From the IMG/VR virus record IMGVR_UViG_3300004369_000033, positions 1-45,962 of that record: a stretch of 45,962 nt of DNA; one strand, given 5' to 3'. Every line of letters begins with the position of its first letter. The first letter of the stretch is position 1. This stretch comes from a virus. Shown here one piece after another: positions 1 through 45,962 of this stretch. The notes beneath the pieces were generated by a model. The model was not told the origin of the DNA and did no database searches. It saw only the letters and a list, made by a program, of their open reading frames with translations. A program made the translations under genes and the position numbers.

Positions 1-2157
1 CATGAGATGTTCTGGCCTAACCCGAGAATCTTTCCTTGTCAACCAGGTCTTTTTAGCCGCGCCTTTATCTCTGCCACCGAAGAAAACGCCAGCATTAAAT
101 GCAGTTTGCGCCTCATGCTCTGCAATCGTCCGGCGCTTCTTGCCGAGCAGGTTGGCGAAGATTGCGATGAGAGCGGCGCGCAACATTGCCGACCGGTCAT
201 CATCGGCACCTAGGGCCATGGCAATAAGGAGTGCAGAGGCAACCTCGTCCTTGGTCGTCTCGTTCACTTTCTGAAGGCGCTGCATCTGGGCCTCCAAGTA
301 CTCTTTGTACTCTTCGGTTTCCTGGGTAGCAGCGTCCTTCTCTTCGGATGTACTGGACATCCCATCAATCGCTATTGCGTTGATGACCGGCTTTGCGTCC
401 TCGGCAAGTTGCTTGGACCAAACCTCGAGGTCGAAGATCGAGTCTACGGAAAGTTTGCCTTTTTCAAGGGCCTTCTTGGCTCGCGCGCCGGCAGCTTTTT
501 CTAGGACAACCCGCTGCTGACGTTCGAAAAATCGTTCGAGAGACCTATCCAAAATTTCAGTCCAGCGTTCGGTCGTCTGTTCGGCTTTGACGTCCCAGTC
601 GGACACGGCCATATTCTCAACTTTGACCTGAATACTTGAGTCGTGACCGCTCAACATTCCTGCCGGCTGCTGCATTGCTCCTGTCTGCACGTCTGCTGCA
701 GAAATTCCCGGAGCGATCATTCCGGAGGTGTCAGCCGTTGGGACTGCTCCCTGTCCTGCGCCAAGCGGCGGGGGCGGCTCCGAGTATCCGGTCATGTCAG
801 GCCCGACCATGCCAGTCATGTCAGGCGGAGCGGCCATCTGTTCCTGTCCGGGCATTGCGCCCTCCATGCCAGGAACGCCAGGTTGACGACCGGCCATGTC
901 GACTGGCTGCTGTGCAGCAGGCTCAAATGGCTTTTCAGTATTTGCGATTGGAGTTAGGTTCGGGTTGGACAGCAAGCTGTCGGCGAGTTCTGATTCAACC
1001 TTTTTCTTGCCAGTTCCGTCTCGGTATTCATTGGCTGAGATGAGTCCGTTTTGATACTCCTCGAGCTTGTACCGCTCTCGCTCTTGCTTGGCGATGATCA
1101 AGATTGGAACGTTGGCGACATCAAAATCAATGAAGTTCTGTGGGTCGAGGTCGTCCAATGCTCTTGCAATGAGCATCAGGTGAGGCATCATCGTTTCCAT
1201 CCAGAAGACGCGATTTTCCTCTGCAGCATTGCTGAAGGTTCGCCCGGATGCATTGCCGATGACAGATTCCGGTACACCGAAAGCGGCTAAAATCTCTTCT
1301 TTCGTGATTTGACGCATCTGGATGTATGCGGCATCACGAGGGCTGGAGGAAGTGTCGACGTAGTCGACACCATCGTCTGACGACAGAACGGAAACTGAAC
1401 CGGTCTTGTTTAGATTGCCCCTAAATCGATTGCGAAGCTCGTCCTTGTCGTCGTCATCGACCTCTCCACGGAGAACCAACAGTCCACCGGGCCGACCATC
1501 ATTGAGCAGGAAGTTTCTGTTGTAAACCTTTGCGAGGTTCTCAATTTCTATGGCGATTCCCGCAGACTCCATCGGGGTTAGCGAAAGGTATGGATCGAGC
1601 GGGTGTGGCTTTCTGATCCAGAGAACATCCTCTGGTTTCAGTACTTGCTTGAAGCCATTTGGCATTGTGATTTCGTAGCCAGAGACGAATTTCTTAGGGT
1701 CCGGTATCGGTGCCGTGTGCTGCGGAGGCAGCAGGTGAAGGGCGATTATTTCACCACTGCGTCCACGCACCTTCTCAATAAAAACACCACGAGAACTTAT
1801 GAGGAGCTGAGAAGAAAGCCGATATCTGAAAATAAAGGAGTTTTCGCCGTCGTTTGATACGGAGTTCAGAATCCTGAGCAGAGTGTTATTGCGTGGCCGG
1901 ATTATGCGGCCATCCTGCGAGTTGTCTTTGCGCAGGATCATGTTAAGTCGAGCTTGGTTGCCTGCTATAGCATCGATGCACCTGGACACCCAGGTGATTT
2001 TCTGCATTCCTTCTCGATAGGCCCGCTCGACATCCCAAGCATCGCGATAAGGCCGTCCAGCAGTTGCTGCGTTATAGGCGACGGGCGCGCCAGGACCAAT
2101 TGCGGCCTTCTGCTCTCCAATTTGGAGGGACTTGTTGTCGGTTTTGTTCCATCCCAT
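1..2157 (-). CDS. Portal protein with C-terminal MuF/gp7-like domain, 3' end cut by window edge
   Basis: The minus strand is open from ATG at 2157 to base 1 (719 codons, no stop). The first ~400 residues read as an HK97-type portal (Phage_portal family), the ring at the capsid vertex through which DNA is packaged; recognisable stretches are GVPESVIG, GRTFSNAAEENRVFW and an early TWVSRCIDAIAGNQA. A Pro/Met/Gly-rich linker follows (about residues 420-500), then a charged helical part. The last visible ~45 residues look like a MuF/SPP1 gp7 head-morphogenesis domain: AEHEAQTAFNAG near residue 678 and KDSRVRPEHL at 708-718. The gene starts two bases after the stop of the upstream small membrane gene, so the two are probably co-transcribed, leftward and divergent from terminase. 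All plus-strand ORFs here are shadows. Portal identity is firm; the MuF part is likely but incomplete. Confidence 0.88.
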   Translation of the reverse strand, partial: MGWNKTDNKSLQIGEQKAAIGPGAPVAYNAATAGRPYRDAWDVERAYREGMQKITWVSRCIDAIAGNQARLNMILRKDNSQDGRIIRPRNNTLLRILNSVSNDGENSFIFRYRLSSQLLISSRGVFIEKVRGRSGEIIALHLLPPQHTAPIPDPKKFVSGYEITMPNGFKQVLKPEDVLWIRKPHPLDPYLSLTPMESAGIAIEIENLAKVYNRNFLLNDGRPGGLLVLRGEVDDDDKDELRNRFRGNLNKTGSVSVLSSDDGVDYVDTSSSPRDAAYIQMRQITKEEILAAFGVPESVIGNASGRTFSNAAEENRVFWMETMMPHLMLIARALDDLDPQNFIDFDVANVPILIIAKQERERYKLEEYQNGLISANEYRDGTGKKKVESELADSLLSNPNLTPIANTEKPFEPAAQQPVDMAGRQPGVPGMEGAMPGQEQMAAPPDMTGMVGPDMTGYSEPPPPLGAGQGAVPTADTSGMIAPGISAADVQTGAMQQPAGMLSGHDSSIQVKVENMAVSDWDVKAEQTTERWTEILDRSLERFFERQQRVVLEKAAGARAKKALEKGKLSVDSIFDLEVWSKQLAEDAKPVINAIAIDGMSSTSEEKDAATQETEEYKEYLEAQMQRLQKVNETTKDEVASALLIAMALGADDDRSAMLRAALIAIFANLLGKKRRTIAEHEAQTAFNAGVFFGGRDKGAAKKTWLTRKDSRVRPEHLM

Positions 2158-2159
2158 AT

Positions 2160-2363
2160 TTATTCAAGCCCGAGCAGGAAGCCAAAGATGCCACAGCCGA
2201 CACCAGCAACTATAAATCCAGCAGGCGCGTAAATAGCTGCTGCTCCTGCTGCACTCAACAGTATAAAGCAAATCATGAATAGATTTGCCATTGCCGCCCT
2301 GTTCGTCAAGAATTTCTTTATTAACAAAGCTGTTACCCTAAAGGGCGTAAAGATCTTCTTCAT
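2160..2363 (-). CDS. Small two-helix membrane protein upstream of portal
   Basis: A 67-residue protein from ATG 2363; a GTG at 2372 would add three residues. It has a basic N-terminus (MKKIFTPFRV, IKKFLTNR) and two hydrophobic segments, about residues 27-47 (LFMICFILLSAAGAAAIY) and 50-66 (GFIVAGVGCGIFGFLLG). This predicts a small integral membrane protein with two helices. I do not recognise a family. It ends two bases before the portal ATG, so it shares the leftward transcript. Two-helix topology is compatible with a holin, but nothing else supports that role and no lysin is next to it. No clear Shine-Dalgarno sequence precedes either start. Confidence 0.6.
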   Translation of the reverse strand: MKKIFTPFRVTALLIKKFLTNRAAMANLFMICFILLSAAGAAAIYAPAGFIVAGVGCGIFGFLLGLE

Positions 2364-2372
2364 GATCGACAC

Positions 2373-2430
2373 GATCGTAGACTACTCTGTACTTGCTGTG
2401 CGGTAAATCAATAAATATCGAAAGACCCCT
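2373..2430. promoter_or_regulatory. Divergent intergenic gap between portal operon and terminase
   Basis: This 58-base gap separates the leftward head genes from the rightward terminase and DNA genes, so promoters for both directions are expected in or near it. On the plus strand TTGCTG (2393-2398) lies 17 bases before TATCGA (2416-2421), a weak sigma70-like pair just ahead of the terminase ATG. No convincing counterpart was seen on the minus strand. The regulatory role is inferred from gene orientation rather than a clear motif. Confidence 0.3.
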
Positions 2431-3735
2431 ATGACCGACTGGAACAAGGTTCTTCAGTACCTCGAACCTAAGCAACCGCTGTACACGCCAGAGGAAGCAT
2501 CCCTAACACAGAAAGCCTTCCTTCGAACCAACACTCTTGAGGCGCTATTCGGTGGAGCAGCCGGTGGAGGTAAGAGTTCCGCCTTGCTGATGGCCGCACT
2601 TCAATGGGTTGACACTCCTGGCTATTCGGCCATCCTGTTCCGTCGAACATTCGCCGACCTGTCGCTCCCAGGGGCGCTCATGGACCGCTTCAAGGACTGG
2701 ATTTCTCGCTACGACGACATTCACTGGAATAACAACTCCTATGTGGCTACCTTCCCTAGCGGAGCGAGAGTTTCATTCGGATACTTGAACAATACAAATG
2801 ATTATTTGCGATACAAGGGTTCTGAATTTCAATTCATCGGAATGGATGAAGTTACAGAAATCCGTGAATCTGACTATCGGTACCTTTTCTCCCGTTTGCG
2901 CCGCCCGGCTTCTGGCCCGCTAGCGCAGGTCCCACTCCGTATGAGGGCGGCATCAAACCCAGCGCCGAACTGGGTCAGGCAAAGATTTATCGTTGAAGGG
3001 CTTGACAAGGGGCGGGTTTTCGTACCGTCCAAGCTGACTGATAACCCGGGAATCGACGCTGCGTCTTACCGTCAGGCACTTTCTGCACTAGACCCTGTAG
3101 AGCGTAGGCGTTTGGAGGAGGGCGATTGGTGGTCTACGACCCTAGGCACATTCTTTGAACGAACTTCATTCGTGATTATCGACCCGCACGAAGTCCCTCA
3201 TTTGACCTCGGCGGCGCGCGTTGTCAGGTTCTGGGACCTTGCAGCAACCGAGCCTTCTGCGTCAAATCCGGACCCCGACTGGACTGTAGGAACCCTGGCC
3301 ATGATCGATCAGGGGATTATATATGTCCTGGATGTGCGCAAAATTCGTGGCAAAAGCGACAAGGTGGAGGCCCTGATTGCCCAAACCGCCCTCGAGGACG
3401 GTCCCCTGGTCAGCGTCAGAATGGAACAGGAACCCGGCTCATCTGGAAAGGCAATCGTCGACCAGTTTGCCAGGTACGTTTTGCCTGGTTATGACTTTAT
3501 GGGTATTCGAGCCACTGGCGACAAGCTCACCCGAGCCAGGCCATTTTCTGCCGCCGTAGCCAACGGGAACATCCGGGTCGTCCGGGGTTCCTGGCTAACT
3601 GACTGGCTGGATGAAATGTCCTCATTTCCCGAAGCCGCCAGCCACGATGACCAGGTTGACTCTGCGGTCGGTGCCTTCACCTTCCTCACCGGACTCGGGT
3701 TGCCACAGCGAGGAAGGGTCGCTATTATCGTCTAG
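2431..3735 (+). CDS. terL: Terminase large subunit (ATPase and nuclease of DNA packaging)
   Basis: A 434-residue packaging motor protein that pumps DNA through the portal and cuts concatemers. The N-terminal ATPase has a Walker A (GGAAGGGKS, residues 41-49) and Walker B (FIGMDE, acidic pair 139-140). The C-terminal RNase H-fold nuclease shows RFWDLA (Asp269), MEQEP (Glu332) and HDDQVDS (Asp406/407/410), the expected acidic metal-binding set. Length and motif order match the Terminase_6-type family. It is the first gene of the rightward transcript; no small terminase subunit was recognised next to it. In most tailed phages terL and portal are co-directional neighbours, whereas here they are divergent. 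Confidence 0.95.
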   Translation: MTDWNKVLQYLEPKQPLYTPEEASLTQKAFLRTNTLEALFGGAAGGGKSSALLMAALQWVDTPGYSAILFRRTFADLSLPGALMDRFKDWISRYDDIHWNNNSYVATFPSGARVSFGYLNNTNDYLRYKGSEFQFIGMDEVTEIRESDYRYLFSRLRRPASGPLAQVPLRMRAASNPAPNWVRQRFIVEGLDKGRVFVPSKLTDNPGIDAASYRQALSALDPVERRRLEEGDWWSTTLGTFFERTSFVIIDPHEVPHLTSAARVVRFWDLAATEPSASNPDPDWTVGTLAMIDQGIIYVLDVRKIRGKSDKVEALIAQTALEDGPLVSVRMEQEPGSSGKAIVDQFARYVLPGYDFMGIRATGDKLTRARPFSAAVANGNIRVVRGSWLTDWLDEMSSFPEAASHDDQVDSAVGAFTFLTGLGLPQRGRVAIIV

Positions 3736-3758
3736 GTCAATCGTTACAAGAGGATGCT

Positions 3759-4256
3759 ATGAGTACTGAACTACCTGATTACATGGAAGATTTTACGCGT
3801 GCCTTGCTGGCGCTCGATATGAGTCTCACCGAAGACAAATCGACTTGGGACACGCAGCAGGCGGCTGAAATTGTTCTTCAGCTCAATCGCTTCAAGGAGG
3901 ATCTCAAGATCATCTACGACGGTGTCTCGTCAATCTTGTCCGACCTAATGGCCGACACTCCCGAGATAATTCTTGCAGATGGTTCAAAAATCGAGAAGAA
4001 CACTGCAGCTTCCCGCAAGGGCTGGAAGCACAAGGATCTGGCTGTCGAGGTTGCTGGGCGGATTGAAAACATGTCCATCGACATGGACACCGGAGAGATT
4101 GTCATGTCCCCCAAGGAAATGATCGCCAAGATGCTTGACTACGTATACCCGTCCTATTGGAAGGTAAAAGAGTTGAGCAAGATTGGGATCAATGCCGATC
4201 AGTTCTCTGACGTCGGAGAAATCAAAGAATCAATTATCGTACGAAAGGCTAAATAA
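3759..4256 (+). CDS. Hypothetical protein upstream of Rad52-like annealing protein
   Basis: A 165-residue, soluble, acidic-to-neutral protein. ATG 3759 is preceded by AGAGG at a suitable distance. The sequence looks mostly helical, with charged stretches (residues 20-60, and SPKEMIAKMLDYVYPSYWKVKEL near 126-148) and a short beta-like middle (TPEIILADGSKIEK). It ends two bases before the start of the Rad52-like gene, so it is probably co-translated with the recombination genes. No catalytic motif or family was recognised. Position suggests an accessory role in recombination or replication, but this is only context. Confidence 0.75.
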   Translation: MSTELPDYMEDFTRALLALDMSLTEDKSTWDTQQAAEIVLQLNRFKEDLKIIYDGVSSILSDLMADTPEIILADGSKIEKNTAASRKGWKHKDLAVEVAGRIENMSIDMDTGEIVMSPKEMIAKMLDYVYPSYWKVKELSKIGINADQFSDVGEIKESIIVRKAK

Positions 4257-4258
4257 TC

Positions 4259-5077
4259 ATGTCCGATACTTACGTAGCCAATTCTTTCGAGGAAGAAAAA
4301 GAACGCACGGCCTTCTATCGAGAGTTGAATCGCAAAGATCGTGATGCAGACCAAAAGATCGAGCGTGAGCGTTCCGCTCAACTGATGCGCGATCTGGCCG
4401 AGCCGTTCCCGGTTGAGATGGAGCGAACCCTCAACAAGTCTGGCGTTGCCTTGACTTACATCCCCGTCAGCGAAGTCATCAATCGACTGAATCGAGTGTT
4501 CGGAGTCACTGGGTGGTCATCCGAGGTTCTTCGCTGTGAGCGAGATTCCTATGACAATGACTTCATCGTTGCGCACGTACGCCTCACGGTTTTGCAGCCT
4601 CAGGACATGTTCAGCGCAACTACGCCAATTTATAGGGATGGAATTGGTGGTCAGAAAATCAAGCGCAATCGCAAAGATAACGAGATCATCGATCTTGGCG
4701 ACGAGATGAAGGGAGCCGTTTCTGATGCCCTGAAAAAGGCGGCGCAACAGTTCGGCGTTGGCCTCTATCTAGCTCGCGACGTCGAGGCAATTGAGATTGA
4801 TGAAGCTATGCATGCGCAGTCACCCAAAGAGCAGGAGCCGATAGTGACAAAAGATGCGACACCGTACGAAAAGTTTATGTCGCTTCGAGGGCAGCTCTCG
4901 CCTGAGCAGGTCGAGGACTTGCGCAAGTTCTGGGACGAGTGGTCGGGGGGTCGTGCTGTTCCCAAGAAGAATGAATTCACTGACGAGGAACTGCAAGTGC
5001 TGATGGCTGAGTGCATTCGCATCCTTTTCGGAGGTGAGTATGCCTCAGCGATTCCTCACGCCGAGAGCGATGAATAA
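4259..5077 (+). CDS. Rad52/Sak-like single-strand annealing protein
   Basis: A 272-residue protein whose N-terminal two thirds resemble the Rad52_Rad22 / phage Sak annealing fold: a helix with PVEMERTLNKSGVALTYIP, the pattern VINRLNRVFGVTGWSSEV (about residues 62-79), a beta-hairpin with VAHVRLTV, and DEMKGAVSDALKKAAQQFGVGLYL (about 146-169). Proteins of this family coat single-stranded DNA and anneal complementary strands during phage recombination and replication. The C-terminal ~90 residues are acidic and probably a flexible or partner-binding tail. The following gene, a Cas4/RecB-like nuclease, overlaps the 3' end, the usual pairing of annealing protein with exonuclease. Confidence 0.85.
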   Translation: MSDTYVANSFEEEKERTAFYRELNRKDRDADQKIERERSAQLMRDLAEPFPVEMERTLNKSGVALTYIPVSEVINRLNRVFGVTGWSSEVLRCERDSYDNDFIVAHVRLTVLQPQDMFSATTPIYRDGIGGQKIKRNRKDNEIIDLGDEMKGAVSDALKKAAQQFGVGLYLARDVEAIEIDEAMHAQSPKEQEPIVTKDATPYEKFMSLRGQLSPEQVEDLRKFWDEWSGGRAVPKKNEFTDEELQVLMAECIRILFGGEYASAIPHAESDE

Positions 5078-5837
5078 GCCGCTAGAGGCTCCGGAGTACC
5101 TTTCCGCATCCTCTATTTCTACATTTCAACAATGCCCACTTAAGTTCAAGTTCAGTCGTATTGATCGACTGACAGAACCCCCCACCGAGGCAACCCTACG
5201 AGGAAACTTTGTTCACGACGTACTTGAGGTTTTGTACGCTGCTCCGTCGGAAGAACGAACTACCGCACTAGCCAAGCAGATCTCCAAAGATTTATGGGAT
5301 TCAACGTGGCGAGATCGGGTTATGGACCTGATCACCGACGAGGCCGAGCTTCGCCAATTCAGGTGGTCGTCATGGTGGTGTGTTGAGAATCTTTGGCTCT
5401 TAGAGGATCCAACTCAACTTCATCCAGACGGTCTTGAGCATGAGGTTCTAGTCAGCGTTTCGGGCGTTCCAGTTAGGGGCTTCATCGATCGTTTCACAAA
5501 ATACGAAGATGGCCTGACTGTCTCTGACTACAAAACCGGAAAAACACCGCACCCTAGATATAGCGAGGGAAAGTTCTTTCAGCTTTTCTTGTACGGTCTT
5601 GCTCTGCGTGAATTGGGAGTGGGTACAACGAATCGCGTCCAGCTCCTATTTCTCAAAGATGGTCAAGTCTTCGAGTCTGAGATGAAGGACAGCGATTACC
5701 TAAAAACTACAGAGGTGTTGGTTCAGGTCAAAGAGGGCATTGACCAGAGGTGTGCAGCAGGCCACTTTGAGCCAAAAACCAGTCGACTCTGCGACTGGTG
5801 TCATTTTAAAAATATTTGCCCAGCATGGAAACGATAA
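5040..5837 (+). CDS. Cas4/RecB-like PD-(D/E)XK exonuclease with likely Fe-S cluster
   Basis: A 265-residue nuclease from ATG 5040, preceded by GGAGGT four bases upstream; GTG 5034 and ATG 5070 are alternatives. Motifs in order: SISTFQQCP (Cys32), GNFVHD (His59), LEHEV (Glu134), GFIDR (Asp150), DYKTG (Asp163, Lys165), QLFLYGLAL (Gln181, Tyr185), and CDWCHFKNIC (Cys251, 254, 260). The His-Glu-Asp-DxK-QxxxY order is the RecB/Cas4/AddB nuclease core. One N-terminal and three C-terminal cysteines are the typical ligands of a [4Fe-4S] cluster. With the overlapping Rad52-like gene it probably forms the phage end-resection and annealing pair. No cas genes or CRISPR repeats are nearby. Confidence 0.88.
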   Translation: MPQRFLTPRAMNKPLEAPEYLSASSISTFQQCPLKFKFSRIDRLTEPPTEATLRGNFVHDVLEVLYAAPSEERTTALAKQISKDLWDSTWRDRVMDLITDEAELRQFRWSSWWCVENLWLLEDPTQLHPDGLEHEVLVSVSGVPVRGFIDRFTKYEDGLTVSDYKTGKTPHPRYSEGKFFQLFLYGLALRELGVGTTNRVQLLFLKDGQVFESEMKDSDYLKTTEVLVQVKEGIDQRCAAGHFEPKTSRLCDWCHFKNICPAWKR

Positions 5838-5839
5838 GA

Positions 5840-6358
5840 ATGAACGATGATGCATTTTCACGACTCGTAGCCGAGGAAGTCAAGAATCGCGTGAGCAGAA
5901 ATCAGCGCGATTACTTGATGTTGCCCGATAACTGGGTGCGCTGGCAGCGTGCGCTATTGGCGCTTGTCCAGAACCTCGATTCGCAAATTGTTCGTCTGGA
6001 TTCCGATGAGTCCGCCGATAGAGACAGGTATGAATCTCTTGGTGAGGATGGAGTCAAACTGCTCGCCGAAGCACTATCTGATTACGAAATTAGACGGTCC
6101 AAGATCACGCGGTTTAAATTCCACGTAGATAAGCGGTTGGATGAGGTCAGCCGGATGATCGCGTTGGGAGATGAGTCCGCAGACGAGGACACCACGGCTC
6201 ATGCATTTCTGCGCAAGGCCGTGCAAAAACATAGGGAGCTTCTGGAAGAGTACGATCTCGAAGCAACCCCCATTGACCTTGCCCTCTGGGATTCGCTAGA
6301 AGGTAGATGGTCTTTTGAATCCGTAGAAATAGATGAGTTCCTATCTAGCGACGAATAA
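5840..6358 (+). CDS. Hypothetical helical protein
   Basis: A 172-residue protein from ATG 5840, three bases after the stop of the nuclease; ATG 5825 and TTG 5816 are in-frame alternatives without a better ribosome binding site. The sequence is charged and helix-rich, with likely coiled-coil character in the middle (LLAEALSDYEIRRSKITRF, KAVQKHRELLEEYDLEA). No membrane segment, cysteine cluster or catalytic motif is visible and I do not recognise a family. It sits in the tightly packed DNA-metabolism module between a nuclease and a glycosyltransferase, so a role in DNA transactions is possible but unproven. Confidence 0.72.
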   Translation: MNDDAFSRLVAEEVKNRVSRNQRDYLMLPDNWVRWQRALLALVQNLDSQIVRLDSDESADRDRYESLGEDGVKLLAEALSDYEIRRSKITRFKFHVDKRLDEVSRMIALGDESADEDTTAHAFLRKAVQKHRELLEEYDLEATPIDLALWDSLEGRWSFESVEIDEFLSSDE

Positions 6359-6362
6359 GCGA

Positions 6363-7448
6363 ATGGAAAAAATGTTCTTGCCGAAAATAGGGATTGCGTC
6401 AACTGATTGGTCACGCTCCCTGGTTGACAAGACGGGCCACCCAGAGCCTGGAGGCTCGGGATGGGTGCGCCTGCAGCAACTGCGCCCGCATTGGAAATTT
6501 CCATCCGTAACTGGAACGTTGATGTATCACGAAAAGTTTGGCTACGGAATTGCCGATTATTTCGGCAAGGTCCACTTTGACTGTGCGGTGATTGTTCTTC
6601 AGCGAATGATGTTCGAGGACATGATTCGTACATTAAAGCTCATAAAAAAGCGAACGGTCCGTCCCTACATCATTAATGACGTAGACGATTGGTACTGGGG
6701 TCTCGAGAAGACTAATGCTGCTTATGAAATAACTCGGCCCGAAAACAACCCGGAAGAAAATATCGACCACTACGCAGAAATTATCAAGCTTTCTGACATG
6801 GTTGTGGTTTCGACTCCTTTTCTTAAGGACAAGATGACTTCTTGGCTTGGTCACAAAAATGTAAAGATGATTTGCAACAGGGTGACCGTTACCGATTTCA
6901 ACGTTAGACGAGCTTCAACCAAACGTCCTATCGTGGGTTGGGTTGGATCAACGGCACACAGGTCCAACGACCTAGAGGAGCTGCGCGGCCTCTTCGATCT
7001 GATTCCTCACAAGCTGCATCACTCGGGCCATTTATCCTCGCACCCATTTTTTCACGATGCCGTCAACGTGGAGTCGCGACGAGTAACCCTTAGCCCGATG
7101 GAGCCTCCACGGCGTTATGCGCGCCAGTCGTTCTGCTTTGATATTGGTGTAGCGCCCCTGCGAGACACGCCTTTCAATCACGCCAAATCCTGGATCAAGA
7201 TGATTGAGTACGCCGCTGCTGGCGTGCCGATGATTGCTTCTGCTGCCCCAGAGTATGTCAGACTGAACAAAGAGTACGGAATTGGCCGAATTGCTCACAA
7301 TATTGATGAATGGGCTGAACACATAAAAGAATTAAGCGACTATCGCGTGCGTGTAGCAGAAGCCAAAAAGAACAGGGATCTTGTAAAGGAACTCGACGTT
7401 AAGCATATGGCCGATGAGTGGGCCGGAATATTTGAGTCATTGATGTGA
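6363..7448 (+). CDS. GT-B glycosyltransferase (GT4-like)
   Basis: A protein of about 361 residues from ATG 6363; ATG 6333 and ATG 6372 are alternatives and none has a strong ribosome binding site. The C-terminal Rossmann half carries the GT4-type nucleotide-sugar pattern: PIVGWVGSTAHRSNDLEEL, then DIGVAPLRDTPFNHAKSW and KMIEYAAAGVPMIAS, where the acidic/Lys and E-x-GxP residues contact the donor. The N-terminal half contains YIINDVDDWYWGLE and MVVVSTPFLKDKM, typical of the acceptor domain. It transfers a sugar from a nucleotide donor to an unknown acceptor. Embedding among nuclease and DNA-processing genes, rather than tail genes, makes DNA or a host target possible acceptors; virion glycosylation is the alternative. 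The family call is firm, the substrate unknown. Confidence 0.82.
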   Translation: MEKMFLPKIGIASTDWSRSLVDKTGHPEPGGSGWVRLQQLRPHWKFPSVTGTLMYHEKFGYGIADYFGKVHFDCAVIVLQRMMFEDMIRTLKLIKKRTVRPYIINDVDDWYWGLEKTNAAYEITRPENNPEENIDHYAEIIKLSDMVVVSTPFLKDKMTSWLGHKNVKMICNRVTVTDFNVRRASTKRPIVGWVGSTAHRSNDLEELRGLFDLIPHKLHHSGHLSSHPFFHDAVNVESRRVTLSPMEPPRRYARQSFCFDIGVAPLRDTPFNHAKSWIKMIEYAAAGVPMIASAAPEYVRLNKEYGIGRIAHNIDEWAEHIKELSDYRVRVAEAKKNRDLVKELDVKHMADEWAGIFESLM

Positions 7449-7780
7449 GGCATAGATCAAAAAAGAAAGAAGCTGAGTACCGCTTAAGACGTCCACTCGT
7501 GGCACGTCTTCTGGAGGAGCGTCCACACTGTGAAGCTTGTCCAGTTTTTGCTAAGCACGATCAAAAAGCTACATATGTTCGTAGGCGATCAGTAGATATT
7601 CATGAGCTGGTTCGCCGATCGCAGGGTGGTTCAATTCTGGACGAGAGCAATCTCATGGCCGTCTGCAGGGAATGCCACAGAAGAATCGGCAACCACCCAC
7701 AATTGGCGTTTGATCTGGGTCTTGCCAAGCCAGGCTGGACCCTGAATCAGGAGAACACCGATGATTCCGATCGGAGCTGA
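7445..7780 (+). CDS. HNH endonuclease
   Basis: A 111-residue HNH nuclease starting at GTG 7445, which overlaps the stop of the glycosyltransferase. It has a zinc-binding CxxC pair (Cys29/Cys32), the catalytic DIHE with His53, LDESNLMAVC with Asn69, and CRECHRR with Cys74/Cys77/His78. This is the compact beta-beta-alpha metal fold that nicks or cuts DNA. In many phages an HNH protein helps the terminase during packaging, or it is a free-standing homing nuclease. The basic N-terminus (RHRSKKKEAEYRLRR) would help DNA binding. Its 3' end overlaps the RuvC-like gene, so it is an integrated operon member rather than an obvious insertion. Confidence 0.88.
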   Translation: MRHRSKKKEAEYRLRRPLVARLLEERPHCEACPVFAKHDQKATYVRRRSVDIHELVRRSQGGSILDESNLMAVCRECHRRIGNHPQLAFDLGLAKPGWTLNQENTDDSDRS

Positions 7781-8279
7781 CCTCTCACTAAGTTCTACTG
7801 GGTACAGCGGCTACGGGGAGTCGGGCGTGATTTCGGTTTCCGAAAAAGGAGTGGAGCGGCTACACCTAATATCGTCCAAGTTGCTTGACTTTGCGCAAAA
7901 CTCTCCGGACGAACCAATATTTATTATTGAGGGTTACTCATTTTCAAGCCGTAATTCTCAAGCTCATTCCATAGGTGAATTGGGTGGGGTAGTTAGATAC
8001 CGACTGTGGGATAAGGGCATTAAGTTCATAGACGTACCCCCGACGTGCCGAGCAAAGTTCGCTACCGGGCGCGGCAACGCGTCTAAGAATGAAGTCATGT
8101 CTTCGGTTTCAGCGAGAACTGGGATTATCTTTTCCGGCAAAGGAGCCGATGACATTTGTGATGCGTGGATACTCGAAGAAATCGGTTTGCATCTTCTCGG
8201 GAAAAGCAGGTTTACCTGGCCCGCTTTGCACCTCGATTCTCTTGCGAAGCTTGACACGTCGCTGATAACCTCATGCTGA
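7761..8279 (+). CDS. RuvC-like Holliday junction resolvase
   Basis: A 172-residue RNase H-fold nuclease. ATG 7761 is preceded by AGGAG at seven bases. The acidic catalytic set of the RuvC family is visible: GADLSLSSTGY (Asp7), FIIEGYSF (Glu57) and GADDICDAW (Asp130/131/134), with a Lys-rich substrate stretch AKFATGRGNASKNEV between. Such enzymes resolve Holliday junctions and branched DNA, clearing recombination intermediates before packaging. The gene overlaps the HNH gene by 20 bases. A role alongside the Rad52-like and Cas4-like proteins follows from context. Confidence 0.82.
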   Translation: MIPIGADLSLSSTGYSGYGESGVISVSEKGVERLHLISSKLLDFAQNSPDEPIFIIEGYSFSSRNSQAHSIGELGGVVRYRLWDKGIKFIDVPPTCRAKFATGRGNASKNEVMSSVSARTGIIFSGKGADDICDAWILEEIGLHLLGKSRFTWPALHLDSLAKLDTSLITSC

Positions 8280-8293
8280 ACTAGGGAGGAACG

Positions 8294-8641
8294 GTGCAGT
8301 ACCGACGTAACGATCCGATTTCGCAAGTAGAAATCGAAAACGAACTATTGCGATTAATGTCAATGCTGGAAGAAGAGACTGAGACTTTCGAATCGCTGGC
8401 TGAAGACGCAGCAAAGAAAGACGCCCTGTACAAAGCGAACTGGGCAAAAGAGTATTTAAGTGCTAAAGGATCAATTAAAGAACGAGAAGCATGGGCCGAT
8501 TACAAGCTTTCTGAAGAGTCGTATGACTTCAAGATTTCCGAAGCCCTGGTCCGGTCCAAGCGGGAAAAGCTGACGTCGCTACGAACTTCAATCGACGCTC
8601 TTAGAACGCTCAACGCAAATGTCAGATCGCAGGTTCAGTGA
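8294..8641 (+). CDS. Hypothetical coiled-coil protein
   Basis: A 115-residue protein starting at GTG 8294, chosen because GGGAGG at 8284-8289 is well placed. It is almost entirely charged helix (IENELLRLMSMLEEETETF, KLTSLRTSIDALRTLNANV), so a coiled coil is likely. Its stop overlaps the ATG of the ParB-like gene (TGATG), suggesting translational coupling. Small helical proteins in this position occur in many phage DNA modules, but I do not recognise a named family and assign no function. Confidence 0.7.
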   Translation: MQYRRNDPISQVEIENELLRLMSMLEEETETFESLAEDAAKKDALYKANWAKEYLSAKGSIKEREAWADYKLSEESYDFKISEALVRSKREKLTSLRTSIDALRTLNANVRSQVQ

Positions 8642-9429
8642 TGAATGAGAAAATACACGAAAATCTACACAGTCTTCTGGTGGACATTGACACTCTTGTG
8701 CCTCTTCCCGGCAATCCGCGGGTTGGCAATGTTGAGGCAATCGTTGCGTCTTACTCAGAATTTGGTCAAGTTAAGCCAATCGTTGCCCGACCAAACGGAG
8801 ACGGTACAAGTACCGTCATCGCCGGCAATCACCAGCTTGAGGCAGCCAAACGCCTTGGGTGGGACAAAATTGCTGTCGTGATGATGGACGCAGACGACAA
8901 GCGCGCCTTGGCTTTTGCAATGGCAGACAACCGCACCAACGAGCTTGGCTACACGGAGCCAGAGCTTTTGAACGACATCATTGTTCAAATTAATGAAGAC
9001 TATTCGGTGCTATTAGACGATCTTGGCTGGGACGACTTTGAGCTTGCTTCACTAAATGAGTCGGCAATCAAAAACGAACGGTCGACTCTGTCCAGCGGCT
9101 ACGTGCAGCCCGTCATTTCGGCTATTACTGATATCGCACAGGCGATTAGTGATGCCGGCATCAGTTTTGAATCGTCCGAAGACGGTGACTCCAAAATTGT
9201 TGCACCAACTTCGGCAGATCAAGAGGCGATGGCGACCACTGGCAGCACCGCCATCAATGCGGCTGGATCTTCTAGGGTTGCCATTCAGTACACCATGGTC
9301 TTCGAAGATTCCGAACAACAGCGAAAGTGGTATGCATTTTTGCGCTGGCTCAAGAGTGAACCTAGCCTTGATGGCGAAACGACAGCAGAACGTATTTTGA
9401 ACTTTATTGAGGCACATGCGGACTTCTAA
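8641..9429 (+). CDS. ParB/Srx-fold nuclease-like protein (first of two)
   Basis: A 262-residue protein from ATG 8641. The first ~110 residues are a ParB/Sulfiredoxin-type domain: LVPLPGNPRVGNVEAIVASY, then GQVKPIVA and the hallmark IAGNHQLEAAKRLGW, followed by VVMMDADDKRALAFAMADNRTNE. In ParB relatives this fold binds nucleotide or acts as a nuclease. The rest includes an Ala/Ser/Thr-rich linker and a C-terminal helical segment (EQQRKWYAFLRWLKSEP). It belongs to a cassette with an HTH protein, a PAPS-reductase-like PP-loop protein and a second ParB-like protein, an arrangement recalling the E. coli IbrA/IbrB pair. No parA or chromosome-partition context exists, so partitioning is unlikely. 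Confidence 0.85.
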   Translation: MNEKIHENLHSLLVDIDTLVPLPGNPRVGNVEAIVASYSEFGQVKPIVARPNGDGTSTVIAGNHQLEAAKRLGWDKIAVVMMDADDKRALAFAMADNRTNELGYTEPELLNDIIVQINEDYSVLLDDLGWDDFELASLNESAIKNERSTLSSGYVQPVISAITDIAQAISDAGISFESSEDGDSKIVAPTSADQEAMATTGSTAINAAGSSRVAIQYTMVFEDSEQQRKWYAFLRWLKSEPSLDGETTAERILNFIEAHADF

Positions 9430-9952
9430 CAAACCACACGGAACTCACGCTCGGTACTCCAGGGGCTGCCGTTGTCAGAATTGTAGGGTAGCTCATCGCA
9501 ATTATGAACGCGATGCCGCTCGACGGCGTCGGCGGGTCAAGTACGGCATTGAGGTGCCAACCAGCATGTATGTGCCTGTTCATGAGGCCCAAGAACATGT
9601 CAAGTTTCTCTCCACGCGAGGGATAGGACTTGGCGCTATTGCGAAGCAGGTTGGAGTTCCTCGCTCGACAATTCAACACATCAAGCGCGGCACTCATGAG
9701 CGCACCAAAATCGATCTTGCTGAAAAAATTCTTGCCGTTCCCGCAATACCTCGGGAGCCGATGTCCTACACGAGTGCTGAGCCTATTAAGAAGTTGCTGT
9801 TCGAATTGGAGAAAAAGGGCATTAGCAGCAAAGAGGTGGGTCGAATCCTTGGTTGCCGGTATGGCGATTTACGGATTAAGGAGAGCATGCGAGTATGGCG
9901 GTTCAAGCAAGTCGAGGCAGTGTGTAAAGAATTGTTGAGGTTAAACCCATGA
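9416..9952 (+). CDS. Cys-rich helix-turn-helix DNA-binding protein
   Basis: A 178-residue basic protein from ATG 9416 (GAGG lies just upstream), overlapping the ParB-like gene by 14 bases. The N-terminus has the pattern HGT..RYSRGCRCQNC (Cys18, 20, 23) followed by a run of arginines, a form common in actinobacterial and actinophage DNA-binding proteins. A helix-turn-helix follows (GLGAIAKQVGVPRSTIQHIKRG), and a second possible HTH lies near KGISSKEVGRILGC. It may act as transcriptional regulator or as the DNA-targeting part of the ParB/PP-loop cassette. Its stop overlaps the start of the PP-loop gene. Confidence 0.8.
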   Translation: MRTSNKPHGTHARYSRGCRCQNCRVAHRNYERDAARRRRRVKYGIEVPTSMYVPVHEAQEHVKFLSTRGIGLGAIAKQVGVPRSTIQHIKRGTHERTKIDLAEKILAVPAIPREPMSYTSAEPIKKLLFELEKKGISSKEVGRILGCRYGDLRIKESMRVWRFKQVEAVCKELLRLNP

Positions 9953-11115
9953 CCAGACAGCGGATGTTCTTGGATATCGATTGCGTGGAGGCTGCTCGTC
10001 AGCGCATGCGTCACGTTTATGACACTTTCGACACGGTGTGCGTGCAGTTCTCTGGTGGAAAAGATTCAACGGCCGCCCTGTACCTGGCCAAAGAGATCCA
10101 CGAAGAGCGTGGCCTGGGTCCAGTCAAGGTTATTTTTCGTGATGAAGAGATGGTTAGCCCGCTAGTCATTGATTTCATTGACAAGGTTCGTCAGTACGAC
10201 TGGGTCGATATGGAGTGGTACTGCCTGCCGATGAGTCAGGAAGTCTGGGTTCTCGGTCGACGAGAGTTTTGCTTGCTGTGGTCAAAGCAACGCGAAAAAG
10301 ATGGTCGCTTGGTCAGGAAGATGCCGCCATTTGCCATCAGGGCAGAGCATTTCGGCCTTGACCCCAACCAAGTAATACCGGAGTCGGTGGACTATTACAC
10401 GATGCAAGGAAAGAAGGGCAAGACGGCTTTTGTGACCGGCGTTAGAGCAAACGAATCAATGATTCGTTATAGGTCTTGCGTTCAAAAACTGCACGAAAAT
10501 TACATCGTGCATCCGTACAAACTTGCTAAGTCGGTTCCACTCAAGTTTGCAAAAGTGATCTATGACTGGACGACAGATGACGTCTTGAAGTTCATCACTG
10601 AAGAACACGGCGCTGAGTACTGCGAGTTCTATGATCTCGCCGCAATAACCGGCTCCAACACCCGAGTCGGCATCCCACTCCACGCCGTAGCGATTCGACG
10701 CATTGGAGATGTGGTCAAGACCGAGCCAGAGTTCTATGACGAGCTTGTTCGGTGTTTTCCGCATATTGACGCTCAGCGCCGTTGGTGGCCAGAGTTCGAT
10801 ATCGAGAAACTCATCAAGCGTTATTCCGACGGCGGCTGGGATGGCGTTCGCAAGTGCATCGATGATAACTTCATTACTCCGGGTAAGCGGATGCGCGCAC
10901 AAGCCTTTTCCGCTGAATTTAGAAAGAAGCATGCTCGAGACCCCAAGTCTTATCCGATTCACTGGTTGGTCAGGAATTTGCTTCTAAACGAAATCACACC
11001 ATCGACGGCGGTAAGTCCAATCGGTCCAGGGACGAAGGCTTACACGCTTCAGATGAAAGAAGCACAGCAGCAAGCGGAGTTGAACAGCCTTGATATTCAG
11101 GATGATGAGGTCTAG
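9949..11115 (+). CDS. PAPS-reductase-family PP-loop protein (IbrA/DndC-like)
   Basis: A 388-residue protein with the PP-loop SGGKDST at residues 35-41, the ATP-pyrophosphatase signature shared by PAPS reductases, DndC and IbrA. Other recognisable parts are KVIFRDEEMVSP after the loop, FVTGVRANESMIRYR near the middle (the helix after GxRxxES contacts substrate in this superfamily), and YDWTTDDVLKFI. The long C-terminal half (WWPEFDIEKLIKRYSDGGW, SYPIHWLVRNLL) is unlike plain CysH and fits IbrA-type proteins. It adenylates or transfers sulfur to an unknown substrate. Flanking ParB-like genes on both sides and tight overlaps suggest one functional unit, possibly nucleic-acid modification. Sulfate assimilation is unlikely since no cys genes accompany it. 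Confidence 0.85.
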   Translation: MTRQRMFLDIDCVEAARQRMRHVYDTFDTVCVQFSGGKDSTAALYLAKEIHEERGLGPVKVIFRDEEMVSPLVIDFIDKVRQYDWVDMEWYCLPMSQEVWVLGRREFCLLWSKQREKDGRLVRKMPPFAIRAEHFGLDPNQVIPESVDYYTMQGKKGKTAFVTGVRANESMIRYRSCVQKLHENYIVHPYKLAKSVPLKFAKVIYDWTTDDVLKFITEEHGAEYCEFYDLAAITGSNTRVGIPLHAVAIRRIGDVVKTEPEFYDELVRCFPHIDAQRRWWPEFDIEKLIKRYSDGGWDGVRKCIDDNFITPGKRMRAQAFSAEFRKKHARDPKSYPIHWLVRNLLLNEITPSTAVSPIGPGTKAYTLQMKEAQQQAELNSLDIQDDEV

Positions 11116-11122
11116 GAGCGCC

Positions 11123-11671
11123 ATGAAAATCACAAATTTTGAACACGCTGATTTAAACCCTGCCGAGTGGAGGGCGACGTATGTATTGCGCCCGGATATG
11201 GCGGTATTAGCTCAGTCTCTCCATACCTATGGATGGATTGCGCCAATCGTCATTCGCCAGCAGACCAAGGAAATCATTGACGGTTACCATCGGTGGCTGG
11301 CCCTGCGAACTGATCCAAAGCTGATGAAAAAGCTGGGTCATGAGATCCCCTGCATTCAAGTCAAGTGTGATTTGCCTCAGGCAATGATCATGCACCTCCA
11401 GATCAATCGTGGTCGTGGTGCGACATTGGGGGCCGGCACTTCCAAAATTGTCCAGAGCGTTCTCAAGTCTCGACGCTACGACAAAGCGGCGCTCCGTTCC
11501 ATGCTTGGAATGTCAACTGATGAAATTGATTTGATGATCGATTCGACCCTTATCAAGCAACGGAAAGTCCCCACCCATAGCTATTCAAAGGCTTGGGTTC
11601 CGATTGAGGCTCCAGCAAAAATTGCTGATGAAGCCCTGGTAATCGAGCGCCCACCCAACGCTGATCGTTGA
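11123..11671 (+). CDS. ParB-like protein (second copy, IbrB-like)
   Basis: A 182-residue protein from ATG 11123, with AGGAG seven bases upstream; the longer in-frame start at 11090 overlaps the PP-loop gene and is less likely. The ParB/Srx fold is seen in LNPAEWRATYVLRPDMAVLAQSL, GWIAPIVIR and the signature IIDGYHRWLALR, followed by IPCIQVKCDL and MIMHLQINRGRG. It is shorter and clearly diverged from the ParB-like protein at 8641. It directly follows the PAPS-reductase-like gene, the same gene pairing as E. coli ibrA/ibrB. Function unknown; nuclease or nucleotide-transfer activity is possible for this fold. Confidence 0.8.
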   Translation: MKITNFEHADLNPAEWRATYVLRPDMAVLAQSLHTYGWIAPIVIRQQTKEIIDGYHRWLALRTDPKLMKKLGHEIPCIQVKCDLPQAMIMHLQINRGRGATLGAGTSKIVQSVLKSRRYDKAALRSMLGMSTDEIDLMIDSTLIKQRKVPTHSYSKAWVPIEAPAKIADEALVIERPPNADR

Positions 11672-11699
11672 TTTTTTCGCTGTTGCGATGATCTATTAT
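11668..11699 (+). promoter_or_regulatory. Possible promoter ahead of structural genes
   Basis: TATTAT at 11694-11699 resembles a -10 box and TTGATT at 11668-11673 a -35 box, but the spacer is 20 bases, longer than ideal. It lies in the 66-base gap between the DNA-metabolism module and the first structural gene, where a late promoter is expected. Weak evidence. Confidence 0.3.
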
Positions 11700-11737
11700 G
11701 TGAGGGACACGTTTGGTCCCCAGATGGAGGTTTTCGC

Positions 11738-11974
11738 GTGCCGAAGCCAGACACAACACCAGATATAGAGCCAGGTCCTGACGACCGTGGCACTCGTCCC
11801 CCGTGGTGGCGTCGTGCCTTGGCTGCAGTTCTCCGCTCGATTGGGTCTCGAATTCCAGGCGTTCGGCGCCGAGTTTCTCGTAACGAACCTGGCACCTATC
11901 GCAATTTGGGACGAGAGTTTCGCGGAAATCGTGCTTCAGGGATGACCCGACGACAGGCGCTCAGAGCAACTTAA
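11738..11974 (+). CDS. Small Arg-rich protein at start of structural module
   Basis: A 78-residue protein from GTG 11738, supported by GGAGG at 11726-11730 with a seven-base spacer. The N-terminus is acidic and Pro-rich (PDTTPDIEPGPDD), the rest strongly basic (WWRRALAAVLRSIGSRIPG, VRRRVSRNEPG). No family recognised. It precedes the connector gene, so a head or head-tail joining role is possible; a nucleic-acid-binding role is also compatible with the charge. Confidence 0.6.
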   Translation: MPKPDTTPDIEPGPDDRGTRPPWWRRALAAVLRSIGSRIPGVRRRVSRNEPGTYRNLGREFRGNRASGMTRRQALRAT

Positions 11975-11990
11975 ATGGAGGTGACCAGCC

Positions 11991-12614
11991 ATGCTGGTAT
12001 CTGTTAACGACCTCCAGACTTACATGGACATCCGGTTTACGAACCGTCAACAGGATGCTGCAGAGTTCGTCCTCGAAGGTCTTCAAAGTGAACTTGAGTC
12101 ATACCTTCGTAGGCCTGTCGAGGTGGAGTCAGTCACCGAAACTCATGTGATTGAAAGCAACCACATGGGAATTCCGAGCGCTTCATTTTTTTACAACTAC
12201 AGCCTCGACACAACAATGCAAACGCTGAGTTATCTAGATCCTCCGGTGACAATTTATTTGCGCAACACCCCAGTTGTCTCGGTTACATCCATAACGATTA
12301 CTCCGCCGACAATGAGCGCCGTGGCCCAAGAAGAGGGTCGAGACTACGTAGTCCGTCGTTTTGGCGTCGAGCTGTTTCGAGGTTTTGCAAATGACTTGGT
12401 TACAGTCACGTACTCTGGCGGTCTTGATGGTTCTCAGATCAAGCACTTCCGCTCCTTGATCCTCAGGGCAGCTACACGTGAAATGCAGAACATGCATGAC
12501 GACGTGGTTGGTATTAAGGACCTGGAGACTCGTAACGTTGCTCCACTAGAGACTGGTTTCAGTGAGGCCGAGCTGAACTCAATACGGCGCTGGAGACGGC
12601 GCAGGATCGCCTGA
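11991..12614 (+). CDS. Head-tail connector/adaptor protein (gp6/gp15-like)
   Basis: A 207-residue protein preceded by a strong GGAGGTGA. It starts with VNDLQTYMDIRF, followed by AAEFVLEGLQSELESYLRRPVE, the helical start typical of phage adaptor proteins that bind under the portal (HK97 gp6 / SPP1 gp15 class), then beta-rich middle parts (TPVVSVTSITI, VTVTYSGGL) and a C-terminal helix. A basic tail RRWRRRRIA closes it. It would form the ring joining portal to tail. Position before the tail completion and terminator genes fits. Confidence 0.75.
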   Translation: MLVSVNDLQTYMDIRFTNRQQDAAEFVLEGLQSELESYLRRPVEVESVTETHVIESNHMGIPSASFFYNYSLDTTMQTLSYLDPPVTIYLRNTPVVSVTSITITPPTMSAVAQEEGRDYVVRRFGVELFRGFANDLVTVTYSGGLDGSQIKHFRSLILRAATREMQNMHDDVVGIKDLETRNVAPLETGFSEAELNSIRRWRRRRIA

Positions 12615-12615
12615 T

Positions 12616-13077
12616 ATGACGGCGCACATAAAAGTCGACGTCGACGTAGCCGATACCGTTCTGTATCTAACTCGTGTTGAAGAGCGGGCTGACAACCTAA
12701 TTCCAGTGTGGCAATGGGCCAGAAATGAATTGGAGCGGTCTAACGCTGCAAACTTTGCACAAAATGGCTTGCCATCTGGCAAAGCGTGGGACCCGCTCGA
12801 TCCTCAGTACGGAGCCTGGAAGTCGAGTAGATTTCCTGGTATGCCTACTCTCGTTAGAACTGGGAAGCTATTCAATAGCCTCACAAATCTCAAAGGTCTA
12901 CCCAATTACGTCAGAAAAGATTCTGCATCATTTGGAACAAATGTTGAGTACGCAAAATTTCACCAGCAGGGTACTTTCAAGATGCCAAAGCGTCAGATTC
13001 TTTTTGAACCACCTTTGTTTGCTTTCCGTTTAGCTGAACGCACAAATAAGTGGATAGTTGATGGGAAGGTTCTGTAA
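12616..13077 (+). CDS. Tail completion protein (Mu gpG / Phage_tail_S-like)
   Basis: A 153-residue protein with the recognisable virion-morphogenesis pattern: SGKAWDPLDPQY (about residues 55-66), LVRTGKLFNSLTN (80-92), ASFGTNVEYAKFHQQGT (103-119) and MPKRQILFEPP (122-132). These match the Mu gpG/P2 gpS family, which completes the tail end that joins the head. It lies between connector and terminator candidates, each separated by at most one base, so they are co-translated. Confidence 0.82.
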   Translation: MTAHIKVDVDVADTVLYLTRVEERADNLIPVWQWARNELERSNAANFAQNGLPSGKAWDPLDPQYGAWKSSRFPGMPTLVRTGKLFNSLTNLKGLPNYVRKDSASFGTNVEYAKFHQQGTFKMPKRQILFEPPLFAFRLAERTNKWIVDGKVL

Positions 13078-13694
13078 TGCAAGGGCCGCATCAAGCTAAG
13101 AAGTTTGTCACTGATTATTTGAGGACAGACCTGCCGCGTCGCATCTCGGATTATCGATATGCACGACGAGACGAGGGAGAGTGGTATCTGGACGACGCCA
13201 CCTTGCCCAACCCAACTCAATATCTTTTTTATGAGCCGGTAGCCCTGGATGAGTGGCCAACAATCATCACCCTAACCATGTCTACAAACAATATGAGTAG
13301 AAGCGACTACACCGCTGTAATGGACCCTCTGTACAGGGTTAATTACTTGATGAGGACTTATATTTGGGTCAGATCAGAAGGCTCAGAAGAAGCGACACTG
13401 ATGCGCGACAGGCTCACGACCGTGGTGCGATCTGCCCTGCTTGACTATCCATGCCTGCGGGCCAACGATCCGACCCATTACCTAGAGGTAATGATTGACG
13501 AAGGAACCATGCGTGAGGAGTTCTCCGACCTCACCCTTCTTAAGGGTGATCGGGTCATGGCTGGCGCTTACATCTCCTATGAAATGGTCGTAAATGAAAG
13601 AATTACAAGAGAACCAATAGGAACTGTGGCAGAGTTTGACATCACAGCACAGCAGTTCGGGATGACGGAGCCTGAAATTGATTTATCTTCTTGA
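13077..13694 (+). CDS. Putative tail terminator/minor tail protein
   Basis: A 205-residue protein whose ATG overlaps the preceding stop (TAATG). It shows a mixed alpha/beta pattern with RVNYLMRTYIWVRSEGSEEATLMRDRLTTVV in the middle, resembling tail-terminator proteins that cap the tail tube before head joining, and a C-terminal beta region (VMAGAYISYEMVVNERIT). The assignment rests mostly on gene order: completion protein, this gene, sheath, tube. The long gap that follows suggests the transcript may end or a new promoter begins after it. Confidence 0.6.
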   Translation: MQGPHQAKKFVTDYLRTDLPRRISDYRYARRDEGEWYLDDATLPNPTQYLFYEPVALDEWPTIITLTMSTNNMSRSDYTAVMDPLYRVNYLMRTYIWVRSEGSEEATLMRDRLTTVVRSALLDYPCLRANDPTHYLEVMIDEGTMREEFSDLTLLKGDRVMAGAYISYEMVVNERITREPIGTVAEFDITAQQFGMTEPEIDLSS

Positions 13695-13708
13695 TGAATC
13701 TGTTCATC
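13693..13708 (+). other. Short perfect stem-loop at 3' end of 13077 gene
   Basis: GATGAA (13693-13698) and TTCATC (13703-13708) form a perfect 6-bp stem with a 4-base loop, starting inside the stop codon. No T-run follows, so it is not a classical intrinsic terminator; it could stabilise the 3' end of the upstream mRNA. Confidence 0.35.
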
Positions 13709-13780
13709 CAGCTTAGGTTCCGCTGATGTAATATCAATATGAACAATTCAATTGCCCGTAGTTGAGTTGCTCGAACAAGG

Positions 13781-13811
13781 TTCATTTCAACAGTTCACCG
13801 CGCGGTATAAT
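13781..13811 (+). promoter_or_regulatory. Probable promoter for sheath and tube genes
   Basis: The 166-base gap before the sheath gene is the longest in the window. It holds a perfect TATAAT at 13806-13811, about 50 bases before the sheath ATG. No good -35 box is seen at 16-18 bases; TTCATT at 13781 is 19 bases away. GAACAAGGTTC (13773-13783) is a small inverted repeat that could bind a regulator. Sheath and tube are needed in high amounts, so a dedicated promoter is plausible. A similar GGTATAAT occurs at 30769. Confidence 0.45.
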
Positions 13812-13860
13812 TTTCGCAAGTTGAACATCTAGCCCCACTTTGCGGGAGCGGAGGAAGCCA

Positions 13861-15321
13861 ATGCCCGGCGTAGTCGTAACAACCGCAGTTCGCACCGGTC
13901 CGTCATCAGCCAACGTAACGCCTTCAGCAACCTTCTTTGTTGTTGGCCAGACCGAGCGCGGTCCGTCGGACGAGGCTGTCCTGGTTACGAGCATTGCGGA
14001 TTTTGAAGAAAAGTTCGGTAATTACGTATCCTACGGATACGTACACCCACAGGTCCAGACCTACTTCGAAGAGGGTGGCGCTCAGGTCTATGTATCTCGA
14101 GTCGTCGGAGCCAGCGCAACTGTTGGAACCCTTGACATCGACAACACCGCTGCTGGAACGGCCTTCACGCTGACGGCAGTAGGAGCTGGCGATTGGTCAG
14201 AAAACCTCAAGGCTCAGATCGTCGCCGCTGGCGCTGGTTTTGCCGTTCGGCTCTTCTTGGAGGAGAGCGGAGTTGACACGCTCGTGTACAACTCGGGCGA
14301 ATGCGCTTCAGCAACAATTGCGGTGAACAAGATCAACACCAGCCCACTTGCCTCCTCGTACTGCACTGCGGCCGTTGGAACCGGCACCCCAGCAACAATG
14401 GGAGCTGCCGAGGCCTTCTCGGCCGGCGACGACGATCGTGCCTCGATTGTTACCGCCGACTACGTCGATGGAATGGATCTGTTCCTCGACACCTTCGGTG
14501 CTGGAGCCGTGGCCATCCCCGGCCAGAACGGTTCGACGATTTGGGACGCAATGATTGAACATTGCAATACAAATCATCGAATTGCACTCTGTGCTTTCTC
14601 CGAGGCTGAGACGTCGAGCAACGCAATCACCGAGGTTGCCGCCTACGCCGACGCTGCGAACGCAGAGCATGCCGCCTTCTTCTACCCCTGGGTGCAGATC
14701 GAGCGTGCGCAGAACGTGCTGATGTACATTTCACCAGAGGGATACGTGGCCGCCAAGCGTGCCGCCGCTCAGAACTCTGTTGGACCTTGGCAGCCTTATG
14801 CCGGACTTCGCTCTGAGGCCAGCTTCGTGCTTGGACTGAAGACGGCGATCAGCAAGGCTGTTGGTGACGACCTGGACGAGGGTCGGGTTAACGCCCTCCG
14901 AGTGATCAATGGTCGAGTCCGCATCTACGGCGCTCGCACGGCATCCAACGATGAAGTGAACTTCCGCTACATCACAGCCCAGGAAATGCTCAACTACGTG
15001 GTTGTTGAGGCTCAGGCCCAGCTTGAAGACCTCGTGTTCTCGACCATCGATGGGCGTCAGACGCTCTTCTCGAACGTCAAGAGCCGACTCACCAACCTGC
15101 TCGACCCAATTCGCATCGCCGGCGGATTGTACGAAGCTTTCGATAACACTGGACGCCGAATTGATTATGGCTACAGCGTTGTCGTAAACGAGGCAATCAA
15201 CCCAGTGTCGCAGCTGGCTGGCGGCCTCATCCGTGCCAAGATCGGAATCCGCGTGTCAAGCGTCGGTGACCAAATCGAGGTCTCGGTCACTAAGTCCAAT
15301 CTCACGGCATCAGTAGTCTAA
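13861..15321 (+). CDS. Tail sheath protein
   Basis: A 486-residue contractile sheath subunit. The ATG at 13861 has GGAGG six bases upstream; the longer TTG start at 13840 would include the ribosome binding site and is rejected. Typical features are the start PGVVVTT, TFFVVGQTERGPSDEAVLV, FEEGGAQVYVSRVVG, and the conserved C-terminal region with RVNALRVINGRVRIYGAR, FRYITAQEMLNYVV and LAGGLIRAKIGIR, where C-terminal strands interlock neighbouring subunits. It forms the outer tube that contracts and drives the tail through the envelope. This gene defines the phage as a myovirus. Confidence 0.93.
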   Translation: MPGVVVTTAVRTGPSSANVTPSATFFVVGQTERGPSDEAVLVTSIADFEEKFGNYVSYGYVHPQVQTYFEEGGAQVYVSRVVGASATVGTLDIDNTAAGTAFTLTAVGAGDWSENLKAQIVAAGAGFAVRLFLEESGVDTLVYNSGECASATIAVNKINTSPLASSYCTAAVGTGTPATMGAAEAFSAGDDDRASIVTADYVDGMDLFLDTFGAGAVAIPGQNGSTIWDAMIEHCNTNHRIALCAFSEAETSSNAITEVAAYADAANAEHAAFFYPWVQIERAQNVLMYISPEGYVAAKRAAAQNSVGPWQPYAGLRSEASFVLGLKTAISKAVGDDLDEGRVNALRVINGRVRIYGARTASNDEVNFRYITAQEMLNYVVVEAQAQLEDLVFSTIDGRQTLFSNVKSRLTNLLDPIRIAGGLYEAFDNTGRRIDYGYSVVVNEAINPVSQLAGGLIRAKIGIRVSSVGDQIEVSVTKSNLTASVV

Positions 15322-15335
15322 TTGGAGGAATTTCC

Positions 15336-15776
15336 GTGGCAAAAGTTGCACAGCGTCAGATCGTAGCGAGCGTTACGCCGAAGTCGGTTGGAGGACACGA
15401 GACTGGTCCGACAATCCCCGAGTACTTCTCGCAGGTGTCCGGAGGCGAAATCACGGCATCTGTAGAAAAGGTGTACGTTGGTGGAAAGCAGTTCCCGGAA
15501 GTGCTTTGCGCACCAGCGGAAATTGGTGACATCACCCTCACCCGCCACTGGGATCAGGCCGATCACACAAACCTCCAGAAGCTCCGTCAGCTCGTTGGCC
15601 GGACCTATTACGACATCACCATCCAGACATTGGACTGTGACCTCAAGGTTCCTGGCTCAGAGCGGAACTACCCCAACGCCCTCCTCGTTGGTGTAACCGA
15701 GCCAGAGGGTGATGCCTCGTCCGGCGCGCCGGCGACGTATGCCCTCACGTTCAGCATTTCAACAGTTTCAGTCTGA
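15336..15776 (+). CDS. Tail tube protein
   Basis: A 146-residue protein from GTG 15336, with GGAGG in 15323-15329. It directly follows the sheath gene, the standard place of the tube subunit, and has the beta-rich pattern of T4 gp19-like tubes: GGEITASVEKVYVGGK, IGDITLTRHWD, YYDITIQTLDCDL and the C-terminal YALTFSISTVSV. It polymerises into the inner tube through which DNA passes. Family assignment is from order, size and pattern. Confidence 0.82.
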   Translation: MAKVAQRQIVASVTPKSVGGHETGPTIPEYFSQVSGGEITASVEKVYVGGKQFPEVLCAPAEIGDITLTRHWDQADHTNLQKLRQLVGRTYYDITIQTLDCDLKVPGSERNYPNALLVGVTEPEGDASSGAPATYALTFSISTVSV

Positions 15777-15795
15777 ACTAAAACTTAAGTTCCGA

Positions 15796-15835
15796 TAGCA
15801 AAGGGAGTGTCCTCATGGGCGCTCCCTTTGTGCTA
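15796..15835 (+). promoter_or_regulatory. Hairpin enclosing ribosome binding site and start of tail chaperone gene
   Basis: AAAGGGAG (15800-15807) and CTCCCTTT (15822-15829) are perfect inverted repeats; TAGC (15796-15799) and GCTA (15832-15835) extend the stem past a two-base bulge. The GGGAG Shine-Dalgarno of the next gene is in the left arm and its ATG (15815) lies in the 14-base loop. If folded, the mRNA would hide the ribosome binding site and lower translation of the chaperone relative to sheath and tube. A terminator is less likely because no T-run follows. Confidence 0.6.
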
Positions 15836-16360
15836 GCGTCACTTCCCATGAGCGAAATGTTCGAAATCGAGGGCCAGGGAGAAACTCCCGCTAAGCCCGC
15901 AAAAACATCCAAGGGAAATTCAATTCTTGACCAGCTCAAGACGACAATTTCCAAGAAGGTCGAACGGCCTACGATCTATATCGAGGTACCCGAACGGCCG
16001 GGCGTGACGATCAAGGTCAGCCCCAACATCAACCAGAATCAGCTCCGTGCGTGGCGAAAGAATGCCGGGGAAGAGAGCAAGAACGGCATCGACGCCACCA
16101 AGTTCGCTTGCGCTGTCATTGGACACACAACTCAGGCAATTTGCATGAACGGCGAGGAAGTCACGAACGATGATGGGGTTGCTCTTACGTTTGCTTCTCC
16201 GGAAGTTCTGGAGATGACGAATACCACGCGACCGCTACCTGACTGCGTGCGTGAATTCTTCGGAATTGACCCCCACGTCGAGGCTGCTGCGCTAGCAATC
16301 ATGGAGGCGGCCGGCTACTCGGACACGGTTGAAGCCGTGGACCCTACGAGACAGTCCTAG
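15815..16360 (+). CDS. Tail assembly chaperone (0-frame product)
   Basis: A 181-residue protein between tube and tape measure, the usual place of the tail assembly chaperone that binds the tape measure during tail assembly. ATG 15815 is preceded by GGGAG seven bases away; ATG 15848 lacks a ribosome binding site. The N-terminus is polar (GETPAKPAKTSKGNS) followed by beta stretches (TIYIEVPERPGVTIKV) and a helical C-terminus (AAALAIMEAAGYSD). The -1 frame continues open past the stop (see 16333-16533), as in lambda G/GT-type chaperones that produce a longer frameshift product. Confidence 0.75.
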   Translation: MGAPFVLASLPMSEMFEIEGQGETPAKPAKTSKGNSILDQLKTTISKKVERPTIYIEVPERPGVTIKVSPNINQNQLRAWRKNAGEESKNGIDATKFACAVIGHTTQAICMNGEEVTNDDGVALTFASPEVLEMTNTTRPLPDCVREFFGIDPHVEAAALAIMEAAGYSDTVEAVDPTRQS

Positions 16361-16533
16361 ACGAACTCATTGATGACAGCCGAATAGTTACGGCTGCGAG
16401 ACTCGGTGAGCTGTTTGGGACTGACCCCATCAGACTGCTTGACTGCTCTGAGACAGAATGGCTGATCAGGTTCGCTTGTGCTAAAGTTATTCAGGCGGAT
16501 CGGGAAAAGGAAGAGCGTAATTCCGGCCGCTGA
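16333..16533 (+). CDS. Tail assembly chaperone -1 frameshift extension
   Basis: In the -1 frame relative to the chaperone, a stop at 16330-16332 is followed by an open stretch to TGA 16531-16533, encoding protein-like sequence: ETVLDELIDDSRIVTAAR, GELFGTDPIRLLDCSE and TEWLIRFACAKVIQADREK. It has no ATG, GTG or TTG in frame, so it cannot easily be a separate gene, and it fills the gap before the tape measure. A ribosome slipping back one base between 16333 and 16357 would make a product of about 239 residues. The best candidate site is GGACCCT (16339-16345); this is not a canonical slippery heptamer, since only the CCT-to-CCC re-pairing is good. Confidence 0.65.
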   Translation, partial: SRGPYETVLDELIDDSRIVTAARLGELFGTDPIRLLDCSETEWLIRFACAKVIQADREKEERNSGR

Positions 16534-16568
16534 ACTGGAGTTTTACGCACTGACCTGAGGGCCTCTGT

Positions 16569-19500
16569 ATGGCGTCTACGCAGCAAGTTGTAATCAATAT
16601 AACTGCTCGTGGCAATACTCGGCAGATCCGGGAAGCTCGAAGAGAGCTTCTAAAACTTGCTGCAGCTGGTCAGATCGCCAATACAACCCAGACCAGTTTA
16701 CAGAAACGATTCGACAAGATCGATCGAAGAGCAAAGATGCTCAAGAACACTTTAAGTGGTCTTGGGAAAATGCTCTCGTCAATGAACAAGATAGCCCTCA
16801 AGCTATTCACTATTGGCTTTGCGGCTGGCGCTGCGATTCTGCCCCTAGTCAATGCCCTGTTTGCTACAGGGCGTGTTTTAGTCAATCTCTATAGATCGTC
16901 GATGTCCCTATTAGCGGCGGCAGTAGCCGCCGTGGGAGCCGCATTAGCGGGTGCTGCGGCGGCGATGAGAGAATACACGGCCGCAGTCCAGGCCTATAAC
17001 TTCAAGTCCTCGCCCGCTCTGAACAACAGACTATTCGAATCAAGAGCCGCGCTCAGAGGACTGCAGGACGATGCCGTCTTGGCGTCATTTGGGATGCAGG
17101 CACTCAATCAAGCCTTCGCAACCATGTCCAAGAGCGGCCAAGTAAATGCCGCCTCCAAGAACATGCTCAAAGGTTTGGCAGATTTTGCTGCTGCGGGTGG
17201 AGACCCCTCAAAGAATCTGGCAGCTGCAGCCGAATTCGTTGGACTGCTTCAGAAGTCTGGCAAGCTTGATCAGAAGGCACTACAGGCAGCAGAGCAACTC
17301 GGGCCGACCTTTGTTGATGCGTTGAAGAAAGCAAGAGACAAGGGCGTTTCTACATTTAGTGATCTTTATAAGATGATCCAGAGTGGAGAGCTGTCGGCTC
17401 TTGGTGGCGTCGAGGGTCAGGCCGGCATTGTTGGCGGAACGGTCATGGGCCGCTTCAAGGCTCTGATGACCGAAATGCAAGTAATGGCCGCAGACTTCGG
17501 TCAGTCTTTGCTTGGTCCGATCAAGGTGGCAATGACTGACATCGGGCGAATTATCGAAAGATTGTTTGCTCGAGTTGGACCAGAGATGATCGCCTTTGGT
17601 CGCGGCGGGGTGCTGAACACGCTCGTCAACGTCATTGACAAGTTAGCTAACTTTTCCGTTCGCCTTTTCAGGGAGTACCTGCCTGGCGTTAATGGAATGA
17701 TGGGTCGACTGGCAAGTTGGTGGCAGAAGGTTCTTTATTGGTTTAACGATTTCACTGACGGATTAAGAAGTCTTCTTCCACTTGGCTCCGCCGTAATAGA
17801 AGCTTTTGGCAAGCCGTTTATGGCTATTTTCCAAACAGTTGGCGGCTGGATTCAGTACGTTGGCGAATCGGTCAAAAATAATCAAAAGACCTACAACAAA
17901 TTTGGCGACGATCTATTGAAGTTCATTCAGAAGATTCAGGACGTCGGCAAGCAGTTCATTGACATATTTACTGAAGCATTGCCAACAATTGATAAATTCC
18001 TAGGCTTCATTTCCACGGCGGTCGACATGGTCATGACCCTGGCTCGTGCGTTTGGATTTGTCGGAGAAGCTATTGCCACCATGACTGGTGGTGGCGGGCA
18101 GGGCATGGGGGCCTTTGTTCAAATGATAAGCCTAATGCTCTTGGGCGGAGGATTGCGATCGTTTGCTAGAGGCATTCGTGGTGGCGGTGGAGTTCTGGCG
18201 TCATTGCCATACGGCATGGGTGGAGCGATCGGACGCGCGCAAACGAGATATGGAAGTCGCGGAGTTCCAGGCCCTAACGCTCAAGGTGGATATGGAGCCG
18301 CTCAATATGGGCCAGCCGTTCCAGGTCGGCTTCCACTCACTTATCAGCAGGTTTATGCTGATGCGCGAAGTCGAGGCATGTCCGTCCCTGGTGCAGCCAT
18401 AGTCGCTCAGCAGCAGTTTGGCATGAAGGGTCCTTCTGGATTTGCGGGCTGGGGACGAATGGGTAGCGCCTTCTTTAAGGGCGCACGTTACGGACAAAAC
18501 CCCTTCGCCGCATCTAGGCGAGCGTTGGGACGACACGTTCAGTCTGGCGGGATCGTTCCAGGGGCTAGATATGCGGGTCTTATGAGAGGCATTGGTCCTG
18601 CAGCGATGATGGGCGTGGGATCAATGTTCGCCGCAAAAGAAGCCCAACCATCATTAATGACTGGCGCAGCAATTGCTTCGCTGGCTCCTTTCCTTGGTCC
18701 TGCAGCTGCTTTTGGTGGTATGGCGTTTGGCGGCATAGGCGCAATGATGAAATCCAGGACCGCTGGTGGTGGAGCGGCTATGGGCGCGCTCGGCGGCGCC
18801 GGAGTTGGTGGCGCTATCGGCATGATTGGCGGCCCGGTCGGAATGGTTATTGGCTCAGTTCTTGGAGCGGCAACCGGAGCTGTTATTGGCTACTTCAAGG
18901 GCAAGTCCAACGGTGAAAAGCTAAAGGCCAAGAAGGCCGCCGGCGACTTTATGAATACCGTCTACAAAGACATTTCCAAGGATTTGTTCAAGGGTGACAC
19001 TGACGGCATCAGAAAAACACTCAGCGATATGCGCAGGAATGTTGAGCGCATTAGTGGAATAGCAGCACTCGGCGAGGGCATGGGGCGTGGAGCGCGTCGC
19101 GCCATTTTTGGACAGCAGCGCGAGTCGGGCGCGATTAGCCAGGCCGAGTATGACGCTTTGGTAGCCGCTCCAGGAACATATCGACGCGAACTCGAGGACA
19201 TGGCCGATACTACGGAAAAGGTCCTCGTTCCGATGATTAATCGTTTCGACGACACAGCCAAGACTGTAGAAAACGCCCTTGGTATTACCACAGACAAGCT
19301 CATGGAGATGGCTAACGCCGCTGGAGTAAACCTCTACGACGACACAGTTAAGTTGACCGACACCCTTAAGGCACTTGGACTAGCCGTCAATTACACGGGC
19401 GAGCAGATCAAGGGTGCGCTCAGGGATATTCAGATCGGAACGACGGAGCGGCTTCAGCGGCAAATCGACATAGCCAAGTCCGGCGAGGCCATGGACGAGA

Positions 19501-20669
19501 TGACTGAAGCCATTTATCAGGCTGGCCTTGAAGGTCCAATTGACCTTCAGGACCTGGGTAACTACATCTCAGATTTTCTTAACCAACTAAATATTCGAAA
19601 TCCAAACGCCTTTTTCCGCAACATTGAATATTTGAATCTTCTCTTTGGTGAAGATGGGGCTGCATTTGGCGCTGGGCAACAGCTTGAGGGTTTGGGAGAT
19701 ATCTTCGCGCCAATTCAACCAATGCTCGCAGGCATGCGCGAGACCATGCTTACAGAAGGGCGAGAAAATCTCGTAGACACAATTTCAAGACAGCTACTGT
19801 TCGCGGGAATTGGAGTAGATCGCGCTCAATTGACAGAAATGATTGGCGGTATGAGTTCGTACCGCCTCGACCGTCTTGTTGCTGACCTGGCTGCAGGAAA
19901 GCTCGATCCAAGCAAGCTTGGCACTCGATATGGAAGGCGCGGAGCGGTCGCTGACTACACCTCAACCACCTTGGAGAATATCGGCCTGGGAGGCCTGACG
20001 ACAACCGATATTGAACTAGGCGCAATGACCCTAGAACAGAAGATTGCCGCCTTTGGTGAAGAGGGCGTCGCAATTATGGAGGGGATGAATAAGGTTATTG
20101 AGGCTGCTTTCACAAGCAAGCCTGATTGGATGGTCAAGCCGCCGGATTGGTACTCCAAGGAATCGTTCCAGGCTCTACTTGAAGCGAAGGATACAACTAC
20201 TCCACGAGGCTCAAGAGTCGGCGATACTGTGACCTCTCGTTTGGGCCGAACGATGAGCCGACACAACTTCTTCGATTCCAAGCTTGCTGGCCGTAGAAAC
20301 GTAACCTCGAGTTATAGAAATTACGGCCTTGGGTCCATTAACTCTGACCATGTGACTGGTCGTGCCTACGATCTAACTGGGGACAACCTTGGCGCTTACT
20401 CGACCATGGTTAATCGTATGGGCGGTTTCGCAGAGTTCCATGGAGTTGGCGGTTCACGCCATCTCCACGTCGTCCCAGGGGAGACGCCAGCAGGAGATAC
20501 GACAGCCCCATACATGAACCGTTCGGCAATTCCGATGACAGGCGGAGCAACAACCAATAATTACAATGTGGTCGTTAACGCTGCACCGGGCATGGACGTT
20601 AATTCACTGGCCAATGCAGTGATTGAGAGAATCCAGAGAGTCGAACGACAGAATGCCGAGCGGAGCTGA
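16569..20669 (+). CDS. Tape measure protein with C-terminal M15-like peptidase domain
   Basis: A 1366-residue protein that sets tail length. The start is helical and basic (REARRELLKLAAAG, LQKRFDKIDRRAKM), followed by hydrophobic segments around residues 80-140 and Gly/Ala-rich hydrophobic stretches around 680-770 (GGAGVGGAIGMIGGPVGMVI) expected to insert in the host membrane at ejection. Near the C-terminus an M15 (D-Ala-D-Ala carboxypeptidase/VanY-like) signature is present: TSSYRNYGLGSINSDH, with SDHVTGRAYD (His1261, Asp1268) and RHLHV (His1298, His1300), the expected zinc ligands and catalytic region. The protein may cut peptidoglycan cross-links while the tube penetrates the wall. The last ~50 residues include a hydrophilic tail. 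Confidence 0.92.
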   Translation: MASTQQVVINITARGNTRQIREARRELLKLAAAGQIANTTQTSLQKRFDKIDRRAKMLKNTLSGLGKMLSSMNKIALKLFTIGFAAGAAILPLVNALFATGRVLVNLYRSSMSLLAAAVAAVGAALAGAAAAMREYTAAVQAYNFKSSPALNNRLFESRAALRGLQDDAVLASFGMQALNQAFATMSKSGQVNAASKNMLKGLADFAAAGGDPSKNLAAAAEFVGLLQKSGKLDQKALQAAEQLGPTFVDALKKARDKGVSTFSDLYKMIQSGELSALGGVEGQAGIVGGTVMGRFKALMTEMQVMAADFGQSLLGPIKVAMTDIGRIIERLFARVGPEMIAFGRGGVLNTLVNVIDKLANFSVRLFREYLPGVNGMMGRLASWWQKVLYWFNDFTDGLRSLLPLGSAVIEAFGKPFMAIFQTVGGWIQYVGESVKNNQKTYNKFGDDLLKFIQKIQDVGKQFIDIFTEALPTIDKFLGFISTAVDMVMTLARAFGFVGEAIATMTGGGGQGMGAFVQMISLMLLGGGLRSFARGIRGGGGVLASLPYGMGGAIGRAQTRYGSRGVPGPNAQGGYGAAQYGPAVPGRLPLTYQQVYADARSRGMSVPGAAIVAQQQFGMKGPSGFAGWGRMGSAFFKGARYGQNPFAASRRALGRHVQSGGIVPGARYAGLMRGIGPAAMMGVGSMFAAKEAQPSLMTGAAIASLAPFLGPAAAFGGMAFGGIGAMMKSRTAGGGAAMGALGGAGVGGAIGMIGGPVGMVIGSVLGAATGAVIGYFKGKSNGEKLKAKKAAGDFMNTVYKDISKDLFKGDTDGIRKTLSDMRRNVERISGIAALGEGMGRGARRAIFGQQRESGAISQAEYDALVAAPGTYRRELEDMADTTEKVLVPMINRFDDTAKTVENALGITTDKLMEMANAAGVNLYDDTVKLTDTLKALGLAVNYTGEQIKGALRDIQIGTTERLQRQIDIAKSGEAMDEMTEAIYQAGLEGPIDLQDLGNYISDFLNQLNIRNPNAFFRNIEYLNLLFGEDGAAFGAGQQLEGLGDIFAPIQPMLAGMRETMLTEGRENLVDTISRQLLFAGIGVDRAQLTEMIGGMSSYRLDRLVADLAAGKLDPSKLGTRYGRRGAVADYTSTTLENIGLGGLTTTDIELGAMTLEQKIAAFGEEGVAIMEGMNKVIEAAFTSKPDWMVKPPDWYSKESFQALLEAKDTTTPRGSRVGDTVTSRLGRTMSRHNFFDSKLAGRRNVTSSYRNYGLGSINSDHVTGRAYDLTGDNLGAYSTMVNRMGGFAEFHGVGGSRHLHVVPGETPAGDTTAPYMNRSAIPMTGGATTNNYNVVVNAAPGMDVNSLANAVIERIQRVERQNAERS

Positions 20670-20671
20670 AA

Positions 20672-21358
20672 ATGCCCAGGTTTAAAACCCCACGTATCCC
20701 AACAGTTCAACCTCCCGTACAAAGAACTGCGAATGACAAGCAGAAGTATCCAATGCTCAAGCAGGGCGCAATGGGACGTATACGAACTTATGAATTCCGT
20801 TATCCGCCGACAAATATTCAGTTCGATAGTCTTGCGCCGGAATGGGTGGAGGTCGAGAGACCCGGCCTAGTACCAATCGTGGGTCTTCGTCAGTATCGCC
20901 TCATGCGAGTCCAATTTGAGTTCCTCGTCTCTAGAAACTTTGATGGAATCTGGCAATCGGTCGATGACGAGCTGTATGAATTGCGTCGAATGGCTGTTGC
21001 AACTGATCCGGTGTTCTTCCTGTACATGGACAAGGTAATGACGGTTCCGGTTAATTTGCCTGGCGCAAACAGAGCTACCGCCAACGGAATGTTTTTCCGT
21101 ATTGTTGAGTTTAATATCAACTCGTTGCGCAGGAACACCGACAATCAGATCACTGCCGCCCAGTGTTCGATGACGTTGCAGGAAGATTTCAATCTTGCGA
21201 TCAAGGCTGTATCAATGCCTGCGATCGAGTATCCGCCTATTGTGAAGCCTCGGGTTTCTAAGCCAAAAGGCGATAATCAGTGTACGCTTCAAAATCAAGC
21301 AGCCTGCAAGAGAGATCCTATTTCAGAAATATTGGCCGGCCTTTCTGTGGGTTTCTAG
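20672..21358 (+). CDS. Baseplate/tail protein between tape measure and hub
   Basis: A 228-residue protein with CGGAG six bases before ATG 20672. The N-terminus is Pro-rich (RIPTVQPPVQR); the core reads EFRYPPTNIQFDSLAPEW, then LRVQFEFLVSR-like beta strands and an ending with PPIVKPRVSKPKG. Gene order (tape measure, this gene, hub) corresponds to XkdP/T4 gp53-type proteins that link tape measure to the hub, but no LysM domain is visible here. Three cysteines occur in the C-terminal third. The role is inferred from position. Confidence 0.65.
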   Translation: MPRFKTPRIPTVQPPVQRTANDKQKYPMLKQGAMGRIRTYEFRYPPTNIQFDSLAPEWVEVERPGLVPIVGLRQYRLMRVQFEFLVSRNFDGIWQSVDDELYELRRMAVATDPVFFLYMDKVMTVPVNLPGANRATANGMFFRIVEFNINSLRRNTDNQITAAQCSMTLQEDFNLAIKAVSMPAIEYPPIVKPRVSKPKGDNQCTLQNQAACKRDPISEILAGLSVGF

Positions 21359-21371
21359 TCCTGGGGTTCGC

Positions 21372-22523
21372 GTGGCGCTTCAATTCCCATTTTGGTACGA
21401 TCTTTATGATCTCGAGGTAGTTACACCTTTTGCTATTGAGCGCCGAAATATCAAAGAGCTAATTACTCAAATTGACGTCAGCTACACAATTGACCTAGCA
21501 AGTCAGCTGTCTTTCGAGGTTGTTGACCCGCAGGGGAAATTTTCTGCCGCCAACTATTTCCAGGTGAGACGTGAAGTAACGCTTACCGACAAAGAGACCA
21601 GAACTTTCAAGGTATTTGAGATTGCTGCGGTCACTTATGGACCTGGCGATGCGTGGGATACACCAAAGATCTCGGTTGAGTGTCGTCCAAAAGCAATCCA
21701 AGAACTCAAAAGGGATAAAAAAGTCGAGTCGTTCAAAAGTATGTCAGCGACAGAATTCGCTGCCATTGCGGCCGAACGCGTTGGTTTGAAAATTTATGGC
21801 GAATCCACTCTTAAGGTGCAAAGTATCGTCAAGTCCAGAAGCTCTGACAGCGACGAATCGATGTGGGACGTTCTAAAAAGACTTGCCAGCGATAATCAGT
21901 TCGTTACCTTCGAATCAGACGGAACCCTGTTTTTCTGTTCTGAGCGGTTTTTGATAGGAAAAATTGGTTCGGGTGAAGTGGGTACCGGCATCGTCCAGCG
22001 GCCTGCCTATCCTGGCGTAGATCTTCAATCAGGGGACAGCGGAGAGGCTGTCGAGCTTTTGCAGAACGCCCTTCGACTTGTGGTTGACGGCGTATTTGGG
22101 CCTGCTACTAAAAAGGCCGTTCAGGATTACCAGCGGTTCTTCGGCTTTACTGCCGGTGGCATTGTTGACAAGATTTTGTGGGACCACATTTTTGGCTTGC
22201 TTGGAGCAAACTGGAATTACGTGCCGATCATCTATCCAATCAACGAAACCAACGAGAACTATGGAAAGTTTGACGTCTTAGAACATCCGACCGTTCGTCG
22301 CTCTGACGATGACCCATATGAAGCAGACGGAAGCCTCACGCTGTCCAAGCCAGGAGGCACGCTTATTAGACCAGGTATGACGCTTGGTTTAAAGACCCCC
22401 AATCCTCACATTAACGGCGCTTATCTAGTAACGGAAGTGTCGTATCCTCTGGGCGGTTCTGATCCAGTTAAAATCTCCTTTAGAACTCCTGCGCCTCTGC
22501 AGCCGAAGAAGGTTGGAGCCTGA
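21372..22523 (+). CDS. Baseplate hub protein (gpD/XkdQ-like) with inserted peptidoglycan-binding domain
   Basis: A 383-residue protein from GTG 21372. The hub pattern is clear: DVSYTIDLASQLSFEVVDP, FQVRREVTLTD, MWDVLKRLASDNQFVTFE (about residues 165-182) and the C-terminal RPGMTLGLKTPNPHINGAYLVTEV. Between them, around residues 215-275, lies a PG_binding_1-type module: DLQSGDSGEAVELLQNAL, VDGVFGPATKKAVQDYQ and GGIVDKILWDHI. The hub sits at the tail tip and organises the spike; the inserted module would hold the tip on the cell wall. Peptidoglycan-binding modules are more often found at protein ends than inside the hub. Confidence 0.85.
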   Translation: MALQFPFWYDLYDLEVVTPFAIERRNIKELITQIDVSYTIDLASQLSFEVVDPQGKFSAANYFQVRREVTLTDKETRTFKVFEIAAVTYGPGDAWDTPKISVECRPKAIQELKRDKKVESFKSMSATEFAAIAAERVGLKIYGESTLKVQSIVKSRSSDSDESMWDVLKRLASDNQFVTFESDGTLFFCSERFLIGKIGSGEVGTGIVQRPAYPGVDLQSGDSGEAVELLQNALRLVVDGVFGPATKKAVQDYQRFFGFTAGGIVDKILWDHIFGLLGANWNYVPIIYPINETNENYGKFDVLEHPTVRRSDDDPYEADGSLTLSKPGGTLIRPGMTLGLKTPNPHINGAYLVTEVSYPLGGSDPVKISFRTPAPLQPKKVGA

Positions 22524-22846
22524 TGCTCAAAAAGTACACAAGTCCGAATAAGGCGCACTCAGTTACCAAGGAGGGCGGCGGTACTTACATTGGGACCGTC
22601 ACGTCCACGGTCAACGGCGTGTTCGTAGAAATTCCCAAGGTTGCACCAGGACAGTCATTTGGCCCGTGCGTCGTCGCTGCTGGAGCTTTTGCCATCAATC
22701 AGACAAAGCAGACCGTGGAGGGCGTTCAGGTCGTTACGAATGTAAGCATCTCGCTTAACAAGCCGTCGATAGGAAGCAAAGTTATTTGTATGTTCCTTGA
22801 CAACAAGATGGATGAAGTAATTGTGGTTGGAAGTGTTTCCGGCTGA
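22523..22846 (+). CDS. Baseplate spike/OB-fold protein (gpV/gp5 N-terminal-like)
   Basis: A 107-residue protein overlapping the hub stop (TGATG). The sequence has the OB-fold beta pattern found at the start of phage spikes: GTYIGTVTSTVNGVFVEIP, FGPCVVAA, then IGSKVICMFLDNKMDEVIVVGSVSG at the end, the strand-turn-strand typical of gp5/gpV/VgrG proteins. It is too short to include a beta-helix needle, so it probably forms the spike base or short tip. Confidence 0.75.
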   Translation: MLKKYTSPNKAHSVTKEGGGTYIGTVTSTVNGVFVEIPKVAPGQSFGPCVVAAGAFAINQTKQTVEGVQVVTNVSISLNKPSIGSKVICMFLDNKMDEVIVVGSVSG

Positions 22847-22871
22847 TAGCAAATAATGGGACAATGATTAG

Positions 22872-23171
22872 ATGGACACAATGGCGATTCCGGTCAAATT
22901 TGAGGGTGGTTCTATTCGAACTCACACCGAGGATAGCGATCAGTATTACGCTCATTTGCTGTCTTTTGCTATCCAAACAGAGCCTGGTGAGCTGATACTC
23001 AACCCCACGTATGGAACTCTAGATCCATTGTTTGATGATGACTTGACATTCCAGGTTGCTCTTACTGCAGCTCAATTTGTTCCCGAAGTTACTGTGACCA
23101 ACGTTGAAACGCGTGCCGACGTAAATGGAAAGGTCGGGATCAGTGTCAATTTCGAGAGGAATGAACAATGA
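22872..23171 (+). CDS. gp25-like baseplate wedge protein
   Basis: A 99-residue protein with the gp25/GPW pattern: IPVKFEGGSIRTHTEDSD, YYAHLLSFAIQTEPGELIL and NPTYGTLDPLFD, then LTFQVALTAAQFVPEVTVTNVE. gp25 proteins anchor the sheath to the baseplate wedge. ATG 22872 lacks a good ribosome binding site; ATG 22881 is in frame. GACAAT lies exactly six bases before ATG 22872, similar in spacing to the leaderless promoters seen elsewhere in the window, but the box is weak. The stop overlaps the next gene (ATGA). Confidence 0.85.
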   Translation: MDTMAIPVKFEGGSIRTHTEDSDQYYAHLLSFAIQTEPGELILNPTYGTLDPLFDDDLTFQVALTAAQFVPEVTVTNVETRADVNGKVGISVNFERNEQ

Positions 23172-24577
23172 CCTCGCCTGATTTTCGCGAATACGTCAAC
23201 CTTACAATTTTTGACAAGCAGCCTCGGGATATCTATACGGAGGCTGTCGAATACGCTACAACTGCACTTCCCGAGCTATCGGTTCGTCCAGGAACTCTCG
23301 AGGACGCCCTCTTTCAGGCGATGTCCTTTGTTTCTGGCGAGGTAATTGCGTCTGTTAATCGCTTGCCAAATGGCCTCATGGAAGGAGTCTTGAACCTTCT
23401 GGGTTTTGCGAGAATTGAGTCAACTTACGCAACTGGCACTGTCCAATTTACGATGATCGATGATGCCGGCGGCACAATTGCCGCTGGTACACAAATTGGT
23501 TATACCGAGACCGTAGAGGGCGTATCCACCTTCCATACGTTCACGACCACGGCGGCTGCCTTGGTTCTTGAAGGGGAGACTTTATCTTCGGCCGTAAATA
23601 TTGTTGCTGACGCAGCTGGTGAAAAGCCTGGTCTTCTGAGCGGTCAAACAATGGTTGTCGTCTCTGCCTCAAACCGCATTCTCAGCGCAGCACTTGCATC
23701 CGACCTTGAGTCTGGCGCCGCAACAGAAACGGACGCTCAGTACTTCGCTCGTGGCGTGACCTACCTTGGCAGTCTGTCGTCTGCGCTGGTCACTACTGAG
23801 CAGATGCAGAACTACGTTCTGTCCAACTACGTCGATGTTCACCGCTGTCAGGTCTATGACCTAACGGACCTTGTCACAATAGAACCAACACTGCTCGACA
23901 GGGATACTGACGTTGTGACGGCAACGGTCGCCTCTGGTCATGGCATCGAAGCGGATGACACGATCAGAGTATATGGAGCCGTTCCGACGACATTCAATGG
24001 CATTCACACAATTGTTACAGCAAGTGGCACTGAACTCACATGGAGTCAGGAGGCGACGAACGCCTCAACCACTACGCATGGATACATCGAAAACTTCGAG
24101 TCGTTGAATGCGTCAGCAGCAGCTGAGGCTCCAGGTTCTGTAGTCGTCTTTGTTTCGGCAGAAAACGGAGCATCGGTCTCGGCCGCAACAAAGGCTGACA
24201 TTTTGTCGGCCGTTGAAGATAGGGCTACAGCTGGTCTTGATATTTCGATAACCGATGCAATTCTCGTCAACATAACTTGCGACGTCTCGATCAGGACCAG
24301 ATCTAGTTACAGCTCAGTTTCAGTTGGCAATGACGTTGAAACATATTTGACCGATCTCTTATCGCCGAATGGATGGGACTGGACGGATCGTATTCGTGCT
24401 ACTCAGATGATCGCTCGGGTCTCTCAGCTGACCGGAGTTGACTATGTTGCCGAAATGACATTTACGGTTGAAGCTGGGTACGAAAACCTTGCAACAGTCG
24501 AGTCAAACGGCGACGTCTCATTCTTCTATAAGGGTTCCCTACCCGTGGCTTCTGTGACGGTTTCTGAAGTCATATGA
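23168..24577 (+). CDS. Baseplate J-like protein with inserted beta module
   Basis: A 469-residue Baseplate_J/gp47 family wedge protein. Recognisable parts are the start with YTEAVEYATTALPELSVRPG, FVSGEVIASVNRLPNGLMEG, the strand pair GTVQFTMIDDAGGTIAAGTQ, ESGAATETDAQYFARGVTYL, and the C-terminal SAVEDRATAGLDISI and RIRATQMIARVSQLTGVDYV. Between residues ~242 and 310 a beta-rich module is inserted (VVTATVASGHGIEADDTIRV, TFNGIHTIVTASGTELTW), closely similar to one in the next gene. Start overlaps the gp25-like stop. Confidence 0.9.
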   Translation: MTSPDFREYVNLTIFDKQPRDIYTEAVEYATTALPELSVRPGTLEDALFQAMSFVSGEVIASVNRLPNGLMEGVLNLLGFARIESTYATGTVQFTMIDDAGGTIAAGTQIGYTETVEGVSTFHTFTTTAAALVLEGETLSSAVNIVADAAGEKPGLLSGQTMVVVSASNRILSAALASDLESGAATETDAQYFARGVTYLGSLSSALVTTEQMQNYVLSNYVDVHRCQVYDLTDLVTIEPTLLDRDTDVVTATVASGHGIEADDTIRVYGAVPTTFNGIHTIVTASGTELTWSQEATNASTTTHGYIENFESLNASAAAEAPGSVVVFVSAENGASVSAATKADILSAVEDRATAGLDISITDAILVNITCDVSIRTRSSYSSVSVGNDVETYLTDLLSPNGWDWTDRIRATQMIARVSQLTGVDYVAEMTFTVEAGYENLATVESNGDVSFFYKGSLPVASVTVSEVI

Positions 24578-26001
24578 AAACCGTAAACATCATCGAAAAT
24601 GGTGATTGGCAGTTTCTGCCGGAAAACACCGGAAGTTGGGTTGTCTCTGGTGGTTCGGCAGTAGTCGATACAGCCCAAGTTATTCTTGAGGATTACCACT
24701 CAATAGCAGTAACGCCCGACTCGTCTTCTCCAATTACCTTGTCACTTTCTGGTTTGACCGTTTCAACTGCTTATGCAAATGAAACAATCCAGTTTCATTG
24801 CAGAATCAAGTGTGATTTTGCGGTAGATGTGAGCATTCAGTTAACGCATGACCAGGAATTGCCTTCTGGATATGACGACACACGAGAGACACAAACAGCT
24901 GCCACTCGCTGGATCATTTCTCGATCCAATACCTTGCCAATTCCAGAAATTGGATCTGTAGTAACAGCCTCTGTATCAATAACCGTTTCCGGCCATCAGG
25001 GCGAGGTCGTCTACATGACCCTGCCGTACCTGATGGGTACGTTTGACGTTGGCGATAGCAAGTTTGCCCTGAGCGTTTATACGCAACTTCCTCAATTCAT
25101 ATTGCAGAGCGAGATTGATCAGGCAGAAGACGGAGCATTGCCCGACTATCCAATTATGCGGATGCTCGAGGCCGGTCTTTCCTATGCGGAGCAGGGGTTC
25201 GATAAGTACTACGACTTCGAGTACCTAGACGCCGACGAAAGCGGTCAGGTCGACTATACGGCTACGCCGAGTCAACTGGTTGATCCAGCTGGCGTTAGCC
25301 GAGTCACGGCAGAATGGCTGTCTCAGTTTCTGGGTTTCGAACTCGACGATCCTCGTCTTGGAGCGACCCCATGGGCCGGGCTTCCAGCCACGTGGAGTCC
25401 GCTCATGACCGACATCGATGCCACCGGTCTCGACGCCACTCCCCTTACTCTTGCTCGTAGTTCAGATGAAGTGACGGCTACGTTTGCGGAAAACCACGGG
25501 CTGACGGTTGGAGATATTGTCTCAGTTACCGGAGTTACTCCTTCGTCCTTTAATGGGACGTTCGAAATTGCCTACGTCGACAGCGTGACCCAGGTTAGAT
25601 GGGCGCAAATTGGGTCAGATGTGGCCAACTCATCAGTAACCGTCAAGGGCAATGTTTCCCTAATCGACACCAGCTGGGACGAACTCGAGGACTACAACCC
25701 CGACTTTTTCGATTTTTCCGGGTACGTTCAATGGCAGCTGGACAACTCGTATCACGGTTATCGGGCTGGTACCAAGCAAGCTTTGGTTGGAGCCGCTCAA
25801 TTAAACTTAACTGGTGATCAAATTGTCACCGTTGTTAACGGCTACGACGATAATCCATGGAATATACTTGTAAAGACCAAAACATCTGAAACGCCAGATG
25901 GCTCTGATGATACCGAAAACCAGACGGTTTTGGTTGCCTTGAACCGGGTCAAACCGGCTGGGTTCAAGGTGTATCACCTCTGTACGGCAACTGGAACCTA
26001 A
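24574..26001 (+). CDS. gpI-like baseplate/tail protein with N-terminal beta-sandwich
   Basis: A 475-residue protein coupled to the J-like gene (ATGA overlap). Residues 1-160 form a likely carbohydrate-binding-type beta-sandwich (NIIENGDWQFLPENTGSW, SITVSGHQGEVVYMTLPYL). The middle resembles phage tail protein I: LPDYPIMRMLEAGLSYAEQG, VTAEWLSQFLGFELDDPR, and later YHGYRAGTKQALVGAAQ. Residues ~287-364 contain the same beta module as in the J-like protein (EVTATFAENHGLTVGDIVSV, SSFNGTFEIAYVD). gpI-like proteins link the baseplate wedge to tail fibres, which agrees with fibre genes starting soon after. Confidence 0.8.
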   Translation: MKTVNIIENGDWQFLPENTGSWVVSGGSAVVDTAQVILEDYHSIAVTPDSSSPITLSLSGLTVSTAYANETIQFHCRIKCDFAVDVSIQLTHDQELPSGYDDTRETQTAATRWIISRSNTLPIPEIGSVVTASVSITVSGHQGEVVYMTLPYLMGTFDVGDSKFALSVYTQLPQFILQSEIDQAEDGALPDYPIMRMLEAGLSYAEQGFDKYYDFEYLDADESGQVDYTATPSQLVDPAGVSRVTAEWLSQFLGFELDDPRLGATPWAGLPATWSPLMTDIDATGLDATPLTLARSSDEVTATFAENHGLTVGDIVSVTGVTPSSFNGTFEIAYVDSVTQVRWAQIGSDVANSSVTVKGNVSLIDTSWDELEDYNPDFFDFSGYVQWQLDNSYHGYRAGTKQALVGAAQLNLTGDQIVTVVNGYDDNPWNILVKTKTSETPDGSDDTENQTVLVALNRVKPAGFKVYHLCTATGT

Positions 26002-26010
26002 GGACATCTG

Positions 26011-26346
26011 ATGTTTAGTGGCCTCGACTCAATGGACTTTGCATCTGGCGGCGTCGGAATCTTTGGATTGATGGTTTCGGCTTTTGTTTATTTGCGCAGC
26101 CAGAAACTAAAGAACGACGTCGAACACGAGACAGTTGCTACTGAGCAGATGCAGACAATATTTGACGGCTACGGGCAGATCGTCTCATCTCTTCAGGATG
26201 AAGTTGAGCGACTCAAGGTTGTTATCGAAGACATGCAAATTGAGCAGCAAGCTTGCGACCAACGTAACGAATTGCTTACTATAGAAATCACGGAACTTCG
26301 TGAGCGGATCGCAACATTGGAGAGCAAGCGTGGCAGAGTTCGATGA
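26011..26346 (+). CDS. Membrane-anchored coiled-coil protein
   Basis: A 111-residue protein with one hydrophobic segment (FASGGVGIFGLMVSAFVYL, about residues 10-28) followed by a long charged coiled coil (IVSSLQDEVERLKVVIEDM, LLTIEITELRERIATLESK) and a basic end. Topology suggests an inner-membrane anchor with an extended helical domain. A lysis-accessory role is conceivable, but no endolysin is adjacent. No family recognised. It overlaps the next small gene. Confidence 0.68.
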   Translation: MFSGLDSMDFASGGVGIFGLMVSAFVYLRSQKLKNDVEHETVATEQMQTIFDGYGQIVSSLQDEVERLKVVIEDMQIEQQACDQRNELLTIEITELRERIATLESKRGRVR

Positions 26347-26560
26347 CGATGAATCAGCCTTCGAGAGCATCATAAAACACGCTCTCCCAAACCGGATGAT
26401 CACTAATTTCATTCTGGTTGCGGAAGTTATTGACAATGACACCGAGGAACTTTCGATCTTCATGAGCGACCGCATGACCCCTTGGTTGGCCATGGGAATG
26501 CTAAAATCTGCAGGGGAGATGGTTAAAGAAGGCCAAGGCCGACCAGATATGGATGACTAG
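26330..26560 (+). CDS. Small acidic hypothetical protein
   Basis: A 76-residue protein from GTG 26330, chosen because GGAG (26319-26322) is seven bases upstream; a longer start at 26300 is possible. The sequence is acidic at both ends (AEFDDDESAFESII, GQGRPDMDD) with a helical centre (TPWLAMGMLKSAGEMV). It overlaps the coiled-coil gene and is followed immediately by the first fibre gene. No family or motif recognised. Confidence 0.6.
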   Translation: MAEFDDDESAFESIIKHALPNRMITNFILVAEVIDNDTEELSIFMSDRMTPWLAMGMLKSAGEMVKEGQGRPDMDD

Positions 26561-26565
26561 GTGAG

Positions 26566-27378
26566 ATGACCGTTACAAACTCCACAAGACTGGGCCTGAT
26601 CTACTGGAGTTCGGACGCAGACCCCGTCACCCGAGAACAATTCCAGGAAAGCCACGAAGCCCTGGAAAACTTTGCCGTCAAAATGACGACAGGGACGACC
26701 CTCCCTACCCCTGCAGCCACATATGAAAAGTCGCTGTTTTACAAGACTGACACACAAATTCTCTACTACTACCAGGGAACTGGATCATCCGGAACCTGGG
26801 TGCCGGTTAATAACTTTGGTGGCACCGTACAAGGCCTAACGCTAGGCGGGTCCACCTCGGCTGGATCCTCTACCTTTGCCGCCCGTGCGGACCACGTCCA
26901 TGCTGTCCCCTCGGCAATATCAAACACCATTGTCAATGCCAAGGGCGATATCATTGCAGCGACGGCAAATGATACGGTGACAAGAATTGCCGTAGGAACC
27001 AATGGACAGGTACTGGCTGTCAATAGTTCTACGTCTACTGGCCTAACTTGGCAAGATCCTGCGTCAACGCTGATTGTTTCGGCGACTATGCCGTCGTCAC
27101 CCGTAGAGGGTGACATTTGGTTTGACACCAATACTGGACGTCAGTTTGTTTACTACGACAGCTTCTTCGTCGAGATGGGTACTGCGTCTGACCTCGCAGC
27201 TGATGTCATTGACGCAAAGGGCGACCTGCTGGTCGGCACTGCAGCCAACACTCTTGACAGATTGCCGGCTGGTACTGATGAGCAGGTTTTGATTGTCGAC
27301 TCTAGCGAGACTGCCGGTGTAAGATGGGCCGACCCCGCGAGTGGTTTCGAAAAAACATTTTTGTTGATGGGAGCATAA
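26566..27378 (+). CDS. Tail fibre protein with KGD-type repeats (cassette I)
   Basis: A 270-residue fibre protein. The N-terminus (SDADPVTREQFQESHEALE) probably attaches to the baseplate. Two ~45-residue repeats follow the pattern AKGDhh-GTAxxTxxRh-GTxxQVLxxxSSxxxGhxWxxP, around residues 120-170 and 217-262. Between them is a SSPVEGDIWFDTNTGRQFVYYD module that recurs in the genes at 32993 and 39851. The end, KTFLLMGA, resembles the PFLLMGV end of the gene at 43198. It opens the first of three adhesin cassettes. The same repeat occurs in the genes at 39851 and 43398. Confidence 0.8.
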   Translation: MTVTNSTRLGLIYWSSDADPVTREQFQESHEALENFAVKMTTGTTLPTPAATYEKSLFYKTDTQILYYYQGTGSSGTWVPVNNFGGTVQGLTLGGSTSAGSSTFAARADHVHAVPSAISNTIVNAKGDIIAATANDTVTRIAVGTNGQVLAVNSSTSTGLTWQDPASTLIVSATMPSSPVEGDIWFDTNTGRQFVYYDSFFVEMGTASDLAADVIDAKGDLLVGTAANTLDRLPAGTDEQVLIVDSSETAGVRWADPASGFEKTFLLMGA

Positions 27379-27708
27379 ATGCCTACAGTGTACAGAGTCT
27401 TGGGGCAGTCAGCTCCTTCGGCAACAACTGCAACAACTATTTATACAGTACCTTCTAGTACTCAGACTGTTGTGTCGAGCATAACTGTCTGTAATCGGTC
27501 GGCAAGTAATGCTACGTATCGAATTTCCATCCGTCCGGATGGGGCTGTCCTAGCCAATCAGCATTACTTGATCTATGATGCGCAAGTACTTGCAAACGAT
27601 ACGGTAACCCTAACTCTGGGAATTACAATGGATGCTGCCGATGTTTTAGAAGTTTATGCTTCTTCTGCAGAAATTTCATTTAATTTATTTGGTTCGGAGA
27701 TTTCTTAA
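27379..27708 (+). CDS. Small beta-sandwich fibre-associated protein (cassette I)
   Basis: A 109-residue, almost all-beta protein (TTIYTVPSSTQTVVSSITVC, NATYRISIRPDGAV, NDTVTLTLGITMDAADVLEV) ending in SFNLFGSEIS. The protein at 43760 is a diverged paralogue with the same length and layout (VTTTIVLGCQAAN, LTVRADGTND, ILKARTASADDLHLTLSILEIS). Such small proteins occur among phage fibre genes and probably form a trimeric or decorating fibre domain. It is directly followed by the glycine-rich tip gene, as is its paralogue. Confidence 0.7.
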   Translation: MPTVYRVLGQSAPSATTATTIYTVPSSTQTVVSSITVCNRSASNATYRISIRPDGAVLANQHYLIYDAQVLANDTVTLTLGITMDAADVLEVYASSAEISFNLFGSEIS

Positions 27709-28581
27709 ATGACAGCAATACCCGTTAATAAATTAGGTCTCTCGGGTTCGGGCAAAACTAGAAACGCAAATTTTGTTCCGGCATCCACGGAGATTCTTTG
27801 GAGCGCGAGTCCATCTCCAGCGGTTACCTCAACGCCATTTACTAAAAATTCAGAAGAATTCATACTTTTAAAGGTCACTGCTAGCACCACTCTCTCTTTT
27901 TCCGGGATACATCCCTCAATACCAGTTCCTAGTAGCGCCTATGCCGATGTTCTTATTGTTGGTGGTGGCGGCAGTGCTTCGGGTCAGGGCGGCGGCGGTG
28001 GTGGTGGTGTTTTACTAAAAACAACATCTCTGACAAACGGACCATACCCATTAACTGTAGGTGCAGGCGGCGGCAACCCTTCCTCTGGTTTTTCCCATAC
28101 TGCAACTGGCGGCGGTGGTGGTGGCGGTGGCAGTGGTGGTTCTGGAGGGGGGGCAAATATTGCTCCCCCGGTCTACCCAAGTCAATTAAGTGGCGGTAGT
28201 GGCACTGGCGCCCCAACTTATCTAGGTTTTCCGGGGGGTTCCACGAGAAGCATATATAGCCCAACGATTCCAGCAGTAGTTGGTGGAGGGGGAGGCGGCG
28301 CAGGTGGAGCGGGCCTTGGCGCCTCTACTGTAAGTTATAGCGGAAACGGCAGTGGTGGTTCAGGTCGCGTCTTTTTCGATTTTTTCGGTCCGGGCGTGGT
28401 CGCAGTTGCCGGCGGCGGTGGTGGTGGCGGCGGACCGGCTGGCAATGCTTCAGGTGGCATCGGTGGGGGTGGATCGGGCGGAGGCGCAGGCGGGAGCGCA
28501 ACAGGTGGTGGTGGCGGCGCACCAGGCGGCGCCGGTGGCAGTGGTGTAATTTACGTTATGTTCAAGAGGTTCCAGGGATAA
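27709..28581 (+). CDS. Glycine-rich adhesin/fibre tip (cassette I)
   Basis: A 290-residue protein: a ~75-residue beta-type N-terminus (FILLKVTASTTLSFSGIH) leads to YADVLIVGGGGS and then about 190 residues dominated by glycine runs separated by variable polar segments, ending with GGSGVIYVMFKRF. The same design (short beta domain, ADV/EYVVVAGGGG, glycine runs, SGIVIhR end) is shared by the proteins at 40983 and 44086. Glycine-rich tips of T4-like gp38 adhesins pack as polyglycine helices and present variable loops to the receptor; that mode is inferred here. G-runs of six and seven bases (28233-28238, 28147-28153) are potential slippage sites. Confidence 0.8.
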   Translation: MTAIPVNKLGLSGSGKTRNANFVPASTEILWSASPSPAVTSTPFTKNSEEFILLKVTASTTLSFSGIHPSIPVPSSAYADVLIVGGGGSASGQGGGGGGGVLLKTTSLTNGPYPLTVGAGGGNPSSGFSHTATGGGGGGGGSGGSGGGANIAPPVYPSQLSGGSGTGAPTYLGFPGGSTRSIYSPTIPAVVGGGGGGAGGAGLGASTVSYSGNGSGGSGRVFFDFFGPGVVAVAGGGGGGGGPAGNASGGIGGGGSGGGAGGSATGGGGGAPGGAGGSGVIYVMFKRFQG

Positions 28582-28943
28582 TGGCACATTTTGCAAAAAT
28601 CAATGAGGACAACATAGTTGAAGCTGTAGTTGTTGTGTCAAACGACGACCTGCTCGACGCAAAGGGTATCGAGCAGGAGCAGCAGGGCATTGAAGTTTGC
28701 AACAATGTGTTGGGTTCTGGTCGCTGGGTGCAAACTTCCTTTAATGCATCCTTCAGAAAAACTTTTGCTCATCCTGGTTATTTCTACGATCAAGAATTGG
28801 ATATTTTCTATAATCCAACACCCCCTCATCCATCGTGGACGCTTGATGAGAACTTTGATTTTCAGCCTCCCGTAGCAAAACCTGCGAGCGGAATCCATAT
28901 TTGGGATGAGCCGACGCTGTCCTGGATACAATTGCCGTCTTGA
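28581..28943 (+). CDS. 'MAHFA'-type fibre-associated protein (cassette I)
   Basis: A 120-residue protein, TAATG-coupled to the glycine-rich tip gene. The pattern MAHFAKINEDNIVEAVVVV, NDDLLDAKGIEQEQQGIEV, GRWVQTSFNASFRKTFAHPG and YFYDQELDIFYNP is known from aquatic phages, particularly cyanophages, among fibre genes. The same N-terminal domain occurs at 41714 and 45045, each time directly after a glycine-rich tip. This constant pairing suggests it binds, folds or caps the tip protein. Confidence 0.78.
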   Translation: MAHFAKINEDNIVEAVVVVSNDDLLDAKGIEQEQQGIEVCNNVLGSGRWVQTSFNASFRKTFAHPGYFYDQELDIFYNPTPPHPSWTLDENFDFQPPVAKPASGIHIWDEPTLSWIQLPS

Positions 28944-28957
28944 TTTTTTAGTTCGCC

Positions 28958-28986
28958 TTGACGGTTGTATGCGGGGTTATTAGATT
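28958..28986 (+). promoter_or_regulatory. Near-consensus promoter for oxygenase genes, probably leaderless
   Basis: TTGACG (28958-28963), a 17-base spacer and TAGATT (28981-28986) form a good sigma70-type promoter. The ATG of the first oxygenase follows six bases after the -10 box, so transcription would begin at or within a base or two of the start codon. No Shine-Dalgarno is present. This gives the oxygenase genes their own transcription unit inside the fibre region. Confidence 0.68.
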
Positions 28987-28992
28987 TATCTC

Positions 28993-29589
28993 ATGTCCGA
29001 AAAAGAACCCCTAATTGCTAAGGCGCTATTTGACGACAAGACCCATAGCGGCATAATTGACTTTGTCAATAAGCGGACTCCGCTAATGTCATTGCAGGTC
29101 GATGAAACCACCTTTATTAGAAAATATAGCCACAATACTCCATTTTTTGTTTCCATCCATCGCCATCTTTCAGATTTTGCATCCGAGCAATTTGGCGAAC
29201 CTTTAAAGCCGTCTTATGTTTTTCTATCAATGTATGAAGACGGCGGAATATGCCCGCTTCACATCGATCGGCCACAGTGCTATCGCACCATTGACTACCT
29301 AATCACGCAGGACGACCAAGAACCGTGGCCAATTTTAATTGGCGAGCCAATGAGCAACGAAGATCGAGAAAAGCTTGTAGAAAGCAACGCCTGCCATCCC
29401 AAAGAAGATTCAGAAATTGCCGAACGCATTGCTGCGGAAACTTGGCACGAGGTTCTCCTGATGCCCAATGATGCCGTCCTTTACTCGGGAACTCACTCAT
29501 GGCACTACCGCCCGAAGCCTATAAAGGGCAAGGCAACGCTTGTATTTTTCCACTTTGTCCCGGAGGCATTCGATGGTCCGCTCGACTAA
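28993..29589 (+). CDS. 2OG-Fe(II) oxygenase 1
   Basis: A 198-residue protein of the cupin-type 2-oxoglutarate/Fe(II) dioxygenase superfamily. The iron ligands appear as CPLHIDRP (His90, Asp92) and SGTHSWHYRPK (His168 or His171, with Arg173 for 2OG binding), followed by the strand ATLVFFHFV. VLLMPNDAVLYSG is the strand before the distal His. It would hydroxylate an unknown substrate using O2 and 2-oxoglutarate. First of three neighbouring, mutually diverged oxygenase genes; overlaps the second by 17 bases. Confidence 0.8.
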   Translation: MSEKEPLIAKALFDDKTHSGIIDFVNKRTPLMSLQVDETTFIRKYSHNTPFFVSIHRHLSDFASEQFGEPLKPSYVFLSMYEDGGICPLHIDRPQCYRTIDYLITQDDQEPWPILIGEPMSNEDREKLVESNACHPKEDSEIAERIAAETWHEVLLMPNDAVLYSGTHSWHYRPKPIKGKATLVFFHFVPEAFDGPLD

Positions 29590-30211
29590 GCCCGTCAATC
29601 TCACTGTCGATCTACCGAAACTTGGCAGGGCTGACGCACCCGGTGGAGGCTGGCATTTCAAGCAGGACTTCCCGCACGAATGGTGCTGGTTCATCGACGC
29701 CTTCACCCCAGCCGAACTGGACGCCATCATCCGCATCGGCGAACAGATTGAGATGGACAAGGGTGTAACTGGTGGCAGCAATTCACCCAAGGTCCGTGAC
29801 TCCTATGTGTCGTGGCTCTTTCCGAACGAAGTGACAGGCTGGGTGTACGAACGCATGGCCGGTGTCGTCACTGCCATGAACGAACAGTTCTACGGATTCG
29901 ACCTGGACGGCTTCTTCCAAGGATTCCAGTTTACCAAGTACACCGCACCAGGCCAGCACTACACCTGGCACGTCGATCGTGGCGGTGGACATGGTGTCCG
30001 CAAACTCTCGGTTTCGTTGCTGTTGTCCGACCCTGACGACTATGAGGGTGGAGACTTGCAGTTGAAGTACGGCGAAGATGAGCAGACGGTTGAACGGAAG
30101 AGGGGAATGATGACGCTGTTCCCGTCCTGGTCACTTCACAGGGTCACGCCTGTTACGAAGGGAACTCGCTACTCGCTGGTGGCGTGGGTTAGTGGCCCGC
30201 CGTTCAAGTGA
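29573..30211 (+). CDS. 2OG-Fe(II) oxygenase 2, prolyl 4-hydroxylase-like
   Basis: A 212-residue protein from ATG 29573, which has CGGAGG six bases upstream; longer starts overlap the previous gene without support. It matches the P4Hc type: FIDAFTPAELDAIIRIGE, SYVSWLFPNE, FTKYTAPGQHYTWHVDRG (His133, Asp135), SVSLLLSDPDDYEGGDLQL and LFPSWSLHRVTPVTKGTRYS (His189, Arg199), all ligands present. Enzymes of this type hydroxylate proline or related residues in proteins. The DNA is visibly more GC-rich than the two flanking oxygenase genes, suggesting separate acquisition. Candidate substrates are the Gly-X-Pro stretches of the adhesin at 40983. Confidence 0.88.
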   Translation: MVRSTKPVNLTVDLPKLGRADAPGGGWHFKQDFPHEWCWFIDAFTPAELDAIIRIGEQIEMDKGVTGGSNSPKVRDSYVSWLFPNEVTGWVYERMAGVVTAMNEQFYGFDLDGFFQGFQFTKYTAPGQHYTWHVDRGGGHGVRKLSVSLLLSDPDDYEGGDLQLKYGEDEQTVERKRGMMTLFPSWSLHRVTPVTKGTRYSLVAWVSGPPFK

Positions 30212-30726
30212 TCTGCATGAAGTCTAGTATTAAGGTTATAGACAATGCCCTCAGTTGCGAGGAGGCCGATCGCCTTGAGTCGGTAATCTGCTCGCAGAAA
30301 TTCCCTTGGTACTTTAGCGATAAGATAAATGGCGACGACTATCCGTCAAATAAGGAAACGGGCGACTTTCAATTTACTCATCCCATCTTTAGCTATGACT
30401 CGCCCTTAACTGACCTCGCGCCACTTTTCATGCCTCTTGTGCATATGTTGCACCCAATACAGGTGATCCGCATGAAGGCAAATCTTAATACCCAACACCC
30501 AAGGAAATTGGTATATGGGTTTCATCGCGATCTACCGGTCGAACATAACGAAAAAATCGCTATTTTCTACCCAACGACAGCCGATGGCCCCACCGTGTTT
30601 GAGGACGGGTCATCTGTCGAGGCAGTCAAGAATAGGCTAGTATTATTTCCATCTTCGGTACTACACTCTGGAACAACGCCCGTTACGACCAAGTGTCGCA
30701 TTGTGGTCAACATGATCTACCAGTAG
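30208..30726 (+). CDS. 2OG-Fe(II) oxygenase 3
   Basis: A 172-residue protein from GTG 30208, overlapping the previous stop (GTGA); ATG 30217 is an alternative. Iron and 2OG ligands are seen in YGFHRDLP (His106, Asp108) and SSVLHSGTTPVTTKCRIVVNM (His153, Arg164), in the expected order and spacing. The start, IKVIDNALSCEEADRLE, resembles many phage oxygenases. Mutational or horizontal divergence from its two neighbours is strong, so the three are not recent duplicates. Substrate unknown. Confidence 0.8.
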   Translation: MICMKSSIKVIDNALSCEEADRLESVICSQKFPWYFSDKINGDDYPSNKETGDFQFTHPIFSYDSPLTDLAPLFMPLVHMLHPIQVIRMKANLNTQHPRKLVYGFHRDLPVEHNEKIAIFYPTTADGPTVFEDGSSVEAVKNRLVLFPSSVLHSGTTPVTTKCRIVVNMIYQ

Positions 30727-30770
30727 CGATCACGATTTGATCTACTATTCTTGAGTCAATCATCAAGAGG

Positions 30771-30776
30771 TATAAT
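30771..30776 (+). promoter_or_regulatory. Likely -10 box ahead of fibre gene 30810
   Basis: A perfect TATAAT at 30771-30776 lies in the 83-base gap after the oxygenase genes. TTGAGT (30751-30756) precedes it with only 14 bases, shorter than usual. The context GGTATAAT matches that before the sheath gene. It probably starts the 30810-37630 fibre transcript. Confidence 0.45.
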
Positions 30777-30809
30777 TGCGGAGGCAGGACCATTTGATGG
30801 AGTTTTCGG

Positions 30810-31154
30810 GTGATTTCAGGCGTCCATAATTTCACGATCGATCAGGGCGCCACTTTCTCTAGGACCATTACTGTCAAGAATTATGACGAGTCTCTTTATA
30901 ACCTGACTGGTCATACTGCCCGCATGCAGATCAGGCGTCAGATTGAAGACACTACTGTCATGCTTGAGCTAACTACAGAAAATGGTCGGATCACACTAGG
31001 TGGGGCGGCTGGAACGATCGAGCTACTCATTACCGCTGCCGATACATCCACGCTGACAACCAGTGGGGTATACGACCTCGAATTGGTCGAGGGCGCCGTA
31101 GTCAAGAGGCTGATTAGAGGCAACATCAATTTGAATCTCGAGGTCACCCGATGA
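30810..31154 (+). CDS. Fibre/baseplate-attached beta protein
   Basis: A 114-residue protein from GTG 30810 with TGGAG six bases upstream. The sequence HNFTIDQGATFSRTITV, then YNLTGHTARMQIRRQIEDT and a strand series ending GNINLNLEV is a well-known small beta protein of aquatic T4-like and other phages, found next to fibre genes. It may form a neck, collar or fibre adaptor domain; no precise function is established from the sequence. Its stop overlaps the next start (ATGA). Confidence 0.68.
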   Translation: MISGVHNFTIDQGATFSRTITVKNYDESLYNLTGHTARMQIRRQIEDTTVMLELTTENGRITLGGAAGTIELLITAADTSTLTTSGVYDLELVEGAVVKRLIRGNINLNLEVTR

Positions 31155-31603
31155 CTGAACAGTACACAGTTCAGGTCATTGAACAGCCAAACCTTGTAAC
31201 AGTTGACTCAGTAGATCCAAACCTTGTTTACGTATCTGTCAATGGCACTCAAGGGCCTGCCGGAGCAAGCGTCATAACTGGAACAGGCGCTCCATCGGCA
31301 TCTGATGGCGCTAACGGCGATATCTATATCGACACGACGTCTAATGCCTTTTGGGGTCCCAAGGCGTCGGGAAGTTGGCCGGCCAGCCCGTTCTACACTG
31401 CTGGTGCTGCAACACGCCACGTTCACACCCAAGCAAGCCCTTCCGATGAGTGGCTAGTAACTCATAGTTTGGGTGGAAGACCTTCAGTTACAGTGGTTGA
31501 TTCTGCATCTACGACCGTAATCGGTGAAGTATCATATTTGAGCGACACGCAGGTTCGCGTTTCGTTCACAAGCCCGTTTTCCGGGTACGCCTACCTCACC
31601 TAG
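31151..31603 (+). CDS. Short tail fibre protein
   Basis: A 150-residue fibre protein. N-terminal beta strands (YTVQVIEQPNLVTVDSVD) lead to a short collagen-like NGTQGPAGAS, a GDIYIDTTSNAFWGP motif typical of fibre stalks, and a C-terminal domain (WLVTHSLGGRPSVTVVDSAS, DTQVRVSFTSPFSGYAYLT) common at the end of aquatic phage fibres. It is coupled to the preceding gene and followed by larger fibres. Confidence 0.75.
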   Translation: MTEQYTVQVIEQPNLVTVDSVDPNLVYVSVNGTQGPAGASVITGTGAPSASDGANGDIYIDTTSNAFWGPKASGSWPASPFYTAGAATRHVHTQASPSDEWLVTHSLGGRPSVTVVDSASTTVIGEVSYLSDTQVRVSFTSPFSGYAYLT

Positions 31604-31617
31604 CGGAAGGTTAAAAG

Positions 31618-32943
31618 ATGTCGACAAAGTTTGTTACCAATCTTGATCTAAACGGTAACCAAATTCTCAATGGCCGGCTAGAAGCCGTCGCAGCCGATCC
31701 TAGCTCTGGGAACTTTGAGGGTCGGCTTATTTATCGCACCGACCTGGACTGCATCAAGTTCTACGACGGGTCAGCCTGGCAGGTAGCGGTAAAGAGCGTC
31801 ACGGCATCTGGCGATTATGACGGCGCGCTTACGATTAGCGAGTCGGGCGGCGCAATCACAATCACCCCGAACCTCGCGTCTGGTGCTGAGGCCGGTCTTC
31901 TCTCGACAACCTTTTACACAGACCTCAACAATGCGACCGCTAGCGCGACGAACAGCACCCTGGTCAAGCGCGACTCTAACGGTCGGTTCCAGGCAGTCAG
32001 CCCCTCAAATGACAGTGATGTAGCGACCAAGTCCTATGTAGACGCTCAGCGTTCCGGTCTTGATGTCAAGGCTTCTGTACGCGTCGCTACAGCCACTCAT
32101 CTCGATGCGTTCACTCGGGTCGGAGATGTTCTTACTGCCGACTCAAACGGCGCACTCTCGATCGACGGAGTAACTCTTGCTCTTGCAGATCGAGTCCTCG
32201 TCAAGAACGAAACCAGCGGAAACGCTCCATACAACGGCATCTATGAAGTCACCGACACCGGTGATGGCAGCAGCCCGTGGGAATTGACCCGAGCTGCCGA
32301 CGCCAACTCTGACGCCGAAGTAACTGCCGGACTGTTCACGTTTGTTGAAGAAGGTTCAACAAATGCTGACTCTGGCTGGGTGCTGACAACCAACAACTCA
32401 ATCACCCTCGGAACAACTGCTCTCGCCTTCGCTCAGTTCTCTGGAGCTGGGTCGATCTCCGCTGGTGACGGTCTCACCAAGACCGGCAACACAATCGATG
32501 TTGTCGGTACGGCCGATCGAATCACCGCCAACGCCGACACTATTGACATCGCCTCCACTTATGCCGGTCAATCTTCGATCACAACCCTTGGGACGATCTC
32601 GACAGGCACCTGGGAAGCTACCGATGTTGGTGTTGCCCATGGTGGTACCGGTGCATCTTCAGCGGCCGACGCCCGAACCAACCTCGGTTCGACATCCGCT
32701 GGGTTCACGACCAGTACCCCAGTACTCGCTCGAGTTGCCGCTCAAACAGTTGGTAACTCGTCCGATCTCTCTTTCACGATCACGCACAACTTTGGCACCC
32801 GCGACGTGGTAGTTCAGGTGTATGACAACGCCACCTACGACACCGTGATTGCTGATACAGTGCGAGCGTCGACGAACACCGTGACTGTAGCTTTCAGCAC
32901 GGCGCCTTCGACAAACGCATACCGCGTGGTCATCACAGGCTGA
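31618..32943 (+). CDS. Tail fibre protein
   Basis: A 441-residue fibre. The start FVTNLDLNGNQILNGRLEAV and GRLIYRTDLDCIKFYDGSAW are typical N-terminal fibre modules. A long repetitive stalk follows, with KSYVDAQRSGLDVKASVRVA, VLVKNETSGNAPYNGIYEVT, DSGWVLTTNN and the VAHGGTGASSAADARTNLGS motif common in phage fibres. The C-terminal ~75 residues (DLSFTITHNFGTRDVVVQVY, TNTVTVAFSTAPSTNAYRVV) form a beta domain like that at the end of the 31151 protein. Confidence 0.82.
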   Translation: MSTKFVTNLDLNGNQILNGRLEAVAADPSSGNFEGRLIYRTDLDCIKFYDGSAWQVAVKSVTASGDYDGALTISESGGAITITPNLASGAEAGLLSTTFYTDLNNATASATNSTLVKRDSNGRFQAVSPSNDSDVATKSYVDAQRSGLDVKASVRVATATHLDAFTRVGDVLTADSNGALSIDGVTLALADRVLVKNETSGNAPYNGIYEVTDTGDGSSPWELTRAADANSDAEVTAGLFTFVEEGSTNADSGWVLTTNNSITLGTTALAFAQFSGAGSISAGDGLTKTGNTIDVVGTADRITANADTIDIASTYAGQSSITTLGTISTGTWEATDVGVAHGGTGASSAADARTNLGSTSAGFTTSTPVLARVAAQTVGNSSDLSFTITHNFGTRDVVVQVYDNATYDTVIADTVRASTNTVTVAFSTAPSTNAYRVVITG

Positions 32944-32944
32944 T

Positions 32945-32964
32945 AGGGGCCTCGAGGGGCCTCG
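32945..32964 (+). repeat. Tandem 10-bp direct repeat with internal palindrome
   Basis: AGGGGCCTCG occurs twice without a gap just after the stop of the 31618 fibre gene; the junction contains the palindrome CCTCGAGG. It lies in the 49-base intergenic region and is more GC-rich than its surroundings. It could form a small hairpin in the mRNA or bind a protein; no T-run indicates a terminator. Confidence 0.55.
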
Positions 32965-32992
32965 CAATAGATCTCCAAAGAGTTGAGGCTCT

Positions 32993-34933
32993 ATGGCTTT
33001 TAAGATTTTTAGTGTTATCCGGGCGCGGTTCTTCAACACCGTCTCCGATACTGCCTTTGACATTGGTCTAAATGGGGAGACAAACCCGAAGCTGTCGATT
33101 GACGCGGGCGGAAAAATTTCCTGGGGCGCTGGCGACGTATCAACAGTAGATACGAACCTCTATCGCGACAGCGCCAATGTCCTAAAGACGGACGACACCT
33201 TCAAAGCATCTGCACTTTTTGTAGATGGTATTGAAATTGATACGACTGGTGCCACGTCGCAGCAATTCCTTACTTTTGACGGCACGAAGTTCGCACCGGC
33301 TACGGTTACCTACGGAACATCTGATGTTTCTCAACTAGATGACCTTCTCGACGTCAGTATTAGTAGCCCTTCGACTGACCAGGTACTCAAGTATGACGGC
33401 ATAGCCTGGACTAACGCCAGTGTCAGTGCGGCAGTTACAGATCTCGACGGCCTGACCGACGTTGTCATTACCTCCGCGACAAATGGTCAGCTACTTGTAC
33501 ATAATGGAACGAATTGGGTAAACGACACGCTCCCAACTATGGAGCCGATGGGTCATGAGGATCGAACCGACAGCACAATCTCATTCAACAATGGCACCCG
33601 CGTCTTCACGATCCAGCCAGCAGTTTCGTCGTACACCATTTGGTGTGCAGGCAATCGGTACGTCAAGTCATCTGCATCAACAGTAACAATCCCAGACACA
33701 ACTGGGTTGTACTACATTTATTTCGATTCCTCCGGCGTTCTCCAGTACAAAACAACATATTTTACTTGGGACGCAGATACTCCCACGGCTTACATCTATT
33801 GGAACTCGACCACCGGAGCAGCCGAGTTCTTTGCCGATGAGCGTCACGGTATCACTCTCGATTGGCAAACCCACGAGTACCTTCACAGAACGCGCGGCGC
33901 TGCCATTGCCTCTGGCTTTGGAATCAGTAGCTATTCGACAGATGGAGATGGCTCTTCGGATGCCCACACTCAGTTAGCTCTTGCCGGCGGTACGTTCTTC
34001 GACGAAGACCTCCAAGTTGATATCACGCATGCAGCCTCACCAACAGCCAACACTTGGGAGCAGGTCCTCGAGGGTACTGCCGAGATTCCCGTGTTCTATA
34101 GAAGCGGTACAGCCTGGGTTAAAGACACTGCTACAACCTCGCCTTTCAAGGCCGGCACCTCTCGGGCGCAGTACAACGTTGAAAGTGGAGGCTCGTGGTC
34201 AACTGCAGACGTTGCTAACAATAAATACGGAGCGATGTGGATTGTCGCCACTAACAATCTGAATGAACCAGTTATTGCGATTCTTGGCCAAACTGCAGCC
34301 GACAACCAAAGCACAATCGAAGAGAGACAGTGGGAGGACCTCGATTTAGACGGTCTGCCAATTTTTGAGATTAGGCCTCTTTATCGTATTGCGTTTGTTG
34401 CCAGTGATACGTTTTCTAACACCCTAAAAGCTGCCATCCGAGGCGTTCTTGACATCAGGCGAGCGATCTCTTCCGGGTCTGGTATTCCATCGGAAGCCGT
34501 ATCCGATCATGGAACAATGACCGGACTTGCTGACGATGATCACACTCAGTACTTGACTACAGGACGCCATGATTCGCACGATCATTCGTCAGCCATGTCG
34601 AGCGTTGTTCTGGATGATATTTCGAATGTCAGCGTTTCTTCTCCGACCACTGGCGACTTTTTAAAGTGGGATGGATCTTCATGGACGAGTGCTGCCGGCG
34701 GGTCTGCTGTTTCGGTATCAGATACTCCACCTGGAAGTCCATCTTCTGGCGAGCTGTGGTGGGAGTCAGATACTGGCAAGTTGAAGATTTATTACAACGA
34801 TGGAGATTCTTCTCAATGGGTAGATGCCTACACTTCTCGCGCTAACGTTCATCTCATCAACTCGAACATTGATGGAGGATCAGCCTCGAGTAACTACGGT
34901 GGAATCCTGGCACTAAATGGAGGTTCGGCCTAA
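32993..34933 (+). CDS. Large tail fibre protein
   Basis: A 646-residue fibre, the largest of the region. Repeated stalk segments of the type DLLDVSISSPSTDQVLKYDG recur at LDGLTDVVITSATNGQLLVH and ISNVSVSSPTTGDFLKWDG. A middle domain (TVTIPDTTGLYYIYFDSSGV, EFFADERHGITLDWQTHEYL) resembles structural modules in other aquatic phages. Near the end are DDHTQYLTTGRHDSHDHSS, with His residues often binding metal in fibre trimers, and the PPGSPSSGELWWESDTG module shared with the genes at 26566 and 39851. TAATG coupling to the next gene. Confidence 0.82.
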   Translation: MAFKIFSVIRARFFNTVSDTAFDIGLNGETNPKLSIDAGGKISWGAGDVSTVDTNLYRDSANVLKTDDTFKASALFVDGIEIDTTGATSQQFLTFDGTKFAPATVTYGTSDVSQLDDLLDVSISSPSTDQVLKYDGIAWTNASVSAAVTDLDGLTDVVITSATNGQLLVHNGTNWVNDTLPTMEPMGHEDRTDSTISFNNGTRVFTIQPAVSSYTIWCAGNRYVKSSASTVTIPDTTGLYYIYFDSSGVLQYKTTYFTWDADTPTAYIYWNSTTGAAEFFADERHGITLDWQTHEYLHRTRGAAIASGFGISSYSTDGDGSSDAHTQLALAGGTFFDEDLQVDITHAASPTANTWEQVLEGTAEIPVFYRSGTAWVKDTATTSPFKAGTSRAQYNVESGGSWSTADVANNKYGAMWIVATNNLNEPVIAILGQTAADNQSTIEERQWEDLDLDGLPIFEIRPLYRIAFVASDTFSNTLKAAIRGVLDIRRAISSGSGIPSEAVSDHGTMTGLADDDHTQYLTTGRHDSHDHSSAMSSVVLDDISNVSVSSPTTGDFLKWDGSSWTSAAGGSAVSVSDTPPGSPSSGELWWESDTGKLKIYYNDGDSSQWVDAYTSRANVHLINSNIDGGSASSNYGGILALNGGSA

Positions 34934-35565
34934 TGGCTGTACAGATTCAACTACGAAATGACACGGCCGCCAACTGGACGTCAGCTAACCCCACTCTCGC
35001 ACAGGGCGAGATGGGCATAGAGAACGACACTAATAAGTACAAAATTGGCGATGGTTCAACAGCTTGGAATTCCTTAAGTTACTCAAGCTTGCCCGCTGGC
35101 TCAGCAACGCTCACAGGCACCGAGACCCTAACTAACAAGACCCTGACAGCCCCCGTGATCAATAACGCCGTTCTACAGGGGGCTGAGGAGTCGTGGAATG
35201 TTGCGGCGACAGCTGCGACTGGCACAGTCAACTTTGATACCTTGACTTCAACGGGATGGCTGTACACATCTGACGCCTCAGGCAACTGGACGCTGAATGT
35301 TCGAGGCGATGGCTCTACGACGTTGGCGAGCCTGTTGGATACGGGTGATTCCATCACGGTGGTGTTTGCCGTAACGCAGGGAGCAACCCCGTATTACGCT
35401 TCGGCGTTACAAATTGATGGGTCTGCCGTTACTCCTGAGTGGCAGGGTGGTTCGGCCCCTACCGCTGGTAATGCTTCCTCAATCGACGTGTACGTTTACA
35501 CGATTATCAAGACGGCGGCGACACCGACCTATACGGTGTTGGCGTCTCAGACGCAGTTTGCTTAG
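34933..35565 (+). CDS. Fibre protein with Mtd N-terminal-like domain and jelly-roll end
   Basis: A 210-residue protein. The N-terminus (IQLRNDTAANWTSANPTL, GEMGIENDTNKYKIGDGSTA) is the Mtd_N-type module of the Bordetella phage tropism determinant and many fibres. A linker with LTGTETLTNKTLTAPV follows, then a C-terminal ~120-residue beta domain (ESWNVAATAATGTVNFDTL, GNWTLNVRGDGSTTLASLL, YTVLASQTQFA) shared with the end of the protein at 39851. It probably forms a compact trimeric receptor-binding unit. Confidence 0.78.
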   Translation: MAVQIQLRNDTAANWTSANPTLAQGEMGIENDTNKYKIGDGSTAWNSLSYSSLPAGSATLTGTETLTNKTLTAPVINNAVLQGAEESWNVAATAATGTVNFDTLTSTGWLYTSDASGNWTLNVRGDGSTTLASLLDTGDSITVVFAVTQGATPYYASALQIDGSAVTPEWQGGSAPTAGNASSIDVYVYTIIKTAATPTYTVLASQTQFA

Positions 35566-35574
35566 GAGTTACTG

Positions 35575-36534
35575 ATGCCTATTGTTGCGGGCAGGTCGAA
35601 CGCTGGTGTGTACGGTTTAGGTTGGGGTTCAGCCAAGGGCATTGGGTCACGAGCAATTTTTGGCCGTGGTTTTGTTAGTGGGCAACAGTCAGTAAATCTT
35701 GATTACGTCACTATTGAAACAACTGGCAACGCTGGGGATTTTGGCGATTTGATAAGTAACCCTGATAGGTCTAATGGTCAGGCTGGTTCAACAACGAGAG
35801 GCGTTTTCTCGTCGGTGGGTAGCAACACATACCAGTATGTCACGTTTGCAACAATTGGCAACGCCACCGATTTCGGTGATGCAAGAACAACGACTATTGC
35901 AGATGGCGGTTCATCTTCAAACGAGACAAGACAAATTGTTGCTTATGGATGGTCAAGTATAGGCAATACCTACAGCAACATTATTGACTACCTCACTATA
36001 GCGACAACAGGCAACTCGGTATCGTTTGGAAACCTTACCAACACACGTGGGTATTGTACTGGGGCGTCGTCTACAACTAGGGCATTGAACGGTGGCGGAT
36101 ATACGGGTACGTTTTTCAATACGATTGATTATGTGACTATTGCTACTACGGGCAACGCCACCGATTTCGGTGATTTGTTGGCGGCTTCGTATGCCCCTGG
36201 TTCATGCACCTCATCTACACGAGCAGTTTTCGTTTGTGCCACCAAACTCAACGGCGGTCACACTGCCACAAATATTTTAGAATATGTAACAATGGCAAGT
36301 ACTGGGAACTCTACTGATTTTGGTGATTTGGATTCTACTCAATCCTCGCCCCCAGCCGCATCTAACAAATTGCGTGGGGTGATTGCTGGTGGATATGCTA
36401 CTGGTGCTGTTTTGAGAACAGACATTCGGTATATAACCATCGCTACAACAGGAAATACCACAGATTTCGGTGATTTGCTTGAAGGTAAATATTCCCTGCA
36501 AACAGTTTGCAACAACCACGGCGGTATCGCATGA
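35575..36534 (+). CDS. Beta-propeller-like repeat protein (receptor-binding candidate)
   Basis: A 319-residue protein with AGGAG seven bases before ATG 35575. Six repeats carry the pattern hxYhThxTTGNxTDFGDL, separated by 45-50 residues with small-residue segments such as SSTTRALNGGGYTG, resembling kelch-like blades. The sixfold repeat suggests a propeller, as seen in related proteins of cyanophage fibre regions. It could bind host surface glycans. It is coupled to the next gene by ATGA and forms with the two following genes a block that looks different from the modular fibres around it. Confidence 0.75.
   Translation: MPIVAGRSNAGVYGLGWGSAKGIGSRAIFGRGFVSGQQSVNLDYVTIETTGNAGDFGDLISNPDRSNGQAGSTTRGVFSSVGSNTYQYVTFATIGNATDFGDARTTTIADGGSSSNETRQIVAYGWSSIGNTYSNIIDYLTIATTGNSVSFGNLTNTRGYCTGASSTTRALNGGGYTGTFFNTIDYVTIATTGNATDFGDLLAASYAPGSCTSSTRAVFVCATKLNGGHTATNILEYVTMASTGNSTDFGDLDSTQSSPPAASNKLRGVIAGGYATGAVLRTDIRYITIATTGNTTDFGDLLEGKYSLQTVCNNHGGIA
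35857..36174 (+). repeat. 24-base exact repeat inside propeller gene
   Basis: A 24-base stretch encoding GNATDFGD is identical at 35857-35880 and 36151-36174, while other copies of the same motif in the gene have drifted. Exact identity at DNA level between two of six blades points to recent duplication or gene conversion and offers a site for recombination that would change blade number. Confidence 0.7.
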
Positions 36535-37340
36535 GCAACATCGAACTCAAAACCATTTCAGGCGACCTTGAAATTTCTGGCACCTACAAAACAATGCTGG
36601 AAAAAATCAATAACGCATTACCAGCAACAATTCTTGATTCTGAAAACTTCAACAAATCATCGTCCCAGTTCAAAGCCGCAACACTTGATGTTGCCGACTT
36701 GACACCAATCAATGCCGCACGTCATATCCTGGCAACTATCAACCGCACTCGTCAAGCCTTGGAAGAAGCCCAACTAGGTTTGCGGAAAGAGAACGTCAAG
36801 CACGCCCGTTTGACAGAAGAACTTGACTCCTGCATCGACCGTTGGCGCAGGGAAGAAATACAAATTGAACTTGATGAGATAGAAACCCGCAGAGCGAACG
36901 GCGAAGCATCAGTCCGTGGGGCCATCCGTAAACTGCATTTCAACATCAACCAATACCAGGCGATTCTTGAACATCTTGGTGTAGACGCAATTACGGAAGA
37001 AATGTATGAACATGACCAGGTTCGCTATCACATTATGACAGCGTTCAATCAGGCGTTGACTGCGGCCCGTTCCCGCAACGGATATATTGACGAAGGCAAC
37101 CATATCTATCTGTTTCAGTTGGGTATCAACGGTGCGGTCGCTCAAATGGAAGTTGACTGGTTATTGAATGCTGAGGCCCAATTACTCAATGACGGGAAAG
37201 CACCGACACACAAGATGGTGACTAACTGGCTTGAAGCGTGTGCCGATAAATATGCAGGTAATGCCCAAGAATACGCCCAGCGTCGAGGCGTCCTCGCTTT
37301 TGATGAATCGTCTTTGTTGGCGTTGGAACGAGGTGAATAA
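36531..37340 (+). CDS. Helical hypothetical protein following propeller gene
   Basis: A 269-residue protein from ATG 36531 (ATGA overlap). After a beta start (NIELKTISGDLEISGTYKT) it is largely helical, with a coiled-coil part (RQALEEAQLGLRKENVKHA, IQIELDEIETRRANGEASV) and later helices (YHIMTAFNQALTAARSRNG, MVTNWLEACADKYAG). This composition is unlike the beta fibres around it. It resembles proteins seen next to propeller-like genes in aquatic phages; a chaperone or fibre-assembly role is possible but not shown. Confidence 0.68.
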   Translation: MSNIELKTISGDLEISGTYKTMLEKINNALPATILDSENFNKSSSQFKAATLDVADLTPINAARHILATINRTRQALEEAQLGLRKENVKHARLTEELDSCIDRWRREEIQIELDEIETRRANGEASVRGAIRKLHFNINQYQAILEHLGVDAITEEMYEHDQVRYHIMTAFNQALTAARSRNGYIDEGNHIYLFQLGINGAVAQMEVDWLLNAEAQLLNDGKAPTHKMVTNWLEACADKYAGNAQEYAQRRGVLAFDESSLLALERGE

Positions 37341-37630
37341 TGAAGATTGTCGAATACACACTCACCGCTGACGGGACAATCCCTGATTCTATTGTTGATG
37401 GCGGCTACTTCGCTGTTTCAAATGGATTGATCTCACCGCAGGATTGGACGTTCATGGGCGTTGCTAATGACGACGCCTTGTTCTCGTCTTTTGCAACGGA
37501 GCAGGATTTGCTTGACAAGTTGTCGGCCATCTGCGTTGGATGGATGTATCACAGTCATTCCGAGGATAAACCCGAACCCTTTGACCCCGCAAGAGCATCT
37601 TCTTTTTTGTGGTCAAAGTCAACAACATGA
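37340..37630 (+). CDS. Small hypothetical protein
   Basis: A 96-residue protein coupled to the preceding helical gene (TAATG). It begins with beta-like KIVEYTLTADGTIPDSIVDG and GYFAVSNGLISPQDWTFMGV, then a helix (SFATEQDLLDKLSAICVGW) and a short end. No family recognised. Position at the end of a three-gene block suggests it belongs functionally with the propeller protein. Confidence 0.62.
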   Translation: MKIVEYTLTADGTIPDSIVDGGYFAVSNGLISPQDWTFMGVANDDALFSSFATEQDLLDKLSAICVGWMYHSHSEDKPEPFDPARASSFLWSKSTT

Positions 37631-37674
37631 AAACTGTCGCAGGGTTCCTGGCGCCGTGAAGCCTCAATTGACCC

Positions 37675-37683
37675 TGCTAAAAT
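37675..37683 (+). promoter_or_regulatory. Extended -10 promoter, leaderless, for 37690 gene
   Basis: TG-C-TAAAAT at 37675-37683 is an extended -10 element with no convincing -35. The ATG at 37690 follows exactly six bases later, so the transcript would start at the ATG. The same TGnTAAAAT occurs at 38121, 39811 and 42792. Confidence 0.6.
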
Positions 37684-37689
37684 TTACTC

Positions 37690-38106
37690 ATGGCTCTTCA
37701 ATTTCCATCTAGCCCAGCGGTCAATGATTCCGTAACATCTGGCAATACGACCTGGGTGTGGAATGGCTCGTCCTGGGAGGGAACTGAGCTTCAAAGCGTC
37801 TTCTTCGATGTAGTCAACGTCTCCCTTTCGACGACTTCAGCGAATCAGCAGCTTGATTCGACACAAGCAACTGCTATCAAGTACATGATTCGAGCTGACG
37901 ATGGATCCGATGCGGACTCTACGGAAATCATGGCCCTACTGGACGGAACAACAATCAATTTCGTCGAGTATGCGCGGATAACAACCTCTGGAACGGATCT
38001 TGCCGAGTATTCCCTATCCCAATCATCTGGTTACATTGTTTTGCAGGCAACACCAGCCTCAGCGAATACTTCATTTCAGGTTTTAAAGACAATTATTAGA
38101 CCGTAG
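37690..38106 (+). CDS. Short fibre protein with FPSSP-type N-terminus
   Basis: A 138-residue protein with the N-terminal module MALQFPSSPAVNDSVTSGN and TTWVWNGSSWEG, also found at 42807 and 45452. The C-terminal ~85 residues (ATAIKYMIRADDGSDADST, EIMALLDGTTINFVEYARIT, QVLKTIIRP) form a beta domain shared with the end of the next gene (38161). No Shine-Dalgarno precedes the ATG, as expected for a leaderless mRNA. Confidence 0.75.
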   Translation: MALQFPSSPAVNDSVTSGNTTWVWNGSSWEGTELQSVFFDVVNVSLSTTSANQQLDSTQATAIKYMIRADDGSDADSTEIMALLDGTTINFVEYARITTSGTDLAEYSLSQSSGYIVLQATPASANTSFQVLKTIIRP

Positions 38107-38120
38107 CAACTTTTGTTTGA

Positions 38121-38129
38121 TGCTAAAAT
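38121..38129 (+). promoter_or_regulatory. Extended -10 promoter for 38161 fibre gene
   Basis: TG-C-TAAAAT at 38121-38129 lies 31 bases before the ATG at 38161, which has its own GGAGG (38151-38155). Between them GGTCAG and CTGGCC (38131-38150) can form a 6-bp stem with one G-U pair. This promoter therefore gives a normal short leader. Confidence 0.5.
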
Positions 38130-38160
38130 TGGTCAGTTCCGCTACTGGCCGGAGGCTTAA

Positions 38161-39798
38161 ATGGCACGCATCGATTTCCGAGTACCCTCAGCTGGCATCA
38201 AGCCTGATACGAAGGTTTTGCTCACCTCTCAGGGTTCCGATGTCGGCACGACCTCGGGCGATCTCTTCAATCAGGGTGGGGCGTTAAAGTTCTACAACGG
38301 CTCTGCGTCAAAAGTTGTTGCATTCACTGACTCGAACATCACTGGTACTGCAGCTTCCTGGACCACGGCGCGAACTGTCACGTTTGCAACTGGTGACGTA
38401 ACTGGATCGTTCTCGATCGATGGATCGGGAGACGTGTCAAACGTTGCCCTGACCATTGCCGCAGACTCTGTCGCCCTGGGTACAGACACGACAGGAAACT
38501 ATGTAGCGACGATCGCCGGCACAACAAACCGCGTATCCGTTACAGGATCCGGTTCAGAAAACGCCGCAATCACGCTTGATTTGCCCCAGGACATCCACAC
38601 TGGCGCTAGCCCAACATTCACCGGTTTGACTCTCAGCGGCGATCTAGCGGTCAATGGAGCCGATATCACGACCACTGAGACTGGTACGGCCACAGTCTTC
38701 AACACAAACGCCACAACCCTTAACATTGGTGGGGCTGCAACAACAGTTTCAATCGGCGCCGGTACTGGTACGACGACCGTTAACAACAGCCTCACGGTCA
38801 CTGGGAACTTGACGGTCAACGGAACAACGACCACAGTCAACTCGACAACCCTTACCACCGACGACATTATTCTGACTTTGGGCGGAGACTCCGCTCCCGG
38901 TGCCGATGACGACAAAGATCGTGGTATTGAGTTCCGCTGGCACAACGGCACTTCGGCCAAAGTCGGCTTCTTCGGTTTCGATGACTCAACAGGAAAGTTC
39001 ACGTTCATCCCGGACGCCATCAACTCCTCTGAGGTTTTCTCCGGTTCTAAGGGAACTCTCGACGTTGGAAATATCGAGACGACTCAACTATTCGTTGACA
39101 GTATCGAGGTCGACACAAGTGGCGCCACCTCAAACCAGGTGCTTCAATACGACGGATCCAAGTTTGCTCCAGCGACGCTAAGCGGAACAAACTCTTTCTC
39201 AACCATCTCTGTCTCCGGCCAGAGTGACGTAGAGGCTGATTCTGGTTCGGACACGCTCACTTTTGTCTCTGGAACTGGAATCACAGTAACGACAGATGCT
39301 GGTGCCGACTCAATCACTGTCACCAATGCTGGTGTTACTGGAGTAACCGGCACAAGCAATCAGATCTCCACGACTGCCAGCACCGGATCGATCACTCTTT
39401 CGTTGCCGCAGGATATCGCTACAACGTCAACGCCCACTTTTGGGGCGCTATTTATTGGCGATGCTTCCGATCCTGTCAAGAAATCACTTGACGACATGGA
39501 CTCAGCGACCACGACAACCACTTCGGCGACTTCCATCAAGACGGTAAGTGCAACCGACTATCGTTCCGTCAAGTACGTAATCCAGGCAGTCGAATCAACC
39601 AACTACATGGTCACTGAGCTTCTCGCCATCCACGACGGATCAAACGTTTCATACACCGAATACGGTACGGTTGTGGTGGGAACGGCTCCAGCTAGCTTCG
39701 ACGTGGACATCAACTCTGGCAACATTCGAGTGACGGCTACGCCCGCATCTTCGTCGTCGACAGTTTTCCGGGTTCGCTCAACAGCTATCGCCGCCTGA
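38161..39798 (+). CDS. Large tail fibre protein
   Basis: A 545-residue fibre with GGAGG five bases before the ATG. The N-terminus (RIDFRVPSAGIKPDTKVLL) is followed by stalk modules typical of phage fibres: DIHTGASPTFTGLTLSGDL, NTNATTLNIGGAATTVSI, SLTVTGNLTVNGTTTTVN, GIEFRWHNGTSAKVGFFGFD and SLPQDIATTSTPTFGALFIG. The C-terminal ~85 residues (YRSVKYVIQAVESTNYMVTE, ELLAIHDGSNVSYTEYG, RVRSTAIAA) match the end of the 37690 protein. Confidence 0.82.
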   Translation: MARIDFRVPSAGIKPDTKVLLTSQGSDVGTTSGDLFNQGGALKFYNGSASKVVAFTDSNITGTAASWTTARTVTFATGDVTGSFSIDGSGDVSNVALTIAADSVALGTDTTGNYVATIAGTTNRVSVTGSGSENAAITLDLPQDIHTGASPTFTGLTLSGDLAVNGADITTTETGTATVFNTNATTLNIGGAATTVSIGAGTGTTTVNNSLTVTGNLTVNGTTTTVNSTTLTTDDIILTLGGDSAPGADDDKDRGIEFRWHNGTSAKVGFFGFDDSTGKFTFIPDAINSSEVFSGSKGTLDVGNIETTQLFVDSIEVDTSGATSNQVLQYDGSKFAPATLSGTNSFSTISVSGQSDVEADSGSDTLTFVSGTGITVTTDAGADSITVTNAGVTGVTGTSNQISTTASTGSITLSLPQDIATTSTPTFGALFIGDASDPVKKSLDDMDSATTTTTSATSIKTVSATDYRSVKYVIQAVESTNYMVTELLAIHDGSNVSYTEYGTVVVGTAPASFDVDINSGNIRVTATPASSSSTVFRVRSTAIAA

Positions 39799-39810
39799 CC
39801 ATAACATCCC

Positions 39811-39837
39811 TGATAAAATCGAAGGCACGCAGCCTTC
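39811..39837 (+). promoter_or_regulatory. Extended -10 promoter with adjacent hairpin before 39851
   Basis: TG-A-TAAAAT (39811-39819) is followed at once by GAAGGC-ACGCA-GCCTTC (39821-39837), a perfect 6-bp stem with a 5-base loop. The hairpin lies around the expected transcription start and upstream of the AGGTGA ribosome binding site of the 39851 gene. It could protect the 5' end of the mRNA or terminate upstream transcription; no T-run is present. Confidence 0.5.
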
Positions 39838-39850
39838 TTGCAGGTGACTC

Positions 39851-40981
39851 ATGGGAACTCGTAAAAACTTCGTAGTACCTGGTGGATTGACGATTGACTC
39901 GTCAACGCTTTACGTCGATGACCCCAATAACCGCGTTGGAGTAGGCAAGACCAACCCAGATCATGAACTCGATGTAGCGGGGGTAATTAGAGCGTCTAAC
40001 GGTGTAGTCACGCTAACTAGCGCCGGCACCCCATCAGCCACTTTGCCAGATGGTGCAATCGCCATCGACACCACAAATGCAAAGCTCTTCTTCCGCTCTG
40101 GGTCTACTTGGAACGAGGTAACTGGAGGGGGCGGCGGCGGTGGTGGAGGTTCTCTTACAGTTGCAACAACAGCACCAAGCTCGCCCTCAGAAGGCGATCT
40201 ATGGTTCGAATCCGATACCGGAATTACATTCGTTTACTATGACTCGTTTTGGGTCGAAATCGGACCAAATGTTGTTGACAACCTTTCTGCTCAAGTTACA
40301 ACTAAGGGCGATATTTTAGTTGGGAACACCACCAACGATCTCGATCGCCTCGGAGTCGGAACAGACTCCTATATTCTTACCGCTGACAGTTCAGCTACAT
40401 ACGGCCTTATGTGGAAGCCGCCGTACGACATAATGACTGCCAAAGGAGACTTGATAGCTGGCGGGGGTGTAGATAGCGCTGGGATTGTCAGTATAGGGAC
40501 ACAAGATTCTTTGCTTGTTGCCGATACTGCTAGCGGACAGGGGATGAAGTGGACCCTTCAGCCGCAAAACCTACTACTGACCAAGTCCGTTTGCGTGAGT
40601 CTAAAGGAAAAGTGGTCCGTGACAGCAACGGTCGCTACTGGAACGGTAAACTTGGACTGCGCAGACTATGGGGCATTTTATTTTACGGCTAGTGCTTCGG
40701 CCGACTGGACATTCAATTTAAGAGGCAGTGCGATTTCCTCTTTTTCAGATATCGTGTCTGTTGGTGAATCTTTGACGGTTGCTATTTTAGTAACAATTGG
40801 TGCAACTGAATACAGACCAACTGTCATACAAATTGATGGAGCAACACAAACCGTAAAATGGCAAACCGGTAACGCCCCTACCATTGGTAATATAAACTCT
40901 ATTGACGCCTATTTATTCACTGCTATTAGAACCGGATCAAGTACTTATTTAGTAACCGGTAGCCAAACAAAGTTTGCCTGA
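39851..40981 (+). CDS. Tail fibre protein with KGD-type repeats (cassette II)
   Basis: A 376-residue fibre. The N-terminal part (GGLTIDSSTLYVDDPNNRVG, GAIAIDTTNAKLFFRSGSTW) is stalk-like and ends in a glycine run. Then come the SSPSEGDLWFESDTG / FVYYDSFWVE module shared with the 26566 and 32993 proteins, two KGD-type repeats (TTKGDILVGNTTNDLDRLG; AKGDLIAGGGVDSAGIVSIG), and a C-terminal beta domain (EKWSVTATVATGTVNLDCA, STYLVTGSQTKFA) shared with the 34933 protein. It opens the second adhesin cassette, preceding a glycine-rich tip gene. Confidence 0.8.
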   Translation: MGTRKNFVVPGGLTIDSSTLYVDDPNNRVGVGKTNPDHELDVAGVIRASNGVVTLTSAGTPSATLPDGAIAIDTTNAKLFFRSGSTWNEVTGGGGGGGGGSLTVATTAPSSPSEGDLWFESDTGITFVYYDSFWVEIGPNVVDNLSAQVTTKGDILVGNTTNDLDRLGVGTDSYILTADSSATYGLMWKPPYDIMTAKGDLIAGGGVDSAGIVSIGTQDSLLVADTASGQGMKWTLQPQNLLLTKSVCVSLKEKWSVTATVATGTVNLDCADYGAFYFTASASADWTFNLRGSAISSFSDIVSVGESLTVAILVTIGATEYRPTVIQIDGATQTVKWQTGNAPTIGNINSIDAYLFTAIRTGSSTYLVTGSQTKFA

Positions 40982-40982
40982 C

Positions 40983-41714
40983 ATGCCCACAGTTTCTTCC
41001 TTCGGTAATTTATCTGGTGGTGGCACCGGACCCGGTCGAGGCCCCAACAAAAGTACGTTAGTCTCCAGTCCAGCGCCAGCAATGACCAAGACAAGTTATG
41101 GAGACTATGTTATTTACACGTTTAACGCAACATCAACATTTGCTGTTGTTGGTAGAAGCTCTAGTTCTGTAGATGTATTTCTAGTTCAGGGTGGTACGCC
41201 TGGAGGTGGCCCAGTTGGACAAAGTTTTCCAGGCGCTGCCGGCGGCGCTGGTGGGGCAAGAAAAACTGCTACTACTACTATCAACGCATATAATAGTTAT
41301 CCTGTTGTTATCGGTGGGGCTTCAACTCACTCAACATTAGGGCCACTAACGTCTTCGGGTGGAACTGCTGGTGGCGCTGGTGGCGCTGGTGGTGGCCCTG
41401 GTGTCCCTGGTAGCCCTGGTGGCCCTGGTCCAACAAATAATTACCGAACTGGTTCTGCCGTAAACTATGGCGGCGGAGGCGGAGGTGGAGGCGGCGGGAA
41501 CATCGGCACCTTGCAGCCGGGGGGTTCAGGTGGCGCTGGGGGTGGCGGTGGTGGTAACGGTGGTGCTGGAACTGCCAACACGGGTGGTGGCGGTGGTGGT
41601 GGCTCTGGTGGTTATCAGACGTCATTCAAAGGCCCATGGGTTCCTGGTGGACCTGGAGGTCCTGGAGGATCGGGAATAGTTGTCATCAGAGCGCCAAAGG
41701 ACTATTTTGAGTAA
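40983..41714 (+). CDS. Glycine-rich adhesin/fibre tip with collagen-like triplets (cassette II)
   Basis: A 243-residue protein from ATG 40983; the TTG at 40974 overlaps the upstream gene. After a beta-type N-terminus (TSYGDYVIYTFNATSTFAVV, SSVDVFLVQGG) it is dominated by glycine runs and ends GGSGIVVIRAPKDYFE. Around 41390-41435 Gly-X-Pro triplets occur in a row (GGP GVP GSP GGP GPT), and another Pro-rich stretch (VPGGPGGPGGSG) near the end. Pro in the third position before Gly is the classical site of prolyl 4-hydroxylation in collagen, which links it to the P4H-like gene at 29573 by inference. Confidence 0.78.
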   Translation: MPTVSSFGNLSGGGTGPGRGPNKSTLVSSPAPAMTKTSYGDYVIYTFNATSTFAVVGRSSSSVDVFLVQGGTPGGGPVGQSFPGAAGGAGGARKTATTTINAYNSYPVVIGGASTHSTLGPLTSSGGTAGGAGGAGGGPGVPGSPGGPGPTNNYRTGSAVNYGGGGGGGGGGNIGTLQPGGSGGAGGGGGGNGGAGTANTGGGGGGGSGGYQTSFKGPWVPGGPGGPGGSGIVVIRAPKDYFE

Positions 41715-42772
41715 TGGCCTACTTCACGGAACTTGACGATGATAACTACGTAATTCGAGTTATTTCAATCAACAATGAAGACATCCTAGATGAGGACAAT
41801 AATGAGTCTGAGGATAAGGGGATTGAAATATGCATAAGCGCGTGTGGTCCGGGCAGATACGTCCAAACGTCGCGCAATACAAAAAATAACGTTCATTACG
41901 ACCCAGATACCTGGACACCTGACGGCGGGGTCCCATTCAGGCGAAATTTTGGAGACGTTGGATTTTTATACTCAGATCTACACGACTGTTTCTTGCCCCC
42001 ACCACCAGAGGCCTGGTACGAGCTTGACGAAAACTTAGAATGGGTTTGTCCATCGGACATAGGGCCTAAGACTGGTCAGCCATTCACTCACGAAGAACTC
42101 TTGTATATAGGTCACTTAGTCAATACCTCGGAGATTTATTCTCTTGTTCCTTTGTCTACCCCCAACGAAGACCCACTATCAACTATTTGCAGCACAACAG
42201 AATTCGCAATATCAGATATAACCGAAATCACGCATGGGGTAAATACTCACACCTGGTTCTATCTGGACGAACAGGGGAACTTTAACATTGATTATCAGGA
42301 CGACTATTCAATCGAACTTGACCTTTCTCCTATAGCAGTAATAACTAGATTTTCGCTAAAAACAGGCATCGAGAAGTCCAATGCTGTCAGTAAATTTTGC
42401 TACGAACAGCATCCGCAAAATGAGTCATTCAGCATTCATGAGTGTTTTAGAATGATTATCGAGTGGGCATTTTCTTACACTGATTTGAATAATAGTGAAC
42501 CGATGGCCGAGCTGGCTCACAATTTCCTGAGATGCGTTCAAATGCCGTTGAATGTTAGAAATGAGCTAATAAATTCGGTTGAGTCACAAGTAGTTGGTCT
42601 GTACTTGACTGATGACGATATTTACAAACCATTTTACCGTACTGAAAAAACGGAAATGCCAATCCTTTTCTCGGACTGGTACCAAAATATCAAAAACCAA
42701 TTTCCGGCGAGAGAGACGGGCGACGCGTTACCAGTAGATCTAAACTCACTTCCAGCGAGCTACCCCAAGTGA
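41714..42772 (+). CDS. 'MAHFA'-type protein with a unique C-terminal domain (cassette II)
   Basis: A 352-residue protein. The first ~115 residues match the MAHFA domain (AYFTELDDDNYVIRVISIN, NEDILDEDNNESEDKGIEIC, GRYVQTSRNTK, FRRNFGDVGFLYSD), with a short insertion compared with copies at 28581 and 45045. About 235 further residues follow that the paralogues lack: beta-rich first (THTWFYLDEQGNFNIDYQD, SIELDLSPIAVITRFS), then helical (FSIHECFRMIIEWAFSY, MAELAHNFLRCVQMPLNVR). I do not recognise this domain. The gene is AT-richer than its neighbours. Confidence 0.72.
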   Translation: MAYFTELDDDNYVIRVISINNEDILDEDNNESEDKGIEICISACGPGRYVQTSRNTKNNVHYDPDTWTPDGGVPFRRNFGDVGFLYSDLHDCFLPPPPEAWYELDENLEWVCPSDIGPKTGQPFTHEELLYIGHLVNTSEIYSLVPLSTPNEDPLSTICSTTEFAISDITEITHGVNTHTWFYLDEQGNFNIDYQDDYSIELDLSPIAVITRFSLKTGIEKSNAVSKFCYEQHPQNESFSIHECFRMIIEWAFSYTDLNNSEPMAELAHNFLRCVQMPLNVRNELINSVESQVVGLYLTDDDIYKPFYRTEKTEMPILFSDWYQNIKNQFPARETGDALPVDLNSLPASYPK

Positions 42773-42791
42773 CCACGCAATTGATTCACTT

Positions 42792-42800
42792 TGGTAAAAT
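42792..42800 (+). promoter_or_regulatory. Extended -10 promoter, leaderless, for 42807 gene
   Basis: TG-G-TAAAAT at 42792-42800 is an extended -10 element. The ATG at 42807 follows exactly six bases later, as before 37690, and both downstream genes encode the same FPSSP-type N-terminus. No Shine-Dalgarno is present, in keeping with a leaderless mRNA. Confidence 0.6.
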
Positions 42801-42806
42801 GAAGAC

Positions 42807-42998
42807 ATGGCAGCAATAGATTTTCCGAATAGCCCAACAGAGGGGGATACCCACACGGTTGGAGACAGGACCTGGAAATATACTGGTGGTGTCTGGAAAA
42901 TACAGTCGTCCATTGGCGGCGCTTTGGTAAACATTGACGGCGGCCTGCCAGGCAGTGTTTATGGTGGAGTTCCAACACTTGACGGAGGTGGACCGTGA
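42807..42998 (+). CDS. Short FPSSP-type fibre protein
   Basis: A 63-residue protein consisting almost only of the module AIDFPNSPTEGDTHTVGDRT, WKYTGGVWKIQS and a Gly-rich tail (GGLPGSVYGGVPTLDGGG). It is the free-standing version of the N-terminal module at 37690 and resembles the gene at 45452. The tail contains a GGAGG that serves as ribosome binding site of the next gene (42995), which it overlaps. Confidence 0.68.
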   Translation: MAAIDFPNSPTEGDTHTVGDRTWKYTGGVWKIQSSIGGALVNIDGGLPGSVYGGVPTLDGGGP

Positions 42999-43189
42999 GT
43001 GAGGTCGTTAAGGTTCAGTTCAGGCGTGGAGCTGCCTCGGAGTGGTCTGATTCAAATCCAACTCTGCATTTAGCTGAAATTAGTCTCGACCTGACTAACT
43101 CAAAAATTCGAATTGGAGATGGCCTCCATGCATGGGCGGATTTGCCAAATCTTTTGACACGCGAAGTTAGTCACCCGTTTTTTTTGTAG
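42995..43189 (+). CDS. Short Mtd_N-like fibre protein
   Basis: A 64-residue protein from GTG 42995 with GGAGG six bases upstream. It is a single Mtd N-terminal-type module (VKVQFRRGAASEWSDSNPTL, KIRIGDGLHAWADLPN) ending in HPFFL. The end is encoded by a run of eight T, so slippage would change the C-terminus. It is followed by two further genes starting with the same module. Confidence 0.65.
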   Translation: MSEVVKVQFRRGAASEWSDSNPTLHLAEISLDLTNSKIRIGDGLHAWADLPNLLTREVSHPFFL

Positions 43190-43197
43190 GGATAAAT

Positions 43198-43398
43198 ATG
43201 GCTGTTCGAATTATTGTACGCAACGGAACATCTTCTCAGTGGTCTTCAGAGAATCCTCTTTTGTCTGAGGGCGAGCTGGGTATCGAAAGCGATACCAAAC
43301 ACTTAAAAGTTGGCAATGGCGTTGATAACTGGAATGACCTCAGTTACTGGTACATTGGTGATCGTCCCCTTAGTCCGTTTCTGTTGATGGGTGTCTGA
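43198..43398 (+). CDS. Short Mtd_N-like fibre protein
   Basis: A 66-residue protein composed of one Mtd_N-type module (RIIVRNGTSSQWSSENPLL, GELGIESDTKHLKVGNG, WNDLSYW) and a short end SPFLLMGV. The end recalls KTFLLMGA of the 26566 fibre and HPFFL of the gene before. It overlaps the start of the next gene by one base. Probably a short fibre or an attachment adaptor. Confidence 0.68.
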   Translation: MAVRIIVRNGTSSQWSSENPLLSEGELGIESDTKHLKVGNGVDNWNDLSYWYIGDRPLSPFLLMGV

Positions 43399-43760
43399 TG
43401 CCTACAAGAATTCAATTCAGAAGAGGAACTGCTGCCCAATGGACATCTGCTAACCCAGTGTTGGCCGAAGGTGAATTGGGCCTCGAGACCGATACTCAAA
43501 AATACAAAATTGGCAACGGCACTGACACGTGGTCCAGCATTTCCTACCAGAGTCTTCCAGGCAATGCTTTTGACATAACCGACATCAACGCGAAGGGCGA
43601 TTTGATGGTTGGTTCTGCGGACAATTCGGCGGCAATTTTGCCTGTTGGTTCCAATGGCCAGCTACTTGTGGCCGATTCGTCAGCTGCAAATGGTGTAAAA
43701 TGGGCAAACCCCGTTGACGTGGGCGATATAGCCCTCGTAATTGCTCTTGGAGGCCTATAG
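43398..43760 (+). CDS. Short fibre with Mtd_N module and KGD-type repeat (cassette III)
   Basis: A 120-residue protein. The first half is the Mtd_N-type module (RIQFRRGTAAQWTSANPVL, GLETDTQKYKIGNGTDTW) and the second half one KGD-type repeat (NAKGDLMVGSADNSAAILPV, GQLLVADSSAANGVKWANP). It therefore joins two modules otherwise found in separate fibre genes (34933 and 26566). It starts the third adhesin cassette; its stop overlaps the next GTG. Confidence 0.75.
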   Translation: MPTRIQFRRGTAAQWTSANPVLAEGELGLETDTQKYKIGNGTDTWSSISYQSLPGNAFDITDINAKGDLMVGSADNSAAILPVGSNGQLLVADSSAANGVKWANPVDVGDIALVIALGGL

Positions 43761-44083
43761 TGGCAAACACGTTTAAAGTTGTGACTTACTCAGTCAGCGC
43801 CTCCCTAACCGACTTTTATACAACTCCTGCTGTAACGACGACCATTGTTTTGGGTTGTCAGGCCGCAAACATGACCCCGTCTTCCGCAACATGGCTGACG
43901 CTGACCGTTAGAGCCGATGGAACAAATGACATCAGTCTCGTCGAACAAGTAGCAGTTCCAGCCAAGTCGACAATTTCTCCAGTTACAGGAAAATTAGTTC
44001 TGGAGGCCGGAGACATTCTTAAGGCAAGAACAGCATCCGCCGATGACCTTCACTTGACTCTGTCAATTTTGGAGATTTCGTAA
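43760..44083 (+). CDS. Small beta-sandwich fibre-associated protein (cassette III)
   Basis: A 107-residue all-beta protein from GTG 43760, paralogous to that at 27379: same length, TTPAVTTTIVLGCQAAN, WLTLTVRADGTND, KLVLEAGDILKARTAS and the end LTLSILEIS. As at 27379 it stands between a KGD-repeat fibre and a glycine-rich tip, which supports cassette duplication. Confidence 0.7.
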   Translation: MANTFKVVTYSVSASLTDFYTTPAVTTTIVLGCQAANMTPSSATWLTLTVRADGTNDISLVEQVAVPAKSTISPVTGKLVLEAGDILKARTASADDLHLTLSILEIS

Positions 44084-44085
44084 AT

Positions 44086-45045
44086 ATGAAAGATAACAAT
44101 GGCGGTATTCTCGGCTCCTATAACGAAGCCAGTGTACTTAGCGCGCCTGGCGTATGGAACCTCGAAGAGCAGTATAAGTTTGGCAAGGCCAACCAGTGGC
44201 CGGGAGCATTGTCGTTCTCCGTAACTCCAAGCTCCTCCTATGAGTATTTCGCTGATGACACGTACATCGGGCTGGTATTTACTGCAAGCGCTACATTCAC
44301 AGTAGATGCAGGATCATCAGACCTCGAGTATGTAGTAGTAGCAGGTGGTGGTGGTGGTGGGCATAGCTCGGTAAATGCCGCCGGCGGGGGTGCAGGAGCT
44401 GGCGGTTACAGAACCGGCACTTTTCCAGGTTTCGGTCCTGGGACGTACCCCATAACAATCGGTGGTGGCGGGAATGGTGGAACCAGCCCTGGCGCTCCTT
44501 CTCAGCCGACCGCTGGATCGCCCTCCGTATTTCACAACATAACCTCAGCTGGCGGCGGCATTGGGGGTTGGCCCGCTAATGGCGCAGGCGGCAACGGTGG
44601 TAGCGGTGGGGGGGGAGGTACTTCTTACAACGCGGGAACAGGCGTGGCTTACACTCTTTCTGGTCTCGGCGGTTCCGGTAACACACCCCCTACTTCACCG
44701 CCCCAGGGCAATAATGGAGGCAGGGGGGCATATGAGTCTACGCCACCAGGGAACTTTGCAAGTGGTGGTGGCGGTGGCGGTGGCGGTGCTGGAGGTGCTG
44801 GAGGAAACACCAATGCGCCAGCAATGTGGGGATTTGGAAACCCTGGCCCTGGAACAACAAATACTTGGGACGGTTCATCACGTACGCTTGCTGTGGGAGG
44901 GATTGGCGGCTCTTCTGGCGGTGGTCCCGGAACTCCGGGGTCAGCCAATACTGGCAATGGTGGTGGCGGCGCTGGTGGCGTTTCCCCCCAAAACCCTGGT
45001 GGTTCTGGAGGTTCTGGAATAGTTATTCTTAGGTGGACCAAGTAA
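44086..45045 (+). CDS. Glycine-rich adhesin/fibre tip (cassette III)
   Basis: A 319-residue protein with a beta-type N-terminus (SFSVTPSSSYEYFADDTYIG, TASATFTVDAGSSDLEYVVV) followed by long glycine runs with intervening polar, Pro-containing loops (GTFPGFGPGTYPITIGGGG, NPGPGTTNTWDG) and ending GGSGIVILRWTK. It is the longest of the three tips. An uninterrupted run of eight G at 44608-44615 lies in the coding sequence and is a good candidate for slippage. The Pro-rich ORF on the opposite strand is a shadow. Confidence 0.8.
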   Translation: MKDNNGGILGSYNEASVLSAPGVWNLEEQYKFGKANQWPGALSFSVTPSSSYEYFADDTYIGLVFTASATFTVDAGSSDLEYVVVAGGGGGGHSSVNAAGGGAGAGGYRTGTFPGFGPGTYPITIGGGGNGGTSPGAPSQPTAGSPSVFHNITSAGGGIGGWPANGAGGNGGSGGGGGTSYNAGTGVAYTLSGLGGSGNTPPTSPPQGNNGGRGAYESTPPGNFASGGGGGGGGAGGAGGNTNAPAMWGFGNPGPGTTNTWDGSSRTLAVGGIGGSSGGGPGTPGSANTGNGGGGAGGVSPQNPGGSGGSGIVILRWTK

Positions 45046-45452
45046 TGGCCCATTTTGCTGAAATTGATGACAACAATGTTGTTGTGAGAATTGTAGTGAT
45101 AGACAACGCTGCTTTGCTTGACGAATCAGGCAATGAAAACGAAAGCTTGGGAAAAGCAGAGTGTCTAAGAATTTTTGGTGAAGGTAGATGGGTTCAGACT
45201 TCCTACAATAATCAGCTTCGGCGTCGATTTGCTGGAATCGGATATACCTATGATGAAGGGAAAGACGCGTTCATATCCCCGAAACCATCAGACAATCATG
45301 TGCTTAATCCAATTTCCCTATCTTGGTATATCCCAAATAAACCAGAATTCAAATGGGACGAAGATCAGTCTGAGTGGGTTTTAGTAGAGTGGGTGGATCC
45401 TAATTTATTCGTTGAGAGCTACCATTCAAACCCCAACCCGGGAGCTGAGTAA
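45045..45452 (+). CDS. 'MAHFA'-type fibre-associated protein (cassette III)
   Basis: A 135-residue protein from ATG 45045, TAATG-coupled to the tip gene. It has the full pattern MAHFAEIDDNNVVVRIVV, DNAALLDESGNENESLGKAE, GRWVQTSYNNQLRRRFAGIG and YTYDEGKDAFISPKP, the best match in the window to the type seen in cyanophages. The C-terminus (FKWDEDQSEWVLVEWVDP) differs from the copies at 28581 and 41714, so the end is the variable part. Confidence 0.8.
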   Translation: MAHFAEIDDNNVVVRIVVIDNAALLDESGNENESLGKAECLRIFGEGRWVQTSYNNQLRRRFAGIGYTYDEGKDAFISPKPSDNHVLNPISLSWYIPNKPEFKWDEDQSEWVLVEWVDPNLFVESYHSNPNPGAE

Positions 45453-45652
45453 TGGCGCTAGATTTTCCCGACTCCCCGACACTGGGTCAAGTCTATAACG
45501 CCGCAAATAAAAGCTGGACGTGGGACGGGACCAAGTGGATTATCACGCAGTACAACAATGCGATCGACAGTGACGTTACGGATTACATTGATTCTCAGGT
45601 CGATTCTGTCCGGAGTGACTCGATCATTTTTGCCATACTGATGTCTAATTAG
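45452..45652 (+). CDS. Short FPSSP-type fibre protein
   Basis: A 66-residue protein coupled to the preceding gene (TAATG). It begins ALDFPDSPTLGQVYNAANKS and WTWDGTKWIITQ, the same module as at 37690 and 42807, then a short helical end (IDSQVDSVRSDSIIFAILMS). It closes the third cassette. The module is widespread as an N-terminal fibre domain; this short form may be an attachment adaptor. Confidence 0.7.
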   Translation: MALDFPDSPTLGQVYNAANKSWTWDGTKWIITQYNNAIDSDVTDYIDSQVDSVRSDSIIFAILMSN

Positions 45653-45669
45653 TGCATTTTTAAGTAATG

Positions 45670-45675
45670 TACAAT
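45670..45675 (+). promoter_or_regulatory. Possible -10 box ahead of the right-edge gene
   Basis: TACAAT at 45670-45675, preceded by TG, is 16 bases before the GTG at 45692, which has a GGAGG ribosome binding site. No clear -35 box is visible. It lies in the 39-base gap after the third cassette. Confidence 0.35.
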
Positions 45676-45691
45676 AGCTGCGGAGGTTTCC

Positions 45692-45962
45692 GTGGCACGA
45701 AAGTCCTTTCGTAGTTTCATTGGGGCGATCACACGCAGGCCACGCCTTACCTTTGCTCCGTTGGCGGCATTTGCATTCTTTGCAATAAACCCAGCGTTTG
45801 AAGCTCGAGCTGAGACAACTAACGCAATCGTCTTTTCTTACGGCTACGACTATGTAGAGCAAACCGTAGACATCACCAGTTTTGCTGGGTCAATGGCGAC
45901 CGTTAGCGCAACTGTCTCAGCCATGCAAATACAAGGCGGACCTGACAAAGTTGCCGTAAAAC
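45692..45962 (+). CDS. Protein with predicted secretion signal, 3' end cut by window edge
   Basis: The reading frame from GTG 45692 is open to the window end (90 codons). GGAGG at 45682-45686 supports the start. The N-terminus has a basic part (ARKSFRSFIGAITRRPRL), a hydrophobic core (TFAPLAAFAFFAINPAF) and a signal-peptidase-like site after ARA (about residue 40), followed by beta-rich sequence (TNAIVFSYGYDYVEQTVDI, SATVSAMQIQGG). This looks like a Sec signal peptide. Secreted proteins are unusual among phage fibre genes; the function cannot be told from the visible part. Confidence 0.65.
   Translation, partial: MARKSFRSFIGAITRRPRLTFAPLAAFAFFAINPAFEARAETTNAIVFSYGYDYVEQTVDITSFAGSMATVSATVSAMQIQGGPDKVAVK

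Follow-up and report, generated by a model that had tools for sequence, protein, structure and literature searches.

An IbrA-like PP-loop protein and two ParB/Srx-fold proteins form a conserved phage module with a possible role in DNA modification

Three genes, encoding the ParB/Srx-fold proteins ParB1 and ParB2 and the PP-loop protein PAPSR, are the core unit of a phage module found in the window, the whole 45,962-nucleotide stretch of virus record IMGVR_UViG_3300004369_000033 analyzed here. PAPSR, judging from its sequence, is very probably an IbrA-type PP-loop ATP-pyrophosphatase misnamed "PAPS reductase." The function that we favor, with belief and doubt in about equal measure, is that of a multi-subunit machinery for modification of DNA (or another nucleic acid), which would use ATP-dependent adenylation/ligation and variable capping enzymes.

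An earlier note on this DNA had described a four-gene cassette. The genes and their coordinates are real (Table 1), with two corrections: the HTH protein is present at only some loci, and the residues expected of a reductase are missing from the "PAPS reductase." The overlaps and spacing are as described there: the HTH gene starts inside ParB1, PAPSR and the HTH gene share 4 bases (ATGA), and exactly 7 bases separate PAPSR from ParB2. The four are not chance ORFs, because IMG/VR contig L002, 95% identical across the whole of PAPSR, preserves all of them in the same order. Likewise as noted before, no sulfate-assimilation genes were seen among the scanned window proteins, some small ORFs being outside the scan. 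RuvC and HNH genes occur among the cassette neighbors. The small helical protein usually lies directly 5' of ParB1 in the phage lineage of the window and was found at 22 of 87 loci; its connection to the module is uncertain.

Table 1. Genes of the module and selected neighbors in the window
Feature	Coordinates	Strand	Description
Terminase large subunit	2431..3735	+	phrog_979, 1.2e-106
GT-B type glycosyltransferase	6333..7448	+	phrog_7162, 6.2e-33
Small helical protein	8294..8641	+	phrog_1389, 3.4e-11
ParB1	8638 (GTG) or 8641 (ATG) to 9429	+	ParB/Srx-fold protein with C-terminal domain
Zn-binding/HTH protein	9416 (ATG; TTG 9407 possible) to 9952	+	Accessory
PAPSR	ATG 9949 to TAG 11113-11115	+	IbrA-like PP-loop (N-type) ATP-pyrophosphatase, helical C-terminal extension
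ParB2	ATG 11123 to 11671	+	IbrB-like ParB/Srx protein

The triple is carried by Arthrobacter phages Laroye and Kovu, Mycobacterium phages Heathcliff and prophi79-1, Bacillus phage 031MP004, Rhizobium phage P11VFA, and many IMG/VR lineages, with 28 to 50% identity across these carriers. Both ParB genes were present in 12 of 12 searched PAPSR-bearing records of at least 60 kb. The two ParB-like partners described in the earlier note are a conserved feature and not a local oddity. Host tallies of ParB2 and PAPSR matches among 50,697 phage records were near-identical (ParB2/PAPSR: Flavobacterium, 90/90; Mycobacterium, 55/55; Streptococcus, 21/21; Bacillus, 6/6). Independent scattering of the genes had been named as an observation that would speak against a functional unit. 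It is seen in one lineage, G004/G005, in which tens of kilobases separate the genes and the set is spread over up to ~68 kb, but all three true orthologues are still kept in these long contigs; such joint retention argues for one common function. The module is already in GenBank, as "ParB / PAPS reductase / ParB" in Laroye (gp5-7) and Heathcliff (gp1, gp4, and gp5), but there it is annotated gene by gene, with no system described, and no published account of the triple as a system was found in the literature searched, which holds few subscription papers or preprints.

PAPSR matches PAPS_reduct (PF01507, 1.1e-10, above the cut-off) and phrog_2302 (3.6e-78), and the SGGKDST motif reported earlier is present. 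An alignment of 34 sequences (alignment A5) identified as invariant SGGKDS, D65, E67, W111, G164-R166-E169-S170-R173, D206-W207-D211, Y224, Y228, R239, and P260; once bacterial IbrA-like rows are included, 23 positions between R19 and P260 are invariant. No cysteine is invariant across the 34 sequences, and the catalytic cysteine of the C-terminal ECG[IL]H motif is absent from PAPSR. C225, in a YCxxYD stretch, was considered as an invariant catalytic cysteine and dropped, N or P occupying this position in more distant rows. The AlphaFold model (pLDDT 87) adopts the fold of CysH, FMN adenylyltransferase, and TilS, and its top Foldseek match is a CysH fold (6vpu, E 1.7e-6). PAPSR scores far below the cut-offs of the NCBIfam equivalogs; the DndC profile TIGR03183 gave 23.2 bits against a cut-off of 290.4, and the PADLOC matches to DndC and BrxP are weak (1.3e-6 to 2e-5) and confined to the PP-loop stretch, about residues 13 to 83. 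Both PP-loop and substrate motifs are present in PAPSR, but since it has neither an invariant cysteine nor ECGLH, we conclude that it is neither a PAPS reductase nor DndC. The lack of an invariant cysteine, together with FMN adenylyltransferase and TilS among the nearest folds, suggests a chemistry that would be non-redox and ATP-based.

The resemblance to IbrA/IbrB suspected in the earlier note extends over the entire catalytic region in alignments of PAPSR with IbrA-like proteins from enterobacteria and flavobacteria. Identity to IbrA is low, about 19 to 22%, and the shared motifs are SGGKDS, DxE, GxRxxESxxR, DW..D, and R239. ParB2 is the counterpart of IbrB; it is annotated as such in Rhizobium phage P11VFA, and its relatives adjoin IbrA in bacteria, so that its position immediately 3' of PAPSR matches the gene order of bacterial IbrAB loci. 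The phage pair is therefore homologous to IbrA/IbrB of E. coli and of Flavobacterium and Streptococcus phages, adjacent and in the same order, but the phage module differs in having ParB1, in many cases a methyltransferase or GNAT, and terminase linkage. ParB1 is absent next to bacterial IbrAB, whose two-gene composition the phage module thus does not match; the E. coli pair would be a relative of the module with only two genes. When a genome collection was scanned with the phage-type PAPSR, most matches were bacterial IbrAB and a few were prophage-like.

ParB1 matches ParB_N (PF02195, 1.3e-8), phrog_723 (2e-39), and phrog_498, "DNA methyltransferase" (2.7e-21), and the PADLOC MTase_II profile aligns with residues 19 to 147 (7e-13). 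Its N-terminal part is homologous to the ParB part of the phrog_498 phage ParB-DNA methyltransferase fusions, but ParB1 has no methyltransferase domain, and the enzyme is a separate protein, PAPSR. The solved relatives of ParB1 are Noc/ParB (1.3e-17); in the alignment AGNHQ replaces the GxxR motif, and the C-terminal domain carries the motif QYTLVFDDxxQQxxWYxFxRWLK..TTAERLxxFI. ParB2 matches phrog_2159 (9.5e-31) and falls below the cut-off of PF02195 (20.0 against 26.3 bits). D53, G54, R57, N95, R96, and G99 are invariant (alignment A6), its motifs are DGxHR and a C-terminal YSxAW, and its model (pLDDT 83) matches Noc/ParB and sulfiredoxin folds. The cassette differs from chromosome or plasmid ParB partition systems in lacking the CTP-binding GERR-type motif, in place of which ParB1 has AGNHQ and ParB2 DGxHR, and a ParA partner, none being found in it by profile scans. 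The accessory HTH protein scores below the cut-offs of HTH families and matches phrog_1590 (8.9e-17); it combines the motif HGTHxRYxxGCRCxxCRxAHRxY with an HTH, and H8, H11, C18, C20, C23, and H27 are invariant (alignment A4). The DNA-binding member noted earlier does exist, but as an optional extra: it was rejected as a core member, being found at 11 of 87 loci by BLAST and in 17 ORFs by HMM.

The terminase large subunit gene lies ~5 kb upstream of the module in the window and directly downstream of it in many other phages. In many phages that are unrelated to one another, TerS/TerL directly follow the module; at 12 representative loci the terminase is directly 3' and on the same strand, and the TerL proteins there fall into several groups barely or not related by BLAST. 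The linkage is absent in the scattered G004/G005 lineage and in bacterial IbrAB. In terminase-linked phages, a small methyltransferase-fold protein or a GNAT often occupies the next slot beside the module. Dedicated, co-localized group-transfer enzymes of this kind are a trait of the hypermodification class: 17 of 17 phage records that have the methyltransferase-fold family phrog_11826 also carry the module, and the GNAT adjacent to the module in IMG/VR has a single relative in phage records, in Kovu, adjoining the module (1/1). Neither enzyme occupies the partner slot of the window itself. The best solved relatives of the phrog_11826 partner are small-molecule methyltransferases, and no recognizable DNA-methyltransferase catalytic motif was found in it (alignment A7). 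Another GNAT lies between the IbrA- and IbrB-like genes at locus L091. A GT-B glycosyltransferase was found within 4 kb of the end of PAPSR at 7 of 71 representative loci, all 7 without a methyltransferase or GNAT, and no two of these three enzymes occurred together within 4 kb of the module at representative loci. In several relatives the glycosyltransferase gene is a few hundred bases 3' of ParB2, near the methyltransferase/GNAT slot. It is present in 4 of 5 long contigs of the window lineage versus 0 of 13 others, and is perhaps a partner of the module in that lineage, as a candidate only. As a universal partner it was rejected (4 of 18 records, all of the window lineage), and so was the idea that every module has the PF12224 amidoligase as its fourth partner (just 4 of 18 records).

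Nucleic-acid modification was one of three guesses in the earlier note; it is the best supported of them, because ParB1 is of the methyltransferase type, dedicated methyltransferase and GNAT partners exist, and the module is linked to terminase, and we infer it on that basis. The target would be DNA, most likely that of the phage itself at about the time when it is packaged. PAPSR may adenylate an acceptor group (a base carbonyl or carboxyl, or a small-molecule donor), releasing PPi, and a nucleophile would then attack the adenylate, as happens in PP-loop chemistry of the TilS or asparagine-synthetase type. ParB2, through DGxHR probably NTP binding, and ParB1 might load PAPSR on DNA, or drive and control its access to it, and the lineage-specific partner (methyltransferase-fold or GNAT; perhaps the glycosyltransferase in the window lineage) would then cap the newly added group or build on it. 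A comparable phage hypermodification of cytosine to a carboxymethyl form combines the methyltransferase CmoX with the asparagine-synthetase-type ATP ligase CmoY, in a CmoX/CmoY/CmoA pathway with ParBc neighbors (PMC12783734), and shares with the module a PP-loop-type ATP ligase, a SAM enzyme, and a neighboring ParBc. CmoY is, however, an asparagine-synthetase homologue, of a PP-loop family different from that of PAPSR, and CmoX a C5-methyltransferase (PMC12783734); PAPSR matches PF01507 and is no asparagine synthetase, and no cytosine methyltransferase was found among the scanned cassette neighbors. Against this reading, PP-loop adenylation could equally serve metabolites or RNA, the methyltransferase partner lacks a recognizable DNA-methyltransferase catalytic motif, neither it nor a GNAT is in the window slot, IbrAB is annotated as a co-activator, and terminase linkage is missing from the scattered lineage and from bacterial IbrAB. 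No report of a modified base in any carrier was found in the literature.

Of the alternatives, the one we take most seriously, while thinking it unlikely, is an IbrAB-like transcriptional regulator of late genes or host takeover, in which DNA binding would fall to the ParB proteins, PAPSR would produce or sense a nucleotide ligand acting as their switch, and the DNA would stay covalently unchanged. PAPSR-ParB2 is homologous to IbrA-IbrB; E. coli IbrAB, the only studied relative, is annotated in database records as a co-activator of prophage genes; and both the accessory HTH gene and the CTP switches of the ParB fold would fit a regulator, Noc and KorB being among the best fold matches of ParB2. 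This explanation nevertheless does not account for the dedicated methyltransferase and GNAT partners or for the kinship of ParB1 with ParB-methyltransferase fusions, and the mechanism of IbrAB could itself be DNA modification. Counter-defense chemistry, PAPSR adenylating or ligating a small molecule (e.g., an NAD- or nucleotide-derived signal) with the ParB/Srx proteins as NTPases and the GNAT or methyltransferase as further modifiers, appears improbable. FAD synthase/FMN adenylyltransferase, which has the YCxxYD stretch in common with PAPSR, is among its best fold matches, the methyltransferase partner resembles small-molecule enzymes, and NTPases exist among ParB/Srx proteins; yet ParB1 groups with DNA-methyltransferase-linked ParBs, the terminase-side position is typical of DNA-acting late genes, and a substrate-binding partner for a signaling system was not seen. 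We give somewhat less credence still to a packaging or end-processing factor, whose ParBs, regulated by PAPSR, would nick or bind DNA at cos/pac: the position 5' of TerS/TerL in many unrelated phages, the RuvC and HNH neighbors, and the nicking activity reported for ParB-fold proteins (PMC5512222) would suit it, but in G004/G005 the module is scattered and far from the terminase, an ATP-pyrophosphatase has no obvious role in packaging, and most phages package without the module.

Two sulfur-based explanations fare worse. It is very unlikely that PAPSR is a sulfurtransferase that inserts sulfur into DNA, as a phosphorothioate or thio-base in the manner of Dnd/Ssp. Like Dnd, Ssp, and BREX-4 phosphorothioation (DndC, SspD, BrxP), the module pairs a PP-loop enzyme with a ParB-like protein, a term also applied to DndB, and there is the weak DndC/BrxP match. 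DndC, however, requires an Fe-S cluster and a cysteine dyad (PMC10853773); the module lacks Fe-S or sulfur-transfer cysteines, its ParB2 motif is DGxHR and not DGQHR, and no DndD, DndE, desulfurase, or Ssp partner was seen nearby. Membership in Dnd/Ssp was ruled out by the missing cysteines and the partial profile matches. Auxiliary sulfate assimilation, in which a true PAPS reductase supplies sulfide, is the common annotation of phage cysH in viromics papers. PAPSR shares the PP-loop/CysH fold and the PF01507 match, but its missing ECG[IL]H cysteine, its equivalog scores, and its obligate ParB partners leave this explanation scarcely credible, and we rejected it for the want of the catalytic cysteine.

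A broader proposal, which we put forward tentatively and regard as possible but on balance doubtful, is that the module represents a new hypermodification class: a cysteine-less IbrA-type enzyme and two ParB/Srx proteins would place an adenylation-dependent adduct on phage DNA, interchangeable partners would then methylate, acetylate, or glycosylate it, and the two genes of bacterial IbrAB would be a domesticated version of the module, acting on prophage genes via the same mark. Phage "PAPS reductase/cysH" is widely reported as a sulfur-metabolism auxiliary gene, a label that is very probably wrong for this large PAPSR family. DNA modification by the module, if real, would bring a new modification chemistry to M. 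smegmatis, Arthrobacter, and B. subtilis phages that can be cultured, explain part of the many orphan phage ParB genes, and provide the long-unexplained E. coli co-activators IbrAB with a mechanism that can be tested.

The four-gene cassette described in the earlier note (ParB-like, HTH, PAPS-reductase-like, ParB-like) was confirmed in the window with its overlaps, and the family matches agree. All four genes are evidently real, since their order is kept in a second contig that is 95% identical across PAPSR, the IbrA-like PP-loop protein. Neighborhood analysis with profiles, covering IMG/VR, GenBank-phage and bacterial loci, narrowed the conserved unit: the ParB1-PAPSR-ParB2 core is conserved, but only a minority of relatives, all of them in the window's lineage, have the Zn/HTH gene between ParB1 and PAPSR. 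The core is found in Arthrobacter phages Laroye (gp5-6-7) and Kovu, Mycobacterium phages Heathcliff (gp1, 4, 5) and prophi79-1 (gp93, 95, 97), Bacillus phage 031MP004 (gp79, 80, 84), Rhizobium phage P11VFA (063, 062, 061), and many metagenomic lineages; prophi79-1 gp95, labeled "nucleotidyltransferase," is PAPSR (37% identical). Among 71 representative PAPSR loci (<90% identical to one another), ParB2 lies ≤3 kb downstream of PAPSR in 55 of 70 testable loci, and the count for ParB1 within the same distance upstream is 35 of 64; most exceptions belong to two groups, bacterial IbrAB, which is without ParB1, and one phage lineage with a solitary PAPSR. Microbacterium phage Rasputia (MT639646, 1-4166) carries three successive ParB genes, followed directly by an HTH gene and then terminase, and PAPSR does not adjoin them.

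Features of the window, with selected family matches
Feature	Position	Strand	Match or remark
Portal protein	1-2163	minus	PF04860, 3e-50
Large terminase subunit	from 2431
ParB1	8638/8641-9429	plus
Zn/HTH gene	9416-9952	plus
PAPSR	9949-11115	plus
ParB2	11123-11671	plus
Tail sheath	from 13840		contractile tail
Tape measure protein	from 16569
2OG-Fe(II) oxygenase	29540-30211		PF13640, 3.2e-18
ORF following oxygenase	30208-30726		DUF6445, weak
Tail-fiber paralogs	33-45 kb		Mtd_N-type N termini (PF18454)

The window (45,962 bases, a virus record without a further contig) also encodes Erf-like and exonuclease genes. Its portal gene has the reverse orientation to terminase and everything else in the window, an unusual order of head genes. 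The oxygenase, which lies among tail genes, and the DUF6445-like ORF perhaps act in virion-protein or receptor-glycan chemistry. The many tail-fiber paralogs have modules in common, and their region is likely one of host-range variation.

The earlier note had taken independent scattering of these genes among relatives as evidence against its proposal; the core genes are indeed scattered in the phage lineage with a solitary PAPSR, yet orthologs of all three are retained. Contig G004 (138 kb) has ParB2 at 18 kb, ParB1 at 66 kb, and PAPSR at roughly 86 kb; the 106-kb contig G005 is similar, and in the 129-kb contig G018 a long distance separates ParB1 from PAPSR-ParB2. By score, the displaced genes are true orthologs (ParB1, 305 to 343 bits; ParB2, 194 to 201 bits). 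When the two ParB profiles were searched against 17 records, most of them module carriers by earlier evidence, so that G004 and G005 are the independent cases, both ParBs were present in all 12 records of at least 60 kb, and the records without one or both were contigs of 32 to 56 kb. Across 50,697 phage records, PAPSR occurs in 210 and ParB2 in 221, with almost identical host distributions.

An alignment of 34 PAPSR sequences, including bacterial IbrA-like proteins, gave as invariant R19, S35GGKDS40, D65, E67, W111, P126, G164-R166-E169-S170-R173, D206-W207-D211, Y224, Y228, R239, and P260, and contained no invariant cysteine; C225 is invariant in the nearer set and N or P elsewhere. PAPSR lacks the ECGLH that PAPS reductases have at the C terminus. 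Assignment as a PAPS reductase was rejected, as was a Dnd system, the defining residues having been tested for and not found. For the AlphaFold model (pLDDT 87) the structural matches are CysH, FMN adenylyltransferase/FAD synthase, TilS, and TtuA-type PP-loop enzymes; query TM-scores are about 0.3 to 0.36 because some 130 C-terminal residues form an unmatched helical extension. The best solved sequence match, FAD synthase, is weak and has a YCxxYD stretch in common. PP-loop enzymes without redox or sulfur-relay cysteines are expected to adenylate an acceptor, from which AMP is displaced (the logic of TilS and of asparagine and FAD synthetases). PAPSR would likewise adenylate an acceptor, with AMP then displaced.

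ParB2 has invariant DGxHR and NRxxG motifs; Noc/ParB and sulfiredoxin are the fold matches of its model. ParB1 has its relatives in the ParB domains of phage fusions of ParB with methyltransferase (phrog_498, 2.7e-21; PADLOC MTase_II, 7e-13) and carries an extra conserved C-terminal domain; in the window's lineage AGNHQ replaces the catalytic-Arg motif.

In 12 representative loci TerL is encoded downstream in the same direction, starting no more than about 2.1 kb after PAPSR ends, and these TerLs form several groups with weak or no BLAST relation; TerS was identified as well as TerL. One further enzyme often stands between ParB2 and terminase. In the Arthrobacter, Bacillus, and prophi79-1 phages the enzyme before terminase is a methyltransferase-fold protein, phrog_11826, present in 17 of 50,697 phage records, all 17 with the module; the family has SAM-binding motif I (DLGASTGLLT), with RR, E, GR, and E conserved elsewhere, and lacks a DPPY-type motif. 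A GNAT takes this place in several IMG/VR lineages and in Kovu, the one phage record in which this GNAT was found; an Azoarcus MAG locus (L091) also has a GNAT, placed between its IbrA-like and IbrB-like genes. A glycosyltransferase is found in the window's lineage near ParB2 or, in the window, upstream. The three enzymes never occur together within 4 kb in the representative PAPSR loci. Small Cys/His-rich HNH-like proteins (CxxC..HxEDY..CxxCH), with no Pfam match among those scanned, recur near the module (loci L141, L143, L145, L153, and L158), in several loci between module and terminase. Two module carriers also have an amidoligase and a gamma-glutamyl cyclotransferase (NC_041947 gp97-99; MN176225 gp40 and gp44), the amidoligase family being in only 4 of 18 records; Laroye also encodes a glutamine amidotransferase.

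PAPSR-ParB2 is homologous to IbrA-IbrB, as the earlier note had surmised, and the module may accordingly be named an IbrAB-type system that has gained a third subunit in its description. The main rival explanation, a regulator like IbrAB, is in our judgment rather improbable. A precedent for a PP-loop-type ligase with a SAM enzyme and ParBc neighbors is CmoX/CmoY phage DNA hypermodification (PMC12783734). In a Spirochaetia locus (L095, 2995-9702), an IbrA/IbrB-like pair has as neighbors an ORF resembling terminase, a protein resembling phosphatidylserine decarboxylase (PF02666, 5.7e-36), and an ORF that contains SDPPW; a decarboxylase would fit amino-acid-derived DNA adducts.

The module is real, conserved, widespread, and mislabeled. 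The methyltransferase-associated ParB1, the IbrB-like ParB2, the dedicated, interchangeable methyl and acyl transferases, and the terminase adjacency together argue for DNA modification before packaging. DNA or nucleic-acid modification with new chemistry is the most probable reading, held at about even confidence, and the module would chemically modify phage DNA ahead of its packaging.

Follow-up and report, generated by a model that had tools for sequence, protein, structure and literature searches.

Three fibre, tip and MAHFA gene cassettes in an uncultured phage: predicted host-recognition units with a candidate tip chaperone

What is the role of a gene cassette that occurs three times in one phage genome? 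In the window, the whole stretch of 45,962 nucleotides analysed here, a KGD-repeat fibre gene is followed three times by a gene for a glycine-rich protein and then by a MAHFA gene. The original prediction was that these cassettes encode receptor-binding tips and adhesins, which the phage carries side by side or swaps by recombination. The virus is uncultured and infects bacteria, and three separate tip gene sets lie in its one genome.

Results

Three homologous cassettes

Every ORF of the three predicted cassettes was found in place (Table 1). Pairwise comparison and PHROG profiles showed that their parts are homologous, with best local amino-acid identities of 30-53% between matching parts. 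The MAHFA proteins share 48% identity over 81 aa (M1-M3), 35% over 114 (M1-M2) and 35% over 115 (M2-M3), while their C-termini are unlike in length and sequence from one cassette to another. A small gene is indeed common to cassettes I and III, as had been predicted: its linker-like products S1 and S3 are 30% identical over 82 aa (E 3e-6). The fibre N-termini, expected to be conserved, are not, since we found no N-terminal homology among F1-F3, of which only F3 matches Mtd_N. The common part of the fibres consists of their KGD-repeat regions (two, two and one repeats, counted by eye). A TAATG stop-start overlap joins tip and MAHFA genes at all three junctions of the window. For T2, the ATG at 40983 is a more natural start than the listed TTG at 40974.

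Table 1. Position of the cassette genes and of the accessory insert in the window
Feature	Position	Strand	Remarks
F1, cassette I fibre	26566..27378	+	two KGD repeats (by eye)
S1, cassette I small protein	27379..27708	+	resembles parts of tail fibre families: phrog_1276 7e-10, phrog_693 (tail fiber protein) 5e-6
T1, cassette I glycine-rich tip	27709..28581	+	phrog_2295 1e-17; scores above shuffles
M1, cassette I MAHFA protein, proposed tip chaperone	28581..28943	+	phrog_7759 8e-33; TAATG overlap with T1
ORF with 2OG-oxygenase look	28993..29589	+	by eye only, no Pfam/NCBIfam match; missing with cassette I in relatives
2OG-Fe(II) oxygenase	29540..30211	+	PF13640 3e-18; missing with cassette I in relatives
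2OG-oxygenase-like protein	30208..30726	+	DUF6445 and PF13640, both below cut-off; missing with cassette I in relatives
Accessory insert, cassette I and three 2OG-type genes	26561..30809	+	approximate ends, set by flanking genes
F2, cassette II fibre	39851..40981	+	two KGD repeats (by eye); 43% identity with ORF 34933 at the C-terminus
T2, cassette II glycine-rich tip	40983..41714	+	phrog_2295 7e-8; alternative TTG start 40974
M2, cassette II MAHFA protein, C-terminal extension of ~230 aa	41714..42772	+	phrog_7759 3e-19; TAATG overlap with T2
F3, cassette III short fibre	43398..43760	+	Mtd_N head (PF18454 1e-16) and one KGD repeat (by eye)
S3, cassette III small protein	43760..44083	+	30% identity to S1
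T3, cassette III glycine-rich tip	44086..45045	+	PF21722 2e-18; phrog_2295 2e-37; model resembles Pam3 gp24, Z 14.7
M3, cassette III MAHFA protein	45045..45452	+	phrog_7759 2e-35; TAATG overlap with T3

Homology and predicted fold of the glycine-rich proteins

The resemblance of the three tips could have been one of composition only. We therefore scored them with a tip profile built without window sequences, which gave 43.2 (T1), 28.2 (T2) and 84.3 (T3) bits. The maxima over 200 full shuffles per tip were -24.0, -17.3 and -17.7 bits, respectively, and those over 200 shuffles per tip with the glycines fixed were 14.4, 11.4 and 23.3 bits. All three tips thus score above both kinds of shuffle, showing that their homology exceeds composition. 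The Pfam domain PF21722 (Gly_rich_2) is above cut-off in T3 only; T1 is below it (E 0.024) and T2 has no match.

The T3 model resembles fibre gp24 of the cyanophage Pam3 (7ypx_A) with Z 14.7 (2.9 Å over 189 aa, 28% identity), the Bxb1 tail tip with Z 13.7 and the glycine-rich domain of ALK/LTK with Z of about 7. Foldseek with this model gave E 5.6e-4 for 7ypx_A and 1.9e-5 for Bxb1. By sequence, T3 alone found nothing in the PDB, and the matches of the tip profile were to Pam3 and marginal (E 0.038 and 0.089). We conclude that the glycine-rich proteins are predicted tail-fibre tips of TNF-like/glycine-rich fold, T3 by its model and T1 and T2 by homology only. The phrog_2295 matches, the profile scores and the T3 fold match also support the prediction of receptor-binding-type tips. 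Tips of the gp24 type dock on the baseplate with an N-terminal helix. In T3, most of residues 1-38 have a pLDDT below 50, and the separate fibre gene may stand in for this helix. In phage T2, gp38 is a polyglycine adhesin, a glycine-rich tip at the fibre end. The polyglycine adhesin gp38 of S16 is likewise described as such a tip (PMC9608196). The likeness to gp38 is one of description; the S16 structure is not among the 50 T3 fold matches listed.

Family and predicted fold of MAHFA

M1-M3 all match PHROG 7759, a family that bears no function name. MAHFA relatives are encoded by at least 576 viral contig stretches, and among named phages the protein is present in those of Synechococcus, Prochlorococcus, Pelagibacter, Methylophilales and Roseobacter-type hosts. 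A comparison of 82 members with Pfam at E 1 gave no chaperone family, and with PHROG only 7759 and 14370, neither with a function name. A literature search on the names MAHFA and PHROG 7759 gave unrelated titles among the matches listed. We call MAHFA unnamed on the basis of this search and of the Pfam and PHROG libraries. No solved structure in the PDB was matched by sequence. All 14 BFVD matches at E 0.001 lack a functional name. The non-significant ones beyond that limit include a tail assembly chaperone at E 0.35, a DUF4376 protein at E 0.76 and, at E 1.4, a tail fiber assembly protein.

The M1 model has a pLDDT of 92.4. When 86 chains were aligned to it, three reached Z 2. The top match is gp25 of Pam3, the chaperone in the complex that also holds gp24 (7ypx_a; Z 5.1, 2.1 Å over 53 residues, model 1-78 against chain 3-56), a modest score that lies under the level the tool calls safe. 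It is followed by the fibre chaperone of Mu (5yvq_B, Z 2.5) and by an unrelated microtubule entry (Z 2.4). Foldseek alone gave no PDB match at E 0.001, with 7ypx_a at rank 6 (E 3.5) and 5yvq_B at rank 9 (E 4.5). The model shows no helix past residue 44 and hence lacks the helical domain through which gp25 and Tfa trimerise.

In Pam3, residues 1-55 of gp25 are reported to bind the TNF-like/glycine-rich part of gp24, and virion mass spectrometry to have detected gp24 but not gp25 (PMC9608196). The window resembles this system in the tip fold of the T3 model (gp24, PDB 7ypx) and in a small gene directly 3' of the tip, the conserved N-terminal half of MAHFA being modestly similar to the gp25 capping domain. 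It differs in that the tip is a separate protein after a KGD-repeat fibre, that the M1 model has no helical C-terminal domain, and that one phage carries three tip-MAHFA pairs. Like Tfa of phage Mu (PDB 5yvq), MAHFA is encoded behind a fibre or tip gene and shows a weak fold match (Z 2.5); unlike Tfa, it matches no chaperone family in Pfam. We call MAHFA Tfa-like in action and not a member of Tfa, since its model lacks the helical C-terminus. MAHFA had been predicted to be part of the adhesin. Because the fold match and the place behind the tip point that way, it is more likely a folding chaperone of the tip.

Pairing of tip and MAHFA genes across phages

MAHFA lies directly 3' of a glycine-rich tip in 48 of 78 loci (80 loci minus L007 and L010, which have no upstream ORF), for 22 of 27 MAHFA genes in prokaryote genome contigs, and in 5 of the 8 named-phage loci examined out of 39 records found. 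In a sample selected through a different gene, 9 of 11 MAHFA genes are no more than 40 bases away from a tip. We also searched for the PF21722 domain in 30 records, a subset of the 80 loci in which longer contigs were mostly preferred. It was found on the same strand, at most 1.5 kb upstream, for 28 of 35 MAHFA genes, random placement giving a mean of 2.3 and a maximum of 8 in 2000 runs; for two of the seven others, sequence was wanting. The 35 genes are 38 rows minus the fragments G006:18959, G023:13100 and G029:74270, with the window's own row excluded.

The pairing has exceptions. In 30 of the 78 loci the gene before MAHFA is not glycine-rich (21 of these are 2OG oxygenases by motif), L267 and L280 have the reversed order with the tip directly downstream of MAHFA, and some tips are not followed by MAHFA, as in L198 with four tips and one MAHFA.

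Sequence set A4 held 79 of the 80 locus sequences (L010 duplicates L007), and set A5 combined the three window tips with 31 glycine-rich upstream ORFs, selected by length from the 48. Tip and MAHFA distances correlate (r 0.42, p <0.001, n 34), but with the set thinned to 20 divergent ones the correlation was no longer significant (r 0.25, p 0.07), and we rejected coevolution of cognate tips and MAHFA proteins on this ground. A weak link was seen between tip layout class and MAHFA distance (p 0.01, relatedness not controlled). A comparable module is reported for Alteromonas phages A5 and V22, where a fibre and its cognate chaperone are jointly common to distantly related phages (PMC10579305); the likeness to MAHFA is one of description, and the word 'glycine' is absent from the main text of that paper.

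2OG oxygenases near the cassettes

A 2OG oxygenase upstream of MAHFA was confirmed by Pfam in L023 and L071. Across 31 records with MAHFA, 2OG genes occupy 20 places (25 rows, overlapping ones merged), of which 15 lie within 1.5 kb of MAHFA, against a mean of 2.4 and a maximum of 8 in 5000 runs of random placement. In G008, G018, G020, G022 and G024, the oxygenase is itself immediately preceded by a tip, which lies 862-873 bases upstream of MAHFA. The sample selected through a different gene has eight 2OG genes, all at least 2.6 kb from any tip or MAHFA gene, and we claim no 2OG-tip link as a general rule.

The cassette I insert and its empty sites

Cassette I and three 2OG-oxygenase-like genes form one 4.2-kb insert. 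Single-protein searches for close relatives (24574-26001 and 36507-37340) found none, and profiles of three or two sequences found L175-L177 and a fibre-backbone set (80 of 403 relatives). Ten related loci of about seven lineages, including L177 and L173, have no insert at that site; L177 has a 119-base gap in its place. One lineage thus differs from its relatives by a whole cassette. The longest exact direct repeat in the insert flanks is 9 bases and we therefore propose no insertion mechanism. Within 26400-31200, promoter and terminator patterns occurred at close to chance level. M2 has a long orthologue in the relative L199 (37% over 359 columns), and for this reason cassette II is probably older.

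Swapping by recombination between cassettes, as originally proposed, finds no substrate in long common DNA: none of the three pairs of cassettes has a DNA match above 44 bases with an E value of at most 0.001. Movement of whole cassettes is supported, cassette I being present here and missing in relatives. In pelagimyophages, the host recognition cluster is described as a variable island with tail fibres in a structural region (PMC7029224). Compared with that description, the variable unit here is narrowed to a single block of 4.2 kb between conserved genes.

Discussion

Taken together, gene order, homology and models make it probable that each cassette is a host-recognition unit, in which a KGD-repeat fibre carries a separate distal TNF-like/glycine-rich tip and MAHFA serves as the tip's own chaperone, and that tips come by whole-cassette uptake. 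MAHFA would be made together with its tip, as the stop-start overlap suggests. It would hold the flexible glycine-rich strands while the tip trimer folds and would then be released, as proposed for gp25. The three tips may differ in receptor specificity, widening the range of cells bound by the lineage, and new tips would be gained with whole cassettes and not by tip swapping among the phage's own cassettes.

MAHFA could instead remain attached at the fibre tip of the virion, either as an outermost cap or as a second adhesin, tip and MAHFA jointly binding the receptor. Tfa of Mu is reportedly kept on the virion, chaperones of Mu and Ur-lambda being described in mature phages (PMC9608196), and it is the Mu chaperone that ranks second among the fold matches of MAHFA; the variable C-termini of M1-M3 would also suit such a role. 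However, the best match is gp25, reported as undetected in Pam3 virions (PMC9608196). M1 relatives are 41-52% identical to M1, although this sample was chosen by likeness to MAHFA and is therefore no proof that variation is lower in MAHFA than in the tips. We consider a retained cap rather unlikely. That MAHFA has nothing to do with tip folding, and is a small mobile gene accumulating in fibre regions beside 2OG oxygenases, would explain the 21 of 78 MAHFA genes directly 3' of an oxygenase by motif and the 15 of 20 2OG places close by. This is very improbable in view of the five records with a tip just before the oxygenase, and of the sample selected through a different gene, where 9 of 11 MAHFA genes abut a tip and no 2OG gene lies within 2.6 kb of either.

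A tropism switch, with tips exchanged by intragenomic recombination or varied by a diversity-generating element, would fit the mosaic modules of the window. The head of ORF 34933 is 57% identical to that of F3 and its tail 43% to that of F2, and Mtd_N heads occur on 4 of the 54 window proteins. A Rad52-type protein, which could promote mosaicism, is encoded as well; a transposase-type HTH match was also found. Yet a Pfam scan of these 54 ORFs, on a contig that may be incomplete, gave no reverse transcriptase, integrase, invertase or site-specific recombinase, and the cassettes are too dissimilar at the DNA level (no match above 44 bases) and in their proteins (30-53% identity) to favour exchange, which makes such a switch extremely improbable.

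If the preferred reading, cassettes with a dedicated tip chaperone, is extended beyond this phage, aquatic phages would take in complete recognition cartridges, several per virion, made of fibre, tip, dedicated MAHFA and, in some lineages, 2OG oxygenases that may hydroxylate the glycine- and proline-rich tip. MAHFA would then be a large unnamed chaperone family capping tips without the helical domain of Tfa. This broader picture is speculative and we think it unlikely to hold in full. Should MAHFA be a tip chaperone, the gene before it would be a predicted receptor-binding tip, which would aid in finding tips in ocean and lake phages, and the widespread, function-less family PHROG 7759 would be given a testable job.

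Three homologous cassettes in a contractile-tailed phage

The window, a 45,962-base IMG/VR virus record that may cover part of a genome, carries terminase, tail sheath and tape-measure genes and therefore derives from a contractile-tailed phage. Glycosyltransferase and PAPS reductase genes (6333-7448 and 9949-11115) are located between the terminase and the tail sheath.

Coordinates of the three fibre/tip/MAHFA gene sets
Set	Position
I	26566-28943
II	39851-42772
III	43398-45452

The original prediction of three homologous sets was borne out. Their MAHFA proteins (M1-M3) share 35-48% pairwise identity and all match phrog_7759; their glycine-rich tips (T1-T3) all match phrog_2295 and outscore their own full and glycine-preserving shuffles (200 each), so that tip homology extends beyond composition. 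The small proteins of cassettes I and III (S1 and S3) are related, as proposed. Conserved fibre N-termini had also been claimed, but no likeness was seen between them across cassettes I-III, and the fibres instead have their KGD-repeat parts in common. The three-cassette arrangement is real, well supported and of a known kind. Divergence among the tip sequences suggests that tips I-III may bind different receptors. As originally suggested, a virion may carry several of these tips, and the host range may be broad.

It had further been suggested that the tips might be exchanged between cassettes by recombination. The 54 window ORFs include a Rad52-type protein, and one fibre gene (34933-35565) is a mosaic of two others, its Mtd_N head being 57% identical to fibre III and its C-terminus 43% to fibre II. 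However, with an E cut-off of 0.001 the best DNA matches between cassettes are no longer than 44 bases, almost all of them falling within runs of glycine codons and one at the MAHFA start, and neither a site-specific recombinase nor a reverse transcriptase was found among the 54 ORFs. Exchange between cassettes thus finds little support.

Cassettes in related phages

Three sister contigs, L173 and L174 recovered through the tail sheath and L177 through a baseplate gene, align collinearly with the window over their overlaps, L174 stopping short of the cassette I site. At this site, L177 has 119 bases between homologues of the genes at 26300 and 30810. In L173 about 550 bases intervene, in which an 87-aa ORF is listed and a further small ORF, resembling a holin, was seen by eye (together L173:12850-13339). 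Start to start, the two homologues are 335-788 bases apart in L177 and the nine sampled loci holding both (about 7 lineages, with look-alikes inferred from equal coordinates set aside), compared with 4510 in the window. No tip or MAHFA match occurs between them in any of these loci. The likeliest reading is therefore that cassette I, together with the three genes behind it, was inserted in the lineage leading to the window. The three consecutive genes after cassette I (28993-30726) resemble 2OG oxygenases, the middle one alone passing the Pfam cut-off; such oxygenases adjoin MAHFA in some records, and not in the sample picked by another gene.

Locus L199 holds an orthologue of cassette II: its long MAHFA aligns with M2 at 37% identity over the full length, extension included, with a glycine-rich ORF ahead and a homologue of the gene at 42807 further on. 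This long subtype (M2, 41714-42772; L199:17640-18653) shares a C-terminal extension of about 230 aa; that of M2 has no Pfam match. Among 30 other MAHFA records, themselves fragments, five hold two copies and none three (E <1e-20).

MAHFA genes mostly follow tip genes

The association was analysed in four samples. In the first, the best 80 of at least 576 loci picked by MAHFA, MAHFA lies behind a glycine-rich ORF (at least 20% glycine within the last 150 residues) in 48 of the 78 loci having an upstream ORF; 21 of the other 30 lie behind a 2OG oxygenase by motif. In 30 of these records, the Gly_rich_2 domain PF21722 is found upstream on the same strand within 1.5 kb of 28 of 35 MAHFA genes and within 250 bases of 18 (random placement, 2.3 and 0.5). 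Among the seven lacking it within 1.5 kb, those of G002 and G007 have less than 400 bases of upstream sequence, that of G030 (L083) lies behind a glycine-rich ORF not caught by PF21722, and that of G010 has the domain directly downstream.

The second sample, 80 loci picked by a fibre gene, is the only one not picked by MAHFA. It holds 11 MAHFA genes: nine follow a tip within 40 bases, one follows at 973 bases, and that of L199 lies behind a glycine-rich ORF missed by the tip profile. In 27 MAHFA-picked loci from prokaryote genome contigs, mostly metagenome-assembled, MAHFA is directly behind the tip in 22 and 636 bases behind in one; the tip is directly downstream in two, one locus has no upstream sequence, and no tip was found in one. 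Eight of 39 named phage records, also picked by MAHFA, formed the fourth sample: MAHFA directly follows the tip in five (Greip, HTVC008M, Melnitz-3, Bellamy, CRP-207), and the remaining three carry a tip 0.9-2.8 kb upstream. Some tips lack a MAHFA partner, among them three of the four in L198.

The gene preceding MAHFA in Greip (L258:1-421) carries the annotation of a gp10-like DNA stabilization protein, yet it ends in a glycine-rich tip (profile E 2e-33). Tip-MAHFA pairs in Roseinatronobacter thiooxidans and Rhodovulum sp. 12E13 contigs (L282, L284) perhaps belong to prophages of culturable hosts. Small non-MAHFA genes behind tip-like or hypothetical genes (L186:18042-18425, L261:2719-3027), one of them annotated 'tail assembly chaperone' in Melnitz-3, are possible alternative chaperones.

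Predicted folds and proposed role of MAHFA

The T3 model (34 sequences, pLDDT 82.7, first ~38 residues poor) aligned with the cyanophage fibre Pam3 gp24 at Z 14.7 (2.9 Å over 189 aa) and with the Bxb1 tail tip at Z 13.7; the ALK/LTK glycine-rich domain scored lower (Z ~7). Tip III is thus predicted to adopt a fold of the Pam3 gp24 type; for Pam3, receptor binding has been proposed to lie in the distal glycine-rich end (PMC9608196). Comparison of T1-T3 with L011, L014, L026 and others revealed, by eye, two circularly permuted tip layouts, the beta motif standing before the glycine-rich part in 12 of the 34 tips of alignment A5 and behind it in 22. The former is the window type (27709-28581, 40983-41714, 44086-45045).

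With the M1 model (82 sequences, pLDDT 92.4), three of 86 PDB chains aligned by VIA reach Z ≥2. Pam3 gp25 scores highest (7ypx_a, Z 5.1, 2.1 Å over 53; chain residues 3-56, the gp25 N-terminal domain), followed by the Mu fibre chaperone (5yvq_B) at Z 2.5 and an unrelated microtubule entry at Z 2.4. Foldseek alone gave no significant match. The T3 model thus resembles gp24 and the M1 model gp25: neighbouring tip and MAHFA genes match a pair whose complex has been solved, and they stand in the order of the Pam3 genes. The MAHFA fold score is insufficient by itself, and the gene pairing supplies the remaining support. Gp25 and Tfa own a helical C-terminal domain, whereas the M1 model has none, and no chaperone family matches MAHFA by sequence; we therefore do not file it as a Tfa member.

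By analogy with Pam3, we propose that MAHFA works like gp25/Tfa. The TAATG overlap of tip stop and MAHFA start in all three cassettes suggests that the two are made together. MAHFA would bind the newly made tip where the tip's two domains meet, keep its long glycine-rich strands aligned and depart once the tip trimer has formed. A large unnamed family would thereby gain a new, testable role.

Follow-up and report, generated by a model that had tools for sequence, protein, structure and literature searches.

Investigation of a viral DNA stretch of 45,962 nt (IMG/VR record IMGVR_UViG_3300004369_000033, positions 1 to 45,962, hereafter the window) revealed three consecutive and tightly packed ORFs at 28993-30726, termed A, B and C, which encode diverged 2OG-Fe(II) oxygenases and stand in the fibre region behind the genes of a glycine-rich protein (G) and a small protein (D). 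The first-pass annotation had placed three such genes at these coordinates, and this stands, given the ORF packing, the predicted fold of A, the PF13640 match of B and the invariant ligands of C. The trio is predicted to act on a fibre or adhesin protein, which we consider probable, and we lean towards regarding A, B and C as a putative tail-fibre (virion-protein) hydroxylation module carried with adhesin genes; the proline of G is the predicted target, with the chances for this evenly balanced on composition data.

Layout of the locus

The features of the window, all on the plus strand, are as follows.

26566-27378, plus strand: I, fibre-region protein ahead of G; PHROG matches including the tail fibre family phrog_38058
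27379-27708, plus strand: J, small fibre-region protein; phrog_1276 (7e-10) and tail fibre phrog_693 (5e-6)
27709-28581, plus strand: G, glycine-rich fibre-region protein of 290 aa, putative substrate; phrog_2295 (1e-17) and composition
28581-28943, plus strand: D, 120 aa, directly after G; phrog_7759 (8e-33)
28958-28986, plus strand: sigma-70-like hexamers TTGACG-N17-TAGATT, earlier called a promoter; present, at a frequency as in shuffles
28993-29589, plus strand: A, 2OG-Fe(II) oxygenase of 198 aa; invariant ligands, AlphaFold2 model, PDB folds and BFVD
29573-30211, plus strand: B, 2OG-Fe(II) oxygenase of 212 aa, PKHD/prolyl-4-hydroxylase type (phrog_61); PF13640, PiuC and ligands
30217-30726, plus strand: C, 2OG-Fe(II) oxygenase of 169 aa; phrog_274 (6e-39) and HxD...H...R
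30810-31154, plus strand: E, fibre-region gene that follows C and served as control; phrog_1084 (1e-23)
40974-41714, plus strand: second G-type gene, 8.1% proline, no oxygenase match adjoining; gene-order and composition scan
41714-42772, plus strand: second gene of D type (352 aa), with an N-terminal D domain; phrog_7759 (3e-19)
44086-45045, plus strand: third G-type gene, 8.1% proline; phrog_2295 (2e-37)
45045-45452, plus strand: third D-type gene; scan with D

B overlaps A by 17 nt; its most probable start codon is ATG 29573, which a GGAGG site precedes, rather than TTG 29540. GTG 30208 is an alternative start of C. The promoter and separate transcription unit proposed earlier for the trio did not hold. 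The hexamers are present and the -10 box ends 6 nt ahead of the start codon of A, but the 10 kb scanned contain eight such sites against 8.9 +/- 2.6 in shuffles, and since the match is no better than chance, a transcription unit of its own is unsupported. Moreover, D lies 49 nt from A in the window, and among 13 close relatives it is less than 200 nt from A in six, with gaps of 11-38 nt, and further away in the other seven. The nearest relatives of the window's terminase are Gordonia phages (43.6%).

Families, iron ligands and predicted fold

With Pfam models, the HMM searches proposed earlier for each protein gave a match above cut-off for B, matches under cut-off for C and none for A. B matches PF13640 (E 3e-18), and its ligands H133-x-D135...H189...R199 are invariant in 17 sequences, with R199 as the basic 2OG-binding residue at the usual place. 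Its best matches are PiuC (E 4e-12) and Sbal_3634; profile matches to solved prolyl 4-hydroxylase structures range from E 1e-11 to 4e-9, with PiuC matching better, and include 4iw3 (1e-9) and 5c5t 'Prolyl 4-hydroxylase' (1e-11), which we take to be the enzyme of virus PBCV-1. B thus resembles the PKHD-type hydroxylase PiuC/YbiX and the P. putida P4H (4iw3/4j25), though under NCBIfam cut-offs (79 against 143 bits).

Judged from profiles and invariant ligands, C is also a 2OG-Fe(II) oxygenase. The residues H103-x-D105...H150...R161 are invariant in 19 sequences, R161 being the basic residue at the usual 2OG-binding place; matches to PF13640 (0.01, weak) and DUF6445 (1.5e-4) are under cut-off, profile matches to P4H (0.006) and PHD2 are weak, and among Pfam models C and two of its three relatives match 2OG models, one of them over cut-off. 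C belongs to phrog_274, which is named 'DNA endonuclease V' and filed under DNA metabolism. T4 endonuclease V (denV) was rejected as an identity, because Pfam models of that enzyme match neither C nor three relatives; C has HxD...H...R and shares with that enzyme the label alone.

Regarding A, the iron ligands H90-x-D92 (29260-29268) and H171 (29503-29505) are invariant in an alignment of 25 sequences, as are R173 (H+2) and H187 (H+16). No basic residue is found about 10 residues past the distal histidine, the usual 2OG-binding place, and R173 and H187 may have taken over this role. Of the HxD...H...R/K signature claimed earlier for all three proteins, the HxD...H triad therefore holds throughout and the arginine in B and C, while A lacks a basic residue at the usual place. 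A has no match among Pfam and NCBIfam models and belongs to phrog_2954, labelled 'ferrochelatase' in PHROGs and in many GenBank records; its BFVD match, from S-SM1, is likewise named 'Ferrochelatase'. That identity was rejected, as neither A nor six relatives match Pfam models and the AlphaFold2 model (pLDDT 94.7) has a predicted 2OG oxygenase fold, so that A shares only the PHROG label with ferrochelatase. A sequence search of the PDB with A gave chance-level matches to ferritin (E 0.27 or higher), which were discarded. In the PDB fold search, the model matched HalA (Z 17.1, rmsd 2.6, 181 aligned residues), the 7jsd hydroxylase (Z 16.6, rmsd 2.7, 182 aligned) and PHD2 (Z 15.2, rmsd 2.9, 168 aligned). 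The fold is like that of the halogenases HalA, HalB, HalD and BesD, their hydroxylase homologue and PHD2, at about 10% identity; a retained Asp in the iron triad is characteristic of hydroxylases rather than halogenases, and since A keeps this Asp, in contrast to these halogenases, hydroxylase activity is expected. Judged from their titles, the solved folds nearest A have natural products or free amino acids as substrates.

Modification or repair of DNA or RNA bases would agree with the endonuclease V label of C, with weak matches of B to two PHROGs of the same name and with AlkB among the Foldseek matches of A. However, AlkB ranks there below antibiotic-pathway and amino-acid oxygenases and is absent from the best 50 PDB fold matches listed, none of the Pfam, PHROGs and NCBIfam matches obtained with the three proteins is a DNA-base dioxygenase model (TET/JBP, AlkB), and the genes lie in the fibre region, which makes this explanation highly improbable.

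The strong divergence of the three proteins, as first described, was confirmed: BLAST between the pairs gave a single match better than E 0.1, that of B and C (33 residues, E 3e-5), and an origin of the trio by duplication was discarded in the absence of clear similarity besides B-C. The proposal that the genes were gathered separately does not suit A and B, which are paired and elsewhere fused, and may hold for C. G+C content (46.9% in A, 57.1% in B, 46.7% in C) was rejected as proof of separate origin; the 10-point gap between A and B is peculiar to the window, as the two differ by 0 to 7 points in 13 close relatives.

Recurrence with the G-D cassette

A stands immediately before B in all 13 close loci; D lies upstream in every one of them and G in 12. 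IMG/VR loci with A also have B (13 of 13, and 26 of 26 fresh loci), and A-B fusions occur in two cyanophages (ACG-2014f gp197 and S-SCSM2R_301). Because they are nearly always paired, and fused in two phages, A and B most likely work together. The company of B or of fibre genes is not universal, however: the phages S-ShM2, S-E7 and S-RIM44 have an A relative with no B match in the stretch examined, and the fusion of ACG-2014f is located close to genes of ribonucleotide reductase. Consecutive A, B and C genes recur in five IMG/VR loci (L028, L266, L267, L272 and L277) and in pelagiphage Mosig, and stand behind the same G and D in four of these five loci.

G was found in 70 of 80 D loci. Genes A, B or C were present in 33 of the 80 D loci but in only one of 26 loci of control gene E (Fisher 2e-4, computed on 60 deduplicated D loci and 21 control loci); among the control loci, L147 has the B match, and in L149 G and D occur as a pair with no oxygenase gene. 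A baseplate control scan covered two loci, neither with A, B or C, and a scan of the genome contigs with A found no relative.

The row of three, which the first-pass annotation had treated as unusual, is not so among marine phages, and databases already contain such rows from their fibre regions. P-SSM7 has three in a row (032-034), P-RSM4 has a cluster at 048-055, Mosig has six (55-60, five by their own profiles and the sixth from annotation) and HTVC008M has five, including its 'ferrochelatase'; 24 2OG-Fe(II) oxygenase genes are reported for S-SCSM1 (PMC9602691). These cyanophage and pelagiphage clusters contain the same families (annotated T4-GC 412, 615 and 100/611) in the same kind of place and have until now been interpreted as metabolic genes; such rows are under-counted because A-type and C-type members bear other names.

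Auxiliary metabolic roles, in which the enzymes lower host 2-oxoglutarate or act in iron/haem or nitrogen metabolism, are the published interpretation of phage 2OG and 'ferrochelatase' genes in cyanophages and pelagiphages (PMC3037559, PMC9599517, PMC11561400). The A relatives of S-ShM2 and S-E7 do sit among replication genes. A is, however, no ferrochelatase by predicted fold, the genes are tied to one fibre cassette and the composition of G tracks A, so that a metabolic role of the trio appears improbable.

Some relatives carry decorating genes beside the module: GT2 genes immediately after B (L004, L007 and L009), a DegT aminotransferase (L008) or Trp halogenase (L092) after B, a carbamoyltransferase after A (L021), and annotated glycosyltransferases with a radical-SAM gene after the S-SCSM2R fusion. 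Together with the likeness of the A fold to HalA/BesD, these genes would suit hydroxylation of a sugar or small molecule that, with glycosyltransferases, decorates fibres or the host surface. They are a minority, however, with GT2 making up four of 145 module neighbours against two of 104 control neighbours among the families listed (the control scan covering 104 of 141 ORFs), and no sugar-modifying or decorating gene of these kinds was seen directly beside the window's trio; we therefore give this alternative a low probability.

Proline in G and the proposed hydroxylation of fibres

G contains 34.7% glycine over its 248 profile-matching residues and 21 prolines in 290 aa, and matches the Pfam model Gly_rich_2 under cut-off; its PDB sequence matches, mostly antibody chains (best 0.011), were set aside. 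The median proline content of G was 6.9% in 29 loci with A and 2.3% in 49 loci without (p 4e-11, AUC 0.95), where 'without' means that A was not seen at the locus and kinship is only in part controlled. Proline gave by far the strongest of the 20 residue differences in G, followed by Asn (9e-4), the contrast having been picked from a survey of all 20 residues and tested afterwards. Proline in other ORFs (4.0 against 3.6%, p 0.15) and in D (5.8 against 5.2%, p 0.43) did not differ in this way. In fresh loci, 24 of 25 with A had at least 5% proline in G, and the only three without A included one proline-rich G. Among named phage records beyond the discovery set, separation was complete, with 4.4-7.8% in seven phages with A and 1.2-3.6% in seven without; HTVC008M, with A, is below the 5% mark at 4.4%. 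One locus (L007) has a G with 1.1% proline next to another with 7.5%.

Since a high proline content of G goes with the presence of A, this proline is the favoured target. Alternatively, the substrate could be another protein or residue of the fibre region (D, other subunits, or Asn, Asp or Lys), with the proline of G a lineage trait of a cassette that travels with A-B. The constant position of D upstream of A in the close loci would fit this, as would the clustering of the A label on the D tree, where of only five independent pairs about two agree, none oppose and three tie. On the other hand, phylogenetic regression on the strict set retains the slope of G proline on A (t 5.66, or 3.34 with a Brownian motion model), which falls to t 2.65 or 1.94 when contigs ending near D are scored as lacking A, and Pelagibacter phages occur in both classes with proline as predicted. 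D (model pLDDT 91, no match at E<=0.001 in a fold search of the PDB) showed no telling or diagnostic residue difference between the classes and, lacking also a proline difference, was rejected as sole substrate. Weighing proline's rank among the 20 residues as well, we consider this alternative rather unlikely.

Of the targets first suggested for a modification module, fibres are thus supported by the G-D-oxygenase order, a control gene mostly without it, the recurring trios, the A-B fusions and the proline of G; DNA is not, no DNA-base dioxygenase family being among the matches, and host glycans may be a target. In the proposed mechanism, A and B would bind freshly made fibre protein late in infection, as a P4H/PKHD-type chain with A as partner and an iron site in each, and would hydroxylate side chains before the fibre folds into a glycine-rich (polyglycine-II or collagen-like) tip. 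Hydroxyproline could give a stiffer fibre, provide additional hydrogen bonding to the receptor or serve as an attachment point for more decoration, the last of which fits the glycosyltransferase, carbamoyltransferase and halogenase genes that adjoin the module in some relatives. The role of C would be hydroxylation at a different site or residue.

Collagen in animals carries added hydroxyl groups. It is tentatively suggested, as a possibility falling somewhat short of even chances, that marine tailed phages share a mobile 'hydroxy-adhesin' system, in which the A-B pair, often with C, puts hydroxyproline in Gly/Pro-rich receptor-binding fibres as a counterpart of collagen maturation across unrelated phages and hosts, and which is the identity behind much of what is called 'ferrochelatase' in phages (phrog_2954) and behind a part of phrog_61. 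The prolyl 4-hydroxylase of Chlorella virus PBCV-1, for which hydroxyproline has reportedly been shown by experiment, is, like B, a 2OG enzyme encoded by a virus, and it is of the P4H family, which B resembles by profile; that system comprises an algal virus with one enzyme, whereas phage A-B(-C) genes stand here beside a glycine-rich fibre. Viral P4H, citing this enzyme (Eriksson 1999), and collagen in tail fibres receive passing mention in PMC9301287. Hydroxylated phage fibres of such kind, and the link between A and G proline, were not noticed in literature consisting mostly of open-access main texts, the A-B fusion lying outside the focus of the search.

Marine phages often carry 2OG oxygenases as 'auxiliary metabolic genes'; should A-B modify fibres, the pair would belong to host recognition and not to metabolism. 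The adjacent ferrochelatase-oxygenase pairs of pelagiphages (PMC9599517) would then need a new reading, as would a time series of 2024 (PMC11561400), where seasonal phages were enriched in three gene classes, two of them phrog_61 and phrog_2954. Virion mass spectrometry is available for cyanophage S-TIM4, which carries A, as do HTVC023P and S-CAM8 (PMC6224464 for the S-TIM4 data).

Oxygenase genes of the window and misnamed families

The first-pass annotation had described three consecutive 2OG-Fe(II) oxygenase genes, and these were recovered in the order A, B, C on the + strand at 28993-30726 of the window, a virus record of 45,962 bases whose phage has a tail-sheath gene:

28993-29589, + strand: A, oxygenase gene, first of three
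29573-30211, + strand: B, oxygenase gene, start at the ATG after GGAGG
30217-30726, + strand: C, third of three
13840-15321: tail-sheath gene

The terminases of Gordonia phages rank nearest to that of the window (43.6%). Glycosyltransferase-like and PAPS-reductase-like genes are present in its first quarter, at 6333-7448 and 9949-11115.

The Pfam search identified B as a clear 2OG-Fe(II) oxygenase, while matches of C were under the cut-off (DUF6445, 1.5e-4; PF13640, 0.01) with HxD...H...R retained across 19 aligned sequences, and A had no match in Pfam or NCBIfam. Residues invariant in the alignment of A (25 sequences) include H90, D92, R93, C96, H171, R173 and H187. Comparison of the AlphaFold2 model of A (pLDDT 94.7) with 1000 chains, every one with Z >= 5, gave HalA as the best (Z 17.1, rmsd 2.6, 181 aligned), with HalD, HalB, BesD and one hydroxylase homologue also at the top and prolyl hydroxylases next, e.g., PHD2 (Z 15.2, rmsd 2.9, 168 aligned). 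As judged from this modelled fold, A is a 2OG oxygenase family missing from Pfam and NCBIfam.

Structure matches of A in the viral library included the 'Ferrochelatase' of S-SM1 (rmsd 1.5, 155 columns), and phrog_2954 takes in A together with 'ferrochelatase' proteins of S-ShM2 and P-RSM4, which have the invariant residues of A in common with it. The A profile also matches the 'putative ferrochelatases' of the pelagiphages HTVC033P and Mosig (57 and 40% identity to the A protein of locus L016). The name 'DNA endonuclease V', given to C by PHROG, was unsupported by Pfam searches of C and its relatives and by their conserved motif. The names 'ferrochelatase' (phrog_2954) and 'DNA endonuclease V' (phrog_274) are borne by families whose examined members look like 2OG oxygenases; since the record of S-SCSM2R already labels one A family member as a 2OG oxygenase, renaming of 'ferrochelatase' is not wholly new.

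Association of A with B and with a fibre cassette

Locus scans by A alone (L002-L009) and by B alone (closest L010-L014) converged on the same locus type. In the 13 close loci, among which L002 and L003 are near-copies, A was directly before B in all 13, seven of them with the 17-nt overlap seen in the window, and upstream of A-B were the small protein D (28581-28943 in the window) in 13 and the glycine-rich fibre-region protein G (27709-28581) in 12. B was present in 13/13 loci with A among 80 loci found by D and in 26/26 A loci among 44 fresh loci. The pairing was looser in named cyanophages, with A lacking a B match in the fetched stretch of S-ShM2, S-E7 and S-RIM44. In two cyanophages A and B form a single protein (positions from the preceding stop): ACG-2014f gp197, of 362 aa and labelled ferrochelatase (A 16-170, B 196-363), and S-SCSM2R_301 (A 15-169, B 304-430). 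In phrog_3531 (362 positions), A-type proteins matched the first half and B-type proteins the second. Overall, A and B go together as a pair.

The S-SCSM2R fusion (L155, 228299-235529) precedes genes annotated as glycosyltransferases, one GT25, one aminotransferase-like gene, the gene of a radical SAM maturase and a further 2OG gene, a run that looks like a larger decoration cluster.

Loci found by D contained G in 70/80 and A, B or C in 33/80, against 1/26 loci of the control fibre-region gene E (Fisher 2e-4); with near-copies removed these were 26/60 and 1/21 (Fisher 1e-3). The oxygenase module goes with a single fibre cassette. The window has this (I)-(J)-G-D cassette, I and J being the fibre-region genes before G, three times (26566-28943, 39851-42772, 43398-45452), with oxygenases after the first copy only and proline-rich G in all copies (6.9, 8.1, 8.1%).

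Consecutive trios of A, B and C, in orders other than that of the window, were detected in L028, L266, L267, L272 and L277; four of these contigs have G-D about 0.5 kb ahead of the trio, and L028 has D on the opposite side. The order in Pelagibacter phage Mosig is B-A-C, with a gene of the G type upstream and D not matched. Among 145 other neighbours in 34 deduplicated A loci, counted by families listed, at least 26 matched 2OG-FeII_Oxy_5 and at least four Oxy_3 (the sets may overlap), with four GT2, two tryptophan halogenases, one carbamoyltransferase and one DegT; control neighbours (104/141 surveyed, families listed) had one Oxy_3 and two GT2. Rows of 2OG genes are thus common; in named phages, P-SSM7 has three consecutive ones and, with misnamed members included, Mosig has six and HTVC008M five.

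An annotated carbamoyltransferase lies on the opposite strand between G and B-A in P-RSM4 (L039), S-TIM4 (L043), S-MS29 (L295) and S-CAM8 (L297), and in the fibre locus L092 (2946-4433) B is separated from C-A by a gene for tryptophan halogenase (PF04820, 2e-106).

Proline content of G and presence of A

All 20 residues of G were screened first, and proline was outstanding. Its median per locus was 6.9% in 29 loci with A seen (A+) vs 2.3% in 49 with A not seen (A-; p 4e-11, AUC 0.95), and 3.0% where a B-type gene was present without A (12 loci). Proline did not differ in other ORFs of the same loci (4.0 vs 3.6%, 29 A+ vs 48 A-, p 0.15) or in D (5.8 vs 5.2%, 28 A+ vs 48 A-, p 0.43). G is of low complexity, so that homology within it is loose, and the sample behind the profiles had many A+ loci; as IMG/VR contigs are fragments, A- means not seen. 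In a strict set requiring at least 4 kb after D in A- loci (21 dropped, including the proline-rich L034, L104 and L114), the 27 A+ rows had 4.6% or more and the 25 A- rows 5.5% or less.

The D tree shows 10 changes of the A label, of which at least five fall on firm branches; the independent pairs, which are few, gave about two for, none against and three ties. For the strict set, phylogenetic regression gave t 5.66 with lambda fitted and 3.34 under Brownian motion, and 2.65 and 1.94, respectively, with cut contigs counted as A-.

A rule of 5% G proline was set before two new scans. These scans gave 129 further loci, 44 of which had little in common with those found before; of the 44, two were without G and 14 cut off; in the 28 scored, G had at least 5% proline in 24/25 A+ and less in 2/3 A- (Fisher 0.023). 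For named records, 13 distinct phages hand-picked from 35 with D, plus HTVC033P and Mosig, A was sought record-wide; P-RSM4 and S-TIM4 (7.3%) belonged to the discovery set.

G proline (%) in named records
A+: S-MS29 6.1, Bellamy 6.5, S-CAM8 7.2, HTVC023P 7.8, HTVC008M 4.4, HTVC033P 6.1, Mosig 5.0
A-: ct2KA10 2.8, DSL-LC04 3.6, CRP-207 2.4, HTVC025P 2.0, ctNMl277 1.2, Melnitz-3 2.0, CRP-143 1.5

The seven A+ and seven A- records do not overlap (two-sided chance 2 in 3432, kinship ignored), with HTVC008M below the 5% mark; A of Bellamy is beyond the stretch fetched, and G was not found in the stretch examined of Greip. Pelagibacter phages occur on both sides. Further 2OG genes are annotated in DSL-LC04 and ctNMl277, yet both phages are without A and have little G proline. 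Proline in G follows A.

The two G proteins of L007 differ sharply in proline (1.1%, gene 2822-3757; 7.5%, gene 4474-5589), the proline-rich one adjoining D-A-B.

Proposed action of the oxygenases

B bears a P4H/PKHD signature, C is weakly P4H-like in profile matches, and A, the usual partner of B, is itself an oxygenase as judged by its fold. On the simplest reading, the oxygenases would hydroxylate the fibre protein, with proline of G the first candidate. Some A relatives are distant from fibre genes, and action on fibres therefore need not hold for every family member. A study that let S-TIM4 populations evolve on several hosts reported mutations in 20 genes, 14 coding for virion proteins; eight of the 14 had a named function, and all but two of the eight belonged to tail fibres and baseplate; ORF23, a 2OG gene interpreted there as nutrient-related, was one of the other six (PMC6224464). 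ORF23 is distantly B-like (50 bits) and adjoins a gene annotated as tail fibre. The S-TIM4 mutations, including that in ORF23, lend indirect support to the proposed fibre hydroxylation.
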